Positions 1 through 64,000 of a stretch of 64,000 bases of DNA are shown here, one piece after another. The notes beneath the pieces were generated by a model. It ran no database searches. It saw nothing but the letters and a program-made list of their open reading frames with translations, and was not told the DNA's origin. Origin of the DNA: Flavobacterium palustre (lineage in GTDB: Bacteria > Bacteroidota > Bacteroidia > Flavobacteriales > Flavobacteriaceae); assembly GCF_014639535.1 (NCBI RefSeq), contig NZ_BMGA01000001.1:1143185-1207184 (forward strand). Reading direction: 5' to 3'. The position numbers were made by a program, and so were the translations under genes. The stretch's first letter is position 1; each line of letters begins with the position of its first letter.

Positions 1-521
1 GTATTTGTTAAATTTCGATCTGCTAAAATTTCTATACTTAAAGATTTAGAAAAATTAACCCCCATTCCAAGAAGAACACCTACATTTGTTTTTTTATAAA
101 AGCCCTCAAGAAGTTCTTGGTCTTTACGAGCGTTTTTATCTAAAATGGAAGTGAATCTAAATCCTCCTGTTAAATAATATCCTTTGTTGTATTCTTTATT
201 TAGATCAAATTTTGTCAATAAGTGTGCTTGCAATGTTTTTAATCTTACTCTTTCAAAAACTCGTCCAGCATTGGGTGTATCGTAACTAGCAACTTCGTTT
301 GTTGTATTGTAGATACCGTATAGTTTTAATCCAAAGTTTTCATTCATAATATATTCTCCAAATAACCCTAAATTGATATCACTATTTGCTGCTCCTCCAC
401 TAATTTGACCATCAATTTCTATATCATAGTAATTTCCACCAATTAATAATCCGTAATTAAAGTCTTGAGAATAGCCTTTAAGACTTAAAAGAAAAATAAT
501 ACATATATAGAAGTTTTTCAT
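1..521 (-). CDS. Outer-membrane beta-barrel protein, 3' part cut by window edge
   Basis: Reading from an ATG at 521-519 on the minus strand, the frame stays open to the left edge, giving about 173 residues without a stop. It begins with a signal peptide (MKNFYICIIFLLSLKGYSQ), followed by alternating glycine/aromatic strands such as YGLLIGGNYYDIEIDG and GYYLTGGFRFTS, typical of small porin-like or OmpA-like beta-barrels of Bacteroidota. It is therefore probably exported and inserted in the outer membrane; no substrate can be inferred. The C-terminus lies outside the window. A 208-bp gap containing a terminator separates it from the GH63 gene, so it is probably its own transcription unit. The beta-barrel call is from composition and strand pattern only. 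Confidence 0.6.
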   Translation of the reverse strand, partial: MKNFYICIIFLLSLKGYSQDFNYGLLIGGNYYDIEIDGQISGGAANSDINLGLFGEYIMNENFGLKLYGIYNTTNEVASYDTPNAGRVFERVRLKTLQAHLLTKFDLNKEYNKGYYLTGGFRFTSILDKNARKDQELLEGFYKKTNVGVLLGMGVNFSKSLSIEILADRNLTN

Positions 522-670
522 TTTTAAAAAATTAATGATTATTAATATAAAATTCAAATTACTACCAATGTCAAGCCAGCTAAAAGAAGACTCTTCTTTC
601 AGTTTCTTCTCAAATATAAAAAACATTTTTTTAAAAACAGAATTTTCTCACTGGATTGCTTCAGAAACAT

Positions 671-708
671 AAAATCCCGTCTCATTCCTAAAAACGAGAC
701 GGGATTTT
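671..708 (-). terminator. Intrinsic terminator after the GH63 gene
   Basis: The arms AAAATCCCGTCTC (671-683) and GAGACGGGATTTT (696-708) are perfectly complementary over 13 bp with a 12-nt loop. The element lies just downstream of the minus-strand stop at 730, and read on the minus strand the stem ends in a T tract. Confidence 0.8.
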
Positions 709-729
709 CAATATGAATGTTCTGAAATT

Positions 730-3354
730 TTAACTATTCTTCTCTAATTCCAGAATCAAATTAGCAATAAGTGCCGTCCATCCCGTTTGGTGTGAAGCAC
801 CTAGACCTTTTCCGGTATCGCCATCAAAAAACTCATAGAAAAAGTGTTCATTTCTAAAGTGCTCGTCGTTAGCAAATTTATTTTCTTGATCGTCGGCGTG
901 GTATTGAAATTTACCGTTTTCGTTTCTTTCAAAAAGTTTGATTAATCGTTTCGTCAGTTCGTTGGCAATTTCATTGAGGTTCAGTTTGTTTCCGGAACCT
1001 GTTGGAAATTCATAGATGTATGTTGGCCCATAAAAAGTATAATATTTTCGCAAGGATTGAATAATCATATAATTCAATGGCATCCAGATAGGGCCACGCC
1101 AGTTAGAATTTCCGCCAAACATAGCCGAACGGCTTTCGCCCGGTTCATACTGAATTTGGTGATGACCCTGGTGTTTAAAAACAAACGGATGGTCTTTGTG
1201 GAATTTAGAAAGTGAACGAATTCCGAATTCGGATAAAAACTCATTTTCATCCAGTAAACGAATTAAAAGATGCTCTAATCTAAAACCACGCATGATAGAA
1301 AACAGGAAGTTACCGTCTGGGTTGGCTTTTTCTAAATTAGAAATTAAGGAAGCAAGATCCGGTCTGGTTCTGATGATTTCGTTGGCTCTTCTTCTAAAAT
1401 CCTGTAATTGATCGAACAAATCTTTGTGCATGATTTCGACTGCAAATAAAGGAATAACACCCACTAAAGAACGGACTCTCAAACGTTCGGTTTTGCCATT
1501 TGACATTTCGACAACATCATAATAGAAGTTGTCTTCGTCGTCCCAAAGTGAAATGTCTTTTTTACCAATATGGTGCATCGCCCAGGCGATGTTTAAAAAG
1601 TGTCGGAAAAATTTAGCCGAAACTTCTTCGTAGATTTTGTTGGTTTTTGCCAGTTCGAGCGACATGCGCAGCATATTCAATGAAAACATGGCCATCCAGC
1701 TCGTAGCATCGGCCTGTTGCATTTTTTTAATCCCTTCGGGCATGTGATTGCGGTCGAAAACCCCAATGTTATCCAGTCCTAAAAATCCACCCTCAAACAT
1801 ATCTGTACCGCTGGTGTCTTTTTGATTTACCCACCAGGTAAAATTGATGGTGAGTTTTAAGAATGCTTTTTCCAGAAAGGAGGTGTCGGCTTTGCCGGTA
1901 CGGAGTTTGTCTTTTTCGTAAACTGTCCACACCGCCCAGGAATGTACCGGAGGATTTACATCGCTAAAATTCCATTCGTAAGCCGGAATTTGTCCGTTAG
2001 GGTGCATGTAGCTTTCCTGTAAAACTAACAGCAGTTGTTGTTTTGCAAAACAAGGGTCGATTTCAACAAAAGATGCCATGTGAAATGCCAGATCCCAAGC
2101 GGCATACCAGGGATATTCCCATTTATCAGGCATAGAAATCACGTGTCGGTTGTTGAGGTGTTGCCAACTGAAATTGCGCAGATTAGTTCGGTGTGCCGGT
2201 GATTCTTCGTTGCCACCAAAGAGCCATTTGTGGATGTTGAAATAATAGAATTGTTTGGTCCACAACAAGCCCGAAAAAGCACTTTTTGCAATAGCACGGT
2301 GAGCTTCAGGGATTCTTTCGTTGATGGTTTCCTTATAAAAGGCTTCGCATTCTGTTTTCCGTTGGTCAAAAATAGCATCGAAATCATGCCAGGGATTTTC
2401 GAGTTCAGTATTGCTCAAACGAACTCGGATGCTTTTTTCTTCTCCCGGATTTAAATCTAATTGGTACCAAATAGCCATTTTAGTACCCTTTTTTTCCGGG
2501 TTTACTGTTGGATGCCCGTTGATAATATAGTTGTTAATGCCGTCTTTAACGTATCCATATTCGTTAGCAAATCCATAAATACGTTCGTTATTGGTTTCGT
2601 TTTCACAAAATAATTGCTCGCCATGTTCATGGTAAAAATAAAAGTCACCAATTCGGCTGCTTTTGGAAAGGATTGCATTATTGGAAACTGATTCCATATT
2701 CGGTCGCGGATGTCGGTTGTTGTGTTTCCAGAAATTACGAAACCAAAAATGCGGCAATACATGGATTTTTGCTTTTTCGTTTCCTCTGTTTACTACAGTC
2801 ACTTTCATCAGAATATCCTCAATACCGGCTTTGGCATATTCGATAAAACAATCAAAATACGCATTGTCTTTAAAAGTGTTGCTGTCCAGAATTTCAAATT
2901 CGTTTTCGTCGCGGCTTCGACGGTTGTTGTTGACTAAATCGCTATAGGGAAATTCGTTTTGCGGATATTTATACAGGTATTTATTGTAAGTGTGAGTAGG
3001 AGTGGATACCTGATGGAAATACAATTCTTTGACATCTTCCCCGTGATTTCCCTGATTGTTGGTTAAACCAAATAAACGTTCTTTTAAAATAGGGTCTTTG
3101 CCGTTCCAAAAAGCGGGAGCCAGACACAAAATTTCGCGGGAATCGCAAAAACCTCCAATGCCTTCTTCTCCCCAGCGGTAGGCATTGCTGCGTGCTTTGT
3201 CGTGGTCGATAAATTCCCAGGCCTCTCCGTGTTCACTATAGTCTTCACGAACGGTTCCCCATTGTCTTTCGGCTAAATAAGGTCCCCATTTTTTCCAATT
3301 TTTATAGTTGTTAGCGACAGCTAATCTTTCTGTTTCTGAATTAGTGTGTGCCAT
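730..3354 (-). CDS. GH63-type glucosidase (MGH1-like)
   Basis: This 874-residue protein resembles bacterial glycoside hydrolase family 63 enzymes, relatives of processing alpha-glucosidase I. The N-terminal half (about 1-350) is rich in beta-strand; the C-terminal half looks like the (alpha/alpha)6 catalytic barrel. Characteristic stretches are YPWYAAWDLAFHM near residue 420, which in the family carries a catalytic acid, and YEPGESRSAMFGGNSNWRG with GPIWMPLNYM near 740-755. No signal peptide is visible, so the enzyme is probably cytoplasmic and could act on trehalose-like, glucosylglycerate-like or other small alpha-glucosides; substrate specificity cannot be read from sequence. It is monocistronic: a terminator follows, and 218 bp separate its start from the MORN gene. 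Family call strong, substrate unknown. Confidence 0.8.
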   Translation of the reverse strand: MAHTNSETERLAVANNYKNWKKWGPYLAERQWGTVREDYSEHGEAWEFIDHDKARSNAYRWGEEGIGGFCDSREILCLAPAFWNGKDPILKERLFGLTNNQGNHGEDVKELYFHQVSTPTHTYNKYLYKYPQNEFPYSDLVNNNRRSRDENEFEILDSNTFKDNAYFDCFIEYAKAGIEDILMKVTVVNRGNEKAKIHVLPHFWFRNFWKHNNRHPRPNMESVSNNAILSKSSRIGDFYFYHEHGEQLFCENETNNERIYGFANEYGYVKDGINNYIINGHPTVNPEKKGTKMAIWYQLDLNPGEEKSIRVRLSNTELENPWHDFDAIFDQRKTECEAFYKETINERIPEAHRAIAKSAFSGLLWTKQFYYFNIHKWLFGGNEESPAHRTNLRNFSWQHLNNRHVISMPDKWEYPWYAAWDLAFHMASFVEIDPCFAKQQLLLVLQESYMHPNGQIPAYEWNFSDVNPPVHSWAVWTVYEKDKLRTGKADTSFLEKAFLKLTINFTWWVNQKDTSGTDMFEGGFLGLDNIGVFDRNHMPEGIKKMQQADATSWMAMFSLNMLRMSLELAKTNKIYEEVSAKFFRHFLNIAWAMHHIGKKDISLWDDEDNFYYDVVEMSNGKTERLRVRSLVGVIPLFAVEIMHKDLFDQLQDFRRRANEIIRTRPDLASLISNLEKANPDGNFLFSIMRGFRLEHLLIRLLDENEFLSEFGIRSLSKFHKDHPFVFKHQGHHQIQYEPGESRSAMFGGNSNWRGPIWMPLNYMIIQSLRKYYTFYGPTYIYEFPTGSGNKLNLNEIANELTKRLIKLFERNENGKFQYHADDQENKFANDEHFRNEHFFYEFFDGDTGKGLGASHQTGWTALIANLILELEKNS

Positions 3355-3572
3355 ATTGTTTGTGTGCTAGTTAGTGGTATTAAAAATCTAAAAACCGATT
3401 CTTCAAAGGAACATTTTTCAATGTAATTTATCAGTCGGGTATGAGTAAAAATAAGATTTTTTTCCACAATAGCCCATTCGATGAAACACTATTGTCTAAT
3501 TGTTGGTATTGTTAAGAAACTTTTTGTTTTTCTAAAAAAAGGAGTGTTTTTTTTGATGAAGTGGTAGCGGTT

Positions 3573-4799
3573 TTATTCTATTAAAATGCCATCACGATAG
3601 CTGGATTTTTGTTCTCCATTGTTTTTGAATAGAATTCCGTTAAATTCTTTACTATTTTTCCATTCGCCTGTAAATTTTTCTCCATTGGCATAAAACATCG
3701 TTCCCTGACCATTTTGCCTGTTTCTCATAAAGTTTCCTACGAATTTGTCACCGTTAGGCCAGTTATAAGTTCCCTGTCCGGTTCGACTTCCGTCTTTCCA
3801 TTCGCCGGAATATTTTTCACCATTAGTATAGTTAATTGTTCCCAAACCGTTCTTATTACCATTCTTAAAATTTCCAATATAGGTTTCATTTATAGAAACA
3901 TCTGTGAGTGTACCTTTGCCCTCAAATTGGTTGTCTTTCCATTGTCCACTATATTTGGAGCCATTTAGATAGAGAAGTGTTCCTTGTCCACTTTGTTTTC
4001 CTAATTTAAATTCTCCGATGTAAATACGGGTATTTTGGTGTAATCGAATTCCGTTGCCATTGAAATATGGACTAACTAACTTGTACTTTTTAGGGGATTT
4101 TGGGTCTTTAGAAAATGTTCTTAATTCTGGTTTATTCTTGTTTTCATCGTTCCATTGGATAATAAATTTATCTCCATTTGGAGTGTGAAAAGTGCCAATG
4201 CTATCTAAACTAATATTTTTCCAATTACCAATATATTTGATGCCATTTACAAAAGTCATCGTCCCCTGACCATTAAATTTACCGTCCTTCCATTCTCCGC
4301 TATATTTATTTCCATTAGCAAAAGTGTAGGTTCCCTGACCATCTATTTTGTCTTCTCTCAATTCTCCAGTATAACTATCATTATTGTCAAATGTTATTGT
4401 TCCTTTTCCATCAAATTTATGGTTCTTAAATTCACCTATATATTTAATTCCATTTTTAAATATTTTACTTCCCTTTCCGTTAAGTAAGCCATCTTTCCAC
4501 TCGCCAGAAATTTCGGAACCATCTTTGGTTTTGTATGTTCCTTGTCCATTTAATTGGTTCTTTACCCATTGCCCATCTGCAATTCCGCCTCGTAAATTTG
4601 CTTTACCTTTGCCGTTTGCTTCTTTAACTCCATTATTTTCGGTTATTTCGCCTTTGTAGTAACCACAGTTGTTGGGAAAAGGACAAATATAAATCGAGTC
4701 ATTTTCAGTGGTTTTATATGTTTTTTCTTGACTAGTTGTGTTTTGTGCCTGACAAATAAAGCTAACTACTAAGAGAAGAAAGGATAAAGGTTTGGTCAT
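3573..4799 (-). CDS. Exported MORN-repeat protein
   Basis: This 408-residue protein has a signal peptide (ends near FICQAQ, residue 19) followed by about a dozen MORN repeats of the form YxGEWKDGxxxGxGTxxxxNGxK from about residue 45 to the C-terminus. Examples are YSGEWKDGKFNGQGTMTF and YSGEWKDGSRTGQGTYNW. Degenerate units around residues 195-245 interrupt the register, splitting the array into two blocks. MORN repeats form elongated beta-hairpin stacks usually involved in protein or membrane contacts; no enzymatic domain is present. Location is likely periplasmic or outer surface. It is not evidently co-transcribed with mscS, because a terminator lies at 4885-4913. Function unknown beyond a repeat scaffold. 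Confidence 0.75.
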   Translation of the reverse strand: MTKPLSFLLLVVSFICQAQNTTSQEKTYKTTENDSIYICPFPNNCGYYKGEITENNGVKEANGKGKANLRGGIADGQWVKNQLNGQGTYKTKDGSEISGEWKDGLLNGKGSKIFKNGIKYIGEFKNHKFDGKGTITFDNNDSYTGELREDKIDGQGTYTFANGNKYSGEWKDGKFNGQGTMTFVNGIKYIGNWKNISLDSIGTFHTPNGDKFIIQWNDENKNKPELRTFSKDPKSPKKYKLVSPYFNGNGIRLHQNTRIYIGEFKLGKQSGQGTLLYLNGSKYSGQWKDNQFEGKGTLTDVSINETYIGNFKNGNKNGLGTINYTNGEKYSGEWKDGSRTGQGTYNWPNGDKFVGNFMRNRQNGQGTMFYANGEKFTGEWKNSKEFNGILFKNNGEQKSSYRDGILIE

Positions 4800-4884
4800 T
4801 TTAGAATTGGTCTATAATTTAAGCTATTTCAAATGTATTCATTTTTCGAAATAAATTGTAAGAAAAAGCTTTTTTTAAACAAAA

Positions 4885-4913
4885 AACTTCCTGTTTTTTT
4901 AAGGCAGGAAGTT
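4885..4913 (-). terminator. Intrinsic terminator after mscS-like gene
   Basis: AACTTCCTG (4885-4893) pairs with CAGGAAGTT (4905-4913) just past the minus-strand stop at 4937. An A-rich run at 4881-4886 becomes the terminal U tract in the transcript. Confidence 0.75.
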
Positions 4914-4936
4914 GTATATCGATTAGAAATTGTTTT

Positions 4937-5770
4937 CTATTTCTTTGGAATAGTTGGATTATCTGTAGTTGGGATAGGGATATTCAGGTTGTAATCAGGG
5001 AATCGGGTATATACTTTTTCATTCATATCAAAGAAAACACCCCAGTAATCAGCTCCGTTAACCCATACTCTTACTGTAAAATTAACCGAAGTCCCCAGAG
5101 AGGCTAATCCAATAAATGGAGCTGGTTCTTTTAGGATTCGGTTGTCTTCGGCAATGAAATCATTAATGGCTTTTTTGAAATTTTCAACATTATCACCGTG
5201 AGAAATTCCAAAAATCCAGTCAACTCTACGAGTGGGCTCAGTAGAAAAATTGGTTAATGCACCTGTTGAAAGTGGTCCGTTAGGTATAATCACTAATTTT
5301 TTATCGGCGGTGTTAAGTAATGTTGAAAAAATAGTAATCTCTTTTACAGTTCCAATAAATCCCTGAGCTTCGATAGTGTCGCCTATTTTAAATGGTTTTA
5401 AAATCAAAATAATAACACCTCCGGCAAAATTTTGTAATGTTCCGGATAATGCCATACCAACTGCAAGACCTGCGGCTCCAAGGATTGCAACAAACGATGT
5501 CATTTGGATGCCAATCATACCCATTACGGTAATGGCAACTAAAACCTTCAGTGTAATGTTAGTTAAACTTCGTAAGAACGGAATCAGGGATTGGTCAATT
5601 TTTGATTTTTCCAATGATCTTCCAACTCCTTTGGTAACTAATTTGGTAAACCACAAACCAATTACCAGAACGATAATTCCGCCGACTAATTTAGGTGCGT
5701 ATTCAAAACCAAAATCGATTGATTTTTCAATGTACTTGTTTACTAGTGTAACTTGTTGATCGATTAACAT
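4937..5770 (-). CDS. mscS: MscS-family small-conductance mechanosensitive channel
   Basis: The 277-residue protein has the MscS layout: three N-terminal membrane segments (about 20-45, 60-80, 85-125), then the conserved pore helix and beta domain, then a soluble alpha/beta C-terminal cage. The pore region AAGLAVGMALSGTLQNFAGGVIILILKPFKIGDTIE contains the Gly/Ala-packed TM3 and the post-TM3 signature (KPFKIGDTIE). The family releases solutes on hypo-osmotic shock from the inner membrane. Its start lies 12 nt downstream of the stop of the MMPL/RND gene, so the two are probably transcribed together from upstream of 8206. Length matches the minimal MscS class. Confidence 0.9.
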   Translation of the reverse strand: MLIDQQVTLVNKYIEKSIDFGFEYAPKLVGGIIVLVIGLWFTKLVTKGVGRSLEKSKIDQSLIPFLRSLTNITLKVLVAITVMGMIGIQMTSFVAILGAAGLAVGMALSGTLQNFAGGVIILILKPFKIGDTIEAQGFIGTVKEITIFSTLLNTADKKLVIIPNGPLSTGALTNFSTEPTRRVDWIFGISHGDNVENFKKAINDFIAEDNRILKEPAPFIGLASLGTSVNFTVRVWVNGADYWGVFFDMNEKVYTRFPDYNLNIPIPTTDNPTIPKK

Positions 5771-5782
5771 TTTAATTGTTTT

Positions 5783-8206
5783 TTATAATAATTTCGTTTT
5801 TTTCAAAGCGTCGATTTCTTCATCACTGTGTTCGATAATATCAATTTTTGGTTCGATAAATTCCTGTTCGTTTGCCAATGTTTTGTTTAGGGTCAGTACT
5901 AAAGCAGGTAATAACATCAGGTTAGATAACATTCCGAATAAGAGTGTTAGCGAAATCAATCCGCCCAATGCTATGGTTCCGCCAAAACTGGAAAGCATGA
6001 ATACCGAAAATCCAAAGAACAATACAATAGAAGTATAAAACATACTCAAACCGGCATCGTTGAAAGTAGCGTAAACTGATTTGCGGATTTTCCAGTTGTT
6101 TTTCTTTAATTCTTCACGGTATTGTGCCAGGAATCGAACAGTATCATCAACCGAAAGTCCAAATGCAATCCCGAAAACCAATATGGTGGACGGTTTTAAC
6201 GGAATGTCTAAAAAGCCCATAATTCCTGCTGTTAACAATAACGGAAGTAAATTGGGGATGATAGAAACCAAAATCATTTTGAACGAACGGAACATAAATC
6301 CGATTAAAAGTGCTGTTAAGAAAAAGGCAAAAACCAGAGACGATAGCAAGTTGTCCAGTAAGTAACCTGTACCTTTTTGAAAAACCAATGCTTTTCCGGT
6401 AATGGTTACCTTGTAACGATCAGCAGGGAATATTTTATCGGCTTTTTCGCGAATTTCGGCTTCAATTTTTTGAATAGCTCCGCCGTTATCATCGCGCATA
6501 AAAGTGGTGATTCGGGCAAACTGACCCGTTGAATCAACATAACTTTTCATCAGGTTTTCTTTGGAATTTTTAGTGGCATTTTTAGCATAAGACAAAATAA
6601 ATCCCTGTTCCTGAGAAGTTGGTAAATCGTAATATTCAGGATTTCCGTTGTAGTAGGCCTGTTTGGAATATTTAACCAAATTAACAATCGAGATTGGTTT
6701 TGATAATTCCGGAATTTCATCAATTGCCTGTTCTAATTCGTCCATGCGTTTTAGCGTAGAGAGTTTCATTACGCCTTTTTTACGTTTGGTGTCAATCATG
6801 ATTTCCAGTGGCATCACACCGTCAAATTCATTTTCGAAGAAAACAATGTCCTGGAAGAAAGCTTCTTTTTTAGGCATGTCTTCAATCAAACTGCCTGAAA
6901 TACGCATTTTATAAATTCCGATAATGCTGATAACCAGCAAGGAAACTGCAACCACATAAATAGAAAAACGGCTGTGTTTTACATTGTGCAGAATCCAATC
7001 CATGAATCTTTTTACCGATCCCCGATCCAGATGTTCAATGTGACGGTCTTTTGGTGCAGGAATATAACTGTGGAAAACAGGAATTACTATGATGCACAAG
7101 AAGAACAAAGCCATAATGTTGATGGAAGTGACATTTCCAAACTCTATAAGTAATTGATTGTTTGAGGAAATGAAGGTAAAAAAACCAATGGCTGTGGTTA
7201 CATTAGTCATTAGGGTAGCCATCCCAATTTTGGTAGTTACCCTTTGCAAAGCCTTGACTTTATTGCGGTGAACCTTGTATTCCTGATGGTATTTATTGGT
7301 CAGGAAAATGCAATTTGGAATCCCGATAACAATAATTAACGAAGGTACTAAGGCCGTTAAAACCGTGATTTCGTAATTGAATAATCCTAAGAAACCAAAA
7401 GACCACATTACACCAATAATTACAATGACAATTGAGATTAAAGTGGCTCTGAAACTTCTGAAAAAGAAAAAGAATAACAATGAAGTTACTAATAACGAAG
7501 CGCCAATGAAAAGACTGATTTCGTCAGTAATTGTTTTTGCATTTAAAGTTCGGATGTAAGGCATACCCGAAACACGCAAATCGATGTTGGTTTCTTTTTC
7601 GAATTTTTCAATTGCCGGAACTAATTTTTCCAGAATATAATCTTTACGGGCTTTGGTATTTACAATCTTCTTGTCCATGTAAATGGCCGAACGAATACTT
7701 CCTGATTTTTTGTTAAATAACAAACCTTCGTAAAAAGGCATGTCATTAAACAGTTCTTTCCTGATTTTTTCAAGATAGGCTTTGTCAGCTGTTTTGTTTT
7801 GTTCAACAAAAGGGATTAATTCAAACTTTTGAAGAGAATCGTTTTTTTGCAGTTTTTTTAAGTCATTTATTGAAACAACTAAATCAATTGCTTTGTCTTC
7901 TTTGATGCTGTTCATCAAAGTGTTCCAGGCTTTAAATGCTTTTGGTGTAAAAAAGTTATTGTCTTTTACTCCAATGATAATCAGGTTTCCTTCTTCGCCA
8001 AATTTGTTTAAGAACGCATTGTATTCAACGTTAGCAATGTTATCTTCTGGTAACATGTTGGCTTCTGTGAATGTGAAATGGATATGTTTCCATTGCATAC
8101 TTAGAAAAACGGTTATCGCAACAATAATCGATAACATTAAAATTTTATTTCGAAGGACCACACGGGCAATTAATTCCCAGAATCCTAAACTGAACCACTT
8201 GATCAT
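5783..8206 (-). CDS. MMPL/RND-superfamily inner-membrane transporter
   Basis: This 807-residue protein has the two-fold RND arrangement: TM1 near residues 20-38, a periplasmic domain (about 45-225), a five-helix bundle (about 230-380), TM7 near 420, a second periplasmic domain (about 450-630), and a second helix bundle (about 635-770). The second bundle contains FGLSVDDTVRFLAQYREE, the family pattern with paired Asp residues in TM10 thought to relay protons. It resembles single-component MMPL/HpnN-type exporters for lipids or hydrophobic molecules rather than AcrB pumps, being shorter and with no MFP or OMF gene next to it. The mscS-like gene follows after 12 nt. Cargo unknown. Confidence 0.8.
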   Translation of the reverse strand: MIKWFSLGFWELIARVVLRNKILMLSIIVAITVFLSMQWKHIHFTFTEANMLPEDNIANVEYNAFLNKFGEEGNLIIIGVKDNNFFTPKAFKAWNTLMNSIKEDKAIDLVVSINDLKKLQKNDSLQKFELIPFVEQNKTADKAYLEKIRKELFNDMPFYEGLLFNKKSGSIRSAIYMDKKIVNTKARKDYILEKLVPAIEKFEKETNIDLRVSGMPYIRTLNAKTITDEISLFIGASLLVTSLLFFFFFRSFRATLISIVIVIIGVMWSFGFLGLFNYEITVLTALVPSLIIVIGIPNCIFLTNKYHQEYKVHRNKVKALQRVTTKIGMATLMTNVTTAIGFFTFISSNNQLLIEFGNVTSINIMALFFLCIIVIPVFHSYIPAPKDRHIEHLDRGSVKRFMDWILHNVKHSRFSIYVVAVSLLVISIIGIYKMRISGSLIEDMPKKEAFFQDIVFFENEFDGVMPLEIMIDTKRKKGVMKLSTLKRMDELEQAIDEIPELSKPISIVNLVKYSKQAYYNGNPEYYDLPTSQEQGFILSYAKNATKNSKENLMKSYVDSTGQFARITTFMRDDNGGAIQKIEAEIREKADKIFPADRYKVTITGKALVFQKGTGYLLDNLLSSLVFAFFLTALLIGFMFRSFKMILVSIIPNLLPLLLTAGIMGFLDIPLKPSTILVFGIAFGLSVDDTVRFLAQYREELKKNNWKIRKSVYATFNDAGLSMFYTSIVLFFGFSVFMLSSFGGTIALGGLISLTLLFGMLSNLMLLPALVLTLNKTLANEQEFIEPKIDIIEHSDEEIDALKKTKLL

Positions 8207-8384
8207 AATGAATATTTAACGGGCGCAAATGTAGTGAATAATGCCCGGAATCATAAATAATACCCTAGCTTTCACTGTATGTTAACAAAAAATTACCATT
8301 GAAGGGGTGCTAATTCTTCGGGGTTTTTATAATTCCTATGGTAGCTTTTCTCATATTTGTATTTTATTTAAAAATGGTACAAAA

Positions 8385-8714
8385 ATGAATTGGATTTTGC
8401 TGGTTATTGCAGGACTGTTTGAAGTAGCGTTTGCTTCCTGCCTTGGGAAAGCTAAAGAAACAACCGGAATTATTTCGACCTATTGGATGATTGGTTTTTT
8501 TGTTTGTCTGTCGGTAAGTATGTTTTTGTTGTACAAAGTAACTCAGGTTTTGCCTATCGGGACAGCTTATGCCGTTTGGACCGGAATTGGAGCCGTGGGA
8601 ACTGTTTTAGTTGGTATTTTTGTTTTCAAAGAACCGGCCAGTTTCTGGAGGTTGTTTTTTTTAATGACACTTATTGCTTCGATTATCGGATTGAAGTTTG
8701 TGTCTGCTCATTAA
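8385..8714 (+). CDS. sugE: SMR-family exporter, Gdx/SugE-type
   Basis: A 109-residue, four-helix membrane protein of the small multidrug resistance family. The start at 8385 gives MNWILLVIAGLFE, placing the essential proton/substrate glutamate at position 13 as in guanidinium exporters (Gdx, formerly SugE); an upstream in-frame start would add an unlikely leader. GTAYAVWTGIGAVG is the characteristic SMR loop, and the central KAKETTG segment also fits the Gdx/SugE branch rather than EmrE. It works as an antiparallel homodimer in the inner membrane, exchanging protons for guanidinium or small cations. No guanidine riboswitch was recognised in the 178-bp upstream gap. The histidine kinase starts 21 nt downstream. 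Confidence 0.82.
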   Translation: MNWILLVIAGLFEVAFASCLGKAKETTGIISTYWMIGFFVCLSVSMFLLYKVTQVLPIGTAYAVWTGIGAVGTVLVGIFVFKEPASFWRLFFLMTLIASIIGLKFVSAH

Positions 8715-8735
8715 TTAACAGACAAGTTCAATAGT

Positions 8736-9497
8736 ATGCAGGAAACTAGTAATATTGGCTATATTTTAGGTCTCATTATTTTGCTTTTAACAGCGATTAT
8801 TGGTTTTGTATTGTATCATTTAATGCAGGCCAAAAAAGAAAAAAAAGAACTGGAAAGTAATTTTTACACGCTGGAAAGAAGAGTCAATGATTTGCAACTG
8901 GAAACCTTAGAGTCAAAATTGAATCCGCATCTTTTCAAGAATATTTTAAATTCGATTCAGTCACATGCCTATCAAACGTACTTTGCATTGGATAAATTAG
9001 CCAATGTGCTGGATTATATTTTGTACGAAAGCAAGAAAAAATTTGTTACTCCAAAAGAAGAAATTGATTTTGCGCTGAATTTAATCGAAATTAACAAAAT
9101 TAAAATCAGTCCGCTTTTTGAATTAAAGATAAAAACCAATATTGATAAGGAAGACAAATTGTATGAAGAACCATTATTGGCACCTTTAATTTCGATAGAT
9201 TTGATTGAAAACGCCTTTAAACATGCCGATTTGCAAAATCCTGATGCTTTTATTTCGGTTATTTTTGAGTTTAAAAATAATGCTTTTTCGATGACGGTTT
9301 CAAACAAAATTTCCGATAAGAAAGTACTGAAAAAAGAACGAAGCGGAATTGGGAATGCTACCTTAGAACAGCGTTTGCGAATTATTTATAAAAATAATTT
9401 TAAGCTCGATAAGTTTGTAGAAAACGATATTTACATTGCTCATTTAAAGATTGACTTGCTTGAATACAAAACTGAAATGTTTACTGTTGGACGATGA
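8736..9497 (+). CDS. LytS-type sensor histidine kinase (His_kinase family)
   Basis: The 253-residue kinase has a single N-terminal membrane segment (about residues 7-29), a short coiled region, and the His_kinase box LESKLNPHLFKNILNSIQSH with the phospho-accepting histidine near residue 65. The ATPase region includes LIENAFKHA (N-box) and RSGIGNATLEQRL. It has no extracellular sensor domain to speak of, so it may read the membrane or a partner protein. Its 3' end overlaps the response regulator gene by about 38 bp, implying translational coupling. The SMR exporter gene precedes it by 21 nt, so all three may form one unit. Confidence 0.85.
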   Translation: MQETSNIGYILGLIILLLTAIIGFVLYHLMQAKKEKKELESNFYTLERRVNDLQLETLESKLNPHLFKNILNSIQSHAYQTYFALDKLANVLDYILYESKKKFVTPKEEIDFALNLIEINKIKISPLFELKIKTNIDKEDKLYEEPLLAPLISIDLIENAFKHADLQNPDAFISVIFEFKNNAFSMTVSNKISDKKVLKKERSGIGNATLEQRLRIIYKNNFKLDKFVENDIYIAHLKIDLLEYKTEMFTVGR

Positions 9498-10179
9498 GTT
9501 GCCGGGATTAACGTACCTGAAGATGTTGTGCGAACAAATTCCCGAAGTAGAAATCGTAAAAACGTTTAATAATCCGGAGAAACTGCTGACTGAAATTCCC
9601 AATCTCGATTTTGATTTATTAATCTCAGATATCGAAATGCCCGGAATCGATGGTTTGCATCTGGCGGAGTTGTTAAAAGACAAATTAGTTGTTTTTTGTA
9701 CAGCATACAAAGATTATGCGGCTGATGCTTTTACGATTGATGCGGTTGATTATATCACCAAACCGGTAAAATTAGAACGTCTGCAAAAAGCCATTTCAAA
9801 AGCTGTAGAGCGTTTTGAAAATACGGCTCATGCTAAGAAATTCATGCAATTGAATACTGATAAAGGAAAAAGTTTGTTGTATTTTAATCAAATTTTGTAC
9901 ATCAAAACCGCTTTGGGCGACAGCCGTGATAAAACCGTATTGCTGGTTGATGGTCGTTTTTTGAATTTAAAAAATGTAAAATTCGACACGCTTTTGGATG
10001 AATTACCCGAAGCTGATTTTTGCCGCATCAACAAAAAAGAAATTGTTGCCGTAAAAGCGATAAAATTTTTCAATCACAACGAAATGGTGTTGCATCATTT
10101 AGATGAAAACGACAAAAATACCAGTCTGAGTCTAAGTGAAACCTATCGGGCTGACTTTTTAAAAAAGGTGAAAATATAA
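9460..10179 (+). CDS. LytR/AlgR-type response regulator (REC + LytTR)
   Basis: About 239 residues: an N-terminal receiver domain (1-115) with LLLDDE acidic pocket, phospho-acceptor Asp57 in LLISDIEMPG, and YITKP lysine motif; and a C-terminal LytTR DNA-binding domain (about 135-238). No ATG fits; I chose the TTG at 9460 because it gives MNTKLKCLLLDDE, the usual length before the acidic pocket. A TTG at 9451 is the alternative. The gene overlaps the end of the kinase gene in another frame, the normal organisation for these cognate pairs. Its targets may include the adjacent exporter, but no binding site was identified. Confidence 0.85.
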   Translation: MNTKLKCLLLDDELPGLTYLKMLCEQIPEVEIVKTFNNPEKLLTEIPNLDFDLLISDIEMPGIDGLHLAELLKDKLVVFCTAYKDYAADAFTIDAVDYITKPVKLERLQKAISKAVERFENTAHAKKFMQLNTDKGKSLLYFNQILYIKTALGDSRDKTVLLVDGRFLNLKNVKFDTLLDELPEADFCRINKKEIVAVKAIKFFNHNEMVLHHLDENDKNTSLSLSETYRADFLKKVKI

Positions 10180-10317
10180 GAACTTGTTTAAATTTCGGTC
10201 AAATACGTTATTTGCATAAATTTATATGTCACATTGTTCCGAAGTTTCGGGAGTCGAAGATCTTTTATCGAAGTGATTTAAACTTTTTACTAAAGGTCTT
10301 TTGCACAAAAAAAATAC

Positions 10318-10468
10318 GTCCCATAGGGACGAACTGTTTATAGAAAACAAATTGTTTGCAAAAAAAAGCTCCGTTAGGAGCGAACCGTAAAATTAACAGA
10401 TCGCTCCTAACGGAGCTAATATCCGTGAATATATAAATTGCTATAAACAGGATGCTCCTCCGGAGCAT
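10318..10468. repeat. Cluster of palindromic intergenic repeat units
   Basis: The 498-bp gap 10180-10677 holds no convincing gene but carries three related palindromes: GTCCCATAGGGAC (10318-10330), a perfect 17-bp inverted repeat AGCTCCGTTAGGAGCGA (10367-10383) / TCGCTCCTAACGGAGCT (10401-10417), and ATGCTCC-TCC-GGAGCAT (10452-10468). Each is followed on one strand by a CTGTTTATAG-like tail (TGTTTATAG 10335-10343; its complement CTATAAACA 10441-10449). The structure resembles a REP/MITE-like element in several degenerate copies. The rest of the gap (10180-10317, 10469-10677) shows nothing I can name. Confidence 0.75.
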
Positions 10469-10677
10469 TATCAAAAAAAAATAAATGAGTTCATTTAGAA
10501 CGAGGTCTTCGATTGGCTTATACTGACACAAGAAAACTTTTAAATTAAACTTAAACAAGGTCTAACTTATTACAAAGTTTTTCCCTCTTGTTACATAGTT
10601 TAAAAATTAGCTTTAAAATTCTTTTTGTACTTAAAAATCACTTCTGATATTTGTTTCATAAATTTAAAAAATGATTT

Positions 10678-12948
10678 ATGACTAGTGTTAAGAATTCGGT
10701 GTTTTACGTTTCTGTTATTGGAGGTTTTACGGCTTTAATTTATTGGGTAATTTCACAGGGAGCTTCGCTTGAAGCAGGACGTCAAATTGTACACAGAAAA
10801 ATACAAAGCAATCATTGGAATGATTTTCTGCATTCGATGGTTGATAATTTGCATCATCCATTAGCCATTTTATTAGCTCAAATTGTGACTATTATTCTGG
10901 TGGCACGTTTGTTTGGCTGGCTTTTTAGGAAAATAGGGCAACCTTCGGTAATTGGCGAAATGATTGCCGGAATTTTTTTAGGTCCGTCAGTAGTTGGAAT
11001 GTATTTTCCGGAATTCTCCGCTGCTTTATTTCCTACAGCCTCTTTAGGGAACTTGCAGTTTTTGAGCCAGATTGGGCTGATATTCTTCATGTTCGTTATC
11101 GGAATGGAATTAGACCTGAAAGTACTTAAAAATAAAGCCCACGATGCGGTGGTTATTAGTCATGCCAGTATTGTTATTCCGTTTGCTTTGGGATTAACGC
11201 TGGCCTTTTTTATCTATCCTATTTTTGCACCCATGGGAGTTGAATTTTCTTCTTTCGGATTGTTTATGGGAATTGCGATGAGTATTACGGCCTTTCCTGT
11301 TTTGGCACGAATTGTTCAGGAACGCGAAATGCAAAAAACCAAATTGGGTACCATTGCCATCACCTGTGCTGCTGCCGATGATATTACAGCCTGGTGCATT
11401 CTGGCGGTCGTAATTGCTATTGTTAAAGCGGGTTCGCTTACAAGTTCGCTATATGTTATAGGTTTAGCCATTTTGTATGTAATTGTAATGCTCAAAATAG
11501 TGCGTCCGTTTTTAAAACGTGTGGGCGATTTGAATGCAACTCCCGAGAGTTTGAATAAACCGGTGGTGGCTATTTTCTTTTTAACGCTTTTGTTTTCTTC
11601 TTATGCTTCAGAATTAATTGGTATTCACGCTTTGTTCGGAGCTTTTTTGGCCGGAGCGATTATGCCTGAGAACAGTAAATTCAGAAACATTTTTATCGAA
11701 AAAGTAGAAGACGTTTCGATTATTGTTTTGCTGCCTTTGTTTTTTGTTTTTACCGGTTTACGTACCCAAATAGGCTTGCTGAATGATCCTTATTTGTGGA
11801 AAATTACCGCCTTAATTATAGCTGTAGCTGTGGTTGGAAAATTCTTCGGAAGTGCTTTTGCAGCAAAATTTATGGGACAAAGCTGGAAAGACAGTCTGGC
11901 TATTGGTGCCTTAATGAACACTCGTGGATTAATGGAATTAGTGGTTTTAAATATTGGTTATGATTTAGGCGTTTTGTCAACCGAAATTTTCACGATGATG
12001 GTTATTATGGCATTAGTAACCACTTTTATGACTGGACCGGCCTTAGACTTTATTGGTTTTGTTTTTAAGGATAAGGTAACAGTAGTTCCTGAGGAAATTG
12101 CCAATAAAAGTAAATACAAGATTTTATTCTCTTTTTCTACTCCCGGAAAAGGTAAAAAGTTGTTGAAAATAGCCAATAGTCTGGTTAAAAAACAGCCCGA
12201 TAGTTCGATTGTTGTCGCCATGCACTGTTCTTTGAGTACCGAAGTGCATTCGTTTGATGTAAAAGATCATGAGCGAAATATGCTGGCTCCTGTTATTAAA
12301 GAATCGCAATTGCTCAATCAGGAAGTCGTAAGTGTTTTTAAGGTGACTAACGATATTGTAACAGATATTATTGATACTGCTAATCAGGGTGAATATGACT
12401 TGTTGTTAGTAGGTTTAGGACAGTCTATTTTTGATGAAACGCTGCTGGGTAAAATTTTAGGTTTTACAACTCAAATTGTCAATCCTGACCGATTGATTGA
12501 TAAGTTTACCGGAAAAGAAGGTTTGTTTGAAAACTCTCCTTTTGATGAAAAAACCCGTCATATTATTGCCAGAAGTAAAATGCCTGTTGGGATTTTTATA
12601 GATAAGGATTTAGAAGAGATAGATCGGGTTTTTATGCCGGTATTTAGTAAAGAAGATGCTTTTTTAATTGAGTATGCCAAGAAATTAATTAACAATAATG
12701 GTGCTCAGATTACAGTTTTGGATGCTGTAGGTGAAGTTAAAAAGACACGAGATATTGAGGAATCTATTCGTTCAATTGAGCAAATTGCGCCTAATCATAT
12801 TATGATTATGAATGACAGAATCATTACAAAAGAATTTCTGCAAAATCAAAATTTAATGATTATAAGCTTAGAAAGCTGGAAACACATTATTGATGCCGAT
12901 ACGAACTGGTTGGTAGATGTTTCCTCAGTTTTGATTATGAAACCTTAA
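10678..12948 (+). CDS. CPA2-family cation:proton antiporter with universal-stress-like C-terminus
   Basis: The 756-residue protein has an unusual N-terminal hydrophobic segment (about 7-25), then the Na_H_Exchanger core of about twelve helices (about 60-455). Family landmarks are GQPSVIGEMIAGIFLGPSVVG and the paired aspartates in CAAADDITAWC (near residue 238) expected at the ion site, followed by GALMNTRGLMELVVLNIG. The C-terminal 270 residues are cytoplasmic and look like two universal-stress-protein folds (ILFSFSTPGKGKKLL... and DRVFMPVFSKEDA...), a common nucleotide-sensing addition. It lacks a TrkA-N/RCK domain as in KefB/C. Probably exchanges Na+ or K+ for H+ at the inner membrane; monocistronic. 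Confidence 0.87.
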   Translation: MTSVKNSVFYVSVIGGFTALIYWVISQGASLEAGRQIVHRKIQSNHWNDFLHSMVDNLHHPLAILLAQIVTIILVARLFGWLFRKIGQPSVIGEMIAGIFLGPSVVGMYFPEFSAALFPTASLGNLQFLSQIGLIFFMFVIGMELDLKVLKNKAHDAVVISHASIVIPFALGLTLAFFIYPIFAPMGVEFSSFGLFMGIAMSITAFPVLARIVQEREMQKTKLGTIAITCAAADDITAWCILAVVIAIVKAGSLTSSLYVIGLAILYVIVMLKIVRPFLKRVGDLNATPESLNKPVVAIFFLTLLFSSYASELIGIHALFGAFLAGAIMPENSKFRNIFIEKVEDVSIIVLLPLFFVFTGLRTQIGLLNDPYLWKITALIIAVAVVGKFFGSAFAAKFMGQSWKDSLAIGALMNTRGLMELVVLNIGYDLGVLSTEIFTMMVIMALVTTFMTGPALDFIGFVFKDKVTVVPEEIANKSKYKILFSFSTPGKGKKLLKIANSLVKKQPDSSIVVAMHCSLSTEVHSFDVKDHERNMLAPVIKESQLLNQEVVSVFKVTNDIVTDIIDTANQGEYDLLLVGLGQSIFDETLLGKILGFTTQIVNPDRLIDKFTGKEGLFENSPFDEKTRHIIARSKMPVGIFIDKDLEEIDRVFMPVFSKEDAFLIEYAKKLINNNGAQITVLDAVGEVKKTRDIEESIRSIEQIAPNHIMIMNDRIITKEFLQNQNLMIISLESWKHIIDADTNWLVDVSSVLIMKP

Positions 12949-12977
12949 ACAATTAAAGGCTGTCCGAAAGTTTAAAA

Positions 12978-13030
12978 CAACCGCAAATTTGCAAATTATC
13001 TATGTCTTTTAATTTGTGAATTTGCGGTTG
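12978..13030. terminator. Bidirectional terminator between convergent genes
   Basis: CAACCGCAAATTTGCAAATT (12978-12997) pairs with AATTTGTGAATTTGCGGTTG (13011-13030) with only isolated mismatches. It sits between the plus-strand antiporter stop (12948) and the minus-strand DUF5686 stop (13041), so it can serve both. Confidence 0.75.
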
Positions 13031-13040
13031 CTTGATTTTA

Positions 13041-15536
13041 TTAAAATCCTAAATTCAAAACATAACTCAGCTTAATGGCAATGTTGTCTTCAAATTTTGG
13101 CAGTTGATTTGGTCCGTAACGGAAAAAAGCAGTTAATCCTAATCCGTTAAAAATTTGGTTCAGCTCAATTCCTGATTCAAAGAATCCCCGGTTCAGAGTT
13201 TTAAAATTGATTCCCAGATGTTTTTCGGGATTGTCTAAATCTCCCCAGGCCATTCGGGAGACTAAAACTAAGGAAGGCTTAACTTTTTTGAATAATGTTA
13301 CTCTGTTAAAAGCGTGTTTAATTTGAAACAGGCTGTATTTGTTAGAGAAAAACTCATTGAAAAACATGGTTTCAAAACTGTTTTTTCCGCCAAAAGTAAT
13401 TCTTTGTATTATGGTTTCTTTCGTAATATTATTTGGTGAAGTATTGTACAAATGCGTTAACGGAATTGCGCCTAAAGCATATCCTGCCTGCAAAAGCAAG
13501 GATGTTTTTTGACCGTTGAGGTACCTTTTTTCGTATTCGGTTTTGAAGTCAAATTTGCTGAAATCAAAGTCGTTATTCAATAATCTTCCTAAGGATTGGG
13601 TGTATTGAAAACTGAATTTAGGGAAACGTTTTTCTATTTCGATTTGTCCTGTCGGCGTTTGCATAAAATCACTAAACGGACTCCATTGCAGGGAAACCAT
13701 GGCGGTTGTCATGGTATAATTGGTATAAAACAGATTGTTTGTATTAAAGGTATAATTGAATTTGGGTTGGATTTCAGCCTGTGCAATTTCCCAGATACTT
13801 TCTGTTTTTGGAATCAGTCTGGTTTCAAAATAGCTTTTCCAACTCACATAATTGTAAAAAGTGCTAATGTTGATGGGTCTGGGATCATATATTTTATAAG
13901 GTTTTTTTTCGATTGAAAAAGAGGTACTTGCAATTTCCCGAACATCATCGGTGTATGAAAAACCCAACCAGGAATTCGCTTTTGGGTCAATTATTGTTGC
14001 TACGCCTATGCTGCCTTTAAAAATTCCGTCTTTAGTACCATAAGCATAATAACCTTCAATTCGGAAATTTTTAGAGAAACGCTCGTTAGTGACTCCGCCT
14101 AAACCCAAACGGAATCCTTCGTAGTTATTGTAGCTGAAAATTTTCCGTAAATCCAGGTCGAAAAAACCAATAGGCAAATAGCCGTTGATGATTTTTTTAC
14201 CAAAAAACACCCTGTTTGCAATGTTTTTTTTCACTGCAATGCTGTCGAGTTCACTGTAGGTTTTTTTAAAGCGGGTGTCGGTACTGTCTTTTCGATACGG
14301 TTCCCAAAAAGATTCGTCTTTGTCGAAAGCATTTTTGTCGATTTCTACCGTAAAATGAGATTTTTTAACAGCGGATTTTTCGTCTTTTCGGATGTCAAAA
14401 ATATGGTTTTCCGAGCGTAGATAAATGTAATCGGAAGGTTGTTTTTTTCGGGATTTAAAATCCTGTTCGATATCGCCGTCAAATTGGATTGTGCCTCCTA
14501 AAATCCGGATATCATCGTCGTTTTTTCCTTTGATAATCTGGAAAGTTTTGTGAACGGGAAACCAAATGTTTTCTTTAGCTAAGTATTCAAATTCATGTGT
14601 TCCGCTAATGTTGAGTAAACCTCTGATGCGCATAATAGCCTTAGATACAGCAAAATTGTTCTGGTCAATATATAAAACACCTTCGAGTCCTTTGGCTTTA
14701 CTTTTCATTTTGTTTTTAAAGTAAATCATATAGGAATTTCGACCTTTGATACTTACGCTGTCCAATAATTTGTAATAGTAATCTTTGACTGCGTCATCAG
14801 CTATCGGGCTGTTGTATTTGGTTTCAAAAAGTTCGTATTTCGTGTCGTAAACAGAAAAAGATTGCAGGTTGAAAGCAATGATTTCATATAAAGGCTGTTG
14901 TAATCCTGCCATTTTTGTTCCTAAAATCGTTTCCTTTAATTGGTTGTTGCTAAACTGATGTTGGGATACTTTTTCGGTTTGGAATAAGTGGCGTTTGCTA
15001 ACGGTGCTTTTAAGTTTGTAATTTGTCGAATCGATTTTGTACAAAGCTCCCTGTTTGTATTTTCTAACAAAAACAGAGTCTATTTGCCCGGAAATAGAAT
15101 CCGGATGGGCAGAAACAACTAATTTATTGTAGTTTTTAAAGGCAAAATTGGGAAGTCTTTTTTGAGGATCATTATTGTTTTTCAGTGCAATGGTTTTTTT
15201 TATGATGCTCAAGGCGGCATTTTCATTGCTGCTGATAATTTCGTTAAGAATAGCTGTTTTAGGAGTCAGTTTCAAATTAAAAAACAGCTTGTTTTTTTGG
15301 ACTTCAACGGTCAAACTGTTATAGCCTACATAAGAAACAGTGAAGGAAGTAACAGCTGTTTTAGAATGAATGTCAAATTTTCCATCCACATCCGTAATGC
15401 TGTTGATGCCGTTATTTGTGCTTATTGTTGCAAATGGAAGTGCTTTGTTTGAAGCGGATTCTTTTACAATTCCGTTGATGTGAAATTGCGCCTGAAGCGT
15501 GAGCGTGAAAAAGAAAAACAATAGAAAGTGCTTCAT
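13041..15536 (-). CDS. DUF5686/CarboxypepD_reg-like outer-membrane protein
   Basis: About 831 residues. I chose the ATG at 15536 because it gives MKHFLLFFFFTLTLQAQ, a clear signal peptide; the longer frame adds 16 residues before it. Residues about 20-100 form a carboxypeptidase regulatory-like fold (INGIVKESASNKALPFATISTNNG...), common at the N-terminus of Bacteroidota surface proteins. The remainder matches the DUF5686 pattern: a middle alpha/beta region, then a C-terminal beta-barrel-like segment (about 470-831) rich in alternating aromatic strands and ending in SYVLNLGF, an aromatic end typical of outer-membrane barrels. Likely an outer-membrane protein of unknown function. Single gene, with a terminator downstream. 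Confidence 0.8.
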   Translation of the reverse strand: MKHFLLFFFFTLTLQAQFHINGIVKESASNKALPFATISTNNGINSITDVDGKFDIHSKTAVTSFTVSYVGYNSLTVEVQKNKLFFNLKLTPKTAILNEIISSNENAALSIIKKTIALKNNNDPQKRLPNFAFKNYNKLVVSAHPDSISGQIDSVFVRKYKQGALYKIDSTNYKLKSTVSKRHLFQTEKVSQHQFSNNQLKETILGTKMAGLQQPLYEIIAFNLQSFSVYDTKYELFETKYNSPIADDAVKDYYYKLLDSVSIKGRNSYMIYFKNKMKSKAKGLEGVLYIDQNNFAVSKAIMRIRGLLNISGTHEFEYLAKENIWFPVHKTFQIIKGKNDDDIRILGGTIQFDGDIEQDFKSRKKQPSDYIYLRSENHIFDIRKDEKSAVKKSHFTVEIDKNAFDKDESFWEPYRKDSTDTRFKKTYSELDSIAVKKNIANRVFFGKKIINGYLPIGFFDLDLRKIFSYNNYEGFRLGLGGVTNERFSKNFRIEGYYAYGTKDGIFKGSIGVATIIDPKANSWLGFSYTDDVREIASTSFSIEKKPYKIYDPRPINISTFYNYVSWKSYFETRLIPKTESIWEIAQAEIQPKFNYTFNTNNLFYTNYTMTTAMVSLQWSPFSDFMQTPTGQIEIEKRFPKFSFQYTQSLGRLLNNDFDFSKFDFKTEYEKRYLNGQKTSLLLQAGYALGAIPLTHLYNTSPNNITKETIIQRITFGGKNSFETMFFNEFFSNKYSLFQIKHAFNRVTLFKKVKPSLVLVSRMAWGDLDNPEKHLGINFKTLNRGFFESGIELNQIFNGLGLTAFFRYGPNQLPKFEDNIAIKLSYVLNLGF

Positions 15537-15596
15537 AATAGCTGTTTGAATCAAAACGCTGGTAAACGAAATTTGGTATGGCAAAAGTAAGAATAA

Positions 15597-15633
15597 AAAA
15601 ATCCGTCCTGATGATTTATCGGGACGGATTTTT
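15597..15633 (-). terminator. Intrinsic terminator after frr
   Basis: AAAAATCCGTCC (15597-15608) is complementary to GGACGGATTTTT (15622-15633), just beyond the minus-strand frr stop at 15653. Confidence 0.8.
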
Positions 15634-15652
15634 AGTTGTATTTTTTTGAAAG

Positions 15653-16216
15653 TTATACTTTCATGATTTCGGCTTCTTTAGCAGCAAGAAGTTCGTCGAT
15701 TTTTTTGATATAAGTGTTGGTTAGGTTTTGAACTTCCTCTTCGGCACTTTTACAAATATCTTCTGATGTTCCTTCTTTCTCTAATTTTTTGATGTCGGTA
15801 TTGGCTTCTTTTCGGGCATTTCTAATTCCGATTTTAGCATCTTCAGCCTCGGATTTAGCCTGTTTTGCCAGTTCGCGACGACGATCTTCTGTCAACGGCG
15901 GAACACTGATGATAATGATATCTCCATTGTTCATTGGGTTGAAACCAAGATTAGCAATCATAATGGCTTTTTCGATAGTTTGCAACATGCTTTTTTCAAA
16001 AGGCTGTAACGTAATCGTTCGGGCATCGGGAGTACTAATTTTAGCCACCTGATTCAATGCCGTAGAAGAACCGTAGTAATCTACAAAAACACTTCCTAAC
16101 ATAGCAGGAGATGCTTTTCCGGCACGGATATTTAGAAATTCTTTTTCAAGGTGTCCAATAGAACCTTCCATAGATTCTTCGGTACTTTCTAATATAAAAT
16201 CAATTTCTTCAGTCAT
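15653..16216 (-). CDS. frr: Ribosome recycling factor
   Basis: The 187-residue protein is full length for RRF. Signatures include LNIRAGKASPAMLGSVFVDYYGSSTALNQVAKISTPDARTI in domain II and PPLTEDRRRELAKQAKSEAEDAKIGIRNARKEAN in the helical bundle. It splits post-termination ribosomes together with EF-G. It lies downstream of pyrH on the same strand, the classical order, but the 109-bp gap is filled by an inverted repeat at 16229-16330, so coupling may be modulated. Confidence 0.97.
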   Translation of the reverse strand: MTEEIDFILESTEESMEGSIGHLEKEFLNIRAGKASPAMLGSVFVDYYGSSTALNQVAKISTPDARTITLQPFEKSMLQTIEKAIMIANLGFNPMNNGDIIIISVPPLTEDRRRELAKQAKSEAEDAKIGIRNARKEANTDIKKLEKEGTSEDICKSAEEEVQNLTNTYIKKIDELLAAKEAEIMKV

Positions 16217-16228
16217 TTTTTTAAAGTT

Positions 16229-16330
16229 TATAGTTTGTTGTTTACAGTTTGTTGTTGCTTTATTGTTATAATCCAGATTCTATCAAATAGTACTGAACTT
16301 TAAACAATAAACTCAAAACCATAAACTATA
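16229..16330. repeat. Dispersed AT-rich inverted repeat between pyrH and frr
   Basis: The segment contains repeated TTTATAGTTTGTTGTTTA-like words at the left and their complements (AAACAATAAACT, ATAAACTAT) at the right, forming an imperfect long hairpin from TATAGTTT (16229-16236) to AAACTATA (16323-16330). Its right arm includes the pyrH stop codon. A related sequence lies in the leuS leader (24510-24590), which shows that it is a dispersed family. Confidence 0.6.
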
Positions 16331-17033
16331 TGTTAACTACAGTTCCAATATTTTCCCCATCGCAGATTTTTTCCAGGTTTCCGCTTTGGTTCATGTCAAA
16401 AATAAGAATAGGCAATTTGTTTTCCTGACTTAATGTAAAAGCGGTTGTGTCCATTACATTTAATCCTTTTTTGATAACATCATCAAATGAAATGTAGTCA
16501 AATTTTACTGCAGAAGCATTTTTCTCAGGGTCAGAATCATAAACACCATCTACGCGGGTTCCTTTTAGGATTACGTCGGCGTTGATTTCGATACCACGTA
16601 AAACTGCGGCTGTATCGGTTGTAAAATAAGGATTTCCTGTTCCGGCACCAAAGATTACAATTCGACCTTTTTCTAAGTGACGGTCAGCTCTTCTTTTGAT
16701 ATAAGGCTCAGCAATAGATTCCATTTTTAAGGCAGTTTGCAAACGGGTTTTCATGCCTTTGTCTTCCAGAGCGCCTTGTAAAGCCATTCCGTTAATAACT
16801 GTTGCAAGCATTCCCATATAATCGCCCTGCACTCTGTCCATTCCGCTGCTTGCTCCTGCAACTCCTCTAAAGATGTTTCCTCCGCCTATTACGATGGCAA
16901 TTTCTACTCCTTTAGCGTGTACTTTTTTGATTTCTTCAGCATATTCAGCTAATCTTACAGGATCTATTCCATATTGACGATCTCCCATTAAAGCTTCTCC
17001 GCTTAATTTTAGAAGAATTCTTTTGTATTTCAT
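16326..17033 (-). CDS. pyrH: UMP kinase
   Basis: 235 residues from the ATG at 17033 ([17 protein letters not shown]); the open frame runs 51 codons further upstream, but only this start matches the family N-terminus. The amino-acid kinase fold is clear: [38 protein letters not shown], and VDGVYDSDP. It phosphorylates UMP to UDP in the cytoplasm as a hexamer. frr follows on the same strand, as in most bacteria; the patatin gene lies upstream with a 61-bp gap. Confidence 0.97.
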
Positions 17034-17094
17034 GTCTTTGTTGCGTTGATTGGTGCAAATATAGGGATATTCTTTTTTTCTGAAATAGGGCAGC

Positions 17095-17880
17095 TTAAAT
17101 TTTATAGATTTTGTTTTCGTAGCTGTATTTAGCTGCCTGATAGCCCAAATTGAATATCGTATCCATCTTGATTTTATTGGTTTCAAAGGTGCTGTAAATG
17201 CTGAGTTCTTTAGGCTGAATCATCCAATCGCAATGATTGAATTTTGTGATATTCGAGTTTTCCGAAAGAATATCAAAAGCTCGGGTAGTTACGGCTCTGA
17301 TAGAATTCAAATCCTTAGGAGTTATCATGTTAATCGGGCTCACATAAACCCCAATAACGGTGGCGCAGTCCTCACGGAGTAAATCGGTAGGGAAGTGGTT
17401 TAAAATTCCGCCGTCACTATAATGATTGCCATTGATTTCATAAGGTGAAATAATGCCGGGAAAGGAAGACGAAGAGATAAGTGCATCAACAATTTTGGTT
17501 TCCGGTTCAAAAATTTTCAATTGGCCTTTAATCATGTCGGTGGCGGTAATTTGAGTTGGAATCTTTAAATCGGCAAGAGTGGCGTCTTCAAAAACCACTT
17601 TGAAATATTCGCGAAATGCTTCGGAGTCTATTAATCCGGCTTTGGTAAAAGTAATGTGTTTCCAATGAAATAAATAGATGGATTTGAAGAATTCCAGAAT
17701 TTCTTCGGGCGTTTTTCCCCAGGCATACATGGCTCCCACAATAGAACCCGCACTGGTTCCTGCAATTTGATTGGGACGTATGTTTTGTTCTTCCAGAAAT
17801 TTAATAGCTCCAGCATGGGCTAAACCTTTTGTTCCACCACCCGAAAGTGCCAGTCCAATTGATTTTGAATTTAAGTTCAT
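17095..17880 (-). CDS. Patatin-like phospholipase (RssA-type)
   Basis: 261 residues from the ATG at 17880 ([24 protein letters not shown]); an upstream ATG at 17907 would add nine residues lacking any signal. The patatin catalytic set is complete: oxyanion GGGTKG, nucleophile serine in GTSAGS, and the dyad aspartate in [11 protein letters not shown]. No signal peptide, so it probably acts in the cytoplasm on membrane lipids or acyl esters. Divergent from the thioredoxin-family gene across a 104-bp promoter region. Confidence 0.88.
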
Positions 17881-17984
17881 CTTACGGCATTTTTTATAAA
17901 AATACAATTTTTGCTGATTTGAGTGTGATTTTTGTCATATTTAATCCGGATTGCTTGCTCTAATTTTACTAAAAAATAGAAATT

Positions 17985-18634
17985 ATGACAACATCAATTA
18001 CAAAAGCCTTATTGTATAATTATACTTATCCTGAATATAGAAAATTAGTTGCTGATTTGTTAAAAGAAGGAAAATCTACCGGCGAAGAACAGTCAGGAGA
18101 TTTGACACATTACAGCTATTTGAATGATACCCGAATGAATCGTTTAGATAAGACAATTAAAGTTTCAGAAGAAAATGTTATTCAATTGAAGTCATTGCAA
18201 AATGAGTTTATTTGGTTAGTGATTTCTGAGGGATGGTGTGGAGATGCGGCACAATTACTGCCGATTTTTAATAAAATGAGTCAGCTTTCTGAGGGGAAAA
18301 TAGAACTCAAAATAGTGTTGAGAGATGAGAATTTAGATTTGATGAATTGTTTTCTAACTCAAAATGCAAGAGCCATTCCTAAGCTGATTGTTGTTGATAA
18401 AGAAACTTCGACTGTTTTAGCGCATTGGGGCCCAGGCCTAAAGTAGCTACGGATTTAATTCTAAACTATAAAAAAGAACACGGTATTATTGATGAAGCCA
18501 TAAAAACCGAATTACAATTATGGTATTTGCATGATAAAGGAAATGCAACTCAAGAAGAAATTATGGAAATGATGTTGGCGGTAGATCAAGAGCTTTCTGA
18601 GAAAAAGTATTTTGCAAAAGTCAAATTGGGATAA
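17985..18634 (+). pseudogene. Thioredoxin-family protein interrupted by a one-base frameshift
   Basis: The frame from ATG 17985 encodes a thioredoxin-like fold to LAHWGPGLK and stops at 18446; the neighbouring frame continues from the same place as WGPRPKVATDLILNYKKEHG... to 18634. Joining both at the G/C run 18427-18433 (GGGGCCC) restores a continuous protein of about 216 residues with the expected WGPRP motif, so one base seems missing. The redox site region reads SEGWCGDAAQ, with a single cysteine (usual in this flavobacterial subgroup) instead of CxxC. It may be a true inactivating mutation or a base-calling error in the homopolymer. Confidence 0.8.
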
Positions 18635-18659
18635 AAACTTGAAATAATAGAGGCTTCGA

Positions 18660-19235
18660 TTAGAATTTGTTATGCTTACCGGATTGTGGCTGGTTACTGT
18701 TGGTTTTCTTTTTTACTCTTTTTGTAAACCAGGTACTTGACAAGCCTAAGCTAATGCTGGTAACCTTTTCGGGTGTATATAAGCTAAAACCGTATTGCGT
18801 GAGTTCTATAAAAAGCGCAACACCTTCTATGTCCTCTATTCCTAAACTAATTTTTTTATAATCACCGTGTAGATTGCCGCGACCCAAAATAATTGATTTT
18901 CCGTAAGCAGGCTGGAGGTATAAAAAATCTTCTTTGCCTATTTTTATGCCTAATTTCAGATTGGCAAAGGCAGGAATAACGACCAGTTTTTTTGAGGCAA
19001 TCCAATCTATTCCGGAATTTAGACCAATGGCAATAGTGCGGTTAAAATGGATGCCTTCTCCAAATTTTAAACTTAAGCCGTTTGGCGTAAACCAATTGCT
19101 GTCGTCATCGTCTCTGTTTATATTTTCTTTCAGAGGAACTGACAAGCCAAATTGAGTATAAGAGCCTTGTTTAAATTGAGCAATTGAAGTGCAAGAAAAG
19201 CCAAATGTGATTAGTAAACAAGTCAGGGTTTTCAT
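18660..19235 (-). CDS. Exported hypothetical protein
   Basis: A 191-residue protein with an N-terminal signal peptide (MKTLTCLLITFGFSCTSIAQ). The mature part contains alternating hydrophobic strands (LGIKIGKEDFLYLQPAYGKSIIL, VTSISLGLSSTW), reminiscent of a small eight-stranded outer-membrane barrel, and ends in a basic, polar tail KKKTNSNQPQSGKHNKF. I do not recognise a family. It converges with the thioredoxin-family gene (26-bp gap) and is separated from truB by 81 bp. Confidence 0.6.
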   Translation of the reverse strand: MKTLTCLLITFGFSCTSIAQFKQGSYTQFGLSVPLKENINRDDDDSNWFTPNGLSLKFGEGIHFNRTIAIGLNSGIDWIASKKLVVIPAFANLKLGIKIGKEDFLYLQPAYGKSIILGRGNLHGDYKKISLGIEDIEGVALFIELTQYGFSLYTPEKVTSISLGLSSTWFTKRVKKKTNSNQPQSGKHNKF

Positions 19236-19316
19236 ATATGGATTTTTAATTATCGATATAAAATAAAGTCCTTATTCTTAGTATACTAAGTTAGCTAAAT
19301 TTATTGAGAATTGCTG

Positions 19317-20015
19317 TTAGGAATTGGAATTTAAGCTGTCTTCAAACAGCGTAATATCAATCGCATTTTTCACATCGTAATCGCCAATTTTTGTTCGTCT
19401 CAAGACTGTTAGATGTGAACCTGAATTCATGGCTTTTCCAAAATCGTAAGCCAGCGAACGAATGTACGTTCCTTTGCTGCAAACTACTCTAAAATCAATT
19501 TCCGGCAATGCAATTCGGGTGATTTCAAATTCGTGAATGGTGGTTTTTCTACTGGCAATTTCCACTTCTTCACCGGCACGGGCGTGCTCGTACAGGCGTT
19601 TCCCGTCTTTTTTAATAGCCGAAAAAATAGGTGGTTTTTGGTCGATTTCGCCTAAAAACTGCGTTACTGTTTCGTGAATTAAAGTTTCGTCAATGTGCTC
19701 GGTTGGAAAAGTCGCATCAATTTCGGTTTCTAAATCATAAGATGGCGTGGTAGCTCCTATGTAGAAAGTACCTGTATATTCTTTGGCTTGCCCCTGAAGT
19801 TCGGCAATTTTCTTGGTGAATTTTCCGGTGCAGATTAATAATAGTCCGGTTGCCAATGGGTCAAGAGTTCCAGCGTGACCAATTTTGAATTTTTTAGGCA
19901 ATCCTACTTTGTTAATCAGCAGGTATTTTAATTTATTCACTGCCTGAAACGAACTCCATTTCAAAGGTTTGTCAATTAGCAGTACCTGTCCTTCTAAATA
20001 TTCTTCGCGCGTCAT
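19317..20015 (-). CDS. truB: tRNA pseudouridine(55) synthase
   Basis: 232 residues. The catalytic aspartate lies in GHAGTLDPLATGLLLICTGKFTK; other TruB landmarks are DKPLKWSSFQAVNKL at the N-terminus and PPIFSAIKKDGKRLYEHARAG and CSKGTYIRSLAYDFG later. It isomerises U55 in the T-loop of tRNAs. Its ATG overlaps the uppP stop by one base (TAATG), so translation is likely coupled. Last gene of the ftsX-DUF3098-uppP-truB cluster. Confidence 0.96.
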   Translation of the reverse strand: MTREEYLEGQVLLIDKPLKWSSFQAVNKLKYLLINKVGLPKKFKIGHAGTLDPLATGLLLICTGKFTKKIAELQGQAKEYTGTFYIGATTPSYDLETEIDATFPTEHIDETLIHETVTQFLGEIDQKPPIFSAIKKDGKRLYEHARAGEEVEIASRKTTIHEFEITRIALPEIDFRVVCSKGTYIRSLAYDFGKAMNSGSHLTVLRRTKIGDYDVKNAIDITLFEDSLNSNS

Positions 20016-20800
20016 TAGATAACCGTCAATGGGTGAATAAAATAATGGATAATCAATAAGATTAATCCGGCGGCAATGCGGTAATAACCAAAAAGTTTGA
20101 AACCTCTGTTGCTTAAAAAAGTAATGAACGATTTAATGGCTAAAAGGGCAACTATAAAAGCTACAATATTTCCAATAATCAGAATGTTAATTTGATCATC
20201 GGTCAATACATAGCCGTCTTTGTAATAATCGTAACATTTTTTTACTGTTGCGCCTAACATGGTTGGGACAGCCAGGAAAAAAGAGAATTCGGCTGCTGCC
20301 GTTCGGGATAGGTTTTGAGACATCCCGCCTACAATAGAAGCGCCACTTCGGGAAATTCCCGGAATCATGGCAAGGCATTGGAATAATCCAATTTTTATTG
20401 CTTTCAGGTAAGTGATTTCGGTTTCGTCAGAATTAGCAAACCAATCGTCCACTTTAAGCAAAATAATTCCGCCCACTAATAATGAGATGGCAACCGTTAG
20501 AGGATTTTCCAGTAAAGCATCGATTTTTTTGCTGAAAAGCAAACCAAAAACGACTGCCGGAATAAAGGCTACCAATAATTTGAAATAGAAATCAAAAGAC
20601 TGGAAAAAGCGTTTGAAATAAAGTACTATTACAGAAAGGATGGCTCCTAACTGAATAACAATGGTAAAAAGTTTGGTGAAATCATCCTGAGCAATTCCGT
20701 AAAAAGACGAAGCAATAATCATGTGTCCTGTTGAAGAAACCGGAAGAAATTCGGTAATACCTTCGATTATAGCCAGAACAATAGCTTGTAATGTATTCAT
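20015..20800 (-). CDS. uppP: Undecaprenyl-diphosphate phosphatase
   Basis: 261 residues, polytopic membrane protein of the BacA/UppP family. The two conserved motifs are intact: [17 protein letters not shown] near residue 14 and [14 protein letters not shown] near 145-158, which together form the phosphatase site. It recycles undecaprenyl pyrophosphate to the monophosphate carrier for peptidoglycan and other envelope polymers, and overexpression confers bacitracin resistance in other species. It is coupled to truB and preceded by DUF3098. Confidence 0.96.
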
Positions 20801-20824
20801 TTAATTTTAGATTTTAGAGTGTAG

Positions 20825-20842
20825 TCCCGATAGCTATCGGGA
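20825..20842. repeat. TCCCGATAGCTATCGGGA palindrome
   Basis: A perfect 18-bp palindrome in the uppP/DUF3098 gap. An identical copy occurs at 27512-27529 and a one-base variant (GTTATC centre) in 28414-28432. A short degenerate direct repeat containing CTGAACACTG follows at 20860-20880 and recurs at 21205-21230. Confidence 0.7.
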
Positions 20843-20884
20843 TAGTTTCAGTTTAGTTAACTGAACACTGCATTCTGAACACTG

Positions 20885-21124
20885 CTAACTATTTTTCTTA
20901 GGATTCTTTAAAATAGAATAAATGGTAATTCCGAAACCAATTAAAACGGTTGTAGGTGCTAATCGGATTCTTCTGAAGTTAAAAATAGCATCGCTGTACA
21001 CATTAGGGTCATCGCTGCCTCCGCCTGCCATTAGTATAAATCCAAGGGCAATTACTCCAATTCCAATTAATAGAATTTTGTAATTGATTTTATCGAATAA
21101 GAATTCCTGTTTATCGTCTTTCAT
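20885..21124 (-). CDS. DUF3098 small membrane protein
   Basis: A 79-residue protein with two hydrophobic helices (about residues 14-31 and 54-71) separated by a loop with GGGSDDPNVYSDAIFNFRRIRLAPT, which matches the conserved DUF3098 core found between ftsX and uppP in Flavobacteriia. An inner-membrane location is likely. The linkage to ftsX suggests a role in cell division or envelope growth, but no biochemical function is known to me. Confidence 0.85.
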   Translation of the reverse strand: MKDDKQEFLFDKINYKILLIGIGVIALGFILMAGGGSDDPNVYSDAIFNFRRIRLAPTTVLIGFGITIYSILKNPKKNS

Positions 21125-21230
21125 CTTTTTATTGCGAGGAACGAAGCAATTTCATTCCTATTGTTTTAAAGTTTTTATTCTTTTAAACTCTTCCGTGATT
21201 TTCTGAACACTTACAGCTGAACACTGAATA

Positions 21231-22106
21231 CTAGTATAGATCGTCTGTTCTTAGGTTCAAGAAACGTTGTGTGGCAAAATGAGTGCTTAACCAGGTAATT
21301 AAAACGCCAAATCCAAAAACAGCGGCAAAAACCAGTAAAATTAAAATTTTGTCATTTAGAATTCCTAAATCCGGAAAGTTAGTCTGTACATAAGATAAAA
21401 GTGCGATTAAGGCTAAAATTGCCAAAATAGCTCCCAGCATTCCCAGTTTTACACTTCGCATTACAAACGGTTTTCGGATGAAAGATTTGGTAGCACCCAC
21501 CATTTGCATGGTTTTAATGATAAAACGATGAGAATAAATAGACAGACGAAGTGAACTGTTAATTAATAATACAGCGATAAAAGTCAAAAATCCGCTGATG
21601 ATTAAAATCCACATACTTATTTTTTTGATATTATCGTTGACTAGATTTACTAATTGTTTGTCATAAACAATATCCGAAATCATTGGGTTGGTACGTAATT
21701 GACGTTCTATTTTAGCTACGCTGTCGTTTTCTACATAAGCCGCTTTGATATGAATATCATAAGAATTCTGTAGCGGATTTTCGCCAAGGAAAGTCAGGAA
21801 ATCTTCGCCAATAATGTCGGTGTGTTGTTTTGCAGCTTCTTCTTTGCTTACATATACAATCTTTTTTGCGTAAGCGGCTCTTTTTAATTCAGTGCCAAAA
21901 CTTTTCAGAATAGTGTCATTGGCCTCGTTTTTAAAGAATACTGTCATGGCAATTTTTTCTTTAAAATTATCAGCTAATCTTTTAGAATTGATGATAAAAA
22001 GTCCTAATGTTCCCAGTAAAAATAATACCAGGGAAATACTTAGAACTACCGAAAAATAAGAGGAAATTAACCTGCGTTTTTGAAATCTGTCAAATGAAGA
22101 ACTCAT
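21231..22106 (-). CDS. ftsX: FtsX-like cell-division ABC permease
   Basis: 291 residues with the FtsX topology: TM1 at about 18-40, an extracytoplasmic domain (about 45-165) containing KIAMTVFFKNEAND and ENPLQNSYDIHIKA, then three further helices (about 168-190, 218-240, 260-282). In other bacteria FtsX pairs with the ATPase FtsE and activates peptidoglycan hydrolases at the septum. No ftsE lies next to it here, the usual situation in Bacteroidota. First gene of the ftsX-DUF3098-uppP-truB group. Confidence 0.92.
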   Translation of the reverse strand: MSSSFDRFQKRRLISSYFSVVLSISLVLFLLGTLGLFIINSKRLADNFKEKIAMTVFFKNEANDTILKSFGTELKRAAYAKKIVYVSKEEAAKQHTDIIGEDFLTFLGENPLQNSYDIHIKAAYVENDSVAKIERQLRTNPMISDIVYDKQLVNLVNDNIKKISMWILIISGFLTFIAVLLINSSLRLSIYSHRFIIKTMQMVGATKSFIRKPFVMRSVKLGMLGAILAILALIALLSYVQTNFPDLGILNDKILILLVFAAVFGFGVLITWLSTHFATQRFLNLRTDDLY

Positions 22107-22232
22107 AGTTTATTTTTATTATGCGGTAAAAATAATAAACAATTTCTTTAAATGAAGTTAATAACGTTCAAAGTTTTTATTTTCTTATAATTTGGAGAGC
22201 ACTTTTAAATGAAATTAATATAAAAATACCTC

Positions 22233-22970
22233 TTAGGTCAAGAGTAATTTTAAACCGGCAATTGTCAGTCCAAGTGCCAAGAGGTATTTTAATGTTTTGG
22301 AGTTGAATTTTTGACTTCCAAAATACGAACCCAATAAACCGCCGATGATGGTAGCAACAACCGCTATTTGTAAATCAGGGTTAAGGTTAAAACCTCCTTT
22401 TTGAATTTGTCCATAAAGTCCCGAAAGTGAGTTAACAAAAATAAATAATGCTGAAACAGCTGCTGTTTCTTTAAGTTTTGACCAACGCATTAAAAGCATA
22501 AGCGGACTAAGGATGATGCCGCCTCCAATACCTAAAAGTCCGGAAAGGAGTCCGATAATTCCGCCCGAAAAAAGCCCTGCCCATAAAGGTATTTCTCTAT
22601 TGGGTTCGTTTTTTTCTTCAAATTGATATACCAGTCTTATAATAGAAATGAAGATACAAACACCTAATATTTTTTTGTAAACAGCATCGGGTAAACTCAT
22701 TGTGCCGCCCAAAAAAGCCATTGGAATACTTGCAATTATAAAGGGAATGAATAATTTTAATTTAAAATGCCCTGATTTGTAAAAACCAATAAAGGAAAAT
22801 AACGATACTGCTAAATTCATCACTAAAGCTGATTGTTTCATCATTATTGGTGCTACTCCGGCCATTGCCATAATGGCAAGATAACCACTGGCGCCACCAT
22901 GACCTACAGACGAATATAAAAAGGCAACTATTGCTAGTAAAAAGAGTATTAAAACTGGGTTGAAATCCAT
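22233..22970 (-). CDS. TauE/SafE-family membrane exporter
   Basis: 245 residues with seven or eight hydrophobic helices and the two-fold repeat of TauE/SafE transporters; SSVGHGGASGYLAIMAMAGV (repeat 1) and GLLSGLLGIGGGIILSPLMLL (repeat 2) are the family signatures. Members move sulfite, sulfonates or other small organic anions across the inner membrane. The porin gene ends only 5 nt upstream of this start on the same strand, so the two are very likely co-transcribed and may form a route across both membranes for one anion. Substrate unknown. Confidence 0.88.
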   Translation of the reverse strand: MDFNPVLILFLLAIVAFLYSSVGHGGASGYLAIMAMAGVAPIMMKQSALVMNLAVSLFSFIGFYKSGHFKLKLFIPFIIASIPMAFLGGTMSLPDAVYKKILGVCIFISIIRLVYQFEEKNEPNREIPLWAGLFSGGIIGLLSGLLGIGGGIILSPLMLLMRWSKLKETAAVSALFIFVNSLSGLYGQIQKGGFNLNPDLQIAVVATIIGGLLGSYFGSQKFNSKTLKYLLALGLTIAGLKLLLT

Positions 22971-22975
22971 GAAAA

Positions 22976-24361
22976 TTATTTTTTGAAACTAAATAGTTCC
23001 GGTTTGAAAGTAATCATGACGTAGCTCCATACCGGAATAATATTGCTGTTTCCTGTTTTAAGTGTTTCCATGCTTTTTTCGGCTGCCATATAGGAGAAAC
23101 CAAAATCAATCATGGTGAAATTGTTGTATTTGTAATGCAATGATAAGTCGTTTTCAAATCCTAAATAGGGATGAATGCTGTTGTCCAGATTGTCTTTTAC
23201 CTTATTTTGCAGGTAAAACAAATGAAAGTCGGAGCGCAAACTAAGTTTTGGGTTCAGGTCATAAATAAGATGCAGATACGGATTGATTAGTCCGCCGTTT
23301 TTTAAATCCAAAGGAAAGGTGGTGAAATAATCCATATTTCCCATAAAACGCCAGGCAACTCCGTAAAGCGGAACAAATGATTTAGAAGTGGAGCTTGGTT
23401 TTTCGGCATTGTCACCACTCATGTATTCCATACCTAAACGGGTAGTAAACTTGTTTTTCTTCCATTGGATTTCAGGCTGAAAGTAATAAGCCGAAATTTT
23501 ATTTCCGGCTTGTAAATGACCGTACTGGTAATAACCGCTTAGGGTCAGGTATAAATTTCCTTTTTCAAATTCTATTCGTCCGCCTGAAGTAGCACGGGTG
23601 TACATAGTTCTTGGGTTGGTCTTGCTTTCATAGCCATCGGCAGAGTTTAAAGTGCTCAGGCTGAAATGCTCATTTAATTTTGCTTTCAGGTAATGAATGT
23701 TGAGCATTTTGTAGTTTGTAAATGTAGTTGGAGCAAAATTGGTTTCAAAAATACGTTCAGATGTTTGATTGAAAGCCGTAATGAATTCCGAATGAATCTT
23801 ACTGTTTTCATAAATCAGGTTGATTCCGTCATGTGCTCTTGCTGCCTGACTCCAGTTAGCTGCCGAGAAAAGTCTTCCGTTGTCCAGTTCTACTTTTTGA
23901 CGACCTATTCGAAGGGAAAAATGATCAGAAAGTCCCGTTTCTGCATAAGCTTCAAATACATTAAAAGAACCTGTTGTAGAGGTTTGTCCGTATTGTCCCC
24001 AAACGCGAAGATCCTGAACAGAAGTGTGAAATTTGAATTTGGGTTGGCTATAGTTAAAATACAATCGGCTCCTTTGAGTGACAAAATAAGCGGCTTTGGT
24101 ATCGGCAGTTCTCAATTGTCTGTAACCGTCACGATATTCCGCTCTGGGTCTGAATTCTAATCCAATAGAAAAGTTTTTGTTTTCCGCATTTACTTTTTGA
24201 TGTACAATCGGAAGAGCCATTATTGAATCGGCTTCACGTTGCGTGATAATCTTTTTTTCGAGCAATAATTTCGTGATATTTTGATCAATTTGTGCAGACA
24301 TCTTTTCACTAAAGAATAAAGCAGAAATTAGTATTAGGGACAAACAAAATGTTTTTTTCAT
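22976..24361 (-). CDS. Alginate-export-type outer-membrane porin
   Basis: 461 residues: signal peptide (to about MSAQ, residue 24), a short helical segment (IDQNITKLLLEKKIITQREADSIM), then a large beta-barrel. GLEFRPRAEYRDGYR with YFVTQRSRLYFNYSQPKFKFHTSVQDLRVWGQ is the typical start of the alginate_exp domain, and the protein ends in an aromatic-rich strand. The domain name reflects homology to AlgE; in Bacteroidota these proteins are common and need not handle alginate. It heads a two-gene unit with the TauE/SafE exporter. Confidence 0.82.
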   Translation of the reverse strand: MKKTFCLSLILISALFFSEKMSAQIDQNITKLLLEKKIITQREADSIMALPIVHQKVNAENKNFSIGLEFRPRAEYRDGYRQLRTADTKAAYFVTQRSRLYFNYSQPKFKFHTSVQDLRVWGQYGQTSTTGSFNVFEAYAETGLSDHFSLRIGRQKVELDNGRLFSAANWSQAARAHDGINLIYENSKIHSEFITAFNQTSERIFETNFAPTTFTNYKMLNIHYLKAKLNEHFSLSTLNSADGYESKTNPRTMYTRATSGGRIEFEKGNLYLTLSGYYQYGHLQAGNKISAYYFQPEIQWKKNKFTTRLGMEYMSGDNAEKPSSTSKSFVPLYGVAWRFMGNMDYFTTFPLDLKNGGLINPYLHLIYDLNPKLSLRSDFHLFYLQNKVKDNLDNSIHPYLGFENDLSLHYKYNNFTMIDFGFSYMAAEKSMETLKTGNSNIIPVWSYVMITFKPELFSFKK

Positions 24362-24472
24362 AAATGAATGTTTGTAGCAATGTGCTTTTTAAAATAAAGT
24401 GCAAAAATAAGTATTCTTACTTAGCATTTGTTTAGTTGTTGATTTATTTCTTTCTTCTTTTCAAGAAATAAC

Positions 24473-24503
24473 TTTGGTGCAATGTGCAATAAACGTAAAT
24501 TTG
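24473..24503 (+). promoter_or_regulatory. Bacteroidota-type promoter for leuS
   Basis: A TTTG element (24473-24476) is separated by exactly 19 bp from TAAATTTG (24496-24503), a match to the -33/-7 consensus. The predicted start site is about 90 nt upstream of the leuS ATG, leaving a leader made almost entirely of the repeat at 24510-24590. Confidence 0.7.
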
Positions 24504-24509
24504 CCGTTC

Positions 24510-24590
24510 ATTTTTAGTTTGTTGTTTATGGTTTTTGGTTTATTGTTATAAGCTTAAAATCAAAACTATAAACTGCAAACAATAAACCAT
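24510..24590. repeat. AT-rich inverted repeat in the leuS leader
   Basis: TTTGTTGTTTATGGTTTTTG and GGTTTATTG on the left face AACTATAAACTGCAAACAA and CAATAAACC on the right, forming an imperfect hairpin; it is related to the pyrH-frr element at 16229-16330. It will be transcribed from the predicted promoter. Confidence 0.55.
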
Positions 24591-24600
24591 TAACAGAGTA

Positions 24601-27462
24601 ATGAAATACAATCCGAACGAAATAGAAGCCAAATGGCAAAAAAAATGGGCAGAAAACAAAACTTTTGCAGCCGAAAATAATTCAGACAAGCCAAAATATT
24701 ATGTTTTGGATATGTTTCCTTATCCATCAGGAGCGGGCTTGCACGTAGGGCATCCGCTGGGATATATTGCTTCAGATGTGTATTCCCGTTTTAAAAGACA
24801 TCAGGGTTTTAATGTGTTGCACCCAATGGGTTACGACAGTTTTGGATTGCCGGCCGAGCAATATGCTATTCAAACAGGGCAGCGTCCTGAAGATACAACC
24901 CGCGTAAACATTGACGGTGGTGTTGATAAAGAAGGAAATCAAATTGCAGGTTACAGAACGCAATTGGATAAAATAGGATTTTCATTTGATTGGGATCGTG
25001 AAGTAAGAACTTCTAATCCTGATTATTACAAACATACGCAGTGGATTTTTATCCAGTTATTCAATTCCTGGTATAATAAAGATTCAGATAAGGCTGAGGA
25101 TATTTCGACCTTGATTTCAATTTTTGAAAAAGATGGAAATTCAAATGTAAATGCAGTTTGTGACGATAACATTGCTGCATTTTCGGCTGCTGAATGGAAT
25201 GCTTTCGCAAAAGACGAGCAAGAAAAAATCTTGTTACAATATAGATTGACTTATTTAGCTGAAACCGAAGTAAACTGGTGTCCGGGATTAGGAACGGTTT
25301 TGGCAAATGACGAAATTGTAAATGGAGTTTCGGAGCGTGGAGGTTTTCCGGTTGTTCGTAAAAAAATGACCCAATGGAGTATGCGAATTTCTGCTTATGC
25401 AGAGCGTTTGTTGCAAGGTTTGGATACTATTGACTGGAGCGAATCGATCAAAGAATCACAACGAAACTGGATTGGAAAATCAGTTGGTGCGATGGTTTCT
25501 TTTAATTTAAAAGATAACGAAAACACGATTGATGTATTTACAACAAGACCTGATACCATTTTCGGAGTTACTTTTATGACATTGGCACCGGAGCACGAAT
25601 TGGTAGCTCAAATTACAACTCCAGATCAAAAAGCAGCTGTTGAAGCTTATATCGAAAAAACTTCAAAACGTTCGGAGCGTGAGCGTATGGCGGATGTAAA
25701 AACCATTTCAGGAGTATTTACAGGAGCTTATGCCGAGCATCCGTTTACTAAAGAAGCGATTCCGGTTTGGATTGGTGATTATGTGTTGGCGGGTTACGGA
25801 ACAGGTGCTGTAATGGCGGTTCCTTGCGGAGACGAAAGGGATTATGCTTTTGCTAATTTCTTTAAAGGACAAAACGGAATGCCTGAGATTAAAAATATTG
25901 TTGACAAAGATATTTCGGAAGCTGCTTTTGGCGGGAAAGAAGGTTTTCAATTAGTGAATTCCGATTTCTTAAACGGCATGGGTTACAAAGACGGAACTCA
26001 AAAAGTAATTGCCGAATTGGAAAAAATCAACCAAGGTTACGGTAAAATCAATTACCGTTTGCGCGATGCGGTTTTCTCCCGCCAGCGTTATTGGGGTGAG
26101 CCATTTCCGGTGTATTATGTAAATGGTCTTCCGAAAATGATTGATGTACAGCATTTGCCGATTATTTTACCTGAAGTAGAGAAATATTTGCCAACAGAAG
26201 ATGGTTTGCCTCCATTAGGAAACGCAGCGGTTTGGGCTTGGGACACAATTCAGAATGCAGTGGTCAGTACGCAGTTGGCAGACAACAAAACAGTATTCCC
26301 GTTGGAATTGAACACGATGCCAGGTTGGGCGGGAAGTTCATGGTACTGGATGCGTTATATGGATGCGGCTAATGAGAATGAATTTGCATCGGCAGCAGCA
26401 TTGAAATATTGGGAATTTGTGGATTTATATATTGGCGGAAGCGAGCATGCAACCGGTCACTTATTGTATTCGCGTTTTTGGAACAAATTTTTAAAAGACA
26501 AAGGTTTTGCGCCAACAGAAGAACCATTCAAAAAACTGATCAATCAGGGGATGATTTTGGGAACTTCTGCTTTTGTTTATAGAATCGAAGGAACGAATAG
26601 TTTTGTTTCTAAGAATAAAATAGGAGATCATAAAGTACAGCCAATTCATGCTGATGTTTCAATTGTAAATGCTTCGGATGAATTGGATGTCGAAAAATTC
26701 AAAGCCTGGAGAGAAGATTATGCTGATGCTGAATTTATTTTAGACGAAAACGGAAAATACATTGTAGGCCGTGAGGTTGAAAAAATGTCGAAATCGAAAT
26801 ACAATGTAGTAACGCCGGATGCTATTTGTGCGGAATATGGTGCGGATACTTTGCGTTTGTATGAAATGTTCTTAGGACCATTGGAACAGGCAAAACCTTG
26901 GAATACAGCTGGTATTTCGGGAGTTTTTGGATTCCTTAAAAAATTATGGCGTTTGTATTTTGATGATAATGGTTTGATTGTTACTAACGATGAGCCAACA
27001 AAAGACAACCTGAAAAGCTTACATAAAACCATCAAAAAAGTTTCGGAAGATATTGAAGGTTTCTCTTTCAATACTTCGGTTTCTCAGTTTATGATTTGTG
27101 TCAACGAATTGTCAACTCAAAACTGTCATTCCCGTGCTATTTTAGAACCTTTGGCAATTGTAATTTCGCCTTATGCACCGCATATTGCAGAAGAATTATG
27201 GAGTTTGTTAGGACATAGCGATTCGATTGCGACTGTGGCTTTTCCAAAATTCGAACCAGCTCATTTGGTAGAATCGGATAAAGAATATCCGGTTTCGTTT
27301 AACGGAAAAATGCGTTTTACTATCAAATTGCCTTTGGATTTAACCAAGGAACAGATTGAAGAAATCGTGATGAAAGACGAAAGAACCCAAAAACAATTAG
27401 ACGGCAGAACACCAAATAAGGTGATTATTGTTCCGGGGAAAATCATCAACCTTGTAGGGTAA
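24601..27462 (+). CDS. leuS: Leucyl-tRNA synthetase
   Basis: 953 residues, full length for the bacterial enzyme. The class I HIGH motif is HVGH in YPSGAGLHVGHPLGY, and the KMSKS loop is VEKMSKSKYNVV. The CP1 editing domain includes TTRPDTIFGVTFMTLAPEHELV and the GTGAVMAVPCGDERDYAFA motif. The insert around residues 155-210 (DKAEDISTLISIFEKDGNSNVNA) matches the flavobacterial form. It charges tRNA-Leu and edits mischarged residues. Monocistronic, followed by a repeat-based terminator. Confidence 0.98.
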   Translation: MKYNPNEIEAKWQKKWAENKTFAAENNSDKPKYYVLDMFPYPSGAGLHVGHPLGYIASDVYSRFKRHQGFNVLHPMGYDSFGLPAEQYAIQTGQRPEDTTRVNIDGGVDKEGNQIAGYRTQLDKIGFSFDWDREVRTSNPDYYKHTQWIFIQLFNSWYNKDSDKAEDISTLISIFEKDGNSNVNAVCDDNIAAFSAAEWNAFAKDEQEKILLQYRLTYLAETEVNWCPGLGTVLANDEIVNGVSERGGFPVVRKKMTQWSMRISAYAERLLQGLDTIDWSESIKESQRNWIGKSVGAMVSFNLKDNENTIDVFTTRPDTIFGVTFMTLAPEHELVAQITTPDQKAAVEAYIEKTSKRSERERMADVKTISGVFTGAYAEHPFTKEAIPVWIGDYVLAGYGTGAVMAVPCGDERDYAFANFFKGQNGMPEIKNIVDKDISEAAFGGKEGFQLVNSDFLNGMGYKDGTQKVIAELEKINQGYGKINYRLRDAVFSRQRYWGEPFPVYYVNGLPKMIDVQHLPIILPEVEKYLPTEDGLPPLGNAAVWAWDTIQNAVVSTQLADNKTVFPLELNTMPGWAGSSWYWMRYMDAANENEFASAAALKYWEFVDLYIGGSEHATGHLLYSRFWNKFLKDKGFAPTEEPFKKLINQGMILGTSAFVYRIEGTNSFVSKNKIGDHKVQPIHADVSIVNASDELDVEKFKAWREDYADAEFILDENGKYIVGREVEKMSKSKYNVVTPDAICAEYGADTLRLYEMFLGPLEQAKPWNTAGISGVFGFLKKLWRLYFDDNGLIVTNDEPTKDNLKSLHKTIKKVSEDIEGFSFNTSVSQFMICVNELSTQNCHSRAILEPLAIVISPYAPHIAEELWSLLGHSDSIATVAFPKFEPAHLVESDKEYPVSFNGKMRFTIKLPLDLTKEQIEEIVMKDERTQKQLDGRTPNKVIIVPGKIINLVG

Positions 27463-27511
27463 TTTCAATAATCAATTTCAATCGTCAATGATTGAATAGA
27501 TAAAATTCCAA

Positions 27512-27575
27512 TCCCGATAGCTATCGGGATAAATTCCAAATTCCAATAACAATGTGTTAATTGGGATTTGGAATT
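27512..27575 (+). terminator. Repeat-type terminator after leuS
   Basis: The perfect palindrome TCCCGATAGCTATCGGGA (27512-27529) is followed by AATTCCAAATTCCAAT (27532-27547), which pairs with ATTGGGATTTGGAATT (27560-27575) and runs into TTTTTG. The same AATTCCAAATTCCAAT hairpin recurs at 28436-28494 and near 34225-34287. Confidence 0.65.
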
Positions 27576-27709
27576 TTTGTTTTTGATATTTCTTATTGCC
27601 ATTGACATTGAAATTGTATTTTTTTTAACAGCTGTCAAATTGGCATTTTTGTAAATTGGTTTAGAATTTGCGGTTTGTATTTAAAATTTGAAACAAAAAA
27701 TAAAAAGAT

Positions 27710-28399
27710 ATGGGAAGTGGTTATTTAATTCTGGCTGGAGCAATTATGTTGTTCAGCTGGTTAGTAAGTTCAAGACTGAAGAGTAAGTTTGAGCATTATT
27801 CGCAATTGCATTTGCAAAATAATATGAGTGGTGCCGAAATTGCTACAAAAATGCTTCACGACAATGGAATTTATGATGTGAAAGTGATTTCGACTCCGGG
27901 ACAATTGACGGATCATTACAATCCGGTGGATAAAACGGTGAATCTGAGCGAATCGGTGTACAATCAGCGCAATGCGGCAGCAGCAGCTGTAGCGGCACAC
28001 GAATGCGGTCATGCGGTGCAACATGCAGTGGGTTATGAGTGGCTGACGATGCGTTCTAAATTAGTGCCATTTGTAAATGTGGCTTCTTCGTATATGCAAT
28101 GGATTTTGCTGGCGGGAATTCTAATGCTGAAAACTTTTCCGGGCTTGTTGTTGTTTGGTATTATCTTATTTGCGGCAACCACTTTGTTTTCGATTGTTAC
28201 TTTGCCGGTAGAATATGATGCGAGTAATCGTGCTTTGGCCTGGTTAAAAAACAAAAATATGCTGAATCCTGCCGAATATGCCGGAGCGGAAGATTCGTTA
28301 AAATGGGCTGCAAGAACGTATGTTGTAGCGGCTTTGGGTTCTATTGCTACTTTGTTGTATTATTTGTCTATTTATTTAGGAGGAAACAGAAGGAACTAA
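27710..28399 (+). CDS. Zinc-dependent membrane metallopeptidase (YugP-like)
   Basis: 229 residues with membrane helices near residues 4-18, 125-145, 147-165 and 208-222. The zinc motif HECGH lies in AAAVAAHECGHAVQHAVGY (near residue 101), and GAEIATKMLHDNGIYDVKV and DHYNPVDKTVNLSESVY upstream are typical of the PF04298 family. The later EYDASNRALAWL supplies a likely third ligand. A membrane protease of unknown target. A terminator-like repeat separates it from the convergent cytochrome gene. Confidence 0.9.
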   Translation: MGSGYLILAGAIMLFSWLVSSRLKSKFEHYSQLHLQNNMSGAEIATKMLHDNGIYDVKVISTPGQLTDHYNPVDKTVNLSESVYNQRNAAAAAVAAHECGHAVQHAVGYEWLTMRSKLVPFVNVASSYMQWILLAGILMLKTFPGLLLFGIILFAATTLFSIVTLPVEYDASNRALAWLKNKNMLNPAEYAGAEDSLKWAARTYVVAALGSIATLLYYLSIYLGGNRRN

Positions 28400-28413
28400 A
28401 AATAAAATTCCAA

Positions 28414-28494
28414 TCCCGATAGTTATCGGGATAAAAATTCCAAATTCCAATTGTCACACTGAGCTTGTCGAAGTGTTATTGGAATTTGGAATTT
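28414..28494. terminator. Repeat-type bidirectional terminator
   Basis: A variant CCCGATAGTTATCGGG palindrome is followed by AATTCCAAATTCCAAT (28436-28451) facing ATTGGAATTTGGAATT (28478-28493). The loop holds CACTGAGCTTGTCGAAGTG, another dispersed flavobacterial word. It lies between the convergent genes ending at 28399 (plus) and 28532 (minus). Confidence 0.7.
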
Positions 28495-28531
28495 TTTTAT
28501 TGAATATTGCAATTGCCTTTTGCAATTGCTT

Positions 28532-28888
28532 TTATTCCGGCATATTTTGTTGTTGCCATTGTACTAAAACCGCAACTTGCTCATCGGTTAAAGCCGGTTT
28601 TTTATTTACAGGAGGCATGAATTTACGATCGTCCTGTGGCAGTTTAACACGGGCAATGATAGCTGCAATATGTTCTTTTACCTGTGTGTAGTTTTCAAAA
28701 GGTTCTTTTTTACCTTGAGGAGGCATGTGGCAAGGCGTACAGCTGTTGGTGATAATAGGTTTAACGTCGGCAGTGTAGCTTATTTTTTTAGCTTCAACAT
28801 AGTCTGATTTTCCTTTTTTAGATGAACTACAGTTGCTAAGTACAACTGCTAAAGGAAGTATCAATGCTGTAATCTTGAATTTCTTCAT
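28532..28888 (-). CDS. c-type cytochrome-like lipoprotein
   Basis: 118 residues. The N-terminus MKKFKITALILPLAVVLSNCSSSKKGKSD carries a lipobox (LSNC) and a polar stretch after the cysteine, so it is a lipoprotein of the periplasmic side or surface. A single haem c site CTPCH lies in ITNSCTPCHMPPQGKKEP, and MPP near residue 88 (DRKFMPPVNKKPALTDEQ) is a plausible axial methionine. The size and motif order fit a monohaem cytochrome c. Electron partner unknown; stands alone. Confidence 0.85.
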   Translation of the reverse strand: MKKFKITALILPLAVVLSNCSSSKKGKSDYVEAKKISYTADVKPIITNSCTPCHMPPQGKKEPFENYTQVKEHIAAIIARVKLPQDDRKFMPPVNKKPALTDEQVAVLVQWQQQNMPE

Positions 28889-28985
28889 AAAATATAATAT
28901 TAAAGTTGGTTTTGTTTTTAAGACCTTAAAAAAGGATTTGGGTTTAATTTGATTCTAAAATTAATTTCGATAACTGAAATAAAAA

Positions 28986-29005
28986 AAGCCGCGAATTCGC
29001 GGCTT
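28986..29005 (-). terminator. Intrinsic terminator after hemD
   Basis: The perfect 20-bp palindrome AAGCCGCGAATTCGCGGCTT is preceded by an A run on the plus strand (28980-28987), which gives a U tract for the minus-strand hemD transcript ending at 29029. Confidence 0.8.
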
Positions 29006-29028
29006 AAATATATGTAAAAGGAAGCTTG

Positions 29029-29778
29029 TTATTTTCCTTTGTTGGCTTCGATAACGTATTTTTCTAATGCCATAGTCATCGATGGTGTTCCTGGTGCAGG
29101 AGCCATGATGTCAACTCTTAATCCGTGGTCAAGCGCTTCTTTTTGAGTAGTGCTTCCAAATACGGCAATTCTGGTGTTGTTTTGTTGAAAGTCCGGGAAG
29201 TTTTTAAACAGGGATTTGATTCCTGTTGGACTAAAAAATGCCAGAACATCGTAATAAACATCGGCTAAGTCTGATAAGTCACTCATTACCGTTTTGTAAA
29301 AAGTAGCCTGTTTCCAATCTACTTTTAAATTGTCTAATACTATAGGAGCTTCTGCGTTTAATTGATCCGAAGCGGGTAAAAGGAATTTTTCGTCCTTGTA
29401 TTTTTTAATTAAAGGAGATAAATCGGCAAAGTCTTTTGCGCCAACATAAATCTTACGCTTTCTGTAAACCACATATTTTTGCAAATAGAAAGCCACGGCT
29501 TCCGACTGGCAGAAATATTTTAAACCTTCAGGAACTTTAAAACGCATTTCTTCAGCCACTCTAAAAAAGTGGTCAACAGCATTTCTACTGGTTAAAATGA
29601 TAGCAGAAAAATTGTTGAGGTCAATTTTTTGAAGTCTAATTTCCTTAGCGCTAACACCTTCTATATGAATAAAAGGACGGAAATCAATTTTGATTTTGTG
29701 TTTTTGTTGGAGTTCAAAGTAAGGCGAATTCTCTACCTTAGGCTCTGGTTGCGATACCAAAATTGTTTTGACTTTCAT
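29029..29778 (-). CDS. hemD: Uroporphyrinogen-III synthase
   Basis: 249 residues with the two-domain HEM4 fold. Conserved parts are AIILTSRNAVDHFFRVAEEM (domain 1), KYFCQSEAVAFYLQKYVVYRKRKIYVG (domain 2) and VLAFFSPTGIKSLFKNFP returning to domain 1. The enzyme closes and inverts ring D of hydroxymethylbilane to make uroporphyrinogen III for haem and sirohaem. The DUF4271 gene precedes it by 13 nt on the same strand, the normal flavobacterial pairing. Confidence 0.88.
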   Translation of the reverse strand: MKVKTILVSQPEPKVENSPYFELQQKHKIKIDFRPFIHIEGVSAKEIRLQKIDLNNFSAIILTSRNAVDHFFRVAEEMRFKVPEGLKYFCQSEAVAFYLQKYVVYRKRKIYVGAKDFADLSPLIKKYKDEKFLLPASDQLNAEAPIVLDNLKVDWKQATFYKTVMSDLSDLADVYYDVLAFFSPTGIKSLFKNFPDFQQNNTRIAVFGSTTQKEALDHGLRVDIMAPAPGTPSMTMALEKYVIEANKGK

Positions 29779-29791
29779 ATTTTAACATTTT

Positions 29792-30463
29792 CTAAGCGCT
29801 CCCTCTTGTAAACAAATAATACATGAAAAAATAGGGAGCTATTTCGAGAGTGCAAAGATATAAAATAAAATAAAACAACTTACTGAATATTACACTTTGA
29901 TATTTTTTTATTGAAAGGGAATAAGTCAGTATGCTAAGTAAGAGGATTATGCTAATTATTGCAATTGGAATGTTTTGAGAAACAGTATTATAGTAAAATA
30001 AAATAATGTTTACCGGAAGGATAATAATCCCAATATAAGTCCTGTAAGTGATCTTTTGCAGGTTAAATTGCTCCATGAATTCCTCAATATTGAAGGTAGT
30101 GGCAATAATTTTTTCGACTAAATATTTCGATAAAATAAAAAAGCTCAGAAATGTGATAATCTGGATGTATAAAATCCAATCGGTTTTTGAAGCATAGCCA
30201 AAAATACTTAAGGAAATCTGGATAAAAAAAGCAAATGAAATGACCTGAACAAAAAATAAAGAGATGGTAAAACTACTCTTAAGCTGGCTGCTGTCGCGAT
30301 AGACTTTAGAATATTTATCTGAAAAAAAGAGATTGATAAAATCGCTGAAACGATTTCCGTAAACAGATTTAGTAACGGCAATAATACCAAAGGCAAGAAC
30401 AAATAGAAAAGTTGCCCAGTCTTTGTTTTCGGTGATTCTCGGATGTAAGAGATATTCTGTCAT
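29792..30463 (-). CDS. DUF4271 integral membrane protein
   Basis: 223 residues with about six hydrophobic helices and little soluble sequence; the N-terminal NKDWATFLFVLAFGIIAVTKSVYGNRF and central YRTYIGIIILPVNIILFY fit DUF4271, a Bacteroidota family usually found directly upstream of hemD. Gap to hemD is 13 nt, so they are almost certainly co-transcribed. The function is unknown; the association with haem synthesis is positional only. Confidence 0.82.
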   Translation of the reverse strand: MTEYLLHPRITENKDWATFLFVLAFGIIAVTKSVYGNRFSDFINLFFSDKYSKVYRDSSQLKSSFTISLFFVQVISFAFFIQISLSIFGYASKTDWILYIQIITFLSFFILSKYLVEKIIATTFNIEEFMEQFNLQKITYRTYIGIIILPVNIILFYYNTVSQNIPIAIISIILLLSILTYSLSIKKYQSVIFSKLFYFILYLCTLEIAPYFFMYYLFTRGSA

Positions 30464-30567
30464 AGCGATAGCAAAATTAGTAAAATTTTATATCAATATT
30501 TTTATTATACTATTATTATGAATCAAATGGCATAAAAAGGTTATTTTTGCGATGAAATTTTAGAAAT

Positions 30568-31293
30568 ATGAGTAATTGCATTGTTATAATTCCTACCTAT
30601 AACGAAATTGAAAATGTAGAAAGTATCATAAGAGCGGTGCTCTCCCAACACAAACATTTTCATGTACTTATAGTGGACGATAATTCTCCAGATCATACTG
30701 CTGATAAGGTTCGATTGTTGCAAACGGAATTTGAAGGGCGTTTATTTTTAGAAAACAGAAAAGAAAAATCAGGCCTGGGAACGGCTTATGTACACGGATT
30801 TAAGTGGGCATTGGCTCAGGGTTATGATTTTATTTTTGAAATGGATGCCGATTTTTCGCACAATCCTAATGATTTGGAAAAATTATACAATGCCTGTCAT
30901 TTTGGTGATGCTGATTTGGCTATCGGTTCGCGTTATGTTACCGGGGTAAATGTAGTGAACTGGCCGTTAAACCGAGTGTTACTTTCTTATTTTGCATCGG
31001 TTTATGTCAGGATGATTACCGGAATGCAAATTCACGATGCCACAGCCGGTTTTGTTTGTTATAAAAGGGAAGTTTTAGAAAAGATAAACCTCGATAAAAT
31101 AAAATTTGTGGGTTACGCTTTTCAAATAGAAATGAAATACCGCACTTTTTGTAATAATTTTAAAATTACCGAAGTCCCGATTATTTTTACCGACAGGACT
31201 AAGGGGCAATCCAAAATGAGTAATTCGATAATAGTGGAAGCTGTATTTGGGGTAATTTCACTTCGATTAAAAAAATTAATAAACAGATTATAA
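30568..31293 (+). CDS. Polyprenol monophosphomannose synthase (GT2)
   Basis: 241 residues of a soluble family-2 glycosyltransferase of the DPM1 type. Landmarks are VIIPTYNEIENVESII, VDDNSPDHTADKV, GLGTAYVHGFKWAL, the metal-binding EMDADFSHNPNDL, and GSRYVTGVNVVNWPLNRV. The family transfers mannose (or another hexose) from a nucleotide sugar to polyprenyl phosphate at the membrane. It starts a compact plus-strand run: pyrC begins 10 nt downstream and DUF4296 soon after. Sugar donor is inferred from family only. Confidence 0.9.
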   Translation: MSNCIVIIPTYNEIENVESIIRAVLSQHKHFHVLIVDDNSPDHTADKVRLLQTEFEGRLFLENRKEKSGLGTAYVHGFKWALAQGYDFIFEMDADFSHNPNDLEKLYNACHFGDADLAIGSRYVTGVNVVNWPLNRVLLSYFASVYVRMITGMQIHDATAGFVCYKREVLEKINLDKIKFVGYAFQIEMKYRTFCNNFKITEVPIIFTDRTKGQSKMSNSIIVEAVFGVISLRLKKLINRL

Positions 31294-31303
31294 AAAAAGG
31301 ACA

Positions 31304-32644
31304 ATGAACAGGGTTTTAATTAAGAATGCCAAAATAGTAAATGAAGGAGTAATTTTTGAAGGCGATGTTTTAATTGAGAATGACTTAATTGTTGAAATTT
31401 CAGAAAGCATTAGTGCAAAATCATCCGATTGTAAAATTATTGATGCCGAAGGGAATTATTTAATTCCGGGTGCCATCGACGATCAGGTGCATTTTAGAGA
31501 ACCGGGTTTAACCCATAAAGGCGATATTGAGTCAGAATCCAGAGCTGCGGTTGCAGGCGGAATCACTTCTTATATCGAACAGCCTAATACGGTTCCTAAT
31601 GCCGTGACTCAGGAAATTTTAGAAGAAAAATACCAGTTAGCTGCCGAGAAATCCTATGCGAATTATTCGTTTATGATGGGGGCAACTAATGATAATTTAG
31701 AAGAAGTTCTAAAAACCAATCCCAAAAATGTTGCAGGGATTAAGATATTCTTAGGTTCTTCAACCGGGAATATGTTAGTGGATGATCAGGCAACTTTGGA
31801 AAAAATATTCTCAAGCACACCAATGTTAATTGCTGTACACTGTGAAGACGAAGCAACTATTAAAGCCAATTCGGAGAAATACAAAGAAGAATACGGTGAC
31901 GATGTTCCGGTAACGGTGCATCACTTAATCAGAAGTGAAGAGGCTTGTTATTTGTCTTCATCAAAAGCAATTGAACTGGCTAAGAAAACAGGAGCCCGTT
32001 TGCATATTTTCCATCTTTCTACAGCTAAAGAAATGGATTTGTTTACCAATAAAATTCCATTGGAGGAAAAGAAAATTACGGCTGAGGTTTGTGTGCATCA
32101 TTTATGGTTTACCAATGATGATTATGCAACTAAAGGTAATTTTATCAAATGGAATCCGGCGGTAAAAACGGCAAATGACAGAGATGCCTTGTGGAAAGCT
32201 TTATTAGATGACAGAATAGATGTTATTGCTACGGATCATGCGCCACATACATTAGAAGAGAAAAAACAATCCTATTTAAAAGCACCGTCAGGAGGACCAT
32301 TAGTGCAGCATGCAGTAGTGGCTATGTTTGAAGCTTTTCATCAGGGAAAAATCAGCGTGGAGAAAATTGTGGAGAAAATGTGTCACAATCCGGCTAAAAT
32401 TTTCAAGATTGAAAAACGTGGTTTTATCAAAGAAGGTTATTATGCCGATTTGGTAATTGTAAATGCCGGTTTGCCATGGGGAGTGAAAAAAGAGAATATT
32501 TTTGCTAAATGTGGATGGTCTCCATTTGAAGGATTTACGTTTAAATCCAGAATTACGCATACTTTTGTAAACGGACAATTGGTATATAATGCTTTTAAAG
32601 TAAAAAACATTCGTGCCGGGAAAAGATTGTTATTTGATCGATAA
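31304..32644 (+). CDS. pyrC: Dihydroorotase
   Basis: 446 residues of the amidohydrolase superfamily. Metal-ligand motifs are in order: DDQVHFREPG (near 60), AVHCED (near 180), HIFHLSTAKEM (near 230) and ATDHAPHT (catalytic Asp, near 311). GIKIFLGSSTG supplies the lysine that is carboxylated in many members (near 146). It catalyses ring closure of carbamoyl-aspartate in pyrimidine synthesis. The closely related allantoinases cannot be fully excluded, but this form, in operon with a GT2 and DUF4296, is the standard flavobacterial dihydroorotase. Confidence 0.92.
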   Translation: MNRVLIKNAKIVNEGVIFEGDVLIENDLIVEISESISAKSSDCKIIDAEGNYLIPGAIDDQVHFREPGLTHKGDIESESRAAVAGGITSYIEQPNTVPNAVTQEILEEKYQLAAEKSYANYSFMMGATNDNLEEVLKTNPKNVAGIKIFLGSSTGNMLVDDQATLEKIFSSTPMLIAVHCEDEATIKANSEKYKEEYGDDVPVTVHHLIRSEEACYLSSSKAIELAKKTGARLHIFHLSTAKEMDLFTNKIPLEEKKITAEVCVHHLWFTNDDYATKGNFIKWNPAVKTANDRDALWKALLDDRIDVIATDHAPHTLEEKKQSYLKAPSGGPLVQHAVVAMFEAFHQGKISVEKIVEKMCHNPAKIFKIEKRGFIKEGYYADLVIVNAGLPWGVKKENIFAKCGWSPFEGFTFKSRITHTFVNGQLVYNAFKVKNIRAGKRLLFDR

Positions 32645-32648
32645 GACC

Positions 32649-33197
32649 ATGAAAAAAGCGGTATTTTTTATAATAATGATAATGTCATTTATAAGCTGTA
32701 AAGAAGAAACGGTAAAAGAACCGGATCGCCTTATAGATAAGGAAGTGATGCAGGATATTATCTATGATTTGGCACTTTTGGATGCGATCAAATACAATGA
32801 ACCTGCTACAACCGAAAATTACAGGGTCAACCCAAAAGAGTTTATTTATAAAAAATACAAAATAGACAGTGCACAGTTTGCACAAAACAACATTTATTAT
32901 GCTTCCGATTATGAAGAATACAAAGCGATGTATGATAGTGTTGTTAAAAGAATAGACCGCAAAAAAGCCATTATTGATACAGTTCTTAAAAAAGAAGCCA
33001 AAAGAGATTCGCTGATTGCTAAAAAGAAAGAATTGGATTCGATTAAAAAAGCTAAAAAAGTAATTTTGGCTAAGAAGAAGGATTCTTTACAAAAGATAAA
33101 GAAAAAAGACAGTTTGCTTTTGTTGAAGAAAAAACCAAAAACGGTTACACCAACAATAAAATCAAAGGTGATTAAAAACGGTGTTCGAATCAATTAA
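32649..33197 (+). CDS. DUF4296 lipoprotein
   Basis: 182 residues from the ATG at 32649 (MKKAVFFIIMIMSFISCKEE), which gives a lipoprotein signal with FISC lipobox; an upstream in-frame start adds 12 residues and would spoil it. The folded part (about 28-110) contains MQDIIYDLALLDAIKYN and FIYKKYKIDSAQFAQNNIYYASDYEEYKAMYDSV, typical of DUF4296. The tail (about 110-182) is strongly lysine-rich and repetitive with KKDSL-type units. Start is 4 nt past the pyrC stop. Function unknown. Confidence 0.85.
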   Translation: MKKAVFFIIMIMSFISCKEETVKEPDRLIDKEVMQDIIYDLALLDAIKYNEPATTENYRVNPKEFIYKKYKIDSAQFAQNNIYYASDYEEYKAMYDSVVKRIDRKKAIIDTVLKKEAKRDSLIAKKKELDSIKKAKKVILAKKKDSLQKIKKKDSLLLLKKKPKTVTPTIKSKVIKNGVRIN

Positions 33198-34186
33198 TTA
33201 CGACTGAAATGGTCTCTAATGTATTGATGGATATCTAAAAAAGAAACGTTGATTGCTGTTTTGATTTTCTGGTTGGAAAATTCCTTGTTGTTTAGAAGGG
33301 ATTGCAAGGTGTCTTTTGAAATATTATTTGATTTTTGGGAAAAGAGATTAAGAAACCAATACAATATCCACGTAAGTTTTAAAAGAAAAGGTCTGGCTTC
33401 AATGCTGGGCCTTTTTACTTTTAGCGTGTCGGCAATAGTGTTGAAGAGGTCTCTGAAAATAATGTTTTGACCAATTACAATAAAGCGTTCGTTACAAATG
33501 GAACTTTCCATTAATTCAATCATGATTCTTACCACATCGTCCACAGCTACAAAAGCGGTTTTTCCATAGGTGTAAAACAGTAAACCATCAGCAACTTTTT
33601 TAATCAATTGTCCGCTGCCCTGGTCTTCAAAACCCGGACCAATAATGACTCCCGGATTGACAATAATAACTTCCAGACCTTCCTGCTGACCGCGCCAAAC
33701 TTCCATTTCGGCACCATATTTTGATATGGCATAGTCGCTATGGTATTTTTCGGGATTCCATTCGGTTTCTTCGGTAATGATGTTTTCGTGGGAGGCTAAA
33801 TCGCCAAGAGCTGCTGTAGAACTTACATGACAAAGTTTTTGTACGCCTTTGGCAATGCAAAAATTGACGATATTGGCTGTGCCTTCGATATTGATTTTTC
33901 TTAGTATTTCTTCTTCTGCGGGGTTGAACGAAATAAAAGCAGCACAATGATATACTTTGGTAATAGTGACAAAAGCGTGTTCTAAAGAGGGAATGTCAAG
34001 AATGTCGGCCTGAACCCATTCGATGGCGTCAAATAAAGGCAGTTTGTCGTAATGCTGAAATAAGGATTTCGTTTTTTGAATCCCTTTTTCCTGACGATAA
34101 ATGGCACGAACTTTTTCTCCATTTTCGATTAAATGAAGTAATAAATGTGCGCCTACTAAACCGGTTCCTCCCGTAACTAAAATCAT
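33194..34186 (-). CDS. NAD-dependent epimerase/dehydratase (extended SDR)
   Basis: 330 residues from the ATG at 34186 (MILVTGGTGLVGAHLLLHLIENG), where the Rossmann GxxGxxG begins at residue 6; the frame extends 21 codons upstream without family similarity. The catalytic YxxxK is YAISKYGAE, preceded by HVSSTAALG. It resembles dihydroflavonol-4-reductase/epimerase-like SDRs that act on nucleotide sugars, sterols or carbonyls; the substrate cannot be told. It converges with the DUF4296 gene, overlapping by 4 bp at the stop codons. Confidence 0.85.
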   Translation of the reverse strand: MILVTGGTGLVGAHLLLHLIENGEKVRAIYRQEKGIQKTKSLFQHYDKLPLFDAIEWVQADILDIPSLEHAFVTITKVYHCAAFISFNPAEEEILRKINIEGTANIVNFCIAKGVQKLCHVSSTAALGDLASHENIITEETEWNPEKYHSDYAISKYGAEMEVWRGQQEGLEVIIVNPGVIIGPGFEDQGSGQLIKKVADGLLFYTYGKTAFVAVDDVVRIMIELMESSICNERFIVIGQNIIFRDLFNTIADTLKVKRPSIEARPFLLKLTWILYWFLNLFSQKSNNISKDTLQSLLNNKEFSNQKIKTAINVSFLDIHQYIRDHFSRN

Positions 34187-34224
34187 TTTGTAAATGTAAT
34201 CAACTTCAACTTCAATGGCAAAAA

Positions 34225-34287
34225 AGAAATTCCAATTTAAAAAATCCAAATTCCAATGGCTATGTGTTTTTGGAATTTGGAATTTAT
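34225..34287. repeat. AATTCCAAATTCCAAT-type inverted repeat
   Basis: AATTCCAAT-like words at 34228-34256 face TTGGAATTTGGAATT at 34270-34285, the third copy of the hairpin family seen at 27532 and 28436. Here it lies in the divergent gap between the epimerase and tyrS, so it is not in terminator position for either. Confidence 0.6.
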
Positions 34288-34316
34288 TTTTTGATTTATT
34301 GTTATTGTTATTGCCA

Positions 34317-34347
34317 TTGATATTGATTTTTGAAATTGTTATCTTTG
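34317..34347 (+). promoter_or_regulatory. Possible tyrS promoter
   Basis: TATCTTTG (34340-34347) matches TAnnTTTG; a TTG (34317-34319) lies 20 bp upstream. The start codon is 19 nt past the -7 box. The -33 element is weak, so this is tentative. Confidence 0.4.
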
Positions 34348-34366
34348 CCGAAATTGATTAAAAAAC

Positions 34367-35659
34367 ATGAAGAATTTTATTGAAGAAGTAACTTGGAGAG
34401 GAATGCTCCACGATGTTATGCCGGGCACTGAAGAACATTTGATGGAACAAATGCGTGTGGCGTATGTGGGGATTGACCCAACTGCAGATTCATTACATAT
34501 AGGACATTTGGTTGGAGTAATGTTGTTGAAACATTTTCAGTTAGCCGGTCATAAACCGTTGGCGTTGGTAGGTGGAGCAACAGGAATGATTGGTGATCCA
34601 TCAGGAAAATCGAACGAAAGAAATTTACTGGACGAAGCTACTTTGCGTCACAATCAGGAAGCGATAAAAGGGCAATTGTCCCGTTTCTTAGATTTTACTT
34701 CCGATGCTGCTAATGCTGCTGAGTTAGTAAATAATTACGATTGGATGAAGAATTTTTCATTCTTGGATTTCATCCGTGATGTGGGGAAACATATTACTGT
34801 AAACTACATGATGGCAAAAGATTCGGTTAAGAAACGTTTATCGTCAGAATCTGCCGAGGGAATGTCTTTCACCGAGTTTACTTATCAATTAGTTCAGGGT
34901 TATGATTTCCTGCATTTGTACAGAGATAAAAGCTGTACGCTACAAATGGGAGGAAGTGATCAATGGGGAAATATCACTACCGGAACCGAATTAGTACGCC
35001 GAATTGCCAGCGGAAAAGCCTATGCTTTGACTTGTCCGTTGATTACTAAAGCTGACGGAACTAAATTTGGAAAATCCGAAGGAGGAAATATCTGGTTGGA
35101 TGCAGCAAGAACTTCGCCTTATAAATTTTACCAATATTGGTTGAATACATCTGATATTGATGCCGAAAAATACATTAAAATTTTTACGTTTTTATCGAAA
35201 GAAGAAATCGAAGATTTAACAGAGAAACACAGAGAAGCACCACATTTGCGTTTGTTGCAGAAAAAATTAGCCGAAGAAATTACCATTATGGTGCATTCAG
35301 CAGCCGATTTAGAAAATGCAATCAAAGCATCAGGAATTCTTTTTGGAAATTCGAATGCTGATGATTTAAAAAAATTGGACTCGGCTACTTTCTTAGAAGT
35401 TTTTGATGGTGTTCCGCAGGCAGAAATTGCAAAAAATGATATAGAAAACGGAATCAATATTGTTGACGTTCTTAACGAAAAAACAGGATTTTTAAAATCG
35501 AATGGTGAAGCCAGACGCGCTTTGACTGCTAATTCTATTTCGGTAAACAGAGAAAAAGTGAAAGAAGATTTTGCACTTTCGACAAAAGATTTAATCAATG
35601 ATCAATTTGTATTATTACAAAGTGGTAAGAAAAACTATTTTGTGGTAAGAGTAGTTTAA
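34367..35659 (+). CDS. tyrS: Tyrosyl-tRNA synthetase
   Basis: 430 residues. The HIGH motif is HIGH in [15 protein letters not shown], the KMSKS equivalent is KFGKS in [14 protein letters not shown], and the Tyr pocket includes [13 protein letters not shown] and [11 protein letters not shown]. The C-terminal S4-like tRNA-binding domain (about 355-430) contains [23 protein letters not shown]. Charges tRNA-Tyr. Single gene with its own terminator. Confidence 0.98.
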
Positions 35660-35695
35660 TCAGTAAACAGATTAGCTAAAATTATACTTAAATTC

Positions 35696-35728
35696 AAAAG
35701 CCTGATGACATAATGTTATCAGGCTTTT
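35696..35728 (+). terminator. Intrinsic terminator after tyrS
   Basis: AAAAGCCTGAT (35696-35706) pairs with ATCAGGCTTTT (35718-35728), followed by GTGTTTT. It isolates tyrS from the HTCS gene. Confidence 0.8.
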
Positions 35729-35801
35729 GTGTTTTAATAGATGTTCTCTATTTTTGAGCTTTAGATTAGTAACAACAGTGAAGTTATTTATTAGGGATTG
35801 T

Positions 35802-38800
35802 ATGAAAAATAAACAAATTTGGTCTTATGTAGTTCCTTTATTCGCTGTTTATTTCTGTTGTTTGACAGGATTAAAGGCTCAGAATCTCTTTTTTGAAAAA
35901 ATTAGCGGCCGGGAAGTAAATCCCGTTACTCAAATACATGGGATTGCTAAGGATTCTGTGGGTTATATCTGGATTGGGAGCTGGAATGGCGCTTACCGAT
36001 ATGACGGAAAAACATTTGACTTCTATTATCATAATCCTAATGATAAAACATCGTTGCCCAATAACCGAATCCGTAATATCATTTCGGATAAGAAATTGGG
36101 ACTTTGGTTTTTAACCTTTGATAAAAAATATGTTCGCTTTAATTATCAGCTAAATTCCTTTAAAATTGTTGCCAATGCTGAAGTTCCAAAAAGTATAGTT
36201 GAAAAACTAAGCAGTAATTCCAATTTGTTAAATAAAAACCGTATTGTAAACGGGAAAAGGTATCTTTTAAAGGATCATCTGTTTACCTCTCAGGATATAA
36301 AATCAGGAGAGGAATATAGTTATACGGCCAATATTAATCATCCGGGACAATTATTGGATGATTATATCACCGATTTTTTTATAGATGATCAAAATATAAT
36401 CTGGCTGGGAACCCGTGGAGGGGATGTTTATAAGGCAAATCCAAACCGGAATCCTTTTGAACTGCATTACAGTTTTAGAAAAGGCAGTGAGAATACCAAA
36501 TTGGCTACAGTCAAAGGGATATTAAAAGTAGCGGATAAAATTTGGCTGGCTACCGATGAAGGCACACTTATTTACAACAAAGATGGTTTGGATTACAATA
36601 ATCCTTTTTATCGATCGAATAGTCAGATTAAATATGTGCGTAGTTTTTTCAGGGATAGTAAAGGCAGAATTTGGATTGGGGGCATTAGCGGCCTGGAATG
36701 TTACAATCCTAAAACAAATCAATGTAAATCGATAATCAGTAGGGTTTTATGTCCCAAATTAGAAACCTGGTCTGTTTATGCAATGGAAGCATCAGGGAAT
36801 AATTATTTATGGGTAGGACTTTATAATGGTATGGCACGTATCGATTTAAGCAACGACAGCATTCGCTTTTTTAATTTAGCAGATAAGGTTAAAGACCGAA
36901 GCGTTATGGATATTTTATCGGTAAATGATCATGAACTTTGGTTGGCAACAGAAGGAAATGGGGTTATTCGATTAAAAATAAACAATAAAGGAGTTATTTA
37001 TGACGAATTATTGTTGAATACTTTCGGGGCTGATTCAGCGAATAAAATTTCAGGAAATATTATTTATGCTTTGCATAAAGACAAACGCGGAAATATTTGG
37101 GTAGGAACCAGTGAAGGTCTGAATAAAATTAATCTCCATACGAATCCGATGAAAATTGAGAAAGTCCAATTATTATCGGAAACACCTAATATTTATATTT
37201 CATCGATAACGGATGATGCTAAAGGAAATCTCTGGATTGCCCACAAACAGGGAATCTCGATGATTAATATTGTTACTAATAAGATTTCCAATTATCGAAA
37301 AGAAGATCAGTTTGGTTCCTGGACTTTTTCGGACAGGGCTTTTTATAAAGACCCGCTGAGTCAGAAAATATATTTTGGGGATAAAAATGGTTATTTGGTT
37401 TTTAATCCGGCTGAGATAAAAACAGTAGTGACCAATAATAAACTGATTTTTAAAAGCCTGTATTTATCGAATGAGAAAGTGATTCCGATGGATACTGTAA
37501 AAGGAAGGGACGTTTTGACTAAGGATTTGTCGCAAACCCAATCGATTCAACTGGATTATGATAATCGAAATTTTGCGATAGAATTAGCTTCTTTAAATTA
37601 TAATAAAACCAATAAGGAAGTTTATGAGTACATGCTGGAAGGTTATGAGGACAAATGGATTAAGACAACGGGAAGTAAAATAACCTATAATAAAGTGCCT
37701 CCGGGAAGCTACGTTTTTAAAGCCCGTATTGTGTCGCTTAATAATACAAAATCACCAATAACCGCTTTAGAAGTACATGTTGATGCGCCCTGGTATGGAA
37801 CCTGGCTGGCTAGGATTTTGTTTTTAACTTTATTAGCGGGGATTGTTTATTGGGTTTTCAAATCGATACTGTATCGGGATCGTTTGCAAAACGAAATCAA
37901 ATTAGAGCGTCTAAATGCTGAAAAACAAGAAGAGTTAAACAAAGAAAAAATTGAGTTTTTTACCAAGATTTCCCATGATTTAAAGACACCTTTAACGTTA
38001 ATTGTAGATCCTTTAAAACGCCTTCAGGACGAAACATTGGTTCCCGAAGATAAGGAAGTCTATTTTTCAATTGTCAATAGGAATATTAGTTATTTGAGTA
38101 AGCTGATAGCTCAGATTTTGGATTTCAGAAAATCAGAAACCGGAAAATTAAAAAGCAATCCTACAGTTCAGGATTTTAATGTGTTTATAGAAAGCTGTTA
38201 CAATACGTTTAAATTTATTTCGATAAAACGAAATATTGGCCTGCAATTGCATACTTCCGAAAAAACATTGCCTTGTTATCTGGATTTTGAAAAAACAGAA
38301 CAAATTATTACCAATATTGTCTCCAATGCTTTTAAATACACGCCTGATGGTGGGAAAGTGAGTATTTCGGTAACGCATAATACTGCCACATCGTCTATTG
38401 ATATTGTAATTGAAGACAATGGTATTGGAATCGAGGAATCGGAATTAGAGAAAATTTTCGAACCTTTTAATAATGTGGGACCAAGTCCGTATTATGGTTA
38501 TTCATCCGGTATTGGTTTGTCGCTAACCAGAAATCTGGTGCACTTTTTAAATGGAACAATAAGCATTGAAAGTGTTTTGAAAAAAGGTACAAAAGTATTC
38601 ATCAGCTTACCATTTGTTGCTGCTGCATCAGAGGATGTAGTGGAGACAGCTCATGAAAAAACGTCTTTTGAAGATAACTATCCGGTTCAGCCGATGGATG
38701 AGCAGCCTTTTGAAGGCAATAAGCCAACCCTTTTGATAGTGGAAGACAATCCTGATATTCAAACCTATTTGAATAAAGAATTGAGTAAAGATTATATAGT

Positions 38801-39467
38801 GTTTCAGGAGTATGATGGTAAAAAAGGATTAGAAACAGCTGTTAAACAAATTCCGGATATCATCGTTTCGGATATTATGATGCCCGAAATGGAGGGAACC
38901 GAACTTTGTAAAGCATTAAAAAGTGATGAAAATACCTGTCATATACCGGTTATTTTATTAACGGCTAAAGGAGCCGACGAAAGCAAAATTGAAGCCTATA
39001 ATTTAGGCGCCGAAGCTTATGTGATGAAACCTTTTAATGTGGATGTGTTAAGGGCCCAAATTAAAAGTGTTTTAGAAAACAGAATCATCCTGCAGAAAAA
39101 ATTGGCAGGCATTGCAACCATTGAGCAGTTGCAGGAAGAAATGCCTGATCAGGATAATGAGTTTTTGGAAAAAGTAATTCATTTGATTCAGCTGAATATG
39201 GAAGATGTCGAATTCAATTCGGAAGAATTGGCTAAACTGCTCCATATCAGTTCAAGACAATTGTATCGAAAATTAAAGGGAATATCCGGTAATACTGTGC
39301 ATGAATTTATTACGAAAGTAAAGATGAATCAGGCCGAAGAATTACTCCTTAATTCTAATTTGAACATTTCTCAGATTGCCTATAAGTTAGGTTTTTCGGA
39401 ACCGTCTAACTTCTCCAGAACTTTCTCTAAGCATTTTGGCTGTAGTCCTTCACAGTATGGGAAATAG
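35802..39467 (+). CDS. Hybrid two-component system regulator (HTCS)
   Basis: 1221 residues from the ATG at 35802 (MKNKQIWSYVVPLFAVYF, an export signal). Order of parts: periplasmic beta-propeller repeats of the Reg_prop type (about 40-560, e.g. GYIWIGSWNGAYRYDGK, GNIWVGTSEGLNKIN), a Y_Y_Y domain (about 590-660), a membrane helix (about 667-690), HisKA with His725 in FFTKISHDLKTPLTL, HATPase (N-box NIVSNAFKYTPDGG; GIGLSLTRNLV), receiver with Asp1024 in IIVSDIMMPEMEG, and a C-terminal AraC-type HTH ending in GFSEPSNFSRTFSKHFGCSPSQYGK. Such proteins sense a released oligosaccharide and activate a nearby polysaccharide locus; the locus begins at 42571. All key residues are present. Confidence 0.95.
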   Translation: MKNKQIWSYVVPLFAVYFCCLTGLKAQNLFFEKISGREVNPVTQIHGIAKDSVGYIWIGSWNGAYRYDGKTFDFYYHNPNDKTSLPNNRIRNIISDKKLGLWFLTFDKKYVRFNYQLNSFKIVANAEVPKSIVEKLSSNSNLLNKNRIVNGKRYLLKDHLFTSQDIKSGEEYSYTANINHPGQLLDDYITDFFIDDQNIIWLGTRGGDVYKANPNRNPFELHYSFRKGSENTKLATVKGILKVADKIWLATDEGTLIYNKDGLDYNNPFYRSNSQIKYVRSFFRDSKGRIWIGGISGLECYNPKTNQCKSIISRVLCPKLETWSVYAMEASGNNYLWVGLYNGMARIDLSNDSIRFFNLADKVKDRSVMDILSVNDHELWLATEGNGVIRLKINNKGVIYDELLLNTFGADSANKISGNIIYALHKDKRGNIWVGTSEGLNKINLHTNPMKIEKVQLLSETPNIYISSITDDAKGNLWIAHKQGISMINIVTNKISNYRKEDQFGSWTFSDRAFYKDPLSQKIYFGDKNGYLVFNPAEIKTVVTNNKLIFKSLYLSNEKVIPMDTVKGRDVLTKDLSQTQSIQLDYDNRNFAIELASLNYNKTNKEVYEYMLEGYEDKWIKTTGSKITYNKVPPGSYVFKARIVSLNNTKSPITALEVHVDAPWYGTWLARILFLTLLAGIVYWVFKSILYRDRLQNEIKLERLNAEKQEELNKEKIEFFTKISHDLKTPLTLIVDPLKRLQDETLVPEDKEVYFSIVNRNISYLSKLIAQILDFRKSETGKLKSNPTVQDFNVFIESCYNTFKFISIKRNIGLQLHTSEKTLPCYLDFEKTEQIITNIVSNAFKYTPDGGKVSISVTHNTATSSIDIVIEDNGIGIEESELEKIFEPFNNVGPSPYYGYSSGIGLSLTRNLVHFLNGTISIESVLKKGTKVFISLPFVAAASEDVVETAHEKTSFEDNYPVQPMDEQPFEGNKPTLLIVEDNPDIQTYLNKELSKDYIVFQEYDGKKGLETAVKQIPDIIVSDIMMPEMEGTELCKALKSDENTCHIPVILLTAKGADESKIEAYNLGAEAYVMKPFNVDVLRAQIKSVLENRIILQKKLAGIATIEQLQEEMPDQDNEFLEKVIHLIQLNMEDVEFNSEELAKLLHISSRQLYRKLKGISGNTVHEFITKVKMNQAEELLLNSNLNISQIAYKLGFSEPSNFSRTFSKHFGCSPSQYGK

Positions 39468-39542
39468 TTTTTCTGTTTGTAAGAATATTTAAATATATTT
39501 GAGGGATAAATAAGTTTGAGTTTGTCAGACATAATATACAAG

Positions 39543-39556
39543 TTACCACCAAGCTA
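39543..39556. repeat. Left inverted repeat bracketing the HEPN gene
   Basis: TTACCACCAAGCTA lies 8 bp before the GTG start of the HEPN gene and is the complement (13 of 14) of TAGCCTGGTGGTAA at 41095-41108. Confidence 0.7.
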
Positions 39557-39564
39557 AAAAAAAC

Positions 39565-41094
39565 GTGAGCATAAGCTATAAAGAAATATTAAACCTCAAA
39601 AACCTTAATGATTTTAAAGCTGATGATGTTACTAATTTATTAGCAATAATTTTCGAAACCGGACGAGAAAATAAGAGTAAAAAGGATATCATTTTTGGTC
39701 TAAATCTTTCGGAAAAACAAAACTTGGAAAATTTCTCTGATGAGAATAAAATGATTTTTCATTTTAATGTTGCAAATGGTTGGTCATATTTACAACAATT
39801 AAATGAAAATATTAGATCTGATGAATTTTGGGATTTTAACTTAGAAGAATCTGAAAAGCAAGTGATCCATTTAAGATTAGCACTTTCATTTTCAGGAAAA
39901 AGCGTAAACAATTACAAAAAATGTGAAATTTTAACCAATTTAGGAATTATTTTTAACCATTTAGGTAGATTTTCAGAAGCTCAATCTTACTGGCAACAAG
40001 CAATTAAAATTGACTCATCTTTTTCAATGGCAATTGGAAATATCGGATATAATTTAGTCCACTATTCCAAAATATTGTATGATAATGGACATCAGCTCTT
40101 ATTTTTAAAATTTGCATATAAATATTTAAATAAAGCTATTGACTCTGATATTTATGAAGAAGCAAAAATAGCCTTTAAAAATACAAGTACATTTTTAGAA
40201 TCAATTGTTAAAATAGAAGAACTAAAAGATATTCAAAATTTAGAAAATTTTTCTATTGGAAATACTCAAGAAGAACAAGAATACAGAACTTGGTGTTTGA
40301 AAAAAAAGCTTTTTTTAAATCCTCTTAATGACATTATAATAGACAATATTGCTGGACACGATTGTTTATTTCTTCCTACTATTACTTTAAAATTTGACAA
40401 ACCACCAATTTATCAAACAATATTTAATCAAATTAAGCAAGAGTTTGTTTTTGCTAGACATCTCTTATTTGAAGGTCTTACTCATAAAACAACACATTAT
40501 TCCGATAAAGACAATATCCAACTAGACACATTGGATTATGCTGTTTACTCTCACAGTAGTGAAAAAATCAAAACTACTTTTAGAATATGTTATTCTATTC
40601 TAGACAAGATTGGATATTTAATTAACGATTATCTAAACTTAGATTATAAGCCTCACGAAGTTTCATTTAGAAGTATTTGGACTTTGTCAGATAAGAAAAC
40701 AAAAAAAACAAAAATAAATAATAAAATAATAGAAACCCAAAATTGGGCTTTTAGAGGTTTATATTGGTTAAGTAAAGATCTCTACGAAAAAAACGAAGAG
40801 TTTTCGCTTTCAATTGAACCTGAAGCAAAAAAGTTAGCACAAATTAGGAATTTTATTGAGCATAAATCTTTTAAAATTGTAGAATTTGGAGAAACAGGTT
40901 TATCCGACAATGAATTAACATATGTAATTACACGAGAAGAATTTGAGAAAAAAACTTTGAAATTAGTTACTTTAATTAGAGCAAGTGTGATTTATCTATC
41001 ACTTGGAATTAATCTGGAAGAGAAAAAGAAAATAATATTCCAGCCAGCTTTACCAATTGATTTTATTGAATTGAGAGATGAATTCAAACGTTAA
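39565..41094 (+). CDS. Large TPR-HEPN protein, LA2681-like
   Basis: 509 residues; the start is GTG (39565), since no ATG fits and the ORF before it is short. Residues about 75-190 contain TPR-like helices (LTNLGIIFNHLGRFSEAQSYWQQAIKIDSSFSMAIGNIGYNLVHY). The C-terminal half resembles the LA2681-like HEPN family: NPLNDIIIDNIAGHDCLFLPTITL, NWAFRGLYWLSKDLYE, and the HEPN ribonuclease signature RNFIEH with Arg428 and His433 (Rx4H). HEPN proteins of this type are thought to be RNases in phage defence or abortive infection. The gene is tightly bracketed by inverted repeats (39543-39556; 41095-41108). Family assignment from memory of motifs; activity inferred. Confidence 0.7.
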   Translation: MSISYKEILNLKNLNDFKADDVTNLLAIIFETGRENKSKKDIIFGLNLSEKQNLENFSDENKMIFHFNVANGWSYLQQLNENIRSDEFWDFNLEESEKQVIHLRLALSFSGKSVNNYKKCEILTNLGIIFNHLGRFSEAQSYWQQAIKIDSSFSMAIGNIGYNLVHYSKILYDNGHQLLFLKFAYKYLNKAIDSDIYEEAKIAFKNTSTFLESIVKIEELKDIQNLENFSIGNTQEEQEYRTWCLKKKLFLNPLNDIIIDNIAGHDCLFLPTITLKFDKPPIYQTIFNQIKQEFVFARHLLFEGLTHKTTHYSDKDNIQLDTLDYAVYSHSSEKIKTTFRICYSILDKIGYLINDYLNLDYKPHEVSFRSIWTLSDKKTKKTKINNKIIETQNWAFRGLYWLSKDLYEKNEEFSLSIEPEAKKLAQIRNFIEHKSFKIVEFGETGLSDNELTYVITREEFEKKTLKLVTLIRASVIYLSLGINLEEKKKIIFQPALPIDFIELRDEFKR

Positions 41095-41232
41095 TAGCCT
41101 GGTGGTAACACTTGCTACAAGAGATTTGGGTATTTAGCTTAATTTGAAAATAGTCTTGTATTTGGGAAGTTTAGTCAAATTCGAAATAAGGCTTAATTTA
41201 ATCCAAAGATTTCTTTAGTAGGACGTTAACAG
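41095..41232 (+). repeat. Right inverted repeat and attC-like imperfect stem
   Basis: TAGCCTGGTGGTAA (41095-41108) begins immediately after the HEPN stop and mirrors 39543-39556. The following 120 bp fold imperfectly on themselves: GGTAAC with GTTAAC (41225-41230), GCTAC with GTAGG, and the TTTGG/CCAAA pair. The layout, with short conserved ends around a self-complementary spacer right after a single ORF, recalls integron cassette recombination sites, though the canonical GTTRRRY core is not exact. Confidence 0.4.
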
Positions 41233-41285
41233 TAATTATTAAGTCACTCCTGTCAAAGAACATTTTTTTGTTTAAATTTGTACTT

Positions 41286-41585
41286 ATGGGAATAGTTGAT
41301 AAAAATAGAGAAGATTTGATAAAACTTTGTACAATGTACAATGTGGAAAAAATGTATCTATTTGGTTCGGCTTTGAATGCTAACTTTAATAAGGAAAGCG
41401 ATATTGACTTTCTAGTAAAATTCAAATCTATCGAGTTGTCAAAGTATTTTGATAATTATATGGATTTTAAAGAAAAATTAGAGGAATTATTTGAACGTGA
41501 AGTTGACTTAGTTGAGGAGCAAACTCTAAGAAACCCAATCTTAATCAATTCAATCAATAAATCTAAAGAGCTTATTTATGGATGA
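41286..41585 (+). CDS. mntA: MNT-type nucleotidyltransferase (MntA-like antitoxin)
   Basis: 99 residues from the ATG at 41286 (MGIVDKNREDLIKLC). The minimal nucleotidyltransferase signature GSx10DxD is exact: Gly27-Ser28 in YLFGSALNANF and Asp39/Asp41 in SDIDFLV, with EVDLVEE supplying the third acidic position. In the MntA/HepT systems the antitoxin inactivates the HEPN toxin by adding AMP units to a tyrosine. Its last 8 bp overlap the HepT start (41578-41585), as in characterised pairs. A TAAATTTG box sits just before it (41273-41280), giving a very short or no leader. Confidence 0.87.
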   Translation: MGIVDKNREDLIKLCTMYNVEKMYLFGSALNANFNKESDIDFLVKFKSIELSKYFDNYMDFKEKLEELFEREVDLVEEQTLRNPILINSINKSKELIYG

Positions 41586-41925
41586 AAGAATTCTTAAATG
41601 GCTTTTCGATATTAAAATATGTATTGATGAAATTGACAGCTTTTTCAAAGAAGAAGAAAAAGATTTTTTCAAATACAGAAATAACCTGATGCTTAAAAGA
41701 GCAGTTGAAAGAAATCTTGAGATCATTGGTGAAGCGGTAAACAGAATTATAACTCGCGATAATTCATTTACTGAAAAAATTAGCAATGCAAAAGCAATCA
41801 TTGGATTGAGAAATCAAGTTATTCATGCTTATGATAACATTTCTGACGAGAACATTTGGTCAATCCTTATCAATCATCTTCCAAAATTAAAATTTGAAGT
41901 GGACAGATTAATTCAGGAGAACTAA
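41578..41925 (+). CDS. hepT: HepT-like HEPN toxin (DUF86)
   Basis: 115 residues, all-helical DUF86/HEPN fold. The toxin motif RX4HXY is complete: Arg78, His83 and Tyr85 in GLRNQVIHAYDNIS; the tyrosine is the residue AMPylated by MntA in studied homologues. RAVERNLEIIGEAVNRI is the other conserved helix. As an RNase it cleaves tRNA or mRNA until neutralised. It overlaps mntA by 8 bp and is followed after 66 bp by an unrelated HigA-like gene. Confidence 0.9.
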   Translation: MDERILKWLFDIKICIDEIDSFFKEEEKDFFKYRNNLMLKRAVERNLEIIGEAVNRIITRDNSFTEKISNAKAIIGLRNQVIHAYDNISDENIWSILINHLPKLKFEVDRLIQEN

Positions 41926-41991
41926 AAAAAGTTACTTTTAAGCAGCGGTTTATTGCACAACCTTGGAATATTTTTCTACAAAAAAATAATT

Positions 41992-42291
41992 ATGAGTAAA
42001 TACAATAATATCAAAACTTTTGATGAGCTAATTGATCTGGAGCACGGAAAAATAGGTACAGAGACCAGAAATAAGTATGAGGAAAACTCACAGCTATTTA
42101 TTATTAGCGAAATGCTAAAAGAAGCCCGAAAAGAAGCTAATCTTACTCAGGAACAATTAGCAGAAAAAGCAGGGACAAAGAAAAGTTATATTTCAAAGAT
42201 TGAGAATGCAAAAGGTAATATTCAGCTTTCAACGCTGATTCGAATTTTTGAAATTGGCTTAAACAGAAGAATCGGTTTGACTTTTCTGTAA
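41992..42291 (+). CDS. Orphan HigA-like XRE-family antitoxin/repressor
   Basis: 99 residues from the ATG at 41992 (MSKYNNIKTFDELIDLEHG); the upstream ATG at 41953 adds an unlikely hydrophobic stretch. The HTH (about 42-97) reads LKEARKEANLTQEQLAEKAGTKKSYISKIENAKGN, followed by IQLSTLIRIFEIGLNRRIGLTFL, closely like HigA antitoxins of RelE/HigB pairs. The expected toxin gene, normally immediately upstream, is absent; the 66 bp before it hold no RelE remnant that I can see. It may be a decayed pair or may regulate its neighbours. Confidence 0.8.
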   Translation: MSKYNNIKTFDELIDLEHGKIGTETRNKYEENSQLFIISEMLKEARKEANLTQEQLAEKAGTKKSYISKIENAKGNIQLSTLIRIFEIGLNRRIGLTFL

Positions 42292-42327
42292 ACAGAAGCG
42301 TTAGTTAATAAGTATAATTACTTTAGT

Positions 42328-42375
42328 AATCTGCCGAATCTGCGTGAAAATAATCTCACGCAGATTCGGCAGATT
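42328..42375 (+). terminator. Strong hairpin terminator closing the island
   Basis: AATCTGCCGAATCTGCGTGA (42328-42347) is perfectly complementary to TCACGCAGATTCGGCAGATT (42356-42375), followed by a T tract. It separates the HigA-like gene from the GH2 promoter. The sequence type (repeated CTGCGTGA words) is a widespread flavobacterial intergenic motif. Confidence 0.8.
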
Positions 42376-42450
42376 TTTTTTAATTTAGGTTATATCCATT
42401 TTCAGTTGTCAGATTGTGCCATTTCTTGTCAAATACGGTCAAATGTCAGG

Positions 42451-42508
42451 ATATGACAGAAAATGGCAACTATTGATAATTCAAAATATAGAGGGAAATC
42501 TACATTTG
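42451..42508 (+). promoter_or_regulatory. PUL operator copy A plus -7 box, upstream of first GH2
   Basis: A 32-bp element (42451-42482) carries the three blocks TGACA, TGGCA and TGATA shared with copies at 52044, 57667 and 59806. GATAAT (42475-42480) is followed by exactly 20 bp and TACATTTG (42501-42508), a -7 box with no recognisable -33. In addition TGCCATTTCTTGTCA (42417-42431) mirrors TGACAGAAAATGGCA (42454-42468). Confidence 0.65.
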
Positions 42509-42570
42509 TAAAAGCTTATGGCGAAGTATAAGTGTTATAATTTCGAATGAATAATTAATAAAAAAGTAAT

Positions 42571-45555
42571 ATGAACTTAAAAGGATTAGTAGCAGGAGTG
42601 TGTTTGTTATCCTTATCGACAAACGGCATTTTTGCTCAAATAAAGGAATCGGAAAAAGTTAAGTATAATTTCAATTACGGTTGGAAGTTAAATGTGGGCG
42701 AGGCAGAAGAAGCTAAGCAGCTCAATTTTGATGATAACAAATGGACTAATGTTAATCTTCCTTATGCCTGGAATCAGGCCGAAGCGTTTAAAGTGGATAT
42801 CTCGCATTTATCCACCGGAATTGCCTGGTACCGCAAAACGTTTCAATTGCCTAAAGAAGCTGCCGACAAGAAAGTTTTTATTGAGTTCGAAGGAGTGCGA
42901 CAAATGGGCGAAGTGTATGTGAATGGTACTTTGGTAGGCTTGCACGAAAACGGAGCTATGGCTTTTGGTTTGGATGTGACTTCGTATTTGAAACCGTATC
43001 CTCAGGAAAATGTGATTGCCGTAAAAACGGATAATGATTGGCGCTACCATGAAAAAGCAACAGGTTCTACTTTTCAATGGAATGACAAAAATTTTAATGC
43101 TAACTACGGAGGGATTCCTAAGAATGTTTTTTTGCATATCAAATCAAAAGTGTACCAAACCTTGCCGTTGTATTCTACTTTAAAAACAACCGGAACTTAT
43201 GTGTATGCTTCCGATTTTGATATTGCCAATAAAAAAGCGGTTGTTAATGTTTCATCACAGGTTAAGAATGAGACTCCATCAGCAGTAAACGCTCAGTTAA
43301 AAGTGAGTGTAGTGGATATGGATGGAAAAGAAGTGGCTTCATTTTTAGGGGATTCTTTTTCGATAGGAGCAAACGAAATGAAAGATCTTAAAGCATCCAA
43401 AGCGTTAAATAATCTCAATTTCTGGAGCTGGGGTTATGGATATTTATATACTGTTACCAGTGAATTACTTATTGATAATAAACCGGTTGATGCGGTAGCT
43501 GTTCGAACAGGTTTTCGTAAAACAAAGTTTGAAAAGGGAATGGTTTACCTGAACGATCGTGTGCTAATGATGCACGGATATGCACAGCGCACCAGTAACG
43601 AATGGCCTTCGGTAGGAATGTCGGTTCCGGCATGGTTGAGTGATTATTCGAATAGTCTGATGGTAAAAAGTAATGGTAATCTGGTACGATGGATGCACAT
43701 TACGCCTTGGAAACAGGATGTAGAATCCTGTGACCGTGTGGGTTTAATTCAAGCGATGCCGGCTGGAGATTCGGAGAAAGATGTTACAGGACGCAGATGG
43801 GAACAACGCACCGAATTGATGCGTGATGCGATAATTTACAACCGTAATAATCCTAGTATTTTGTTCTACGAATCAGGAAACGAAAGTATTTCAGAAGAAC
43901 ATATGCAGGAAATGAAAGCTATAAGAGATCAATATGATCCTTTTGGAGGAAGAGCGATTGGAAGTAGAGAAATGCTTGATAGTAAGGTAGCTGAATATGG
44001 AGGAGAAATGCTATACATTAATAAGAGTGCAAAACATCCTTTTTGGGCTACTGAGTACAGCCGTGACGAAGGTTTGCGTAAATATTGGGACGAATTTACA
44101 CCGCCTTATCATAAAGAAGGAACCGGAGGAACTACACATGAAAATGTAAACGGAACAAAAGTAGTTGATGCCAGTGCTTACAATCACAATCAGGATGCGC
44201 ATGCTATAGAAAATGCGGTACGTTGGTATGACTATTGGGAAGCGCGTCCGGGAACAGGAGACCGTGTGAGTTCAGGAGGAGTAAACATCATTTTTAGCGA
44301 TTCGAATACCCATTATCGCGGACAGGAAAATTACCGCCGAAGTGGTGAAGTTGACCCAATGCGTATTCCTAAAGACGGATTCTATACGCATCAGGTAATT
44401 TGGGACGGCTGGGTTGATACTGATAAACCGGCAGCTCATATTATTGGTCATTGGAATTACGAAAAAGGAGTAACTAAGGATATTACTGTAATTTCAACTG
44501 CCGATGCAGTAGAATTATTTGTTAATGGAAAAAGTCTTGGAAAAGGAAAACAGGATAAAAAGTTTGTGTTTACATTTAAAAACGTGCAATATCAGTCGGG
44601 AGCTATTAAAGCTGTTGGTTATAATCAATCTGGAAAAGAAGTTTGCGTGGACGAAATTAAAACAGCTGGAAAGCCTTTTGCGCTAAAATTAAATGCAATT
44701 CAAAGACCGGGCGGAATGTTAGCCAATGCTAATGATTTGGCAATTGTAGAGGTTGAAGTTGTGGATAACAAAGGGAATCGTTGTCCTACTGCGATGAACA
44801 TGATTAATTTTGATGTTCAGGGACAGGGGACTTTCATAGGAGGAATTGCGCAAGGACCTGATAATTATATTGGTTCTAAAAATCTTCCGGTAGAATGTGG
44901 AGTGAATAGAATTTTTGTAAAAGCTAGTGATTTAGCCGGGATAATTAAGGTAAAAGCAACTTCTGAGTCACTGAAAACGGCTGAATTAAGTATCAAAACG
45001 AATAAAACAGATCTTCAAAAGTTATCATTGGCTATGCCAGCGGATAAGCTGCCATCGTATGTTGAAAAAGGACCTACACCAAGTACGCCTTCATTCAAAA
45101 AAACTAGAAATAGTGTTAAGATTTCAGAAGCAAAAACCGATGCTAATCCTGCTGATGCAGCAAAAAGTTTCGACGATAACGAATTGAGCCAATGGACAAA
45201 TGATGATGGAAGCCCGAAAATTGAATATGTTTTAGAGCGTGAAGCTACTATTAATCAGGTAGTACTAAAATTAGCCGGATGGAGAAGTAAAAAATATCCT
45301 ATTCGAATTTTTGTAGATGGGAAAAAAGTTTTCGAAGGAGTTACTCCTACCAGTTTGGGTTATGTAACCCTTGATGTTACTCCGGTTAAAGGAAGGAATG
45401 TTCAAATAGAATTGATGGGAACTTCAAAAAACAGTAAAGATATCAATCTGGTTGAAATTACCGGAAAAGTGGATGATGCCGGTTTAAAACAATCTAATTC
45501 GAAAACGTCACAATTGCCTATTGTTGAAGTGGAATTTTACGAGCCTATTCGTTAA
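42571..45555 (+). CDS. GH2-family glycosidase with C-terminal discoidin-like domain
   Basis: 994 residues, exported (signal to about residue 22, GIFAQ). Order: sugar-binding jelly roll (about 30-190), Ig-like domain (about 200-310), TIM barrel (about 315-620), a DUF4982-like Ig domain (about 625-710), a further Ig-like domain, and a carbohydrate-binding F5/8-type domain (about 850-975; SFDDNELSQWTNDDGSPKIEYVLE). Acid/base Glu438 lies in YESGNES and the likely nucleophile Glu495 in FWATEYSRDEG. The members include beta-galactosidases and beta-glucuronidases, so the bond cleaved is uncertain. First enzyme of the locus, under operator copy A. Confidence 0.85.
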   Translation: MNLKGLVAGVCLLSLSTNGIFAQIKESEKVKYNFNYGWKLNVGEAEEAKQLNFDDNKWTNVNLPYAWNQAEAFKVDISHLSTGIAWYRKTFQLPKEAADKKVFIEFEGVRQMGEVYVNGTLVGLHENGAMAFGLDVTSYLKPYPQENVIAVKTDNDWRYHEKATGSTFQWNDKNFNANYGGIPKNVFLHIKSKVYQTLPLYSTLKTTGTYVYASDFDIANKKAVVNVSSQVKNETPSAVNAQLKVSVVDMDGKEVASFLGDSFSIGANEMKDLKASKALNNLNFWSWGYGYLYTVTSELLIDNKPVDAVAVRTGFRKTKFEKGMVYLNDRVLMMHGYAQRTSNEWPSVGMSVPAWLSDYSNSLMVKSNGNLVRWMHITPWKQDVESCDRVGLIQAMPAGDSEKDVTGRRWEQRTELMRDAIIYNRNNPSILFYESGNESISEEHMQEMKAIRDQYDPFGGRAIGSREMLDSKVAEYGGEMLYINKSAKHPFWATEYSRDEGLRKYWDEFTPPYHKEGTGGTTHENVNGTKVVDASAYNHNQDAHAIENAVRWYDYWEARPGTGDRVSSGGVNIIFSDSNTHYRGQENYRRSGEVDPMRIPKDGFYTHQVIWDGWVDTDKPAAHIIGHWNYEKGVTKDITVISTADAVELFVNGKSLGKGKQDKKFVFTFKNVQYQSGAIKAVGYNQSGKEVCVDEIKTAGKPFALKLNAIQRPGGMLANANDLAIVEVEVVDNKGNRCPTAMNMINFDVQGQGTFIGGIAQGPDNYIGSKNLPVECGVNRIFVKASDLAGIIKVKATSESLKTAELSIKTNKTDLQKLSLAMPADKLPSYVEKGPTPSTPSFKKTRNSVKISEAKTDANPADAAKSFDDNELSQWTNDDGSPKIEYVLEREATINQVVLKLAGWRSKKYPIRIFVDGKKVFEGVTPTSLGYVTLDVTPVKGRNVQIELMGTSKNSKDINLVEITGKVDDAGLKQSNSKTSQLPIVEVEFYEPIR

Positions 45556-45787
45556 TTTGTTTTCACTTTAAACGAACAAAAGAGAAGTTTATATTTTTTT
45601 ATAAATGGTTTAGTCAATTTTTTGAAAAGTCTATCGAAATTTTTTTTAAATGGAGATAGGCTTTTTTAAATGTCGATATTGAAGTCCTCCGTGTTCAGTT
45701 TAAAAATGTAAAATTTAACATTTGTTAAAAAAATATAAATCACATAATTAAAAAAAATAAAATTAACAACAACCAAATAAATATAAA

Positions 45788-47233
45788 ATGAAAACCAAAC
45801 TTAAATTCATCTTTAGCTTATTGTTATTAGGAAGTATTTGCAATTTACACGCGATTGAACTGCCGAAAGTGATTAGTGACAATATGGTATTGCAACGCGG
45901 TAAGAAAGTTGTTATCTGGGGTAACGCCGAGCCTAATGAAAGCATTTCAGTAAGTTTTAAAAAACAAAATAAAAAAACAAAGGCTAATGCCGAAGGCAAA
46001 TGGTCGCTTTCTTTGGATTCTATGGAAGCGTCTTCGACTCCGGCTGTTATGGAAATTATGGGAGCTAAAGATAAAATTACGCTTCAAAATATATTGGTAG
46101 GAGAAGTTTGGCTGGCATCGGGTCAGTCCAATATGGAGTATTCGATGAACAATCATCCCAAATATGCCAAACCTCAAAAAGGAAACCCAAACTATTTGAA
46201 GGACGCATTTCGCGCTAAACAGGATCCGCGTTTGAGATTATTGTATGTTAATAAAGATTTGAAATCCAAAACCCTGCCTTCGGATGGCTGGCATATTGCT
46301 GACAGCACCGGATTGGTTCCAACATCGGCAGCGGCTTATTTTTTTGCTAAAAGATTAATGAAGGAATTGAATGTTCCTGTGGGAATTATCACTTCGGCCT
46401 GGGGAGGGACTCCTATCGAAAATTGGACTCCAATGCAGGCTTATGCTTCTAATTCATTATTTGCCAATAAAATTAGTAACGGGAAACTAGATAATCAGCA
46501 AATAGGGATGCGTTTTGAAGCGATGATTCGTCCGATGGCTCCTTATACACTAGGCGGTTTTCTTTGGTATCAGGGTGAAACTAATCTTATTAATGGAGAT
46601 ATAGCTGTTTATACTGATAAACAAAAAGCATTGATAGACAGTTGGAGAGCAGCCTGGCAGGATAACAAACTACCGTTTTACTTTGTGCAGTTGGCTCCAT
46701 ATAATTATTCTCACCGAGAAAAAGACCCGATAAAACATACTTCGGAAACTTTGCCGGAATTTTGGGAAGCACAAACTCAGGTCATGGAACGTGTTGCCAA
46801 TACAGCTATGGTAGTGACGACCGACTTAGTGGATAATCTCGCCGATATTCATCCTTCTTATAAATGGATTGTCGGAGAACGATTGGCACTTTGGGCATTG
46901 GCTAAGCAATATGGCAAGAAAAATGTAGTGTACAGCGGTCCTGTTTTTAAAAAGATGCGTATTGATGGAGATAAAGCTATTTTGGAGTTTGATTCTGTTG
47001 GTTCGGGATTGAAAACAACTGCTAATGACGGTTTGTTGACCTGGTTTCAAATAGGTTCAGGAGATGGTTCTTTTGAAAATGCCAAAGCAGTGATTGTCGA
47101 TAACAAGGTAATAGTTACAAGTAAAAAAATAAAAAAACCGGTCGAAGTACGATTTGCCTGGGATGAAGCTGCGATGCCTAATCTTTTTAATAACGAAGGT
47201 TTGCCTGCTTTGCCTTTTAGAACCAAAAAATAA
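45788..47233 (+). CDS. Sialate O-acetylesterase-type (SASA) esterase
   Basis: 481 residues: signal peptide (to about residue 20, CNLHA), a jelly-roll N-terminal domain, and a SASA/SGNH hydrolase core. Ser114 is in WLASGQSNMEYSM, GFLWYQGETN supplies the oxyanion/Asn motif, SAWGGTPIENW is the block III Gly, and His355 is in DIHPSYKWIVGERLA. In plant-polysaccharide loci these enzymes remove acetyl groups so that glycosidases can act; sialic acid need not be involved. The 232-bp gap to the GH2 contains no operator copy, so it may be read through from 42571. Confidence 0.85.
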   Translation: MKTKLKFIFSLLLLGSICNLHAIELPKVISDNMVLQRGKKVVIWGNAEPNESISVSFKKQNKKTKANAEGKWSLSLDSMEASSTPAVMEIMGAKDKITLQNILVGEVWLASGQSNMEYSMNNHPKYAKPQKGNPNYLKDAFRAKQDPRLRLLYVNKDLKSKTLPSDGWHIADSTGLVPTSAAAYFFAKRLMKELNVPVGIITSAWGGTPIENWTPMQAYASNSLFANKISNGKLDNQQIGMRFEAMIRPMAPYTLGGFLWYQGETNLINGDIAVYTDKQKALIDSWRAAWQDNKLPFYFVQLAPYNYSHREKDPIKHTSETLPEFWEAQTQVMERVANTAMVVTTDLVDNLADIHPSYKWIVGERLALWALAKQYGKKNVVYSGPVFKKMRIDGDKAILEFDSVGSGLKTTANDGLLTWFQIGSGDGSFENAKAVIVDNKVIVTSKKIKKPVEVRFAWDEAAMPNLFNNEGLPALPFRTKK

Positions 47234-47251
47234 AGAATCTATAATCAAAAC

Positions 47252-47429
47252 TGTTGGGTGAAATTATTAAAAACGTCAGTTCGAGTGTTTTTTGTGTAGT
47301 GAAACGGAACAAAAAATGTATCGAGAACCGTTTTTAATGAAATTTTTCTTGTTCTCGATACAATCCCGTTGAAAACGGGATCACTCGAACTGACGAAAAA
47401 TTATCATCAAAAACTAATTTCACCCAACG
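47252..47429. repeat. Long nested inverted repeat between two esterase genes
   Basis: Nested complementary pairs span the whole gap: TGTTGGGTGAAATTA (47252-47266) with TAATTTCACCCAACG (47415-47429); CGTCAGTTCGAGTG (47274-47287) with CACTCGAACTGACG (47382-47395); TGTATCGAGAAC (47317-47328) with GTTCTCGATACA (47351-47362); plus a small hairpin CCCGTT-GAA-AACGGG (47365-47379). It resembles a nonautonomous mobile or RNA-structured element. Confidence 0.8.
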
Positions 47430-47462
47430 GGTTAATCAAAAAATATAATTATAAATTTTACC

Positions 47463-48770
47463 ATGAAACATTTAAAAAAAAGTTTTTTATCATTGCTGGC
47501 TATCAGCTTATTTTTCAATGCCAATGCTCAAAAAAAGCAAACAGCATTAGAATTTAATTTCGGAGAGAAAGTTAAAAGCAATTCAGGAACAGCAATCAAT
47601 AAAGCAGTTGAATACAGCGATGCTTTAGGTTATGGATTCGATTTTCAATCAGATAAAAATCTAACATTTGATAAGAAATCTATTTCGGCTCAGAGTCCAT
47701 TTTATTTTTCGGTAAAATTGCCTGAAGGAAATTACAGTGTTGAAGTTGTTTTAGGAGGTGATTCCAAGGCAGTAACTACAGTAAATGCAGAATCCAGACG
47801 ATTGATGCTGCGTGAAATAAAAACAGTCGAAAAAGAATCAAAAACAGAGCGTTTTATTGTAAATGTGAGAACGGGAGAATTTGATGGAAACAAAAAAATA
47901 GGTTTAAAACCTACCGAAATCAGCGGTTTGAACTGGGATAATAAATTGACTCTGGAGTTTTTAGGAACACCTAATGTTCAAAGTATTAAAATTACTCCGG
48001 TTTCAAAAATTAAAACACTTTTTATAGCAGGAGATTCAACTGTTACCGATCAGGGTTCGGAGCCTTGGGGATCATGGGGGCAGTTTTTTCCAAATTATTT
48101 AACTACTGATGTGTCAGTTGCTAATTATGCCTGTTCCGGTTTGGCTTTGAGTTCTTTTAAATCCGGAAAACGTTTGGATAAAATTTTACATTTAATGCAA
48201 CCGGGCGATTATCTTTTTATTGAATTTGGTCATAATGACGAAAAAGCCAAAGGCGAAGGAAAAGGTGCTTGGGGACAATATACTGCTTTGTTAAAAGAAT
48301 TTGTAAGCAGAACAAGAGAAAAAGGAGGGATTCCGGTATTGATAACCCCTACGCAAAGACGCCGCTTTAATGCTGACGGAACTTTAGAACCTACTCATGG
48401 TGAATTTCCTGATGCAATGCGTAAAGTCGCTGCCGAAATGAAAGTACCTTTGATAGATGTTACTAATATGACAACAGCCATGTATGAAAGTTGGGGTGAC
48501 GAACTTTCGAAAAAAGCTTTCGTATTTTATCCAGCCAATACGTTTCCGAATCAGGAAAAAGCCTTAGCTGATAATACCCATTTTTGTAGTTTTGGTGCTA
48601 ATGAAGTAGCGAAATGTGTGGTGCAGGGAATCAGGGATTTGAATTTTGATATTGCTAAAAATATAAAAATTACGGTAGCAAATTACGATCCTAAGAAACC
48701 ATCTCAGCCAAGTGAATGGACTGTGCCGGCTAGTGTAAGAATTGAAACAACTAAGCCGGATGGGAATTAA
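47463..48770 (+). CDS. Rhamnogalacturonan acetylesterase-like SGNH hydrolase (CE12)
   Basis: 435 residues with a signal peptide (to about ANAQ). Residues about 22-175 form a galactose-binding-like beta domain (LEFNFGEKVKSNSG...); the C-terminal SGNH domain has Ser192 in FIAGDSTVTDQGSEPWGSWG, the FGHNDEK block (Asn), and Asp370/His373 in LADNTHFCSFGANEVA. This combination is characteristic of CE12 enzymes that deacetylate rhamnogalacturonan I backbones. Transcription from the SASA gene must cross the long hairpin 47252-47429. A terminator follows. Confidence 0.87.
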   Translation: MKHLKKSFLSLLAISLFFNANAQKKQTALEFNFGEKVKSNSGTAINKAVEYSDALGYGFDFQSDKNLTFDKKSISAQSPFYFSVKLPEGNYSVEVVLGGDSKAVTTVNAESRRLMLREIKTVEKESKTERFIVNVRTGEFDGNKKIGLKPTEISGLNWDNKLTLEFLGTPNVQSIKITPVSKIKTLFIAGDSTVTDQGSEPWGSWGQFFPNYLTTDVSVANYACSGLALSSFKSGKRLDKILHLMQPGDYLFIEFGHNDEKAKGEGKGAWGQYTALLKEFVSRTREKGGIPVLITPTQRRRFNADGTLEPTHGEFPDAMRKVAAEMKVPLIDVTNMTTAMYESWGDELSKKAFVFYPANTFPNQEKALADNTHFCSFGANEVAKCVVQGIRDLNFDIAKNIKITVANYDPKKPSQPSEWTVPASVRIETTKPDGN

Positions 48771-48803
48771 AATTGGGATATAATTTTTTTCCAATATTAA
48801 AAG

Positions 48804-48830
48804 AAAGAGCTTTCCTTGGGAGGGCTCTTT
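48804..48830 (+). terminator. Intrinsic terminator after the CE12 gene
   Basis: AAAGAGC (48804-48810) pairs with GCTCTTT (48824-48830), followed by TTGTTTTT. Confidence 0.7.
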
Positions 48831-48875
48831 TTGTTTTTAGAATTGTTTTATTTAAGGTTAAAGTATCTGAGATAA

Positions 48876-49754
48876 TCAACTCTTTAACATCGTTTTTCGG
48901 TATTGAGACGGAACATATCCCAGGCTTTTTTTGAATGTTTTATTGAAATGAGAAATGGACTCAAAGCCACACTGACTACTAATATCGGAAATGCTGATGT
49001 CTTCCATAATCAATAGTTTGCAGGCATAACCAATTCGCATATCCAATATATAGTTTTTAAAAGACTTGCCTGTTTTGCTTTTAAAATAGCGACAAAAAGC
49101 AGCTGCATTCATCGCTGCAAAAGAGGCGATTTCTTCAAGACTGATATGACGGGTGTAGTTTTTATTCAAATAAGATATTATTTTATCAATTCTTGCCGTA
49201 TCGTAAATGGTTTCATTGATAAAATCCGAAGTGGAAATAATTTGCCTGTTGTCGGTTTCCGACATTTCTTTCAGCAATTCCAAAAAAAGCAGCAGTTGGT
49301 TCAAACCGTTTTCCAAAGGCAGTTTTGCTAATAAATCCTGCAATTTTGGCGACTGGGCTGAAGAAAAGTAAATCCCTCTGACAGAATCCTGCAATAATTT
49401 TTTGATTTTGATAAAATGCGGATAATGATTGATTGCATAATACATAAAATCTTTTTCAAATTGAATGATGGTACCCTTCACTCTTAAATTGGTATTTCCG
49501 GAATGGTAAGCATCATCACTTTTCATAAAATGAGGTAAATTAGAGCCAATAAGTAATATATCGCCGGCATCAAATTGAGCAATGTTGTTACCCAGAAACC
49601 GGGTTCCTGTACCTTGCTGTATGTAAATTATCTCGTATTCGGAATGAAAATGTAAGGGATAAGAAAAATGGGCATAATCAAAAAAACGTGCTTTTAAAGG
49701 AGAAGACTCTGAAATAGGAAGCCGTTCGTTCATAATAGTTTTCATAGGCGACAT
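48876..49754 (-). CDS. AraC-family transcriptional regulator with cupin sensor
   Basis: 292 residues. The N-terminal cupin-like domain (about 30-140) has HFHSEYEIIYIQQGTGTRF, typical of sugar or uronate sensors; the C-terminal two-HTH domain (about 190-290) has HISLEEIASFAAMNAAAFCRYFKSKTGKSFKNYI and ISDISSQCGFESISHFNKTFKKSLGYVPSQYR. It is divergent from the uxuB-like/uxuA genes across 105 bp that contain a TAAATTTG box (49822-49829) for the plus direction. That arrangement suggests local control of uronate catabolism. The start could also be one of the next Met codons (49745 or 49733). Confidence 0.9.
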   Translation of the reverse strand: MSPMKTIMNERLPISESSPLKARFFDYAHFSYPLHFHSEYEIIYIQQGTGTRFLGNNIAQFDAGDILLIGSNLPHFMKSDDAYHSGNTNLRVKGTIIQFEKDFMYYAINHYPHFIKIKKLLQDSVRGIYFSSAQSPKLQDLLAKLPLENGLNQLLLFLELLKEMSETDNRQIISTSDFINETIYDTARIDKIISYLNKNYTRHISLEEIASFAAMNAAAFCRYFKSKTGKSFKNYILDMRIGYACKLLIMEDISISDISSQCGFESISHFNKTFKKSLGYVPSQYRKTMLKS

Positions 49755-49859
49755 TCTTTAATTTGCAAAAATAGCATCATTGTATGCAAATTTAGGAAAT
49801 AAAATTGGCTTTGCTTCTCTTTAAATTTGTATCTCTATTAATCTAAAAATAAATAAGAT

Positions 49860-50675
49860 ATGAATGATACATTTAGTATTAAAGGAAAAGTGGCAATTGT
49901 TACAGGCGGTGGCGGAGTACTTGGAGGAAGTATTGCAAAACACTTAATTAGTGCAGGATGTAAAGTTGTTGTACTGGATATCAGAGAAGAAAATGTAAAT
50001 GATCGTGTAGCCGAATTAAAAGAATTAGGAGGAGAAGCTATTGGTTTTGTTTCGAATGTTTTGGATGTTGAAGAAATGAAAGAAACCAGAGCAAAAATAG
50101 TGGCTAACTGGGGAACAATTGATATCCTGATTAATGCAGCGGGAGGAAATATGCCCGGTGCAACATTAACTGAGGAACAAACTGTTTTTGATATGAAAAT
50201 TAGTGACTTTGAAAAAGTAACCGATTTGAATTTGAACGGAAGTGTGTATCCTTGTATTGTTTTCGGTGAAGTTATGGCAAATCAGGGGAGCGGGAGTATA
50301 ATTAATGTATCTTCGATGGCAACTTTGTCAGCTATAACAAGAGTTCCTGGTTATTCGGTAGCTAAAAGCGGAATTGATATTTTTACAAAATGGCTGGCAA
50401 TGGAATTGGGAACTAAATTTGGAGAAAAAGTAAGAGTAAATGCAATTTCTCCGGGATTTTTTGTTGGAGATCAAAACAGAAAAGTCTTGATTAATGAAGA
50501 TGGTTCTTATACCGAAAGAAGTAAAAAAGTATTGGCAAGAACGCCAATGAAACGTTTTGGTGATATTAATGAATTGAACGGAATTGTTCAGTTTTTATGT
50601 TCGGATGCAGCAAGTTTTATAACAGGAACTATTATCCCTATTGATGGAGGTTTTAGTTCTTTTAGCGGAGTTTAA
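49860..50675 (+). CDS. uxuB: SDR-type D-mannonate oxidoreductase (UxuB-like)
   Basis: 271 residues of a classical short-chain dehydrogenase: VAIVTGGGGVLGGSIAKHLI (cofactor), NAAGG (near 97), Ser of INVSSMATLSAI, and YSVAKSG (catalytic YxxxK). It resembles the SDR group that, next to UxuA, interconverts D-fructuronate and D-mannonate, replacing the long-chain UxuB of enterobacteria; the NMPGATLTEEQTVFDM insertion agrees with that group. It precedes uxuA by 12 nt. The exact substrate is inferred from the neighbour. Confidence 0.85.
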   Translation: MNDTFSIKGKVAIVTGGGGVLGGSIAKHLISAGCKVVVLDIREENVNDRVAELKELGGEAIGFVSNVLDVEEMKETRAKIVANWGTIDILINAAGGNMPGATLTEEQTVFDMKISDFEKVTDLNLNGSVYPCIVFGEVMANQGSGSIINVSSMATLSAITRVPGYSVAKSGIDIFTKWLAMELGTKFGEKVRVNAISPGFFVGDQNRKVLINEDGSYTERSKKVLARTPMKRFGDINELNGIVQFLCSDAASFITGTIIPIDGGFSSFSGV

Positions 50676-50687
50676 AAAAATAATAAA

Positions 50688-51896
50688 ATGGAATTAAAAA
50701 AGACATTAAGATGGTTTGGAGCAAAGGATCCAATTAGTCTGGAACAAATTAAACAAACGGGAGCAACGGGTATTGTTACGGCTTTACATCATATTCCTAA
50801 TGGCGAAATTTGGTCAGTAGAAGAGATTTTAAAGACCAAAAATAATATCGAATCTTATGGTTTGACATGGGATGTGGTAGAGAGTTTGCCGGTTCATGAA
50901 GATATTAAAAAAGGAAAAGCCAGCCGCGAAAGGATTATTGCTAATTATAAAGAAAGCGTCAAAAACTTAGGGAAATGTGGAGTTACAACCATCTGCTATA
51001 ATTTCATGCCGGTATTGGATTGGGCAAGGACCAATTTGAATTATACCCTTGAAAACGGTACGGTGGCGATGTATTTTGGAGCCGATTTGTTTGCTGCATT
51101 TGATATGTTCATTTTAGAAAGACCTAATGCTTCTAACGATTATACCGAAGACCAAATCAAAAAAGCGGAAGCTCTATATCAGACTTTAACCAAAGAAGAT
51201 GCCAGAGCTCTTGCTTATAATATTATTGTTGCTACCCAGTCTTTTATTGACGGAGCAGTGGGGGAAGATGAAAAAGAGCCTATCAAAATATTTTTAAAAT
51301 TATTGGCTGAATATGATGGAATTGATAAAGATAAATTAAGAGAAAATTTTGCTTTTTTCTTAAACGAAGTCATTCCTGTTGCTGAAGAATCCGGGGTTAG
51401 TTTAGCCGTACATCCTGACGATCCTCCTTTTCCTCTATTAGGATTACCACGTATTATGAGTACAGCCGATGATTTCGAATGGTTGTCAACTGTTTGTCCG
51501 TCCTTACATAACGGAATTACTTTTTGTACCGGTTCATTAGGAGCGAGAAAAGACAATAATCTGTATGAAATTTTCAAAAAATATGCTGAGCGTGTGCATT
51601 TTCTGCATTTAAGAAGTACTAAAATATTAGACAATGGCGATTTTTATGAAACAGAGCATTTAGATCCAACGGTGGATTTACCGGGAGTAATGAAAGCTAT
51701 TGTCAAAGAGCAAATTAGAAGAAAGTCTGAAGGAAGAACCGATTATAATTTACCTATCCGTCCGGATCACGGACATAAAATGTTAGACGATTTTAACAGA
51801 GCAGGAAATCCAGGTTATCCATTAATTGGAAGATTAAAAGGTTTGGCTGAATTGGCAGGACTTGAAATGGGAATTCGTTATTCAATTCAGAATTAA
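50688..51896 (+). CDS. uxuA: Mannonate dehydratase
   Basis: 402 residues, full length. UxuA landmarks: MELKKTLRWFGAKDPISLEQIKQTGATGIVTALHHIPNGEIW, SGVSLAVHPDDPPFPLLGLPRIMST, LHNGITFCTGSLGARKDNN, VHFLHLRSTK and LPIRPDHGHKMLDDF. These provide the metal-binding His, Cys, His and Asp residues. The enzyme dehydrates D-mannonate to 2-keto-3-deoxygluconate; no kdgK or kdgA is in the window. It completes a two-gene glucuronate branch next to GH115, which would release glucuronate. Confidence 0.96.
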   Translation: MELKKTLRWFGAKDPISLEQIKQTGATGIVTALHHIPNGEIWSVEEILKTKNNIESYGLTWDVVESLPVHEDIKKGKASRERIIANYKESVKNLGKCGVTTICYNFMPVLDWARTNLNYTLENGTVAMYFGADLFAAFDMFILERPNASNDYTEDQIKKAEALYQTLTKEDARALAYNIIVATQSFIDGAVGEDEKEPIKIFLKLLAEYDGIDKDKLRENFAFFLNEVIPVAEESGVSLAVHPDDPPFPLLGLPRIMSTADDFEWLSTVCPSLHNGITFCTGSLGARKDNNLYEIFKKYAERVHFLHLRSTKILDNGDFYETEHLDPTVDLPGVMKAIVKEQIRRKSEGRTDYNLPIRPDHGHKMLDDFNRAGNPGYPLIGRLKGLAELAGLEMGIRYSIQN

Positions 51897-52043
51897 AGAA
51901 TGAAAAATAACAACGAGAGCAGTTGTTCTAAGTGTCTTTATTGAATCAACTAAAAATAAAAATTTACGCTACTTAACCATGTTTTGCATCAAAATTTTAA
52001 GGTGCAAAACATTGATTATAAATGTATTTTATATACTGTCTTA

Positions 52044-52101
52044 TTTTGATAAGCATTGGCAATATATGATAATACCCAAATTAAGGCTTAAGTTAATTTT
52101 G
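52044..52101 (+). promoter_or_regulatory. PUL operator copy B plus -7 box, upstream of second GH2
   Basis: The 32-bp element at 52044-52075 includes TTTTGATAAGCATTGGCA, then a TGATAATAC end; GATAAT (52068-52073) is followed by 20 bp and TAATTTTG (52094-52101). A 25-bp stretch here (52037-52061) is identical to 57660-57684. The 288-bp gap 51897-52184 otherwise shows nothing recognisable. Confidence 0.75.
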
Positions 52102-52184
52102 AAAAAAATATAGACTTGGGACTACTTCTTTCGTTTATTTTTTTAAAATCAAAATCTAATTTATTGAACTTTTTCTAATTAAAA

Positions 52185-54677
52185 ATGAAATTAAAAATCA
52201 CAACTAATCCGCTTTGGAAGAATGTGCAGTTAAAATACACAGTGTTTACTATTTTGAGTATTGTATTATTACTGTATTCAAGTAGTAGTTATTCTCAAAA
52301 AAAGTTGGAGGATAATTCAAGAAAAGTATTGTTTGATAACGACTGGCATTTTTATAAAGGAAGTGTAAAAAATGCACAAGATCCATTGTATGATGACAGC
52401 GCATGGAGAGTTTTGGATTTACCGCATGACTGGAGTATTGAACCTTTGCCAAATCAAAAGAAAGACTCGGTTGTAGGTCCTTTCAGCAGGGCAAGTGTGG
52501 GCGGATTTGCCACAGGACAAACCGTTGGAGGCGAAGGATGGTACCGTAAAACATTCACCATTTCAGCTGAAAACAAAGCAGAGCGACACGAATTGTATTT
52601 TGAAGGCGTGTACAATCAGGCTGAGGTTTGGGTAAATGGCCGTAAAGCCTATTACAATGTCTATGGGTATTCTTCTTTCCGATTTGATATTAGTCAATAT
52701 TGTAATCCCGTGGGGCAGGAAAATGTAATTGCGGTCAAAGTTCTTAACGAAGGTAAAAATTCCCGTTGGTATTCGGGTTCCGGAATTTATCGTCACGTCT
52801 GGATGTTACATACTGCAAAAAACTATCTGGATGATTGGGGAACTTTTATAACCACGAAAAAGGTTGAAAATGGGCAAGCTGAAATTGATTTGTCAGCTAC
52901 AGTAGTAGTAGGAAATGGAAAAAATGAAGATTTGACCCTAGTAACTGAGTGGATTTCTCCCAAGGGGAAAAGTGTTGTAAAAGCATCTCAAAAAGTCAGT
53001 ATAAATGGTACTGAAAATAAAGTAGTTCCTTTTACTATAAATGTGAAGAACCCTTCTTTGTGGTCAACCAATAATCCTAATTTATATAATGTTCAAATTT
53101 CCCTTTGGAAAGGAAAAACAAAAGTGGATGAATTGAAGGTGCCATTTGGAATCCGAACGTTGGATTTTTCTGTTACGGAAGGATTTAAACTTAACGGTGT
53201 GAAAACTTTATTAAAAGGAGGCTGCGTGCATCATGATAACGGACTTTTAGGTTCGGCGTCTTTTGACAGAGCAGAAGAACGCAAAGTGGAATTGTTGAAA
53301 AAGAATGGATTTAATGCGATAAGAACCTCCCACAATCCAATGTCTGAAAGTTTTTTAAATGCCTGCGACCGATTAGGGATGTTGGTCATCAATGAGGCAT
53401 TTGATCAGTGGAACGGAAAGAAAAACCCAGATGATTATCACCTTTATTTTAAAGAATGGAGTGCCAAAGATATTCGCAATTTTATAATCAGAGACAGAAA
53501 TCATCCTTCTGTTATTATGTGGAGTCTTGGAAATGAGATTCCAGAAAGAATTACGGATAAAGGAAGTGAAACCGCATTGTATTTGAAAAATGAAATTCTG
53601 AAATACGATACCACACGTCCTATCACGGCAGGGGTCAATAAATATTGGGATAAGGAACGAAAAAATATGCTTTCGTTAGAGAATGCATTGAAGCACTTAG
53701 ATGTGTCGGGTTATAATTATATGTGGCGTTTTTTCGAAGAAGAACACGTTAAAAATCCTGGAAGAGTGATGTACAGCAGCGAAAGTGTCGCTACCGAAGC
53801 TTCTGAAAATTGGGATAAAGTAGAAAAATTGCCTTATGTAATTGGCGATTTTGTTTGGACTGCTATGGATTATTTGGGAGAATCAGGTTTGGGAAATTCA
53901 TTTGAAGTGGATCCGCAGGAAAATGTGCATCAGTTTATGGGATGGCCTTGGTACAATGGCTGGTGTGGCGATATTGATTTAATTGGAGTAAAGAAACCAC
54001 AATCGTATTACAGGGATATACTTTGGAGAGAAAAAAACATTAGTATGGCAGTAGAATTGCCGGTTGCAGAAGGTAAGATAAAAAAGGTAAGTTTTTGGGG
54101 TTGGCCTGAAGAATCCTTGTCCTGGACTTTTCCAAATATGGAAAACAAAGAGTTGAATGTTAACGTTTATTCTCGCGCCGAAAAAGTAAGGTTGTATCTA
54201 AACAATCAATTGATTGCAGAAAAGGAAACGAATAGCCAATATAAATCCAGTTTTAAAGTGCCATATAAAGCAGGTATTCTTAAGGCTGTAGAAGTTGATA
54301 AAAATAAAGAAGGAGCCAGTGCCATTTTGCAAACAATTGGTAATCCTGTAGCAATAAAATTAACAGCTGATTACAAAACTCTAAAAGCCGACGGTCAGGA
54401 TCTTTCCTATGTTTTGATTGAACTGATTGATAAAAACGGAAATGTAGTTCTTGATTCAAATCAGAAAATAAAAATCAGTTGTGAAGGTTCGGGAAAAGTT
54501 ATTGGTTCAGGAAATGGGGCGCCAACCGATATGGCCAGTTTTGGTTCGCTTGAACCGTCTCTTTTCAAAGGTAGGGCGATGGTGATTGTCAGAGCTGGAA
54601 AAGTGTCTGGTAAAACAGAATTAACCGTTTTGTCAGACGGAATGCAATCGGCTTCAATCACAATAAATTCAAAATGA
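52185..54677 (+). CDS. GH2-family glycosidase (beta-galactosidase type)
   Basis: 830 residues. After a hydrophobic segment near 20-37 (cleavage around SSSYSQ) come the GH2 sugar-binding domain (about 45-215, with LPHDWSIEPLP and GEGWYRKTF), the Ig-like linker (about 220-330), TIM barrel (about 335-620), and DUF4982/Big-type C-terminal domains. Acid/base Glu451 is in MWSLGNEIPE; nucleophile is probably Glu533 in MYSSESVATE. It is translationally coupled to GH115 by a 4-bp ATGA overlap, so both act on one substrate in the same compartment, perhaps removing galactose or glucuronate-linked units. Confidence 0.9.
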   Translation: MKLKITTNPLWKNVQLKYTVFTILSIVLLLYSSSSYSQKKLEDNSRKVLFDNDWHFYKGSVKNAQDPLYDDSAWRVLDLPHDWSIEPLPNQKKDSVVGPFSRASVGGFATGQTVGGEGWYRKTFTISAENKAERHELYFEGVYNQAEVWVNGRKAYYNVYGYSSFRFDISQYCNPVGQENVIAVKVLNEGKNSRWYSGSGIYRHVWMLHTAKNYLDDWGTFITTKKVENGQAEIDLSATVVVGNGKNEDLTLVTEWISPKGKSVVKASQKVSINGTENKVVPFTINVKNPSLWSTNNPNLYNVQISLWKGKTKVDELKVPFGIRTLDFSVTEGFKLNGVKTLLKGGCVHHDNGLLGSASFDRAEERKVELLKKNGFNAIRTSHNPMSESFLNACDRLGMLVINEAFDQWNGKKNPDDYHLYFKEWSAKDIRNFIIRDRNHPSVIMWSLGNEIPERITDKGSETALYLKNEILKYDTTRPITAGVNKYWDKERKNMLSLENALKHLDVSGYNYMWRFFEEEHVKNPGRVMYSSESVATEASENWDKVEKLPYVIGDFVWTAMDYLGESGLGNSFEVDPQENVHQFMGWPWYNGWCGDIDLIGVKKPQSYYRDILWREKNISMAVELPVAEGKIKKVSFWGWPEESLSWTFPNMENKELNVNVYSRAEKVRLYLNNQLIAEKETNSQYKSSFKVPYKAGILKAVEVDKNKEGASAILQTIGNPVAIKLTADYKTLKADGQDLSYVLIELIDKNGNVVLDSNQKIKISCEGSGKVIGSGNGAPTDMASFGSLEPSLFKGRAMVIVRAGKVSGKTELTVLSDGMQSASITINSK

Positions 54678-57571
54678 TTATGAAATATTTAGTTTCAATT
54701 TTAGGTTTGTTATTTTTTAGTCAAACTGTTTTTTCAAAAACGGAATCACTTCCAACTTTTGAAATATATTCCAAGAAACATCAAGCTGTAATTTTATATG
54801 ATAAAGATGGCTCTCCACTTGATTCTATTACTGCCCATTTATTAGCAGAGGATATTTACAAAGTAACCCATTATAAACCTAAAGTGATTACCAATAGTAA
54901 GAATGCTGAAGGGAATGTTATTGTTATAGGAAGTATCATTTCTAAGCTGATGAATCCATTTATTGATAAAAAGTTGATAAAAGGAAATTTTTCAAATCAA
55001 TGGGAAAGTTACCTTTATAAAACGATTCTTAATCCTAACAAAAAGATTAATAAAGCCTTTGTTATTGCTGGTACAAATCCGCGAGGAACAGCTTATGGGG
55101 TTTTTGAATTATCCAAAAAAATTGGGGTGTCTCCCTGGTATTGGTGGGCCGATGTAGCTGTTAAAGAGCAAAATGAGTTGGTACTGAAGCAAAATGATTT
55201 CCAGTCTAAAGAACCTTCGGTTAAGTATCGAGGAATCTTTTTAAACGACGAAGATTGGGGATTACAGCCTTGGGCGGCTAAAACATTTGAACCGGAAACA
55301 AAGGATATTGGTCCTAAAACCTATGCTAAAATTTTCGAATTGTTATTGCGCTTAAAAGCCAATACCATTTGGCCGGCGATGCATGAAAGTACCAAAGCTT
55401 TTTTTCATTATCCAGGCAATGCCAAGATGGCAACTTTGTACAATATTGTTTTAGGCACTTCGCATGCTGAACCGATGTTGCGCAATAACGTTGACGAATG
55501 GAATGAGAAAGAATTCGGCAGATTCAATTACAAAACAAATAGTGATAAGGTTTTCAAATATTGGGAAAATCGTGTAAAAGAAGCCAAAAAAATAGACGGA
55601 ATTTATACTATTGGGATGCGTGGCGTGCATGATAGCGGAATGGAAGGCGTAAAGAACAACGACGAAGCAGTTGAATTGTTAAACAAAGTCATTAAAGACC
55701 AAAGAAATTTGCTGCAAACTAATATAAATCCTGATGTGACGAAAATTCCGCAGGTATTTACCGTTTACAAAGAAGTATTGGATTTGTACAAAAACGGATT
55801 GGTAGTGCCGGAAGATATTACGTTGGTTTGGACTGATGATAATTACGGATACATCAGATCTTTGAGCAATGCCGAAGAGCAAAAACGTTTCGGAGGTTCA
55901 GGAGTGTATTATCATGTTTCTTATTGGGGAAGACCGCATGATTATTTATGGCTGGATACGACCAATCCTTTTTTACTTAGAGAAGAAATGATGAAAGCGT
56001 ACAATTTAAAAAATAATAGAATTTGGATTTTGAATGTAGGTGATATTAAACCGGCCGAATATAATACACAATTATTTTTAGATATGGCTTATGATGCCAC
56101 TCTATTTCAGCAATCAGAATCGATAATAGCTCACCAACAGCAATTTTATGGGGAAATTTTTGGTAACCAATACGCAGAAAGCATTGCCAATATTCAGACA
56201 GATTATTACCAATTAGCATTTGAGCGTAAACCTGAATTCATGGGTTGGAGTCAGACCGAACCTACAACGGGAATTTTTAATACAGCCTATAATGCTTTGG
56301 GACAGGGAGATGAGATTAAGAAACGACTTGATGCGTATGAAAGTATGGTAAAACAAGTAGAAGCCATAGAAACACAATTGCCGGAAAATTTAAAAAGTGC
56401 TTATACCCAATTGATAAGTTATCCGGTTAAGGCTTCGGCAAATATGAATAAAAAGTTTCTTTACAGAGACAAAGCGTTGGTTTATGCAGCTCAAGGGAGA
56501 AAAAGTGCTTTTAAATATAAAGAAATGGCTAATGAGGCCTATAATAATATCGTAAGTCTGACAGAAAATTATAATCAGTTATCTAATGGAAAATGGAAAG
56601 GTTTTATGAATATGAAGCCTCGAAAACTTCCTGTATTTGACAATCCTGAAATCAATTTAACTGTGGTTTCTTCTAAAGAGACACTTGGAATTTCGGTGGA
56701 AGATACTTTAAAAGTTAATGGAATTGATAAATTACCAACGTTTTATGTTAATGATTCAGAATCACATTTTATAGATGTTTACTTTCCGGAAACTCAAAAT
56801 GCCTCGTTGAAGTGGAAGTTTAAGACATTGCCCAATTGGATTCAAGTAAGCTCCACGTCAGGTCATTTTTTTCCTGATGATTCTGTGCTGTTGGAAGAAA
56901 GAATATCACTTTCAGTTGATTGGAGCAAATGGGAAAAAGAAGGAAAACCTACTTCGGATTATTTAGTAATTCAGAGCGACGGTTTTGAGAAAAAGATTTT
57001 AGTAAATGTTTCCGATAGTTATACTAATGTTCCTAAAAATGCAATAGTAGAAAAAAACGGTATGGCGGTATTTTATGCTAATAGTTATGTAAATATTAAA
57101 GCCAATGGGGATTTAAAATGGGAAACTTTAAAAGGATTGGGACATTCGAAAGCAACGATGCAAGCTTTGCCTTTAAATAGTTTACCTAATACAGACTATG
57201 AAAAGACGGCTGTATTAGAATATGAATTATTTACTGAGACAGTTACTAACGAAGCCGAATTAAATTTGGTAGCAATTCCCACACATCCTCTGGATGTAGA
57301 TGGAAAGGTTAGAATTGGTGTACAGTGGAATGATGAGCCCGTTAAAATTTTGGATTTTAAAACTGAAGGGAGAAGTAAAACTTGGAAAGAAAATGTGTTT
57401 ACGAATAAAGCAATAAACAAAATAAAAGTTGCCGTTAAAAACCGAGGCAAGCAAAAATTAAAAATCTATATGCTAGATCCCGGAGTGTTGTTGGATTATT
57501 TTGTTTTAAATACAAATAAAGGATCTTTGCCTTATCATTTAGGAACAGAAACCAGAATAGGAAATGAATAG
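54674..57571 (+). CDS. GH115 alpha-glucuronidase
   Basis: 965 residues with a signal peptide (FFSQTVFS). The N-terminal domain (about 25-165) holds GTNPRGTAYGVFELSKKIGVSPWYWWADV; the catalytic barrel (about 170-520) has KYRGIFLNDEDWGLQPWA, LKANTIWPAMHES, GTSHAEPMLRN, GMRGVHDSGMEG and WTDDNYGY. A helical region and C-terminal beta domains follow. GH115 members remove (4-O-methyl)glucuronic acid from xylan or arabinogalactan side chains. The ATGA overlap with the GH2 makes one transcript; a Met two codons later (54680) is an alternative start. The UxuA/UxuB pair upstream could consume the released sugar. Confidence 0.93.
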   Translation: MIMKYLVSILGLLFFSQTVFSKTESLPTFEIYSKKHQAVILYDKDGSPLDSITAHLLAEDIYKVTHYKPKVITNSKNAEGNVIVIGSIISKLMNPFIDKKLIKGNFSNQWESYLYKTILNPNKKINKAFVIAGTNPRGTAYGVFELSKKIGVSPWYWWADVAVKEQNELVLKQNDFQSKEPSVKYRGIFLNDEDWGLQPWAAKTFEPETKDIGPKTYAKIFELLLRLKANTIWPAMHESTKAFFHYPGNAKMATLYNIVLGTSHAEPMLRNNVDEWNEKEFGRFNYKTNSDKVFKYWENRVKEAKKIDGIYTIGMRGVHDSGMEGVKNNDEAVELLNKVIKDQRNLLQTNINPDVTKIPQVFTVYKEVLDLYKNGLVVPEDITLVWTDDNYGYIRSLSNAEEQKRFGGSGVYYHVSYWGRPHDYLWLDTTNPFLLREEMMKAYNLKNNRIWILNVGDIKPAEYNTQLFLDMAYDATLFQQSESIIAHQQQFYGEIFGNQYAESIANIQTDYYQLAFERKPEFMGWSQTEPTTGIFNTAYNALGQGDEIKKRLDAYESMVKQVEAIETQLPENLKSAYTQLISYPVKASANMNKKFLYRDKALVYAAQGRKSAFKYKEMANEAYNNIVSLTENYNQLSNGKWKGFMNMKPRKLPVFDNPEINLTVVSSKETLGISVEDTLKVNGIDKLPTFYVNDSESHFIDVYFPETQNASLKWKFKTLPNWIQVSSTSGHFFPDDSVLLEERISLSVDWSKWEKEGKPTSDYLVIQSDGFEKKILVNVSDSYTNVPKNAIVEKNGMAVFYANSYVNIKANGDLKWETLKGLGHSKATMQALPLNSLPNTDYEKTAVLEYELFTETVTNEAELNLVAIPTHPLDVDGKVRIGVQWNDEPVKILDFKTEGRSKTWKENVFTNKAINKIKVAVKNRGKQKLKIYMLDPGVLLDYFVLNTNKGSLPYHLGTETRIGNE

Positions 57572-57611
57572 ATATAAACCCGCGGTGAAAATAAATAATT
57601 AGGTATAAAAT

Positions 57612-57652
57612 AAAACGAAGGAGCTTTCCATAAGGAGGCTCTTTCGTTTTTT
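57612..57652 (+). terminator. Intrinsic terminator after GH115
   Basis: AAAACGAAGGAGC on the left is complementary (one mismatch) to GCTCTTTCGTTTT on the right, then TTTT. It ends the GH2-GH115 unit before operator copy C. Confidence 0.75.
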
Positions 57653-57666
57653 TTATCGATGTCTTA

Positions 57667-57724
57667 TTTTGATAAGCATTGGCAGTAAGTGATAATACAA
57701 GATTTTATAGTAAAATTAATTTTG
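57667..57724 (+). promoter_or_regulatory. PUL operator copy C plus -7 box, upstream of the LTxxQ gene
   Basis: The element (57667-57698) matches copy B almost throughout; GATAAT (57691-57696) is followed by exactly 20 bp and TAATTTTG (57717-57724). A second TAATTTTG at 57733-57740 could also act as a -7 box. Confidence 0.75.
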
Positions 57725-57763
57725 ACATCAATATAATTTTGAATAACATAAATTAACCAAAAA

Positions 57764-58066
57764 ATGAAAAAATTATTTATTGTAGCCATATTGGCTTTAG
57801 GATTGAACGGGTTTGCTCAGGAAGTATCAGCTTGGTCAACAAAAAAAGTAGAGAAAATGACAACGGAATTGTCTTTAACCGCCGAGCAACAAAAATTAAT
57901 GTTGCCTTTATTTGAAGAACAAAAAAAAATATATGATGATATCAAGGCTAATCCAGATACGAAGGATGATAACAGAGCAAAAATCAGAGAGATTGTAAAA
58001 CAAATTAATGCAATTTTAACTCCTGAGCAATTAGCCCGTCAAAAAGAGTTGAAAGCTAATAAATAA
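57764..58066 (+). CDS. Small exported LTxxQ-type protein
   Basis: 100 residues with a signal peptide (MKKLFIVAILALGLNGFAQ). The mature part is helical with two LTxxQ-like motifs, LTAEQQKL (near 38) and LTPEQLARQ (near 87), like the Spy/CpxP-type envelope stress proteins, but shorter and without the usual cradle length. It has its own operator copy C and starts the unit containing the CE6-CE4 fusion. A periplasmic chaperone or helper of the saccharolytic enzymes is possible, but is inference. Confidence 0.75.
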   Translation: MKKLFIVAILALGLNGFAQEVSAWSTKKVEKMTTELSLTAEQQKLMLPLFEEQKKIYDDIKANPDTKDDNRAKIREIVKQINAILTPEQLARQKELKANK

Positions 58067-58082
58067 AATGATTTGATAGTTT

Positions 58083-58109
58083 AATTCCCGTTATTGACTA
58101 GCGGGAATT
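58083..58109 (+). terminator. Small hairpin between LTxxQ and CE6-CE4 genes
   Basis: AATTCCCG (58083-58090) pairs with CGGGAATT (58102-58109), then a short T stretch. It is 17 nt past the LTxxQ stop and may attenuate rather than stop transcription into the next gene, which has no evident promoter of its own. Confidence 0.55.
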
Positions 58110-58119
58110 TTATATTATT

Positions 58120-59604
58120 ATGATAATGAATATAAATGTGAAGATGGTTTTTAAGTTAATAAGTTGTCTGTTTTTAAGTATCGGATTTAATGCTTATGCA
58201 CAAAAAACAGTGAAGGAATTGGATTTGTATTTACTCATAGGTCAGTCGAATATGGCGGGTAGGGGAGCTGTTGATGCACAAAGTCAGGAAACATCAGAAG
58301 CCATTTTGATGCTTGATAAAAATAATAATTGGGTAACAGCCAAAGATCCGGTTCATTTTGACAGGGCTTCAGCAGGTGTTGGACCCGCTATCAGTTTTGC
58401 TAAAAGCATGCTTGAAGGAAAGAAAAATACCCAAATTGGTCTGATACCTTGTGCTTGGGGAGGTTCTCCAATAAAAGTATGGTCACCGGGAGCGAAGTAT
58501 TTTGAAAATTTTCCTTATGATGAAGCTATTGCAAGAGCTAAGATTGCTATGCAAAGCGGAGTCTTGAAAGGGATTTTATGGCATCAGGGAGAATCGGATA
58601 ATGATTCTAAAAAATCAGCGGTTTATTTGTCGAAACTAAAAACTTTAGTAGCTAATTTAAGAAGAGATTTGAATATGCCAGATTTGCCTTTTGTAGCTGG
58701 GGAAATTGGATGTTTTAATAAAGCAGATTATATTAATAAAATAGTGAATACGCTTCCGGACGAAGTAGAGAATACGGCAGTAGTTTCTTCGGAGGGTTTG
58801 GTCGATAAAGGAGATCAGCTTCATTTTGATAGTCCATCTGCCAGAGAATTGGGAAAACGATATGCTGAAGCAATGAAAAAGTTGCAGGCAAAAATTACAG
58901 GAGAAAATAAGTCTAAAACAGATAAACCGAAAAAAGTATCTTCTGCAAAATCAAATCAACCTACTGTAGTGTTAACTTTTGATGATGCTGAAATTTCGCA
59001 TTACAATAATGTAGCTCCTTTATTAAAAAAGTATGGTTTTGATGCTACTTTTTTTGTTTGCGAATTTCCGCTTAAAAATCCCAATCAAAAAAACGAATAC
59101 ATGACCTGGGGTCAAATACAGGAGCTTCATAAAAAAGGTTTTGAAATAGGAAATCATACCGGACATCATAAAAATGTAACCAAATTAAGTCCGGAAGATA
59201 TTGATAAAGAAGTTGCTTATGTCGAAGAAAAGTGTGCCGAATTTAATATTCCAAAGCCTATTTCTTTCGCTTATCCCGGAAATCGGTATGATTCTATTTC
59301 GCAAGGAATTTTAAAAAAAAGAGGTTATAAATACGCCAGAACAGGCGGAAGTAAATTATACAATTCAGTTACTGATCCCGTATTAGCGATTCCAAGTTAT
59401 ACCGTAATATCTTCTGATAAATATTACGAACGTGTCAAAAAAGCATTGACGGACTTATTGCCCGGAGAAACGATTGTTTTGACTTTTCATGGTGTCCCTG
59501 ATTTAATTCATCCTGATTATTCGACTACGATTGAAAATTTAAAAGAGATTTTACAGTTAATAAAAGATAAAAAATATAAAGTAGTCGCTATGAAAGATAT
59601 GTAG
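58120..59604 (+). CDS. CE6-like (SASA) esterase fused to a CE4-like polysaccharide deacetylase
   Basis: 494 residues: signal peptide (to about NAYAQ), a CE6/SASA esterase (about 30-255) with Ser43 in LIGQSNMAGRG, PCAWGGSPIKVW, WHQGESDN and the His of LHFDSPSARELG; a lysine-rich linker (about 258-280); and a NodB-type domain (about 283-490) with the metal-binding Asp289 in LTFDDAE and His346/His350 in GNHTGHHKN, then SFAYPGN. Both domains deacetylate sugars, but by different chemistry (serine versus metal). Placement of both in one chain would suit an acetylated pectin or xylan. Alternative start codons within the first 10 residues cannot be ruled out. Confidence 0.87.
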   Translation: MIMNINVKMVFKLISCLFLSIGFNAYAQKTVKELDLYLLIGQSNMAGRGAVDAQSQETSEAILMLDKNNNWVTAKDPVHFDRASAGVGPAISFAKSMLEGKKNTQIGLIPCAWGGSPIKVWSPGAKYFENFPYDEAIARAKIAMQSGVLKGILWHQGESDNDSKKSAVYLSKLKTLVANLRRDLNMPDLPFVAGEIGCFNKADYINKIVNTLPDEVENTAVVSSEGLVDKGDQLHFDSPSARELGKRYAEAMKKLQAKITGENKSKTDKPKKVSSAKSNQPTVVLTFDDAEISHYNNVAPLLKKYGFDATFFVCEFPLKNPNQKNEYMTWGQIQELHKKGFEIGNHTGHHKNVTKLSPEDIDKEVAYVEEKCAEFNIPKPISFAYPGNRYDSISQGILKKRGYKYARTGGSKLYNSVTDPVLAIPSYTVISSDKYYERVKKALTDLLPGETIVLTFHGVPDLIHPDYSTTIENLKEILQLIKDKKYKVVAMKDM

Positions 59605-59632
59605 TTAAAATTTAGAAAATTGAGTAGAAAAC

Positions 59633-59667
59633 AAAAACACTTGTGAAAAGATTTTGCAAGTGTTTTT
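59633..59667 (+). terminator. Intrinsic terminator after the fused esterase
   Basis: AAAAACACTTG (59633-59643) pairs with CAAGTGTTTTT (59657-59667), followed by TGTTTTT. Confidence 0.75.
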
Positions 59668-59805
59668 TGTTTTTAAAAGGATTGAACTTAATTATTGAAA
59701 TCCTTTTTTAGTTAGAATGGATATTTGAATTCAATTTAATTTGGACAATTGATGATTTTAAATTGATTACATTAAAAAACAGGCATGAAAAATAATTTTG
59801 GCAGG

Positions 59806-59864
59806 TTTTGATAACTATTGGCAATTATTGATATGTTGATAAGCCCTTGTAATATCTAAGTTTG
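59806..59864 (+). promoter_or_regulatory. PUL operator copy D plus -7 box, upstream of the PL11 lyase
   Basis: The element (59806-59837) reads TTTTGATAACTATTGGCA, then TTATTGATATG; GATATG (59830-59835) is followed by 21 bp and TAAGTTTG (59857-59864). The ATG is 28 nt beyond the -7 box. The rest of the 288-bp gap shows only the terminator at 59633. Confidence 0.7.
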
Positions 59865-59892
59865 TTTCATTATTAACCAACCAAAATTATTT

Positions 59893-62800
59893 ATGAATAG
59901 AAAATTACTCAAAAACAAGCTTCTATGGGGGTTTGTTATCGTCTTCTTTTTAGGGACTTTTAATGATGCGATAGCTCAGAATTATTCTTGGGTGGGTGCA
60001 ACTTCTTCTGATTTTTCAACTTTTCAGAATTGGAATCCTGTACCATCAGCTTTTACTACTTCTGATGTGTTTACTATTACTGCTACAGCTAATAATGGCA
60101 ATCAGGTAACTAATTCAGCTGCTATTAATTGCAGGCAGATTACTTTAGGAAAAGGAGTGACTTTTAATGCAAGCAAAAACATCACAACTCCGAGTGCTGC
60201 TACGACTTCTGTTAATGGTACATTAAATATTAATGATGCTACAGTTAATAGTGCAAAATTGTATGTGGGAAATGGCTCAGCTGCTCCTGGAATTATAAAT
60301 GTTAATGCAGGTGCTAACTTAATTGGAAATAATGTATGGAGATTAGGCCTTGCTTCTGCAGGGACAATTAATATCAACGGAGGTACCTTGACTTTAGGTA
60401 CAGCAGGAAGTTTAAGTTTGGGATATAGTAGTAGCAGCTCAGGTACTATAAATGTAAATTCAGGAATATTAAATGTCAATTATACTTCTTTTTCATCATT
60501 ATCTATCAATAGTACCGGTTCTATTACTATTGATGCAGGGAGTATAGTAATTCCGGGCGATCAAACTATAGCGGTTCAGGCGTTTGTTGATGCCAATAAG
60601 ATAAAAGCATCGGGGACGGCATTAGCAGCAGGAAAACCTATTTCAAGTAAGTATGATTTTGAGTCTAATAAAACAACAGTTATTGCAGGTCAATTTGTAA
60701 ACAATGCTCCTGTAGCGGTTGCTGATTCGTTTATAGTAGCACTTAATGGAACAGCAACTGTTTTAGACGGAGGAAAAACATCTGTGTTAGCTAATGATAC
60801 TGATGTAGAGAAAGAAATTTTAAATGCTGTTTTAGTTAGTAGCCCAGTCAATGGAACATTAATTTTAAATTCGAATGGAACTTTTAGTTATACTCATAAT
60901 GGTTCGAATACAGTAACAGATGTTTTTTCTTACAAAGCCAATGATGAAACATCTGATAGTAATGTAGTAAATGTAAATATTATTATATCTCATATTCCAA
61001 TTCCAAATGGGTTAAGTTACACTACGCCTAATACTTTTACAAAAGGTATATTTAAAGCATTGAATCCGACAGTAAGCGGAGGAGCAGTTGCTTCCTACAG
61101 CGTTAGTCCAAATTTACCAGCAGGTATAAGTTTGAATACTAAAACAGGAATTATTAGCGGAACTCCAAGAAGTGTTTCGGCTGAAAATGAATATACAATT
61201 ACTGCCACTAATATAGCAGGCAGTTCTACTGCTAAAATAACTATTGCTGTAAATGATTATCCGGGAGGTTCAATGCCACGACCAATGGAATTTCTGGATA
61301 GAGGTTTAGTGGCTTTGGGAATTAAGAATGGCGTTTTTCTTTCCTGGAGAATGTTGGGTACCGATAATCCGGATGTTAGTTTTAACTTATACAAAAATGG
61401 AAATAAACTTAATTCCACACCAATATCAACTTCAACCAATTATGTTGATAATGCAGGATTAGCTTCTGATGTGTATAAAGTAGAGGCAATTTCGTCATCA
61501 GGAAATCAAACTTCTCCCGAAGTTACGGTATGGCCTTATGCACCTTCTATTGACCCCGGAAGACCAAATTTAGCAAGATTAGAAATTCCTATACCCGCAG
61601 CTCCGGGCCCGGATTATTTTGCTGGAGATATGTCTGTTGGAGATTTAGATGGCGATGGTCAGTATGAGTTGATTTTTGAATGGGAACCTACTGGAAATCC
61701 TGAGAATGCTTATTTAGAAGCTATTGATTTAAAAGGGAATAGTTTATGGAGAATAAGTTGTGGCTCTAATACTACTTATAATGGTATTGCTTTTATGGTT
61801 TATGATTTAGATGGCGATGGAAAATCTGAAGTAACTTGTGTTACCGCACCGGGAACAAAAGATGGTTTAGGTAATTACTTAAGTACAGGTCCAGCAGCAA
61901 CTGATGATGATGCTATGATTATACCTAGAATTTCAGGACATTTAATGGAAGATCCTTCATATGTGACTGTTTTTAATGGTCAAACAGGAGCCGAAATGGC
62001 AACAGTCAATTATCCTATTCCTATAGGACCAAGAGAAGACCACGAAGCGACTTGGGAAGATAATTACGGTAAAAGAGCACAATCTATAAAGTCAGCAGTT
62101 TTATACGATAAAGATAAAGGTCCGTTAGTGGTGTTCTGTCGCGGAATATATTCCAGAATTGCTATGGGAGCCTATACTTGGGATGGCAATAATTTAAAAC
62201 AAGAATGGGAGTTCGATAGTGATAAATTAGCTGAACCTGAGAGAACTTTATATAGAGGAGAAGGAAATCATGGTGTTACTGTTGCAGATGTTGATGGTGA
62301 CGGATCGGATGAATTGATGTATGGTGCTTGCGCAATTGATAATGATGGTAAAGGTTTGTATGCTACCGGAAGAGGTCATGGTGATGCACATGCTCTAGGC
62401 GATTTAGACCCGAGCAGACCCGGTATGGAATATTTTCAACCTCATGAAAATGCTACTTACGGAGTATCATTTCGTGATGCGGCAACTGGAGAAATTATTT
62501 GGGAAATTTTAAGTCCTGCAGATGTAGGTAGAGCATGGGCAGCAGACATTACAGCCGATAATCCGGGTTTTGAAATATCTGTCGTGGGTGATTATATTGA
62601 TAATGGCAAAGACGATCAAAGTTCCGTATTTGATGTAAAAGGAAATCCTTTAACTTATAATTATAATTCTTATTACCAGCCGGTTTATTTTGATGGTGAT
62701 ATTCAACGCGAATTAAGAAACAATACAGGAATTGATGATGTTAATAATGGAGGCAGACTTTTAACAGCTTGGTATTATGGTGCAAGTACAATTCACTCCA

Positions 62801-64000
62801 CTAAACAGGACGCTAATTTAGTAGCTGATATTTTAGGAGACTGGAGAGAAGAATTAGTTTTTGTAAAATCTGATAATAGTGCCTTTGTTCTTTTTTCATC
62901 TTGGATTCCTACAGATCATAAAGTATATACTTTAATGCATGATCCAGCTTACAGAATGCAGGTAGCTACCCAAAATATAGGCTACAATCAGCCGGCCAAT
63001 TTAAGTTATTATTTGCCAAATGGTTCTCCTAAACCGGACATTAGAGTTATAGATAATACGCCTCCTGTAGTCTTGGCTGTAAACAGACCAACAACAGCTA
63101 ACGCAATCACAAATGCAACCACTGTTACTTATGATGTAGCATTTTCTAAAAATGTAACAGGAGTAGATAGTAATGTTTTTACGCTTACTGCAACAGGGAA
63201 TACAGCAGGAACAATAAGTTCTGTTGTTTCGGAGAGTCCGACTTCTTATAAAGTAACTGTGAGCGATATTAGCGGAGACGGAACATTACGTCTGGATGTA
63301 AACGATAGTGCAACTTCTATTCTTGACGAATCTAATAACAATCTGCAAAGCGGATTTACTTCTGGCGAAATCTATACTTTTGATTTCACCAGTCCAACTA
63401 TCATTGCTCCGGCCGATATTACGGTTGGCTCTGACAATGGAAGTTGTGAAGCAACAAATGTTGTTTTAGGCAATCCTGAAACCAGTGATGTTAACAATGT
63501 AGCAACTCCTGTTAATGATGCCCCAAATACATTCCCGGTAGGAACTACAATAGTAAGCTGGACAGTAAAAGATGGCGTAGGAAACAGTAGTACAACAACT
63601 CAAAAAGTAATCGTTCAGGATACTCAAAAACCTTTGGTTTCTGAAATACCAACTATTACAGTATGTTATGAGGATAATGATTTTTATTCGATTCCTACAT
63701 TAACTGCAACAGATAATTGTGGTATTGATTCTATAAGTTATGTTATAACCGGTGCAACTTCCAGAAGTGGTAATAATAATGATGCCAGTGGAAACTTCAA
63801 TGTTGGTGTTTCTACTATAACATGGATCGCAACTGATATTCATAATAACCAAACCATCAACACCACTACCGTTACGGTCAATGCTCCTTTAGCATTAAAT
63901 ATCCCTGATGTATATGCAATGAACCCAAGTATTGACTTGGTTAATACACTATATCATGGTTATGGACCAACATCTCTTTCTTTGAATGCAATAGCTCAAG
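59893..64000 (+). CDS. Multidomain PL11 rhamnogalacturonan lyase, cut by right edge
   Basis: From the ATG at 59893 the frame is open for about 1369 codons to the window end. Signal peptide (to about AIAQ, 29); beta-repeat region (about 30-265) with autotransporter-like turns; a cadherin-like domain (about 270-370; VLANDTDVEKEILNAVLVSS); an He_PIG-like Ig domain (about 375-450); then the PL11 catalytic beta-propeller (about 455-1050) with RPMEFLDRGLVAL, DLDGDGQYEL, DHEATWEDNYG, NHGVTVADVDGDGSDEL, GRGHGDAHALGDLDP and GDWREELVF, rich in Ca2+-binding DxDGDG loops. An Ig-like domain and HYR-type repeats follow. It cleaves rhamnogalacturonan I. A type IX secretion tail probably lies past the edge. 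Confidence 0.92.
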   Translation, partial: MNRKLLKNKLLWGFVIVFFLGTFNDAIAQNYSWVGATSSDFSTFQNWNPVPSAFTTSDVFTITATANNGNQVTNSAAINCRQITLGKGVTFNASKNITTPSAATTSVNGTLNINDATVNSAKLYVGNGSAAPGIINVNAGANLIGNNVWRLGLASAGTININGGTLTLGTAGSLSLGYSSSSSGTINVNSGILNVNYTSFSSLSINSTGSITIDAGSIVIPGDQTIAVQAFVDANKIKASGTALAAGKPISSKYDFESNKTTVIAGQFVNNAPVAVADSFIVALNGTATVLDGGKTSVLANDTDVEKEILNAVLVSSPVNGTLILNSNGTFSYTHNGSNTVTDVFSYKANDETSDSNVVNVNIIISHIPIPNGLSYTTPNTFTKGIFKALNPTVSGGAVASYSVSPNLPAGISLNTKTGIISGTPRSVSAENEYTITATNIAGSSTAKITIAVNDYPGGSMPRPMEFLDRGLVALGIKNGVFLSWRMLGTDNPDVSFNLYKNGNKLNSTPISTSTNYVDNAGLASDVYKVEAISSSGNQTSPEVTVWPYAPSIDPGRPNLARLEIPIPAAPGPDYFAGDMSVGDLDGDGQYELIFEWEPTGNPENAYLEAIDLKGNSLWRISCGSNTTYNGIAFMVYDLDGDGKSEVTCVTAPGTKDGLGNYLSTGPAATDDDAMIIPRISGHLMEDPSYVTVFNGQTGAEMATVNYPIPIGPREDHEATWEDNYGKRAQSIKSAVLYDKDKGPLVVFCRGIYSRIAMGAYTWDGNNLKQEWEFDSDKLAEPERTLYRGEGNHGVTVADVDGDGSDELMYGACAIDNDGKGLYATGRGHGDAHALGDLDPSRPGMEYFQPHENATYGVSFRDAATGEIIWEILSPADVGRAWAADITADNPGFEISVVGDYIDNGKDDQSSVFDVKGNPLTYNYNSYYQPVYFDGDIQRELRNNTGIDDVNNGGRLLTAWYYGASTIHSTKQDANLVADILGDWREELVFVKSDNSAFVLFSSWIPTDHKVYTLMHDPAYRMQVATQNIGYNQPANLSYYLPNGSPKPDIRVIDNTPPVVLAVNRPTTANAITNATTVTYDVAFSKNVTGVDSNVFTLTATGNTAGTISSVVSESPTSYKVTVSDISGDGTLRLDVNDSATSILDESNNNLQSGFTSGEIYTFDFTSPTIIAPADITVGSDNGSCEATNVVLGNPETSDVNNVATPVNDAPNTFPVGTTIVSWTVKDGVGNSSTTTQKVIVQDTQKPLVSEIPTITVCYEDNDFYSIPTLTATDNCGIDSISYVITGATSRSGNNNDASGNFNVGVSTITWIATDIHNNQTINTTTVTVNAPLALNIPDVYAMNPSIDLVNTLYHGYGPTSLSLNAIAQ

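Follow-up and report, generated by a model that had tools for sequence, protein, structure and literature searches.

Which protein reads the sequence element that recurs upstream of four promoters at this locus? The window, by which we mean the whole 64-kb stretch of Flavobacterium DNA analysed here, carries what its sequence identifies as a plant-polysaccharide-degrading (pectin) gene cluster, in which four promoters have a common operator sequence. HTCS proteins (hybrid two-component sensor-regulators) are a main class of Bacteroidota glycan regulators, and a gene for one adjoins these promoters. At this locus a regulator, an operator, the promoter spacing and the target genes can all be examined side by side in a Flavobacterium. 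We conclude that the repeated elements are very probably the operators of the adjacent HTCS.

The gene cluster and its four-box operators

The genes of the locus, assigned by Pfam and, for the HTCS, also by its orthologs, are the following.

35727..39467, + strand: HTCS, the proposed regulator
42571..45555, + strand: GH2a, a family 2 glycoside hydrolase, first target gene
45788..47233, + strand: SASA-type carbohydrate esterase, downstream of GH2a
47463..48770, + strand: GDSL esterase, downstream of GH2a
48876..49754, - strand: AraC-family protein with an AraC-type HTH, inside the locus
52185..57571, + strand: GH2b (52185-54677) and GH115 (54674-57571)
57764..59604, + strand: small protein and a SASA/polysaccharide deacetylase fusion
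59893..64000, + strand: rhamnogalacturonan lyase family 11 (PL11) protein, truncated by the contig end

The product of 35727-39467 matched Reg_prop and Y_Y_Y (the sensor propeller), HisKA, HATPase_c, Response_reg and HTH_18; it thus combines in one polypeptide the sensor propeller, histidine kinase, receiver and AraC-type HTH of an HTCS. Its open reading frame runs from 35727, and an earlier note on this DNA gave an ATG start at 35802. The LTXXQ match of the small protein was weak, falling under the Pfam cut-off. None of the locus proteins put through Pfam matched SusC or SusD; the contig stops at 64000.

The operators and promoter boxes, located from the sequence and by pattern scan, are as follows.

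42407..42441, - strand: inverted fifth operator, TGACC-n5-TGACA-n5-TGGCA-n5-TGACA, 2 bp upstream of operator 1
42444..42478, + strand: operator 1, TGTCA-n5-TGACA-n5-TGGCA-n5-TGATA, before GH2a
42501..42508, + strand: -7 box of promoter 1, TACATTTG, 22 bp past operator 1
52037..52071, + strand: operator 2, TGTCT-n5-TGATA-n5-TGGCA-n5-TGATA, before GH2b-GH115
52094..52101, + strand: -7 box of promoter 2, TAATTTTG
57660..57694, + strand: operator 3, TGTCT-n5-TGATA-n5-TGGCA-n5-TGATA
57717..57724, + strand: -7 box of promoter 3, TAATTTTG
59799..59833, + strand: operator 4, TGGCA-n5-TGATA-n5-TGGCA-n5-TGATA, a perfect box repeat
59857..59864, + strand: -7 box of promoter 4, TAAGTTTG, 23 bp past operator 4

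The earlier note had described four 32-bp elements, and we found all four, with their conserved blocks, where it had placed them. It had missed an in-register box lying 7 bp before the start that it gave (TGTCA, TGTCT, TGTCT and TGGCA in operators 1 to 4), so that the element is in fact 35 bp long and has four boxes; it had also missed the inverted fifth copy. Each operator consists of two tandem 20-bp units, TGKCN-n5-TGAYA-n5-TGGCA-n5-TGATA, with one box per 10 bp. Within a unit, an A box (TGKCN, often TGGCA) is followed 10 bp on by a B box (TGAYA, which in the proximal unit reads TGATA). The 20-bp period of the direct repeat proposed earlier thus holds, but the repeat unit is the TGKCN-n5-TGAYA pair rather than TGAnA/TGATA alone. 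The same period, with a box every 10 bp, was seen in 22 distinct sites, all picked for fitting the pattern. Operators 2 and 3 have much sequence in common.

The distance from TGATA to TAnnTTTG is 22, 22, 22 and 23 bp at the four window promoters. Across species, all 25 promoters compared, which were picked for having a site (four from the window, 20 from other Flavobacterium or same-genus genomes and one from Wenyingzhuangia), have box 4 ending 22 or 23 bp before TAnnTTTG. This set leaves out two weak Plebeiobacterium candidates that have no TAnnTTTG within 90 bp (L092, L094), the F. alvei promoter (L087), which has no site, repeat listings of one promoter, and further weak candidates (G687a 14269/14289, G687b 32620 and window 41294). 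TTTG is absent from the 27 bp before all four window -7 boxes, in agreement with the earlier observation that a -33 TTTG is missing. None of the 25 promoters has TTTG 17-23 bp before TAnnTTTG, and two have it at 16 and 10 bp. The proximal half-site would therefore adjoin a degenerate -33 element, as at AraC/XylS-type activator sites.

Specificity of the operator and its link to the HTCS

The earlier note had proposed a locus-wide regulon, and the strict motif is confined to the locus. The pattern TGAYA-n5-TGGCA-n5-TGATA has four matches in the 3.97-Mb genome, all within the locus, and none when read backwards as a control. A combined search for TGGCA-n5-TGATA and, at the distance seen here, a TAnnTTTG box returned only the same four (control, 0). 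With a matrix built from six sites of relatives, the five copies in the window rank 1 to 5 in the 64 kb, scoring at least 20.7, and the next candidate scores 11.3. When up to two mismatches were allowed, the three-box pattern gave 21 matches in the genome (five in the locus and 16 scattered) versus 7 for the control. We rejected further regulon members outside the locus, as the four-box pattern at up to three mismatches found nothing in the genome beyond the locus's five copies (reversed control, 3). Among 396 further genomes sampled from the family, six have one match each to the operator pattern (reversed control, 3).

In relatives, the operator likewise precedes the GH2a ortholog and lies between that gene and the HTCS ortholog. 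The strict motif occurs in 5 of the 8 genus genomes that have an HTCS ortholog versus 8 of the 290 that lack one (p = 3.6e-6 over 298 other members, which are relatives and not independent of each other; G512, at 32% identity, is left out of the ortholog count). The reversed control matched in 1 of 299 genus genomes. The three HTCS-ortholog genomes lacking a strict match are G447, which has a relaxed site, G676, which has only a weak one (matrix score 12.7 versus 12.3 for the next best in the region), and G427, whose site could not be judged because the contig ends inside the gene. Fourteen genus genomes matched in all; eight lack an HTCS ortholog and have no locus protein closer than about 1.5 kb to the site. 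We take these eight, together with five matches in other genera (L026, L028-L031), as chance. Site and HTCS are also kept together where the HTCS has moved, lying 11.7 kb upstream of GH2a on one contig in F. ajazii and 14.8 kb from it in G544, and both are missing from F. alvei. The exception to this conservation is F. fluviatile, which keeps the site (third box TGACA) and has no HTCS match above 34% identity in its genome.

A second, paralogous locus in F. fluvii has three sites with TGTCG, not TGGCA, in both A boxes. The HTCS of that locus has NE at the start of its first recognition helix, where the other Flavobacterium HTCS orthologs examined have SQ, SS or SP. This one clear event supports a putative correspondence between box and helix. 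Such natural variants, the F. fluvii paralogs with TGGCA versus TGTCG, make the protein-to-DNA recognition code testable.

Could a different regulator that merely travels with the locus read the sites? The F. fluviatile site, with no detectable HTCS ortholog, would fit, as would a further AraC-type gene that immediately precedes GH2a in F. ajazii and G544. However, that gene was observed next to GH2a in those two genomes only, and the linkage to the HTCS, the box change specific to the F. fluvii paralog and a direct-repeat form of the kind predicted for HTCS (PMC3878776) make such a regulator very unlikely.

The earlier note had named the AraC-family protein (48876-49754, - strand) as the other candidate. 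Its gene is inside the locus, it has an AraC-type HTH, and orthologs at 74-86% identity occur in G447, F. fluvii and G544. It is nevertheless highly improbable as the binder of the four sites, and we set it aside, because F. limi, F. salmonis and F. cheongpyeongense (G127, G579, G607) have the sites and the HTCS with no AraC match above 33% identity. Matches likewise do not exceed 32% in G676 or 34-37% in G427, the F. fluvii ortholog is on a separate contig, and the AraC-SDR intergenic region has no four-box site at up to three mismatches.

A third possibility, chance or inheritance through promoter duplication with no regulatory role, would find support in the likeness of operators 2 and 3, which may stem from one duplicated promoter. 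It is next to negligible given that the boxes are better conserved than the spacers in 12 GH2a promoters and that the -7 spacing stays at 22-23 bp from species to species. The reading of the element as an HTCS operator at activator-dependent promoters, the half of the earlier proposal that our sequence comparisons favour, is supported by the restriction of the motif to this locus, its persistence next to HTCS orthologs, the constant -7 spacing and the paralog-specific box change.

Proposed mechanism and known systems

We propose that the HTCS would sense an oligosaccharide and become phosphorylated, and that two HTCS AraC-type domains would then bind in tandem on one DNA face, the N-terminal HTH on the A box and the C-terminal HTH on the B box. 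The proximal unit, with box 4 at about -39 to -35, may replace the missing -33 element and recruit RNA polymerase to the promoters of GH2a, GH2b-GH115, the small protein-SASA pair and PL11. In MarA and Rob, the A box is read by the N-terminal HTH.

In Bacteroides thetaiotaomicron, HTCS operators were predicted as direct repeats about 21 bp apart before HTCS-linked glycan genes, and a dimer was proposed to occupy one face of the DNA (Ravcheev et al. 2013, PMC3878776). The operators here likewise precede GH2, GH115, esterase and PL11 genes, that is, HTCS-linked glycan-degradation operons, as they do in orthologous loci, and their two conserved sites are also about two helical turns apart (20 bp, against an average of 21 bp). 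The tandem-HTH idea of the earlier note agrees with these predictions, which concern Bacteroides. Since they describe direct-repeat operators, the kind of operator was already known, and what is newly visible, as that note put it, is the operator sequence. The Flavobacterium system differs from that of B. thetaiotaomicron in that the halves are here resolved into A and B boxes and in the fixed 22-23 bp to TAnnTTTG across species. HTCS response-regulator fragments of BT4124 and BT4663 bound promoters with predicted sites in EMSA (PMC11253607); these too are HTCS with receiver and HTH_18 domains, but they concern other glycans in another genus, and operator boxes do not appear in the available text. 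No paper on a Flavobacterium HTCS operator was among the matches listed, from literature mostly without subscription journals.

XylS, which has two recognition helices, binds in tandem beside the polymerase at the Pm promoter, where two direct repeats carry an A box (TGCA) at the 5' side and a B box (GGTA) at the 3' side (PMC5481539). The arrangement predicted here is alike. The gap between A and B boxes is 6 bp for XylS and 5 here, and XylS differs as a soluble benzoate sensor acting at another promoter type; the resemblance is a likeness in working, not membership.

The inverted operator at GH2a

The inverted copy, itself conserved, is the more unusual feature of the system. It has two mismatches from the four-box pattern, and inverted sites like it occur at 11 related promoters, making 12 GH2a promoters with the window. 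Inverted sites were sought across the table of 22 sites, themselves picked for having the pattern. In the 12 promoters, forward-site boxes are better conserved than spacers (0.85 versus 0.50, permutation p = 0.0002), a test conditioned on its own detection, as it covers only promoters where an inverted site had already been found. The full inverted site is absent at seven other GH2a promoters (L088, L089, L090, L093, L098, L139 and G676). Weak ones appear at L098 (p = 0.007, gap 0), L093 (0.027, gap 0) and L090 (0.033, gap 37), with p values from 300 plain base shuffles each; F. fluvii b1, counted among the 12, scores 0.5, under the 5.3 of L098.

The inverted operator, which lies 2 bp upstream of operator 1 and serves no promoter itself, probably accommodates a second HTCS dimer. 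That the HTCS at GH2a uses a head-to-head double operator, with a 2-bp gap and eight boxes spread over 72 bp, conserved within a Flavobacterium group, is in our judgement evenly balanced. If so, a pair of membrane-tethered HTCS dimers would lie back to back, and control of the first operon alone would be cooperative or of a threshold type. The paired inverted operator would then be a layer absent from the available text of the HTCS papers; that of PMC3878776 has no mention of an inverted second operator at a promoter.

A divergent promoter at the inverted copy was considered and rejected, since all 12 promoters lack a TAnnTTTG within 45 bp of that copy. The nearest sizeable upstream gene is co-directional with GH2a at the 12 promoters having the inverted site. 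Short opposite-strand open reading frames upstream of GH2a (e.g. 78 aa, L084) were taken as spurious.

The four-box operator and its promoter

An earlier note on this DNA had described four 32-bp, three-box elements, and a sequence check found all four, with their shared blocks, at the coordinates it reported. The 32-bp boundary did not hold, however: alignment of the sites with their flanks revealed an overlooked box seven bases upstream, which reads TGTCA, TGTCT, TGTCT and TGGCA in operators 1 to 4, respectively. The operator is 35 bp long, TGKCN-n5-TGAYA-n5-TGGCA-n5-TGATA, and is built from a 20-bp unit repeated in tandem, with one A and one B box per unit; in operator 4 the boxes repeat perfectly between units. 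The copies are as follows, with operon extents inferred from gene order.

42407-42441, minus strand: inverted operator, fifth copy; its box 1 lies 2 bp from box 1 of operator 1
42444-42478, plus strand: operator 1; precedes GH2a, a SASA esterase and a GDSL esterase
52037-52071, plus strand: operator 2; precedes GH2b and GH115
57660-57694, plus strand: operator 3; precedes a small protein and a SASA/deacetylase fusion
59799-59833, plus strand: operator 4; precedes a rhamnogalacturonan lyase family 11 protein

These targets suggest that the probable substrate is a glucuronate-containing, acetylated pectic glycan. The fusion gene (58120-59604) joins a SASA acetylesterase domain to a polysaccharide deacetylase domain (Pfam) and has matches over nearly its whole length in relatives. 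The family 11 lyase gene (59893-64000) is truncated, as the contig ends with the window; this last gene's remainder and anything beyond are out of view.

Among 22 distinct sites compiled for box comparison, all selected because they fit the pattern, box 4 is TGATA in 22/22, both A boxes retain their C in 22/22, and the leading TG is present in box 1 of 21 and box 3 of all 22. Box 2 is the most variable in this set, reading, for example, TGAAT in some relatives. Of the 25 promoters supplied for the spacing comparison, 20 have 22 bp and five have 23 bp between box 4 and the TAnnTTTG (-7) box; the plus-strand frequency of TAnnTTTG in the window is about 0.0008 starts per base. The earlier note had described the four elements of the window as lacking a -33 TTTG; in all 25 promoters, TTTG is absent 17-23 bp before TAnnTTTG. 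If the flavobacterial sigma-A box spans -12 to -5, as described for F. psychrophilum (PMC9723704), box 4 would lie at about -39 to -35.

In Bacteroides thetaiotaomicron, direct-repeat motifs with an average spacing of 21 bp were predicted for 16 HTCSs, as was an HTCS dimer on one DNA face (PMC3878776, available portion). Judged by sequence, the operators here appear to be of the same kind, now in Flavobacterium and further resolved. XylS operates in a comparable way at Pm, on a pair of direct repeats that each contain an A box and a B box (PMC5481539).

Distribution of the operator and the HTCS

A genome scan with the strict motif, proposed in the earlier note, returned four matches, all in the locus, and none for the same pattern read backwards (3.97 Mb, 36 contigs); requiring the TAnnTTTG box as well returned only the same four. 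In a family sample of 396 other genomes, six carried one strict match each (reversed control, 3). With two mismatches, the three-box pattern gave 21 genome matches, 16 of them outside the locus, versus 7 for the control, whereas the four-box pattern with up to three mismatches found only the locus's five copies (control, 3).

We then compared the motif TGAYA-n5-TGGCA-n5-TGAYA with HTCS orthologs (57-76% identity) across a genus sample of 299 genomes, using the same genome handles in both searches. Excluding the window's genome, a match occurred in 5/8 genomes with an ortholog versus 8/290 without (Fisher p = 3.6e-6); the reversed control matched in 1/299. In the eight matching genomes without an ortholog, no locus protein lies beside the site. 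Three ortholog-bearing genomes had no match: G447 and G676 carry relaxed sites (scores 24.1 and 12.7), and G427 is not judgeable, its contig stopping inside the HTCS gene.

Among 79 related loci (15 Flavobacterium, 64 others), the closest named relative found was F. glycines (GH2a, 97% identity). In 13/15 Flavobacterium loci, the highest-scoring four-box site anywhere in the locus falls within the 500 bp preceding GH2a; for F. seoulense and one F. fluvii locus, the top scorer there is the inverted copy. The other F. fluvii locus has its second-best site in this position, its best being another operator. F. alvei has no four-box site in its GH2a locus, and its genome yields no HTCS match exceeding 33% identity. 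F. ajazii (HTCS, 67%) and G544 retain the GH2a site with the HTCS 11.7 and 14.8 kb upstream of GH2a, respectively; another AraC-type gene sits directly upstream of GH2a in both (L083 8961-9749; 32415-33341 of the joined G544 region). F. fluviatile (L090) keeps the site before GH2a, yet its assembly has no HTCS match above 34%, which is a recent loss or an assembly gap. In the 64 other loci, the top scores before GH2a belong to Wenyingzhuangia (20.0) and two Plebeiobacterium (17.6 and 13.8), the next being 11.5; all three also encode an HTCS, at 41-55% identity.

The inverted copy before GH2a

Comparing 19 GH2a promoters, we found an inverted site at 12, separated from the forward one by 2 bp in 11 cases and by 3 bp in one; every one of them outscored its own 300 shuffles. 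The full inverted site is absent from the other 7. At these 12 promoters, picked for having a detected inverted site, boxes were more conserved than spacers in both the forward (0.85 vs 0.50, p = 0.0002) and the inverted site (0.74 vs 0.55, p = 0.016; p = 0.005 once nine more divergent rows were added), but not in the 35 bp beyond the sites (0.36 vs 0.38, p = 0.71). Compared with the forward site, the inverted one is weaker, and very weak in one case; no TAnnTTTG lies within 45 bp of it at any of the 12. No inverted copy was found at operators 2, 3 and 4 of the window, and the portions of the HTCS literature searched hold no mention of an inverted second operator.

Candidate regulators and neighbouring genes

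The earlier note had proposed either the HTCS or the AraC protein as the activator. The HTCS of the window has the full domain set, including HTH_18. Orthologs of the AraC protein (74-86% identity) occur in G447, F. fluvii (G687) and G544; none was found in F. limi (G127), F. salmonis (G579), F. cheongpyeongense (G607), G676 or G427 (best match 31-37%). Perfect sites are present in G127, G579 and G607, all without the AraC ortholog.

One F. fluvii locus combines TGGCA sites with an HTCS bearing SQRQ at the first recognition helix; at the second (L064-L065), the HTCS has NERQ, and three sites carry TGTCG in both A boxes. By analogy, this difference would fit an N-terminal HTH that reads the A box, as described for MarA and Rob (PMC8279559). 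Wenyingzhuangia, with SQSQ in this helix and A boxes TGAAT and TGACA, is a weaker second case because its site scores lower. The two paralogous F. fluvii HTCS/GH2a loci, TGGCA versus TGTCG, form a naturally occurring pair in which HTCS specificity could be studied.

Between the HTCS and operator 1 (39565-42291) lie genes for a HEPN protein, a nucleotidyltransferase/HepT-like pair and a small HTH protein. The content of this junction differs among relatives: F. glycines has a different gene there, for 208 aa (L079 9056-9682), F. undicola has two others, for 197 and 493 aa (L084), and G447 has no gene at all. Insertions seem to have entered this place repeatedly, leaving the operator intact. At 48876-51896, which lacks an HTCS operator, the AraC gene diverges from SDR and UxuA genes, and in F. 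fluvii the AraC ortholog is on another contig; AraC, SDR and UxuA may form a separate uronate unit within the locus.
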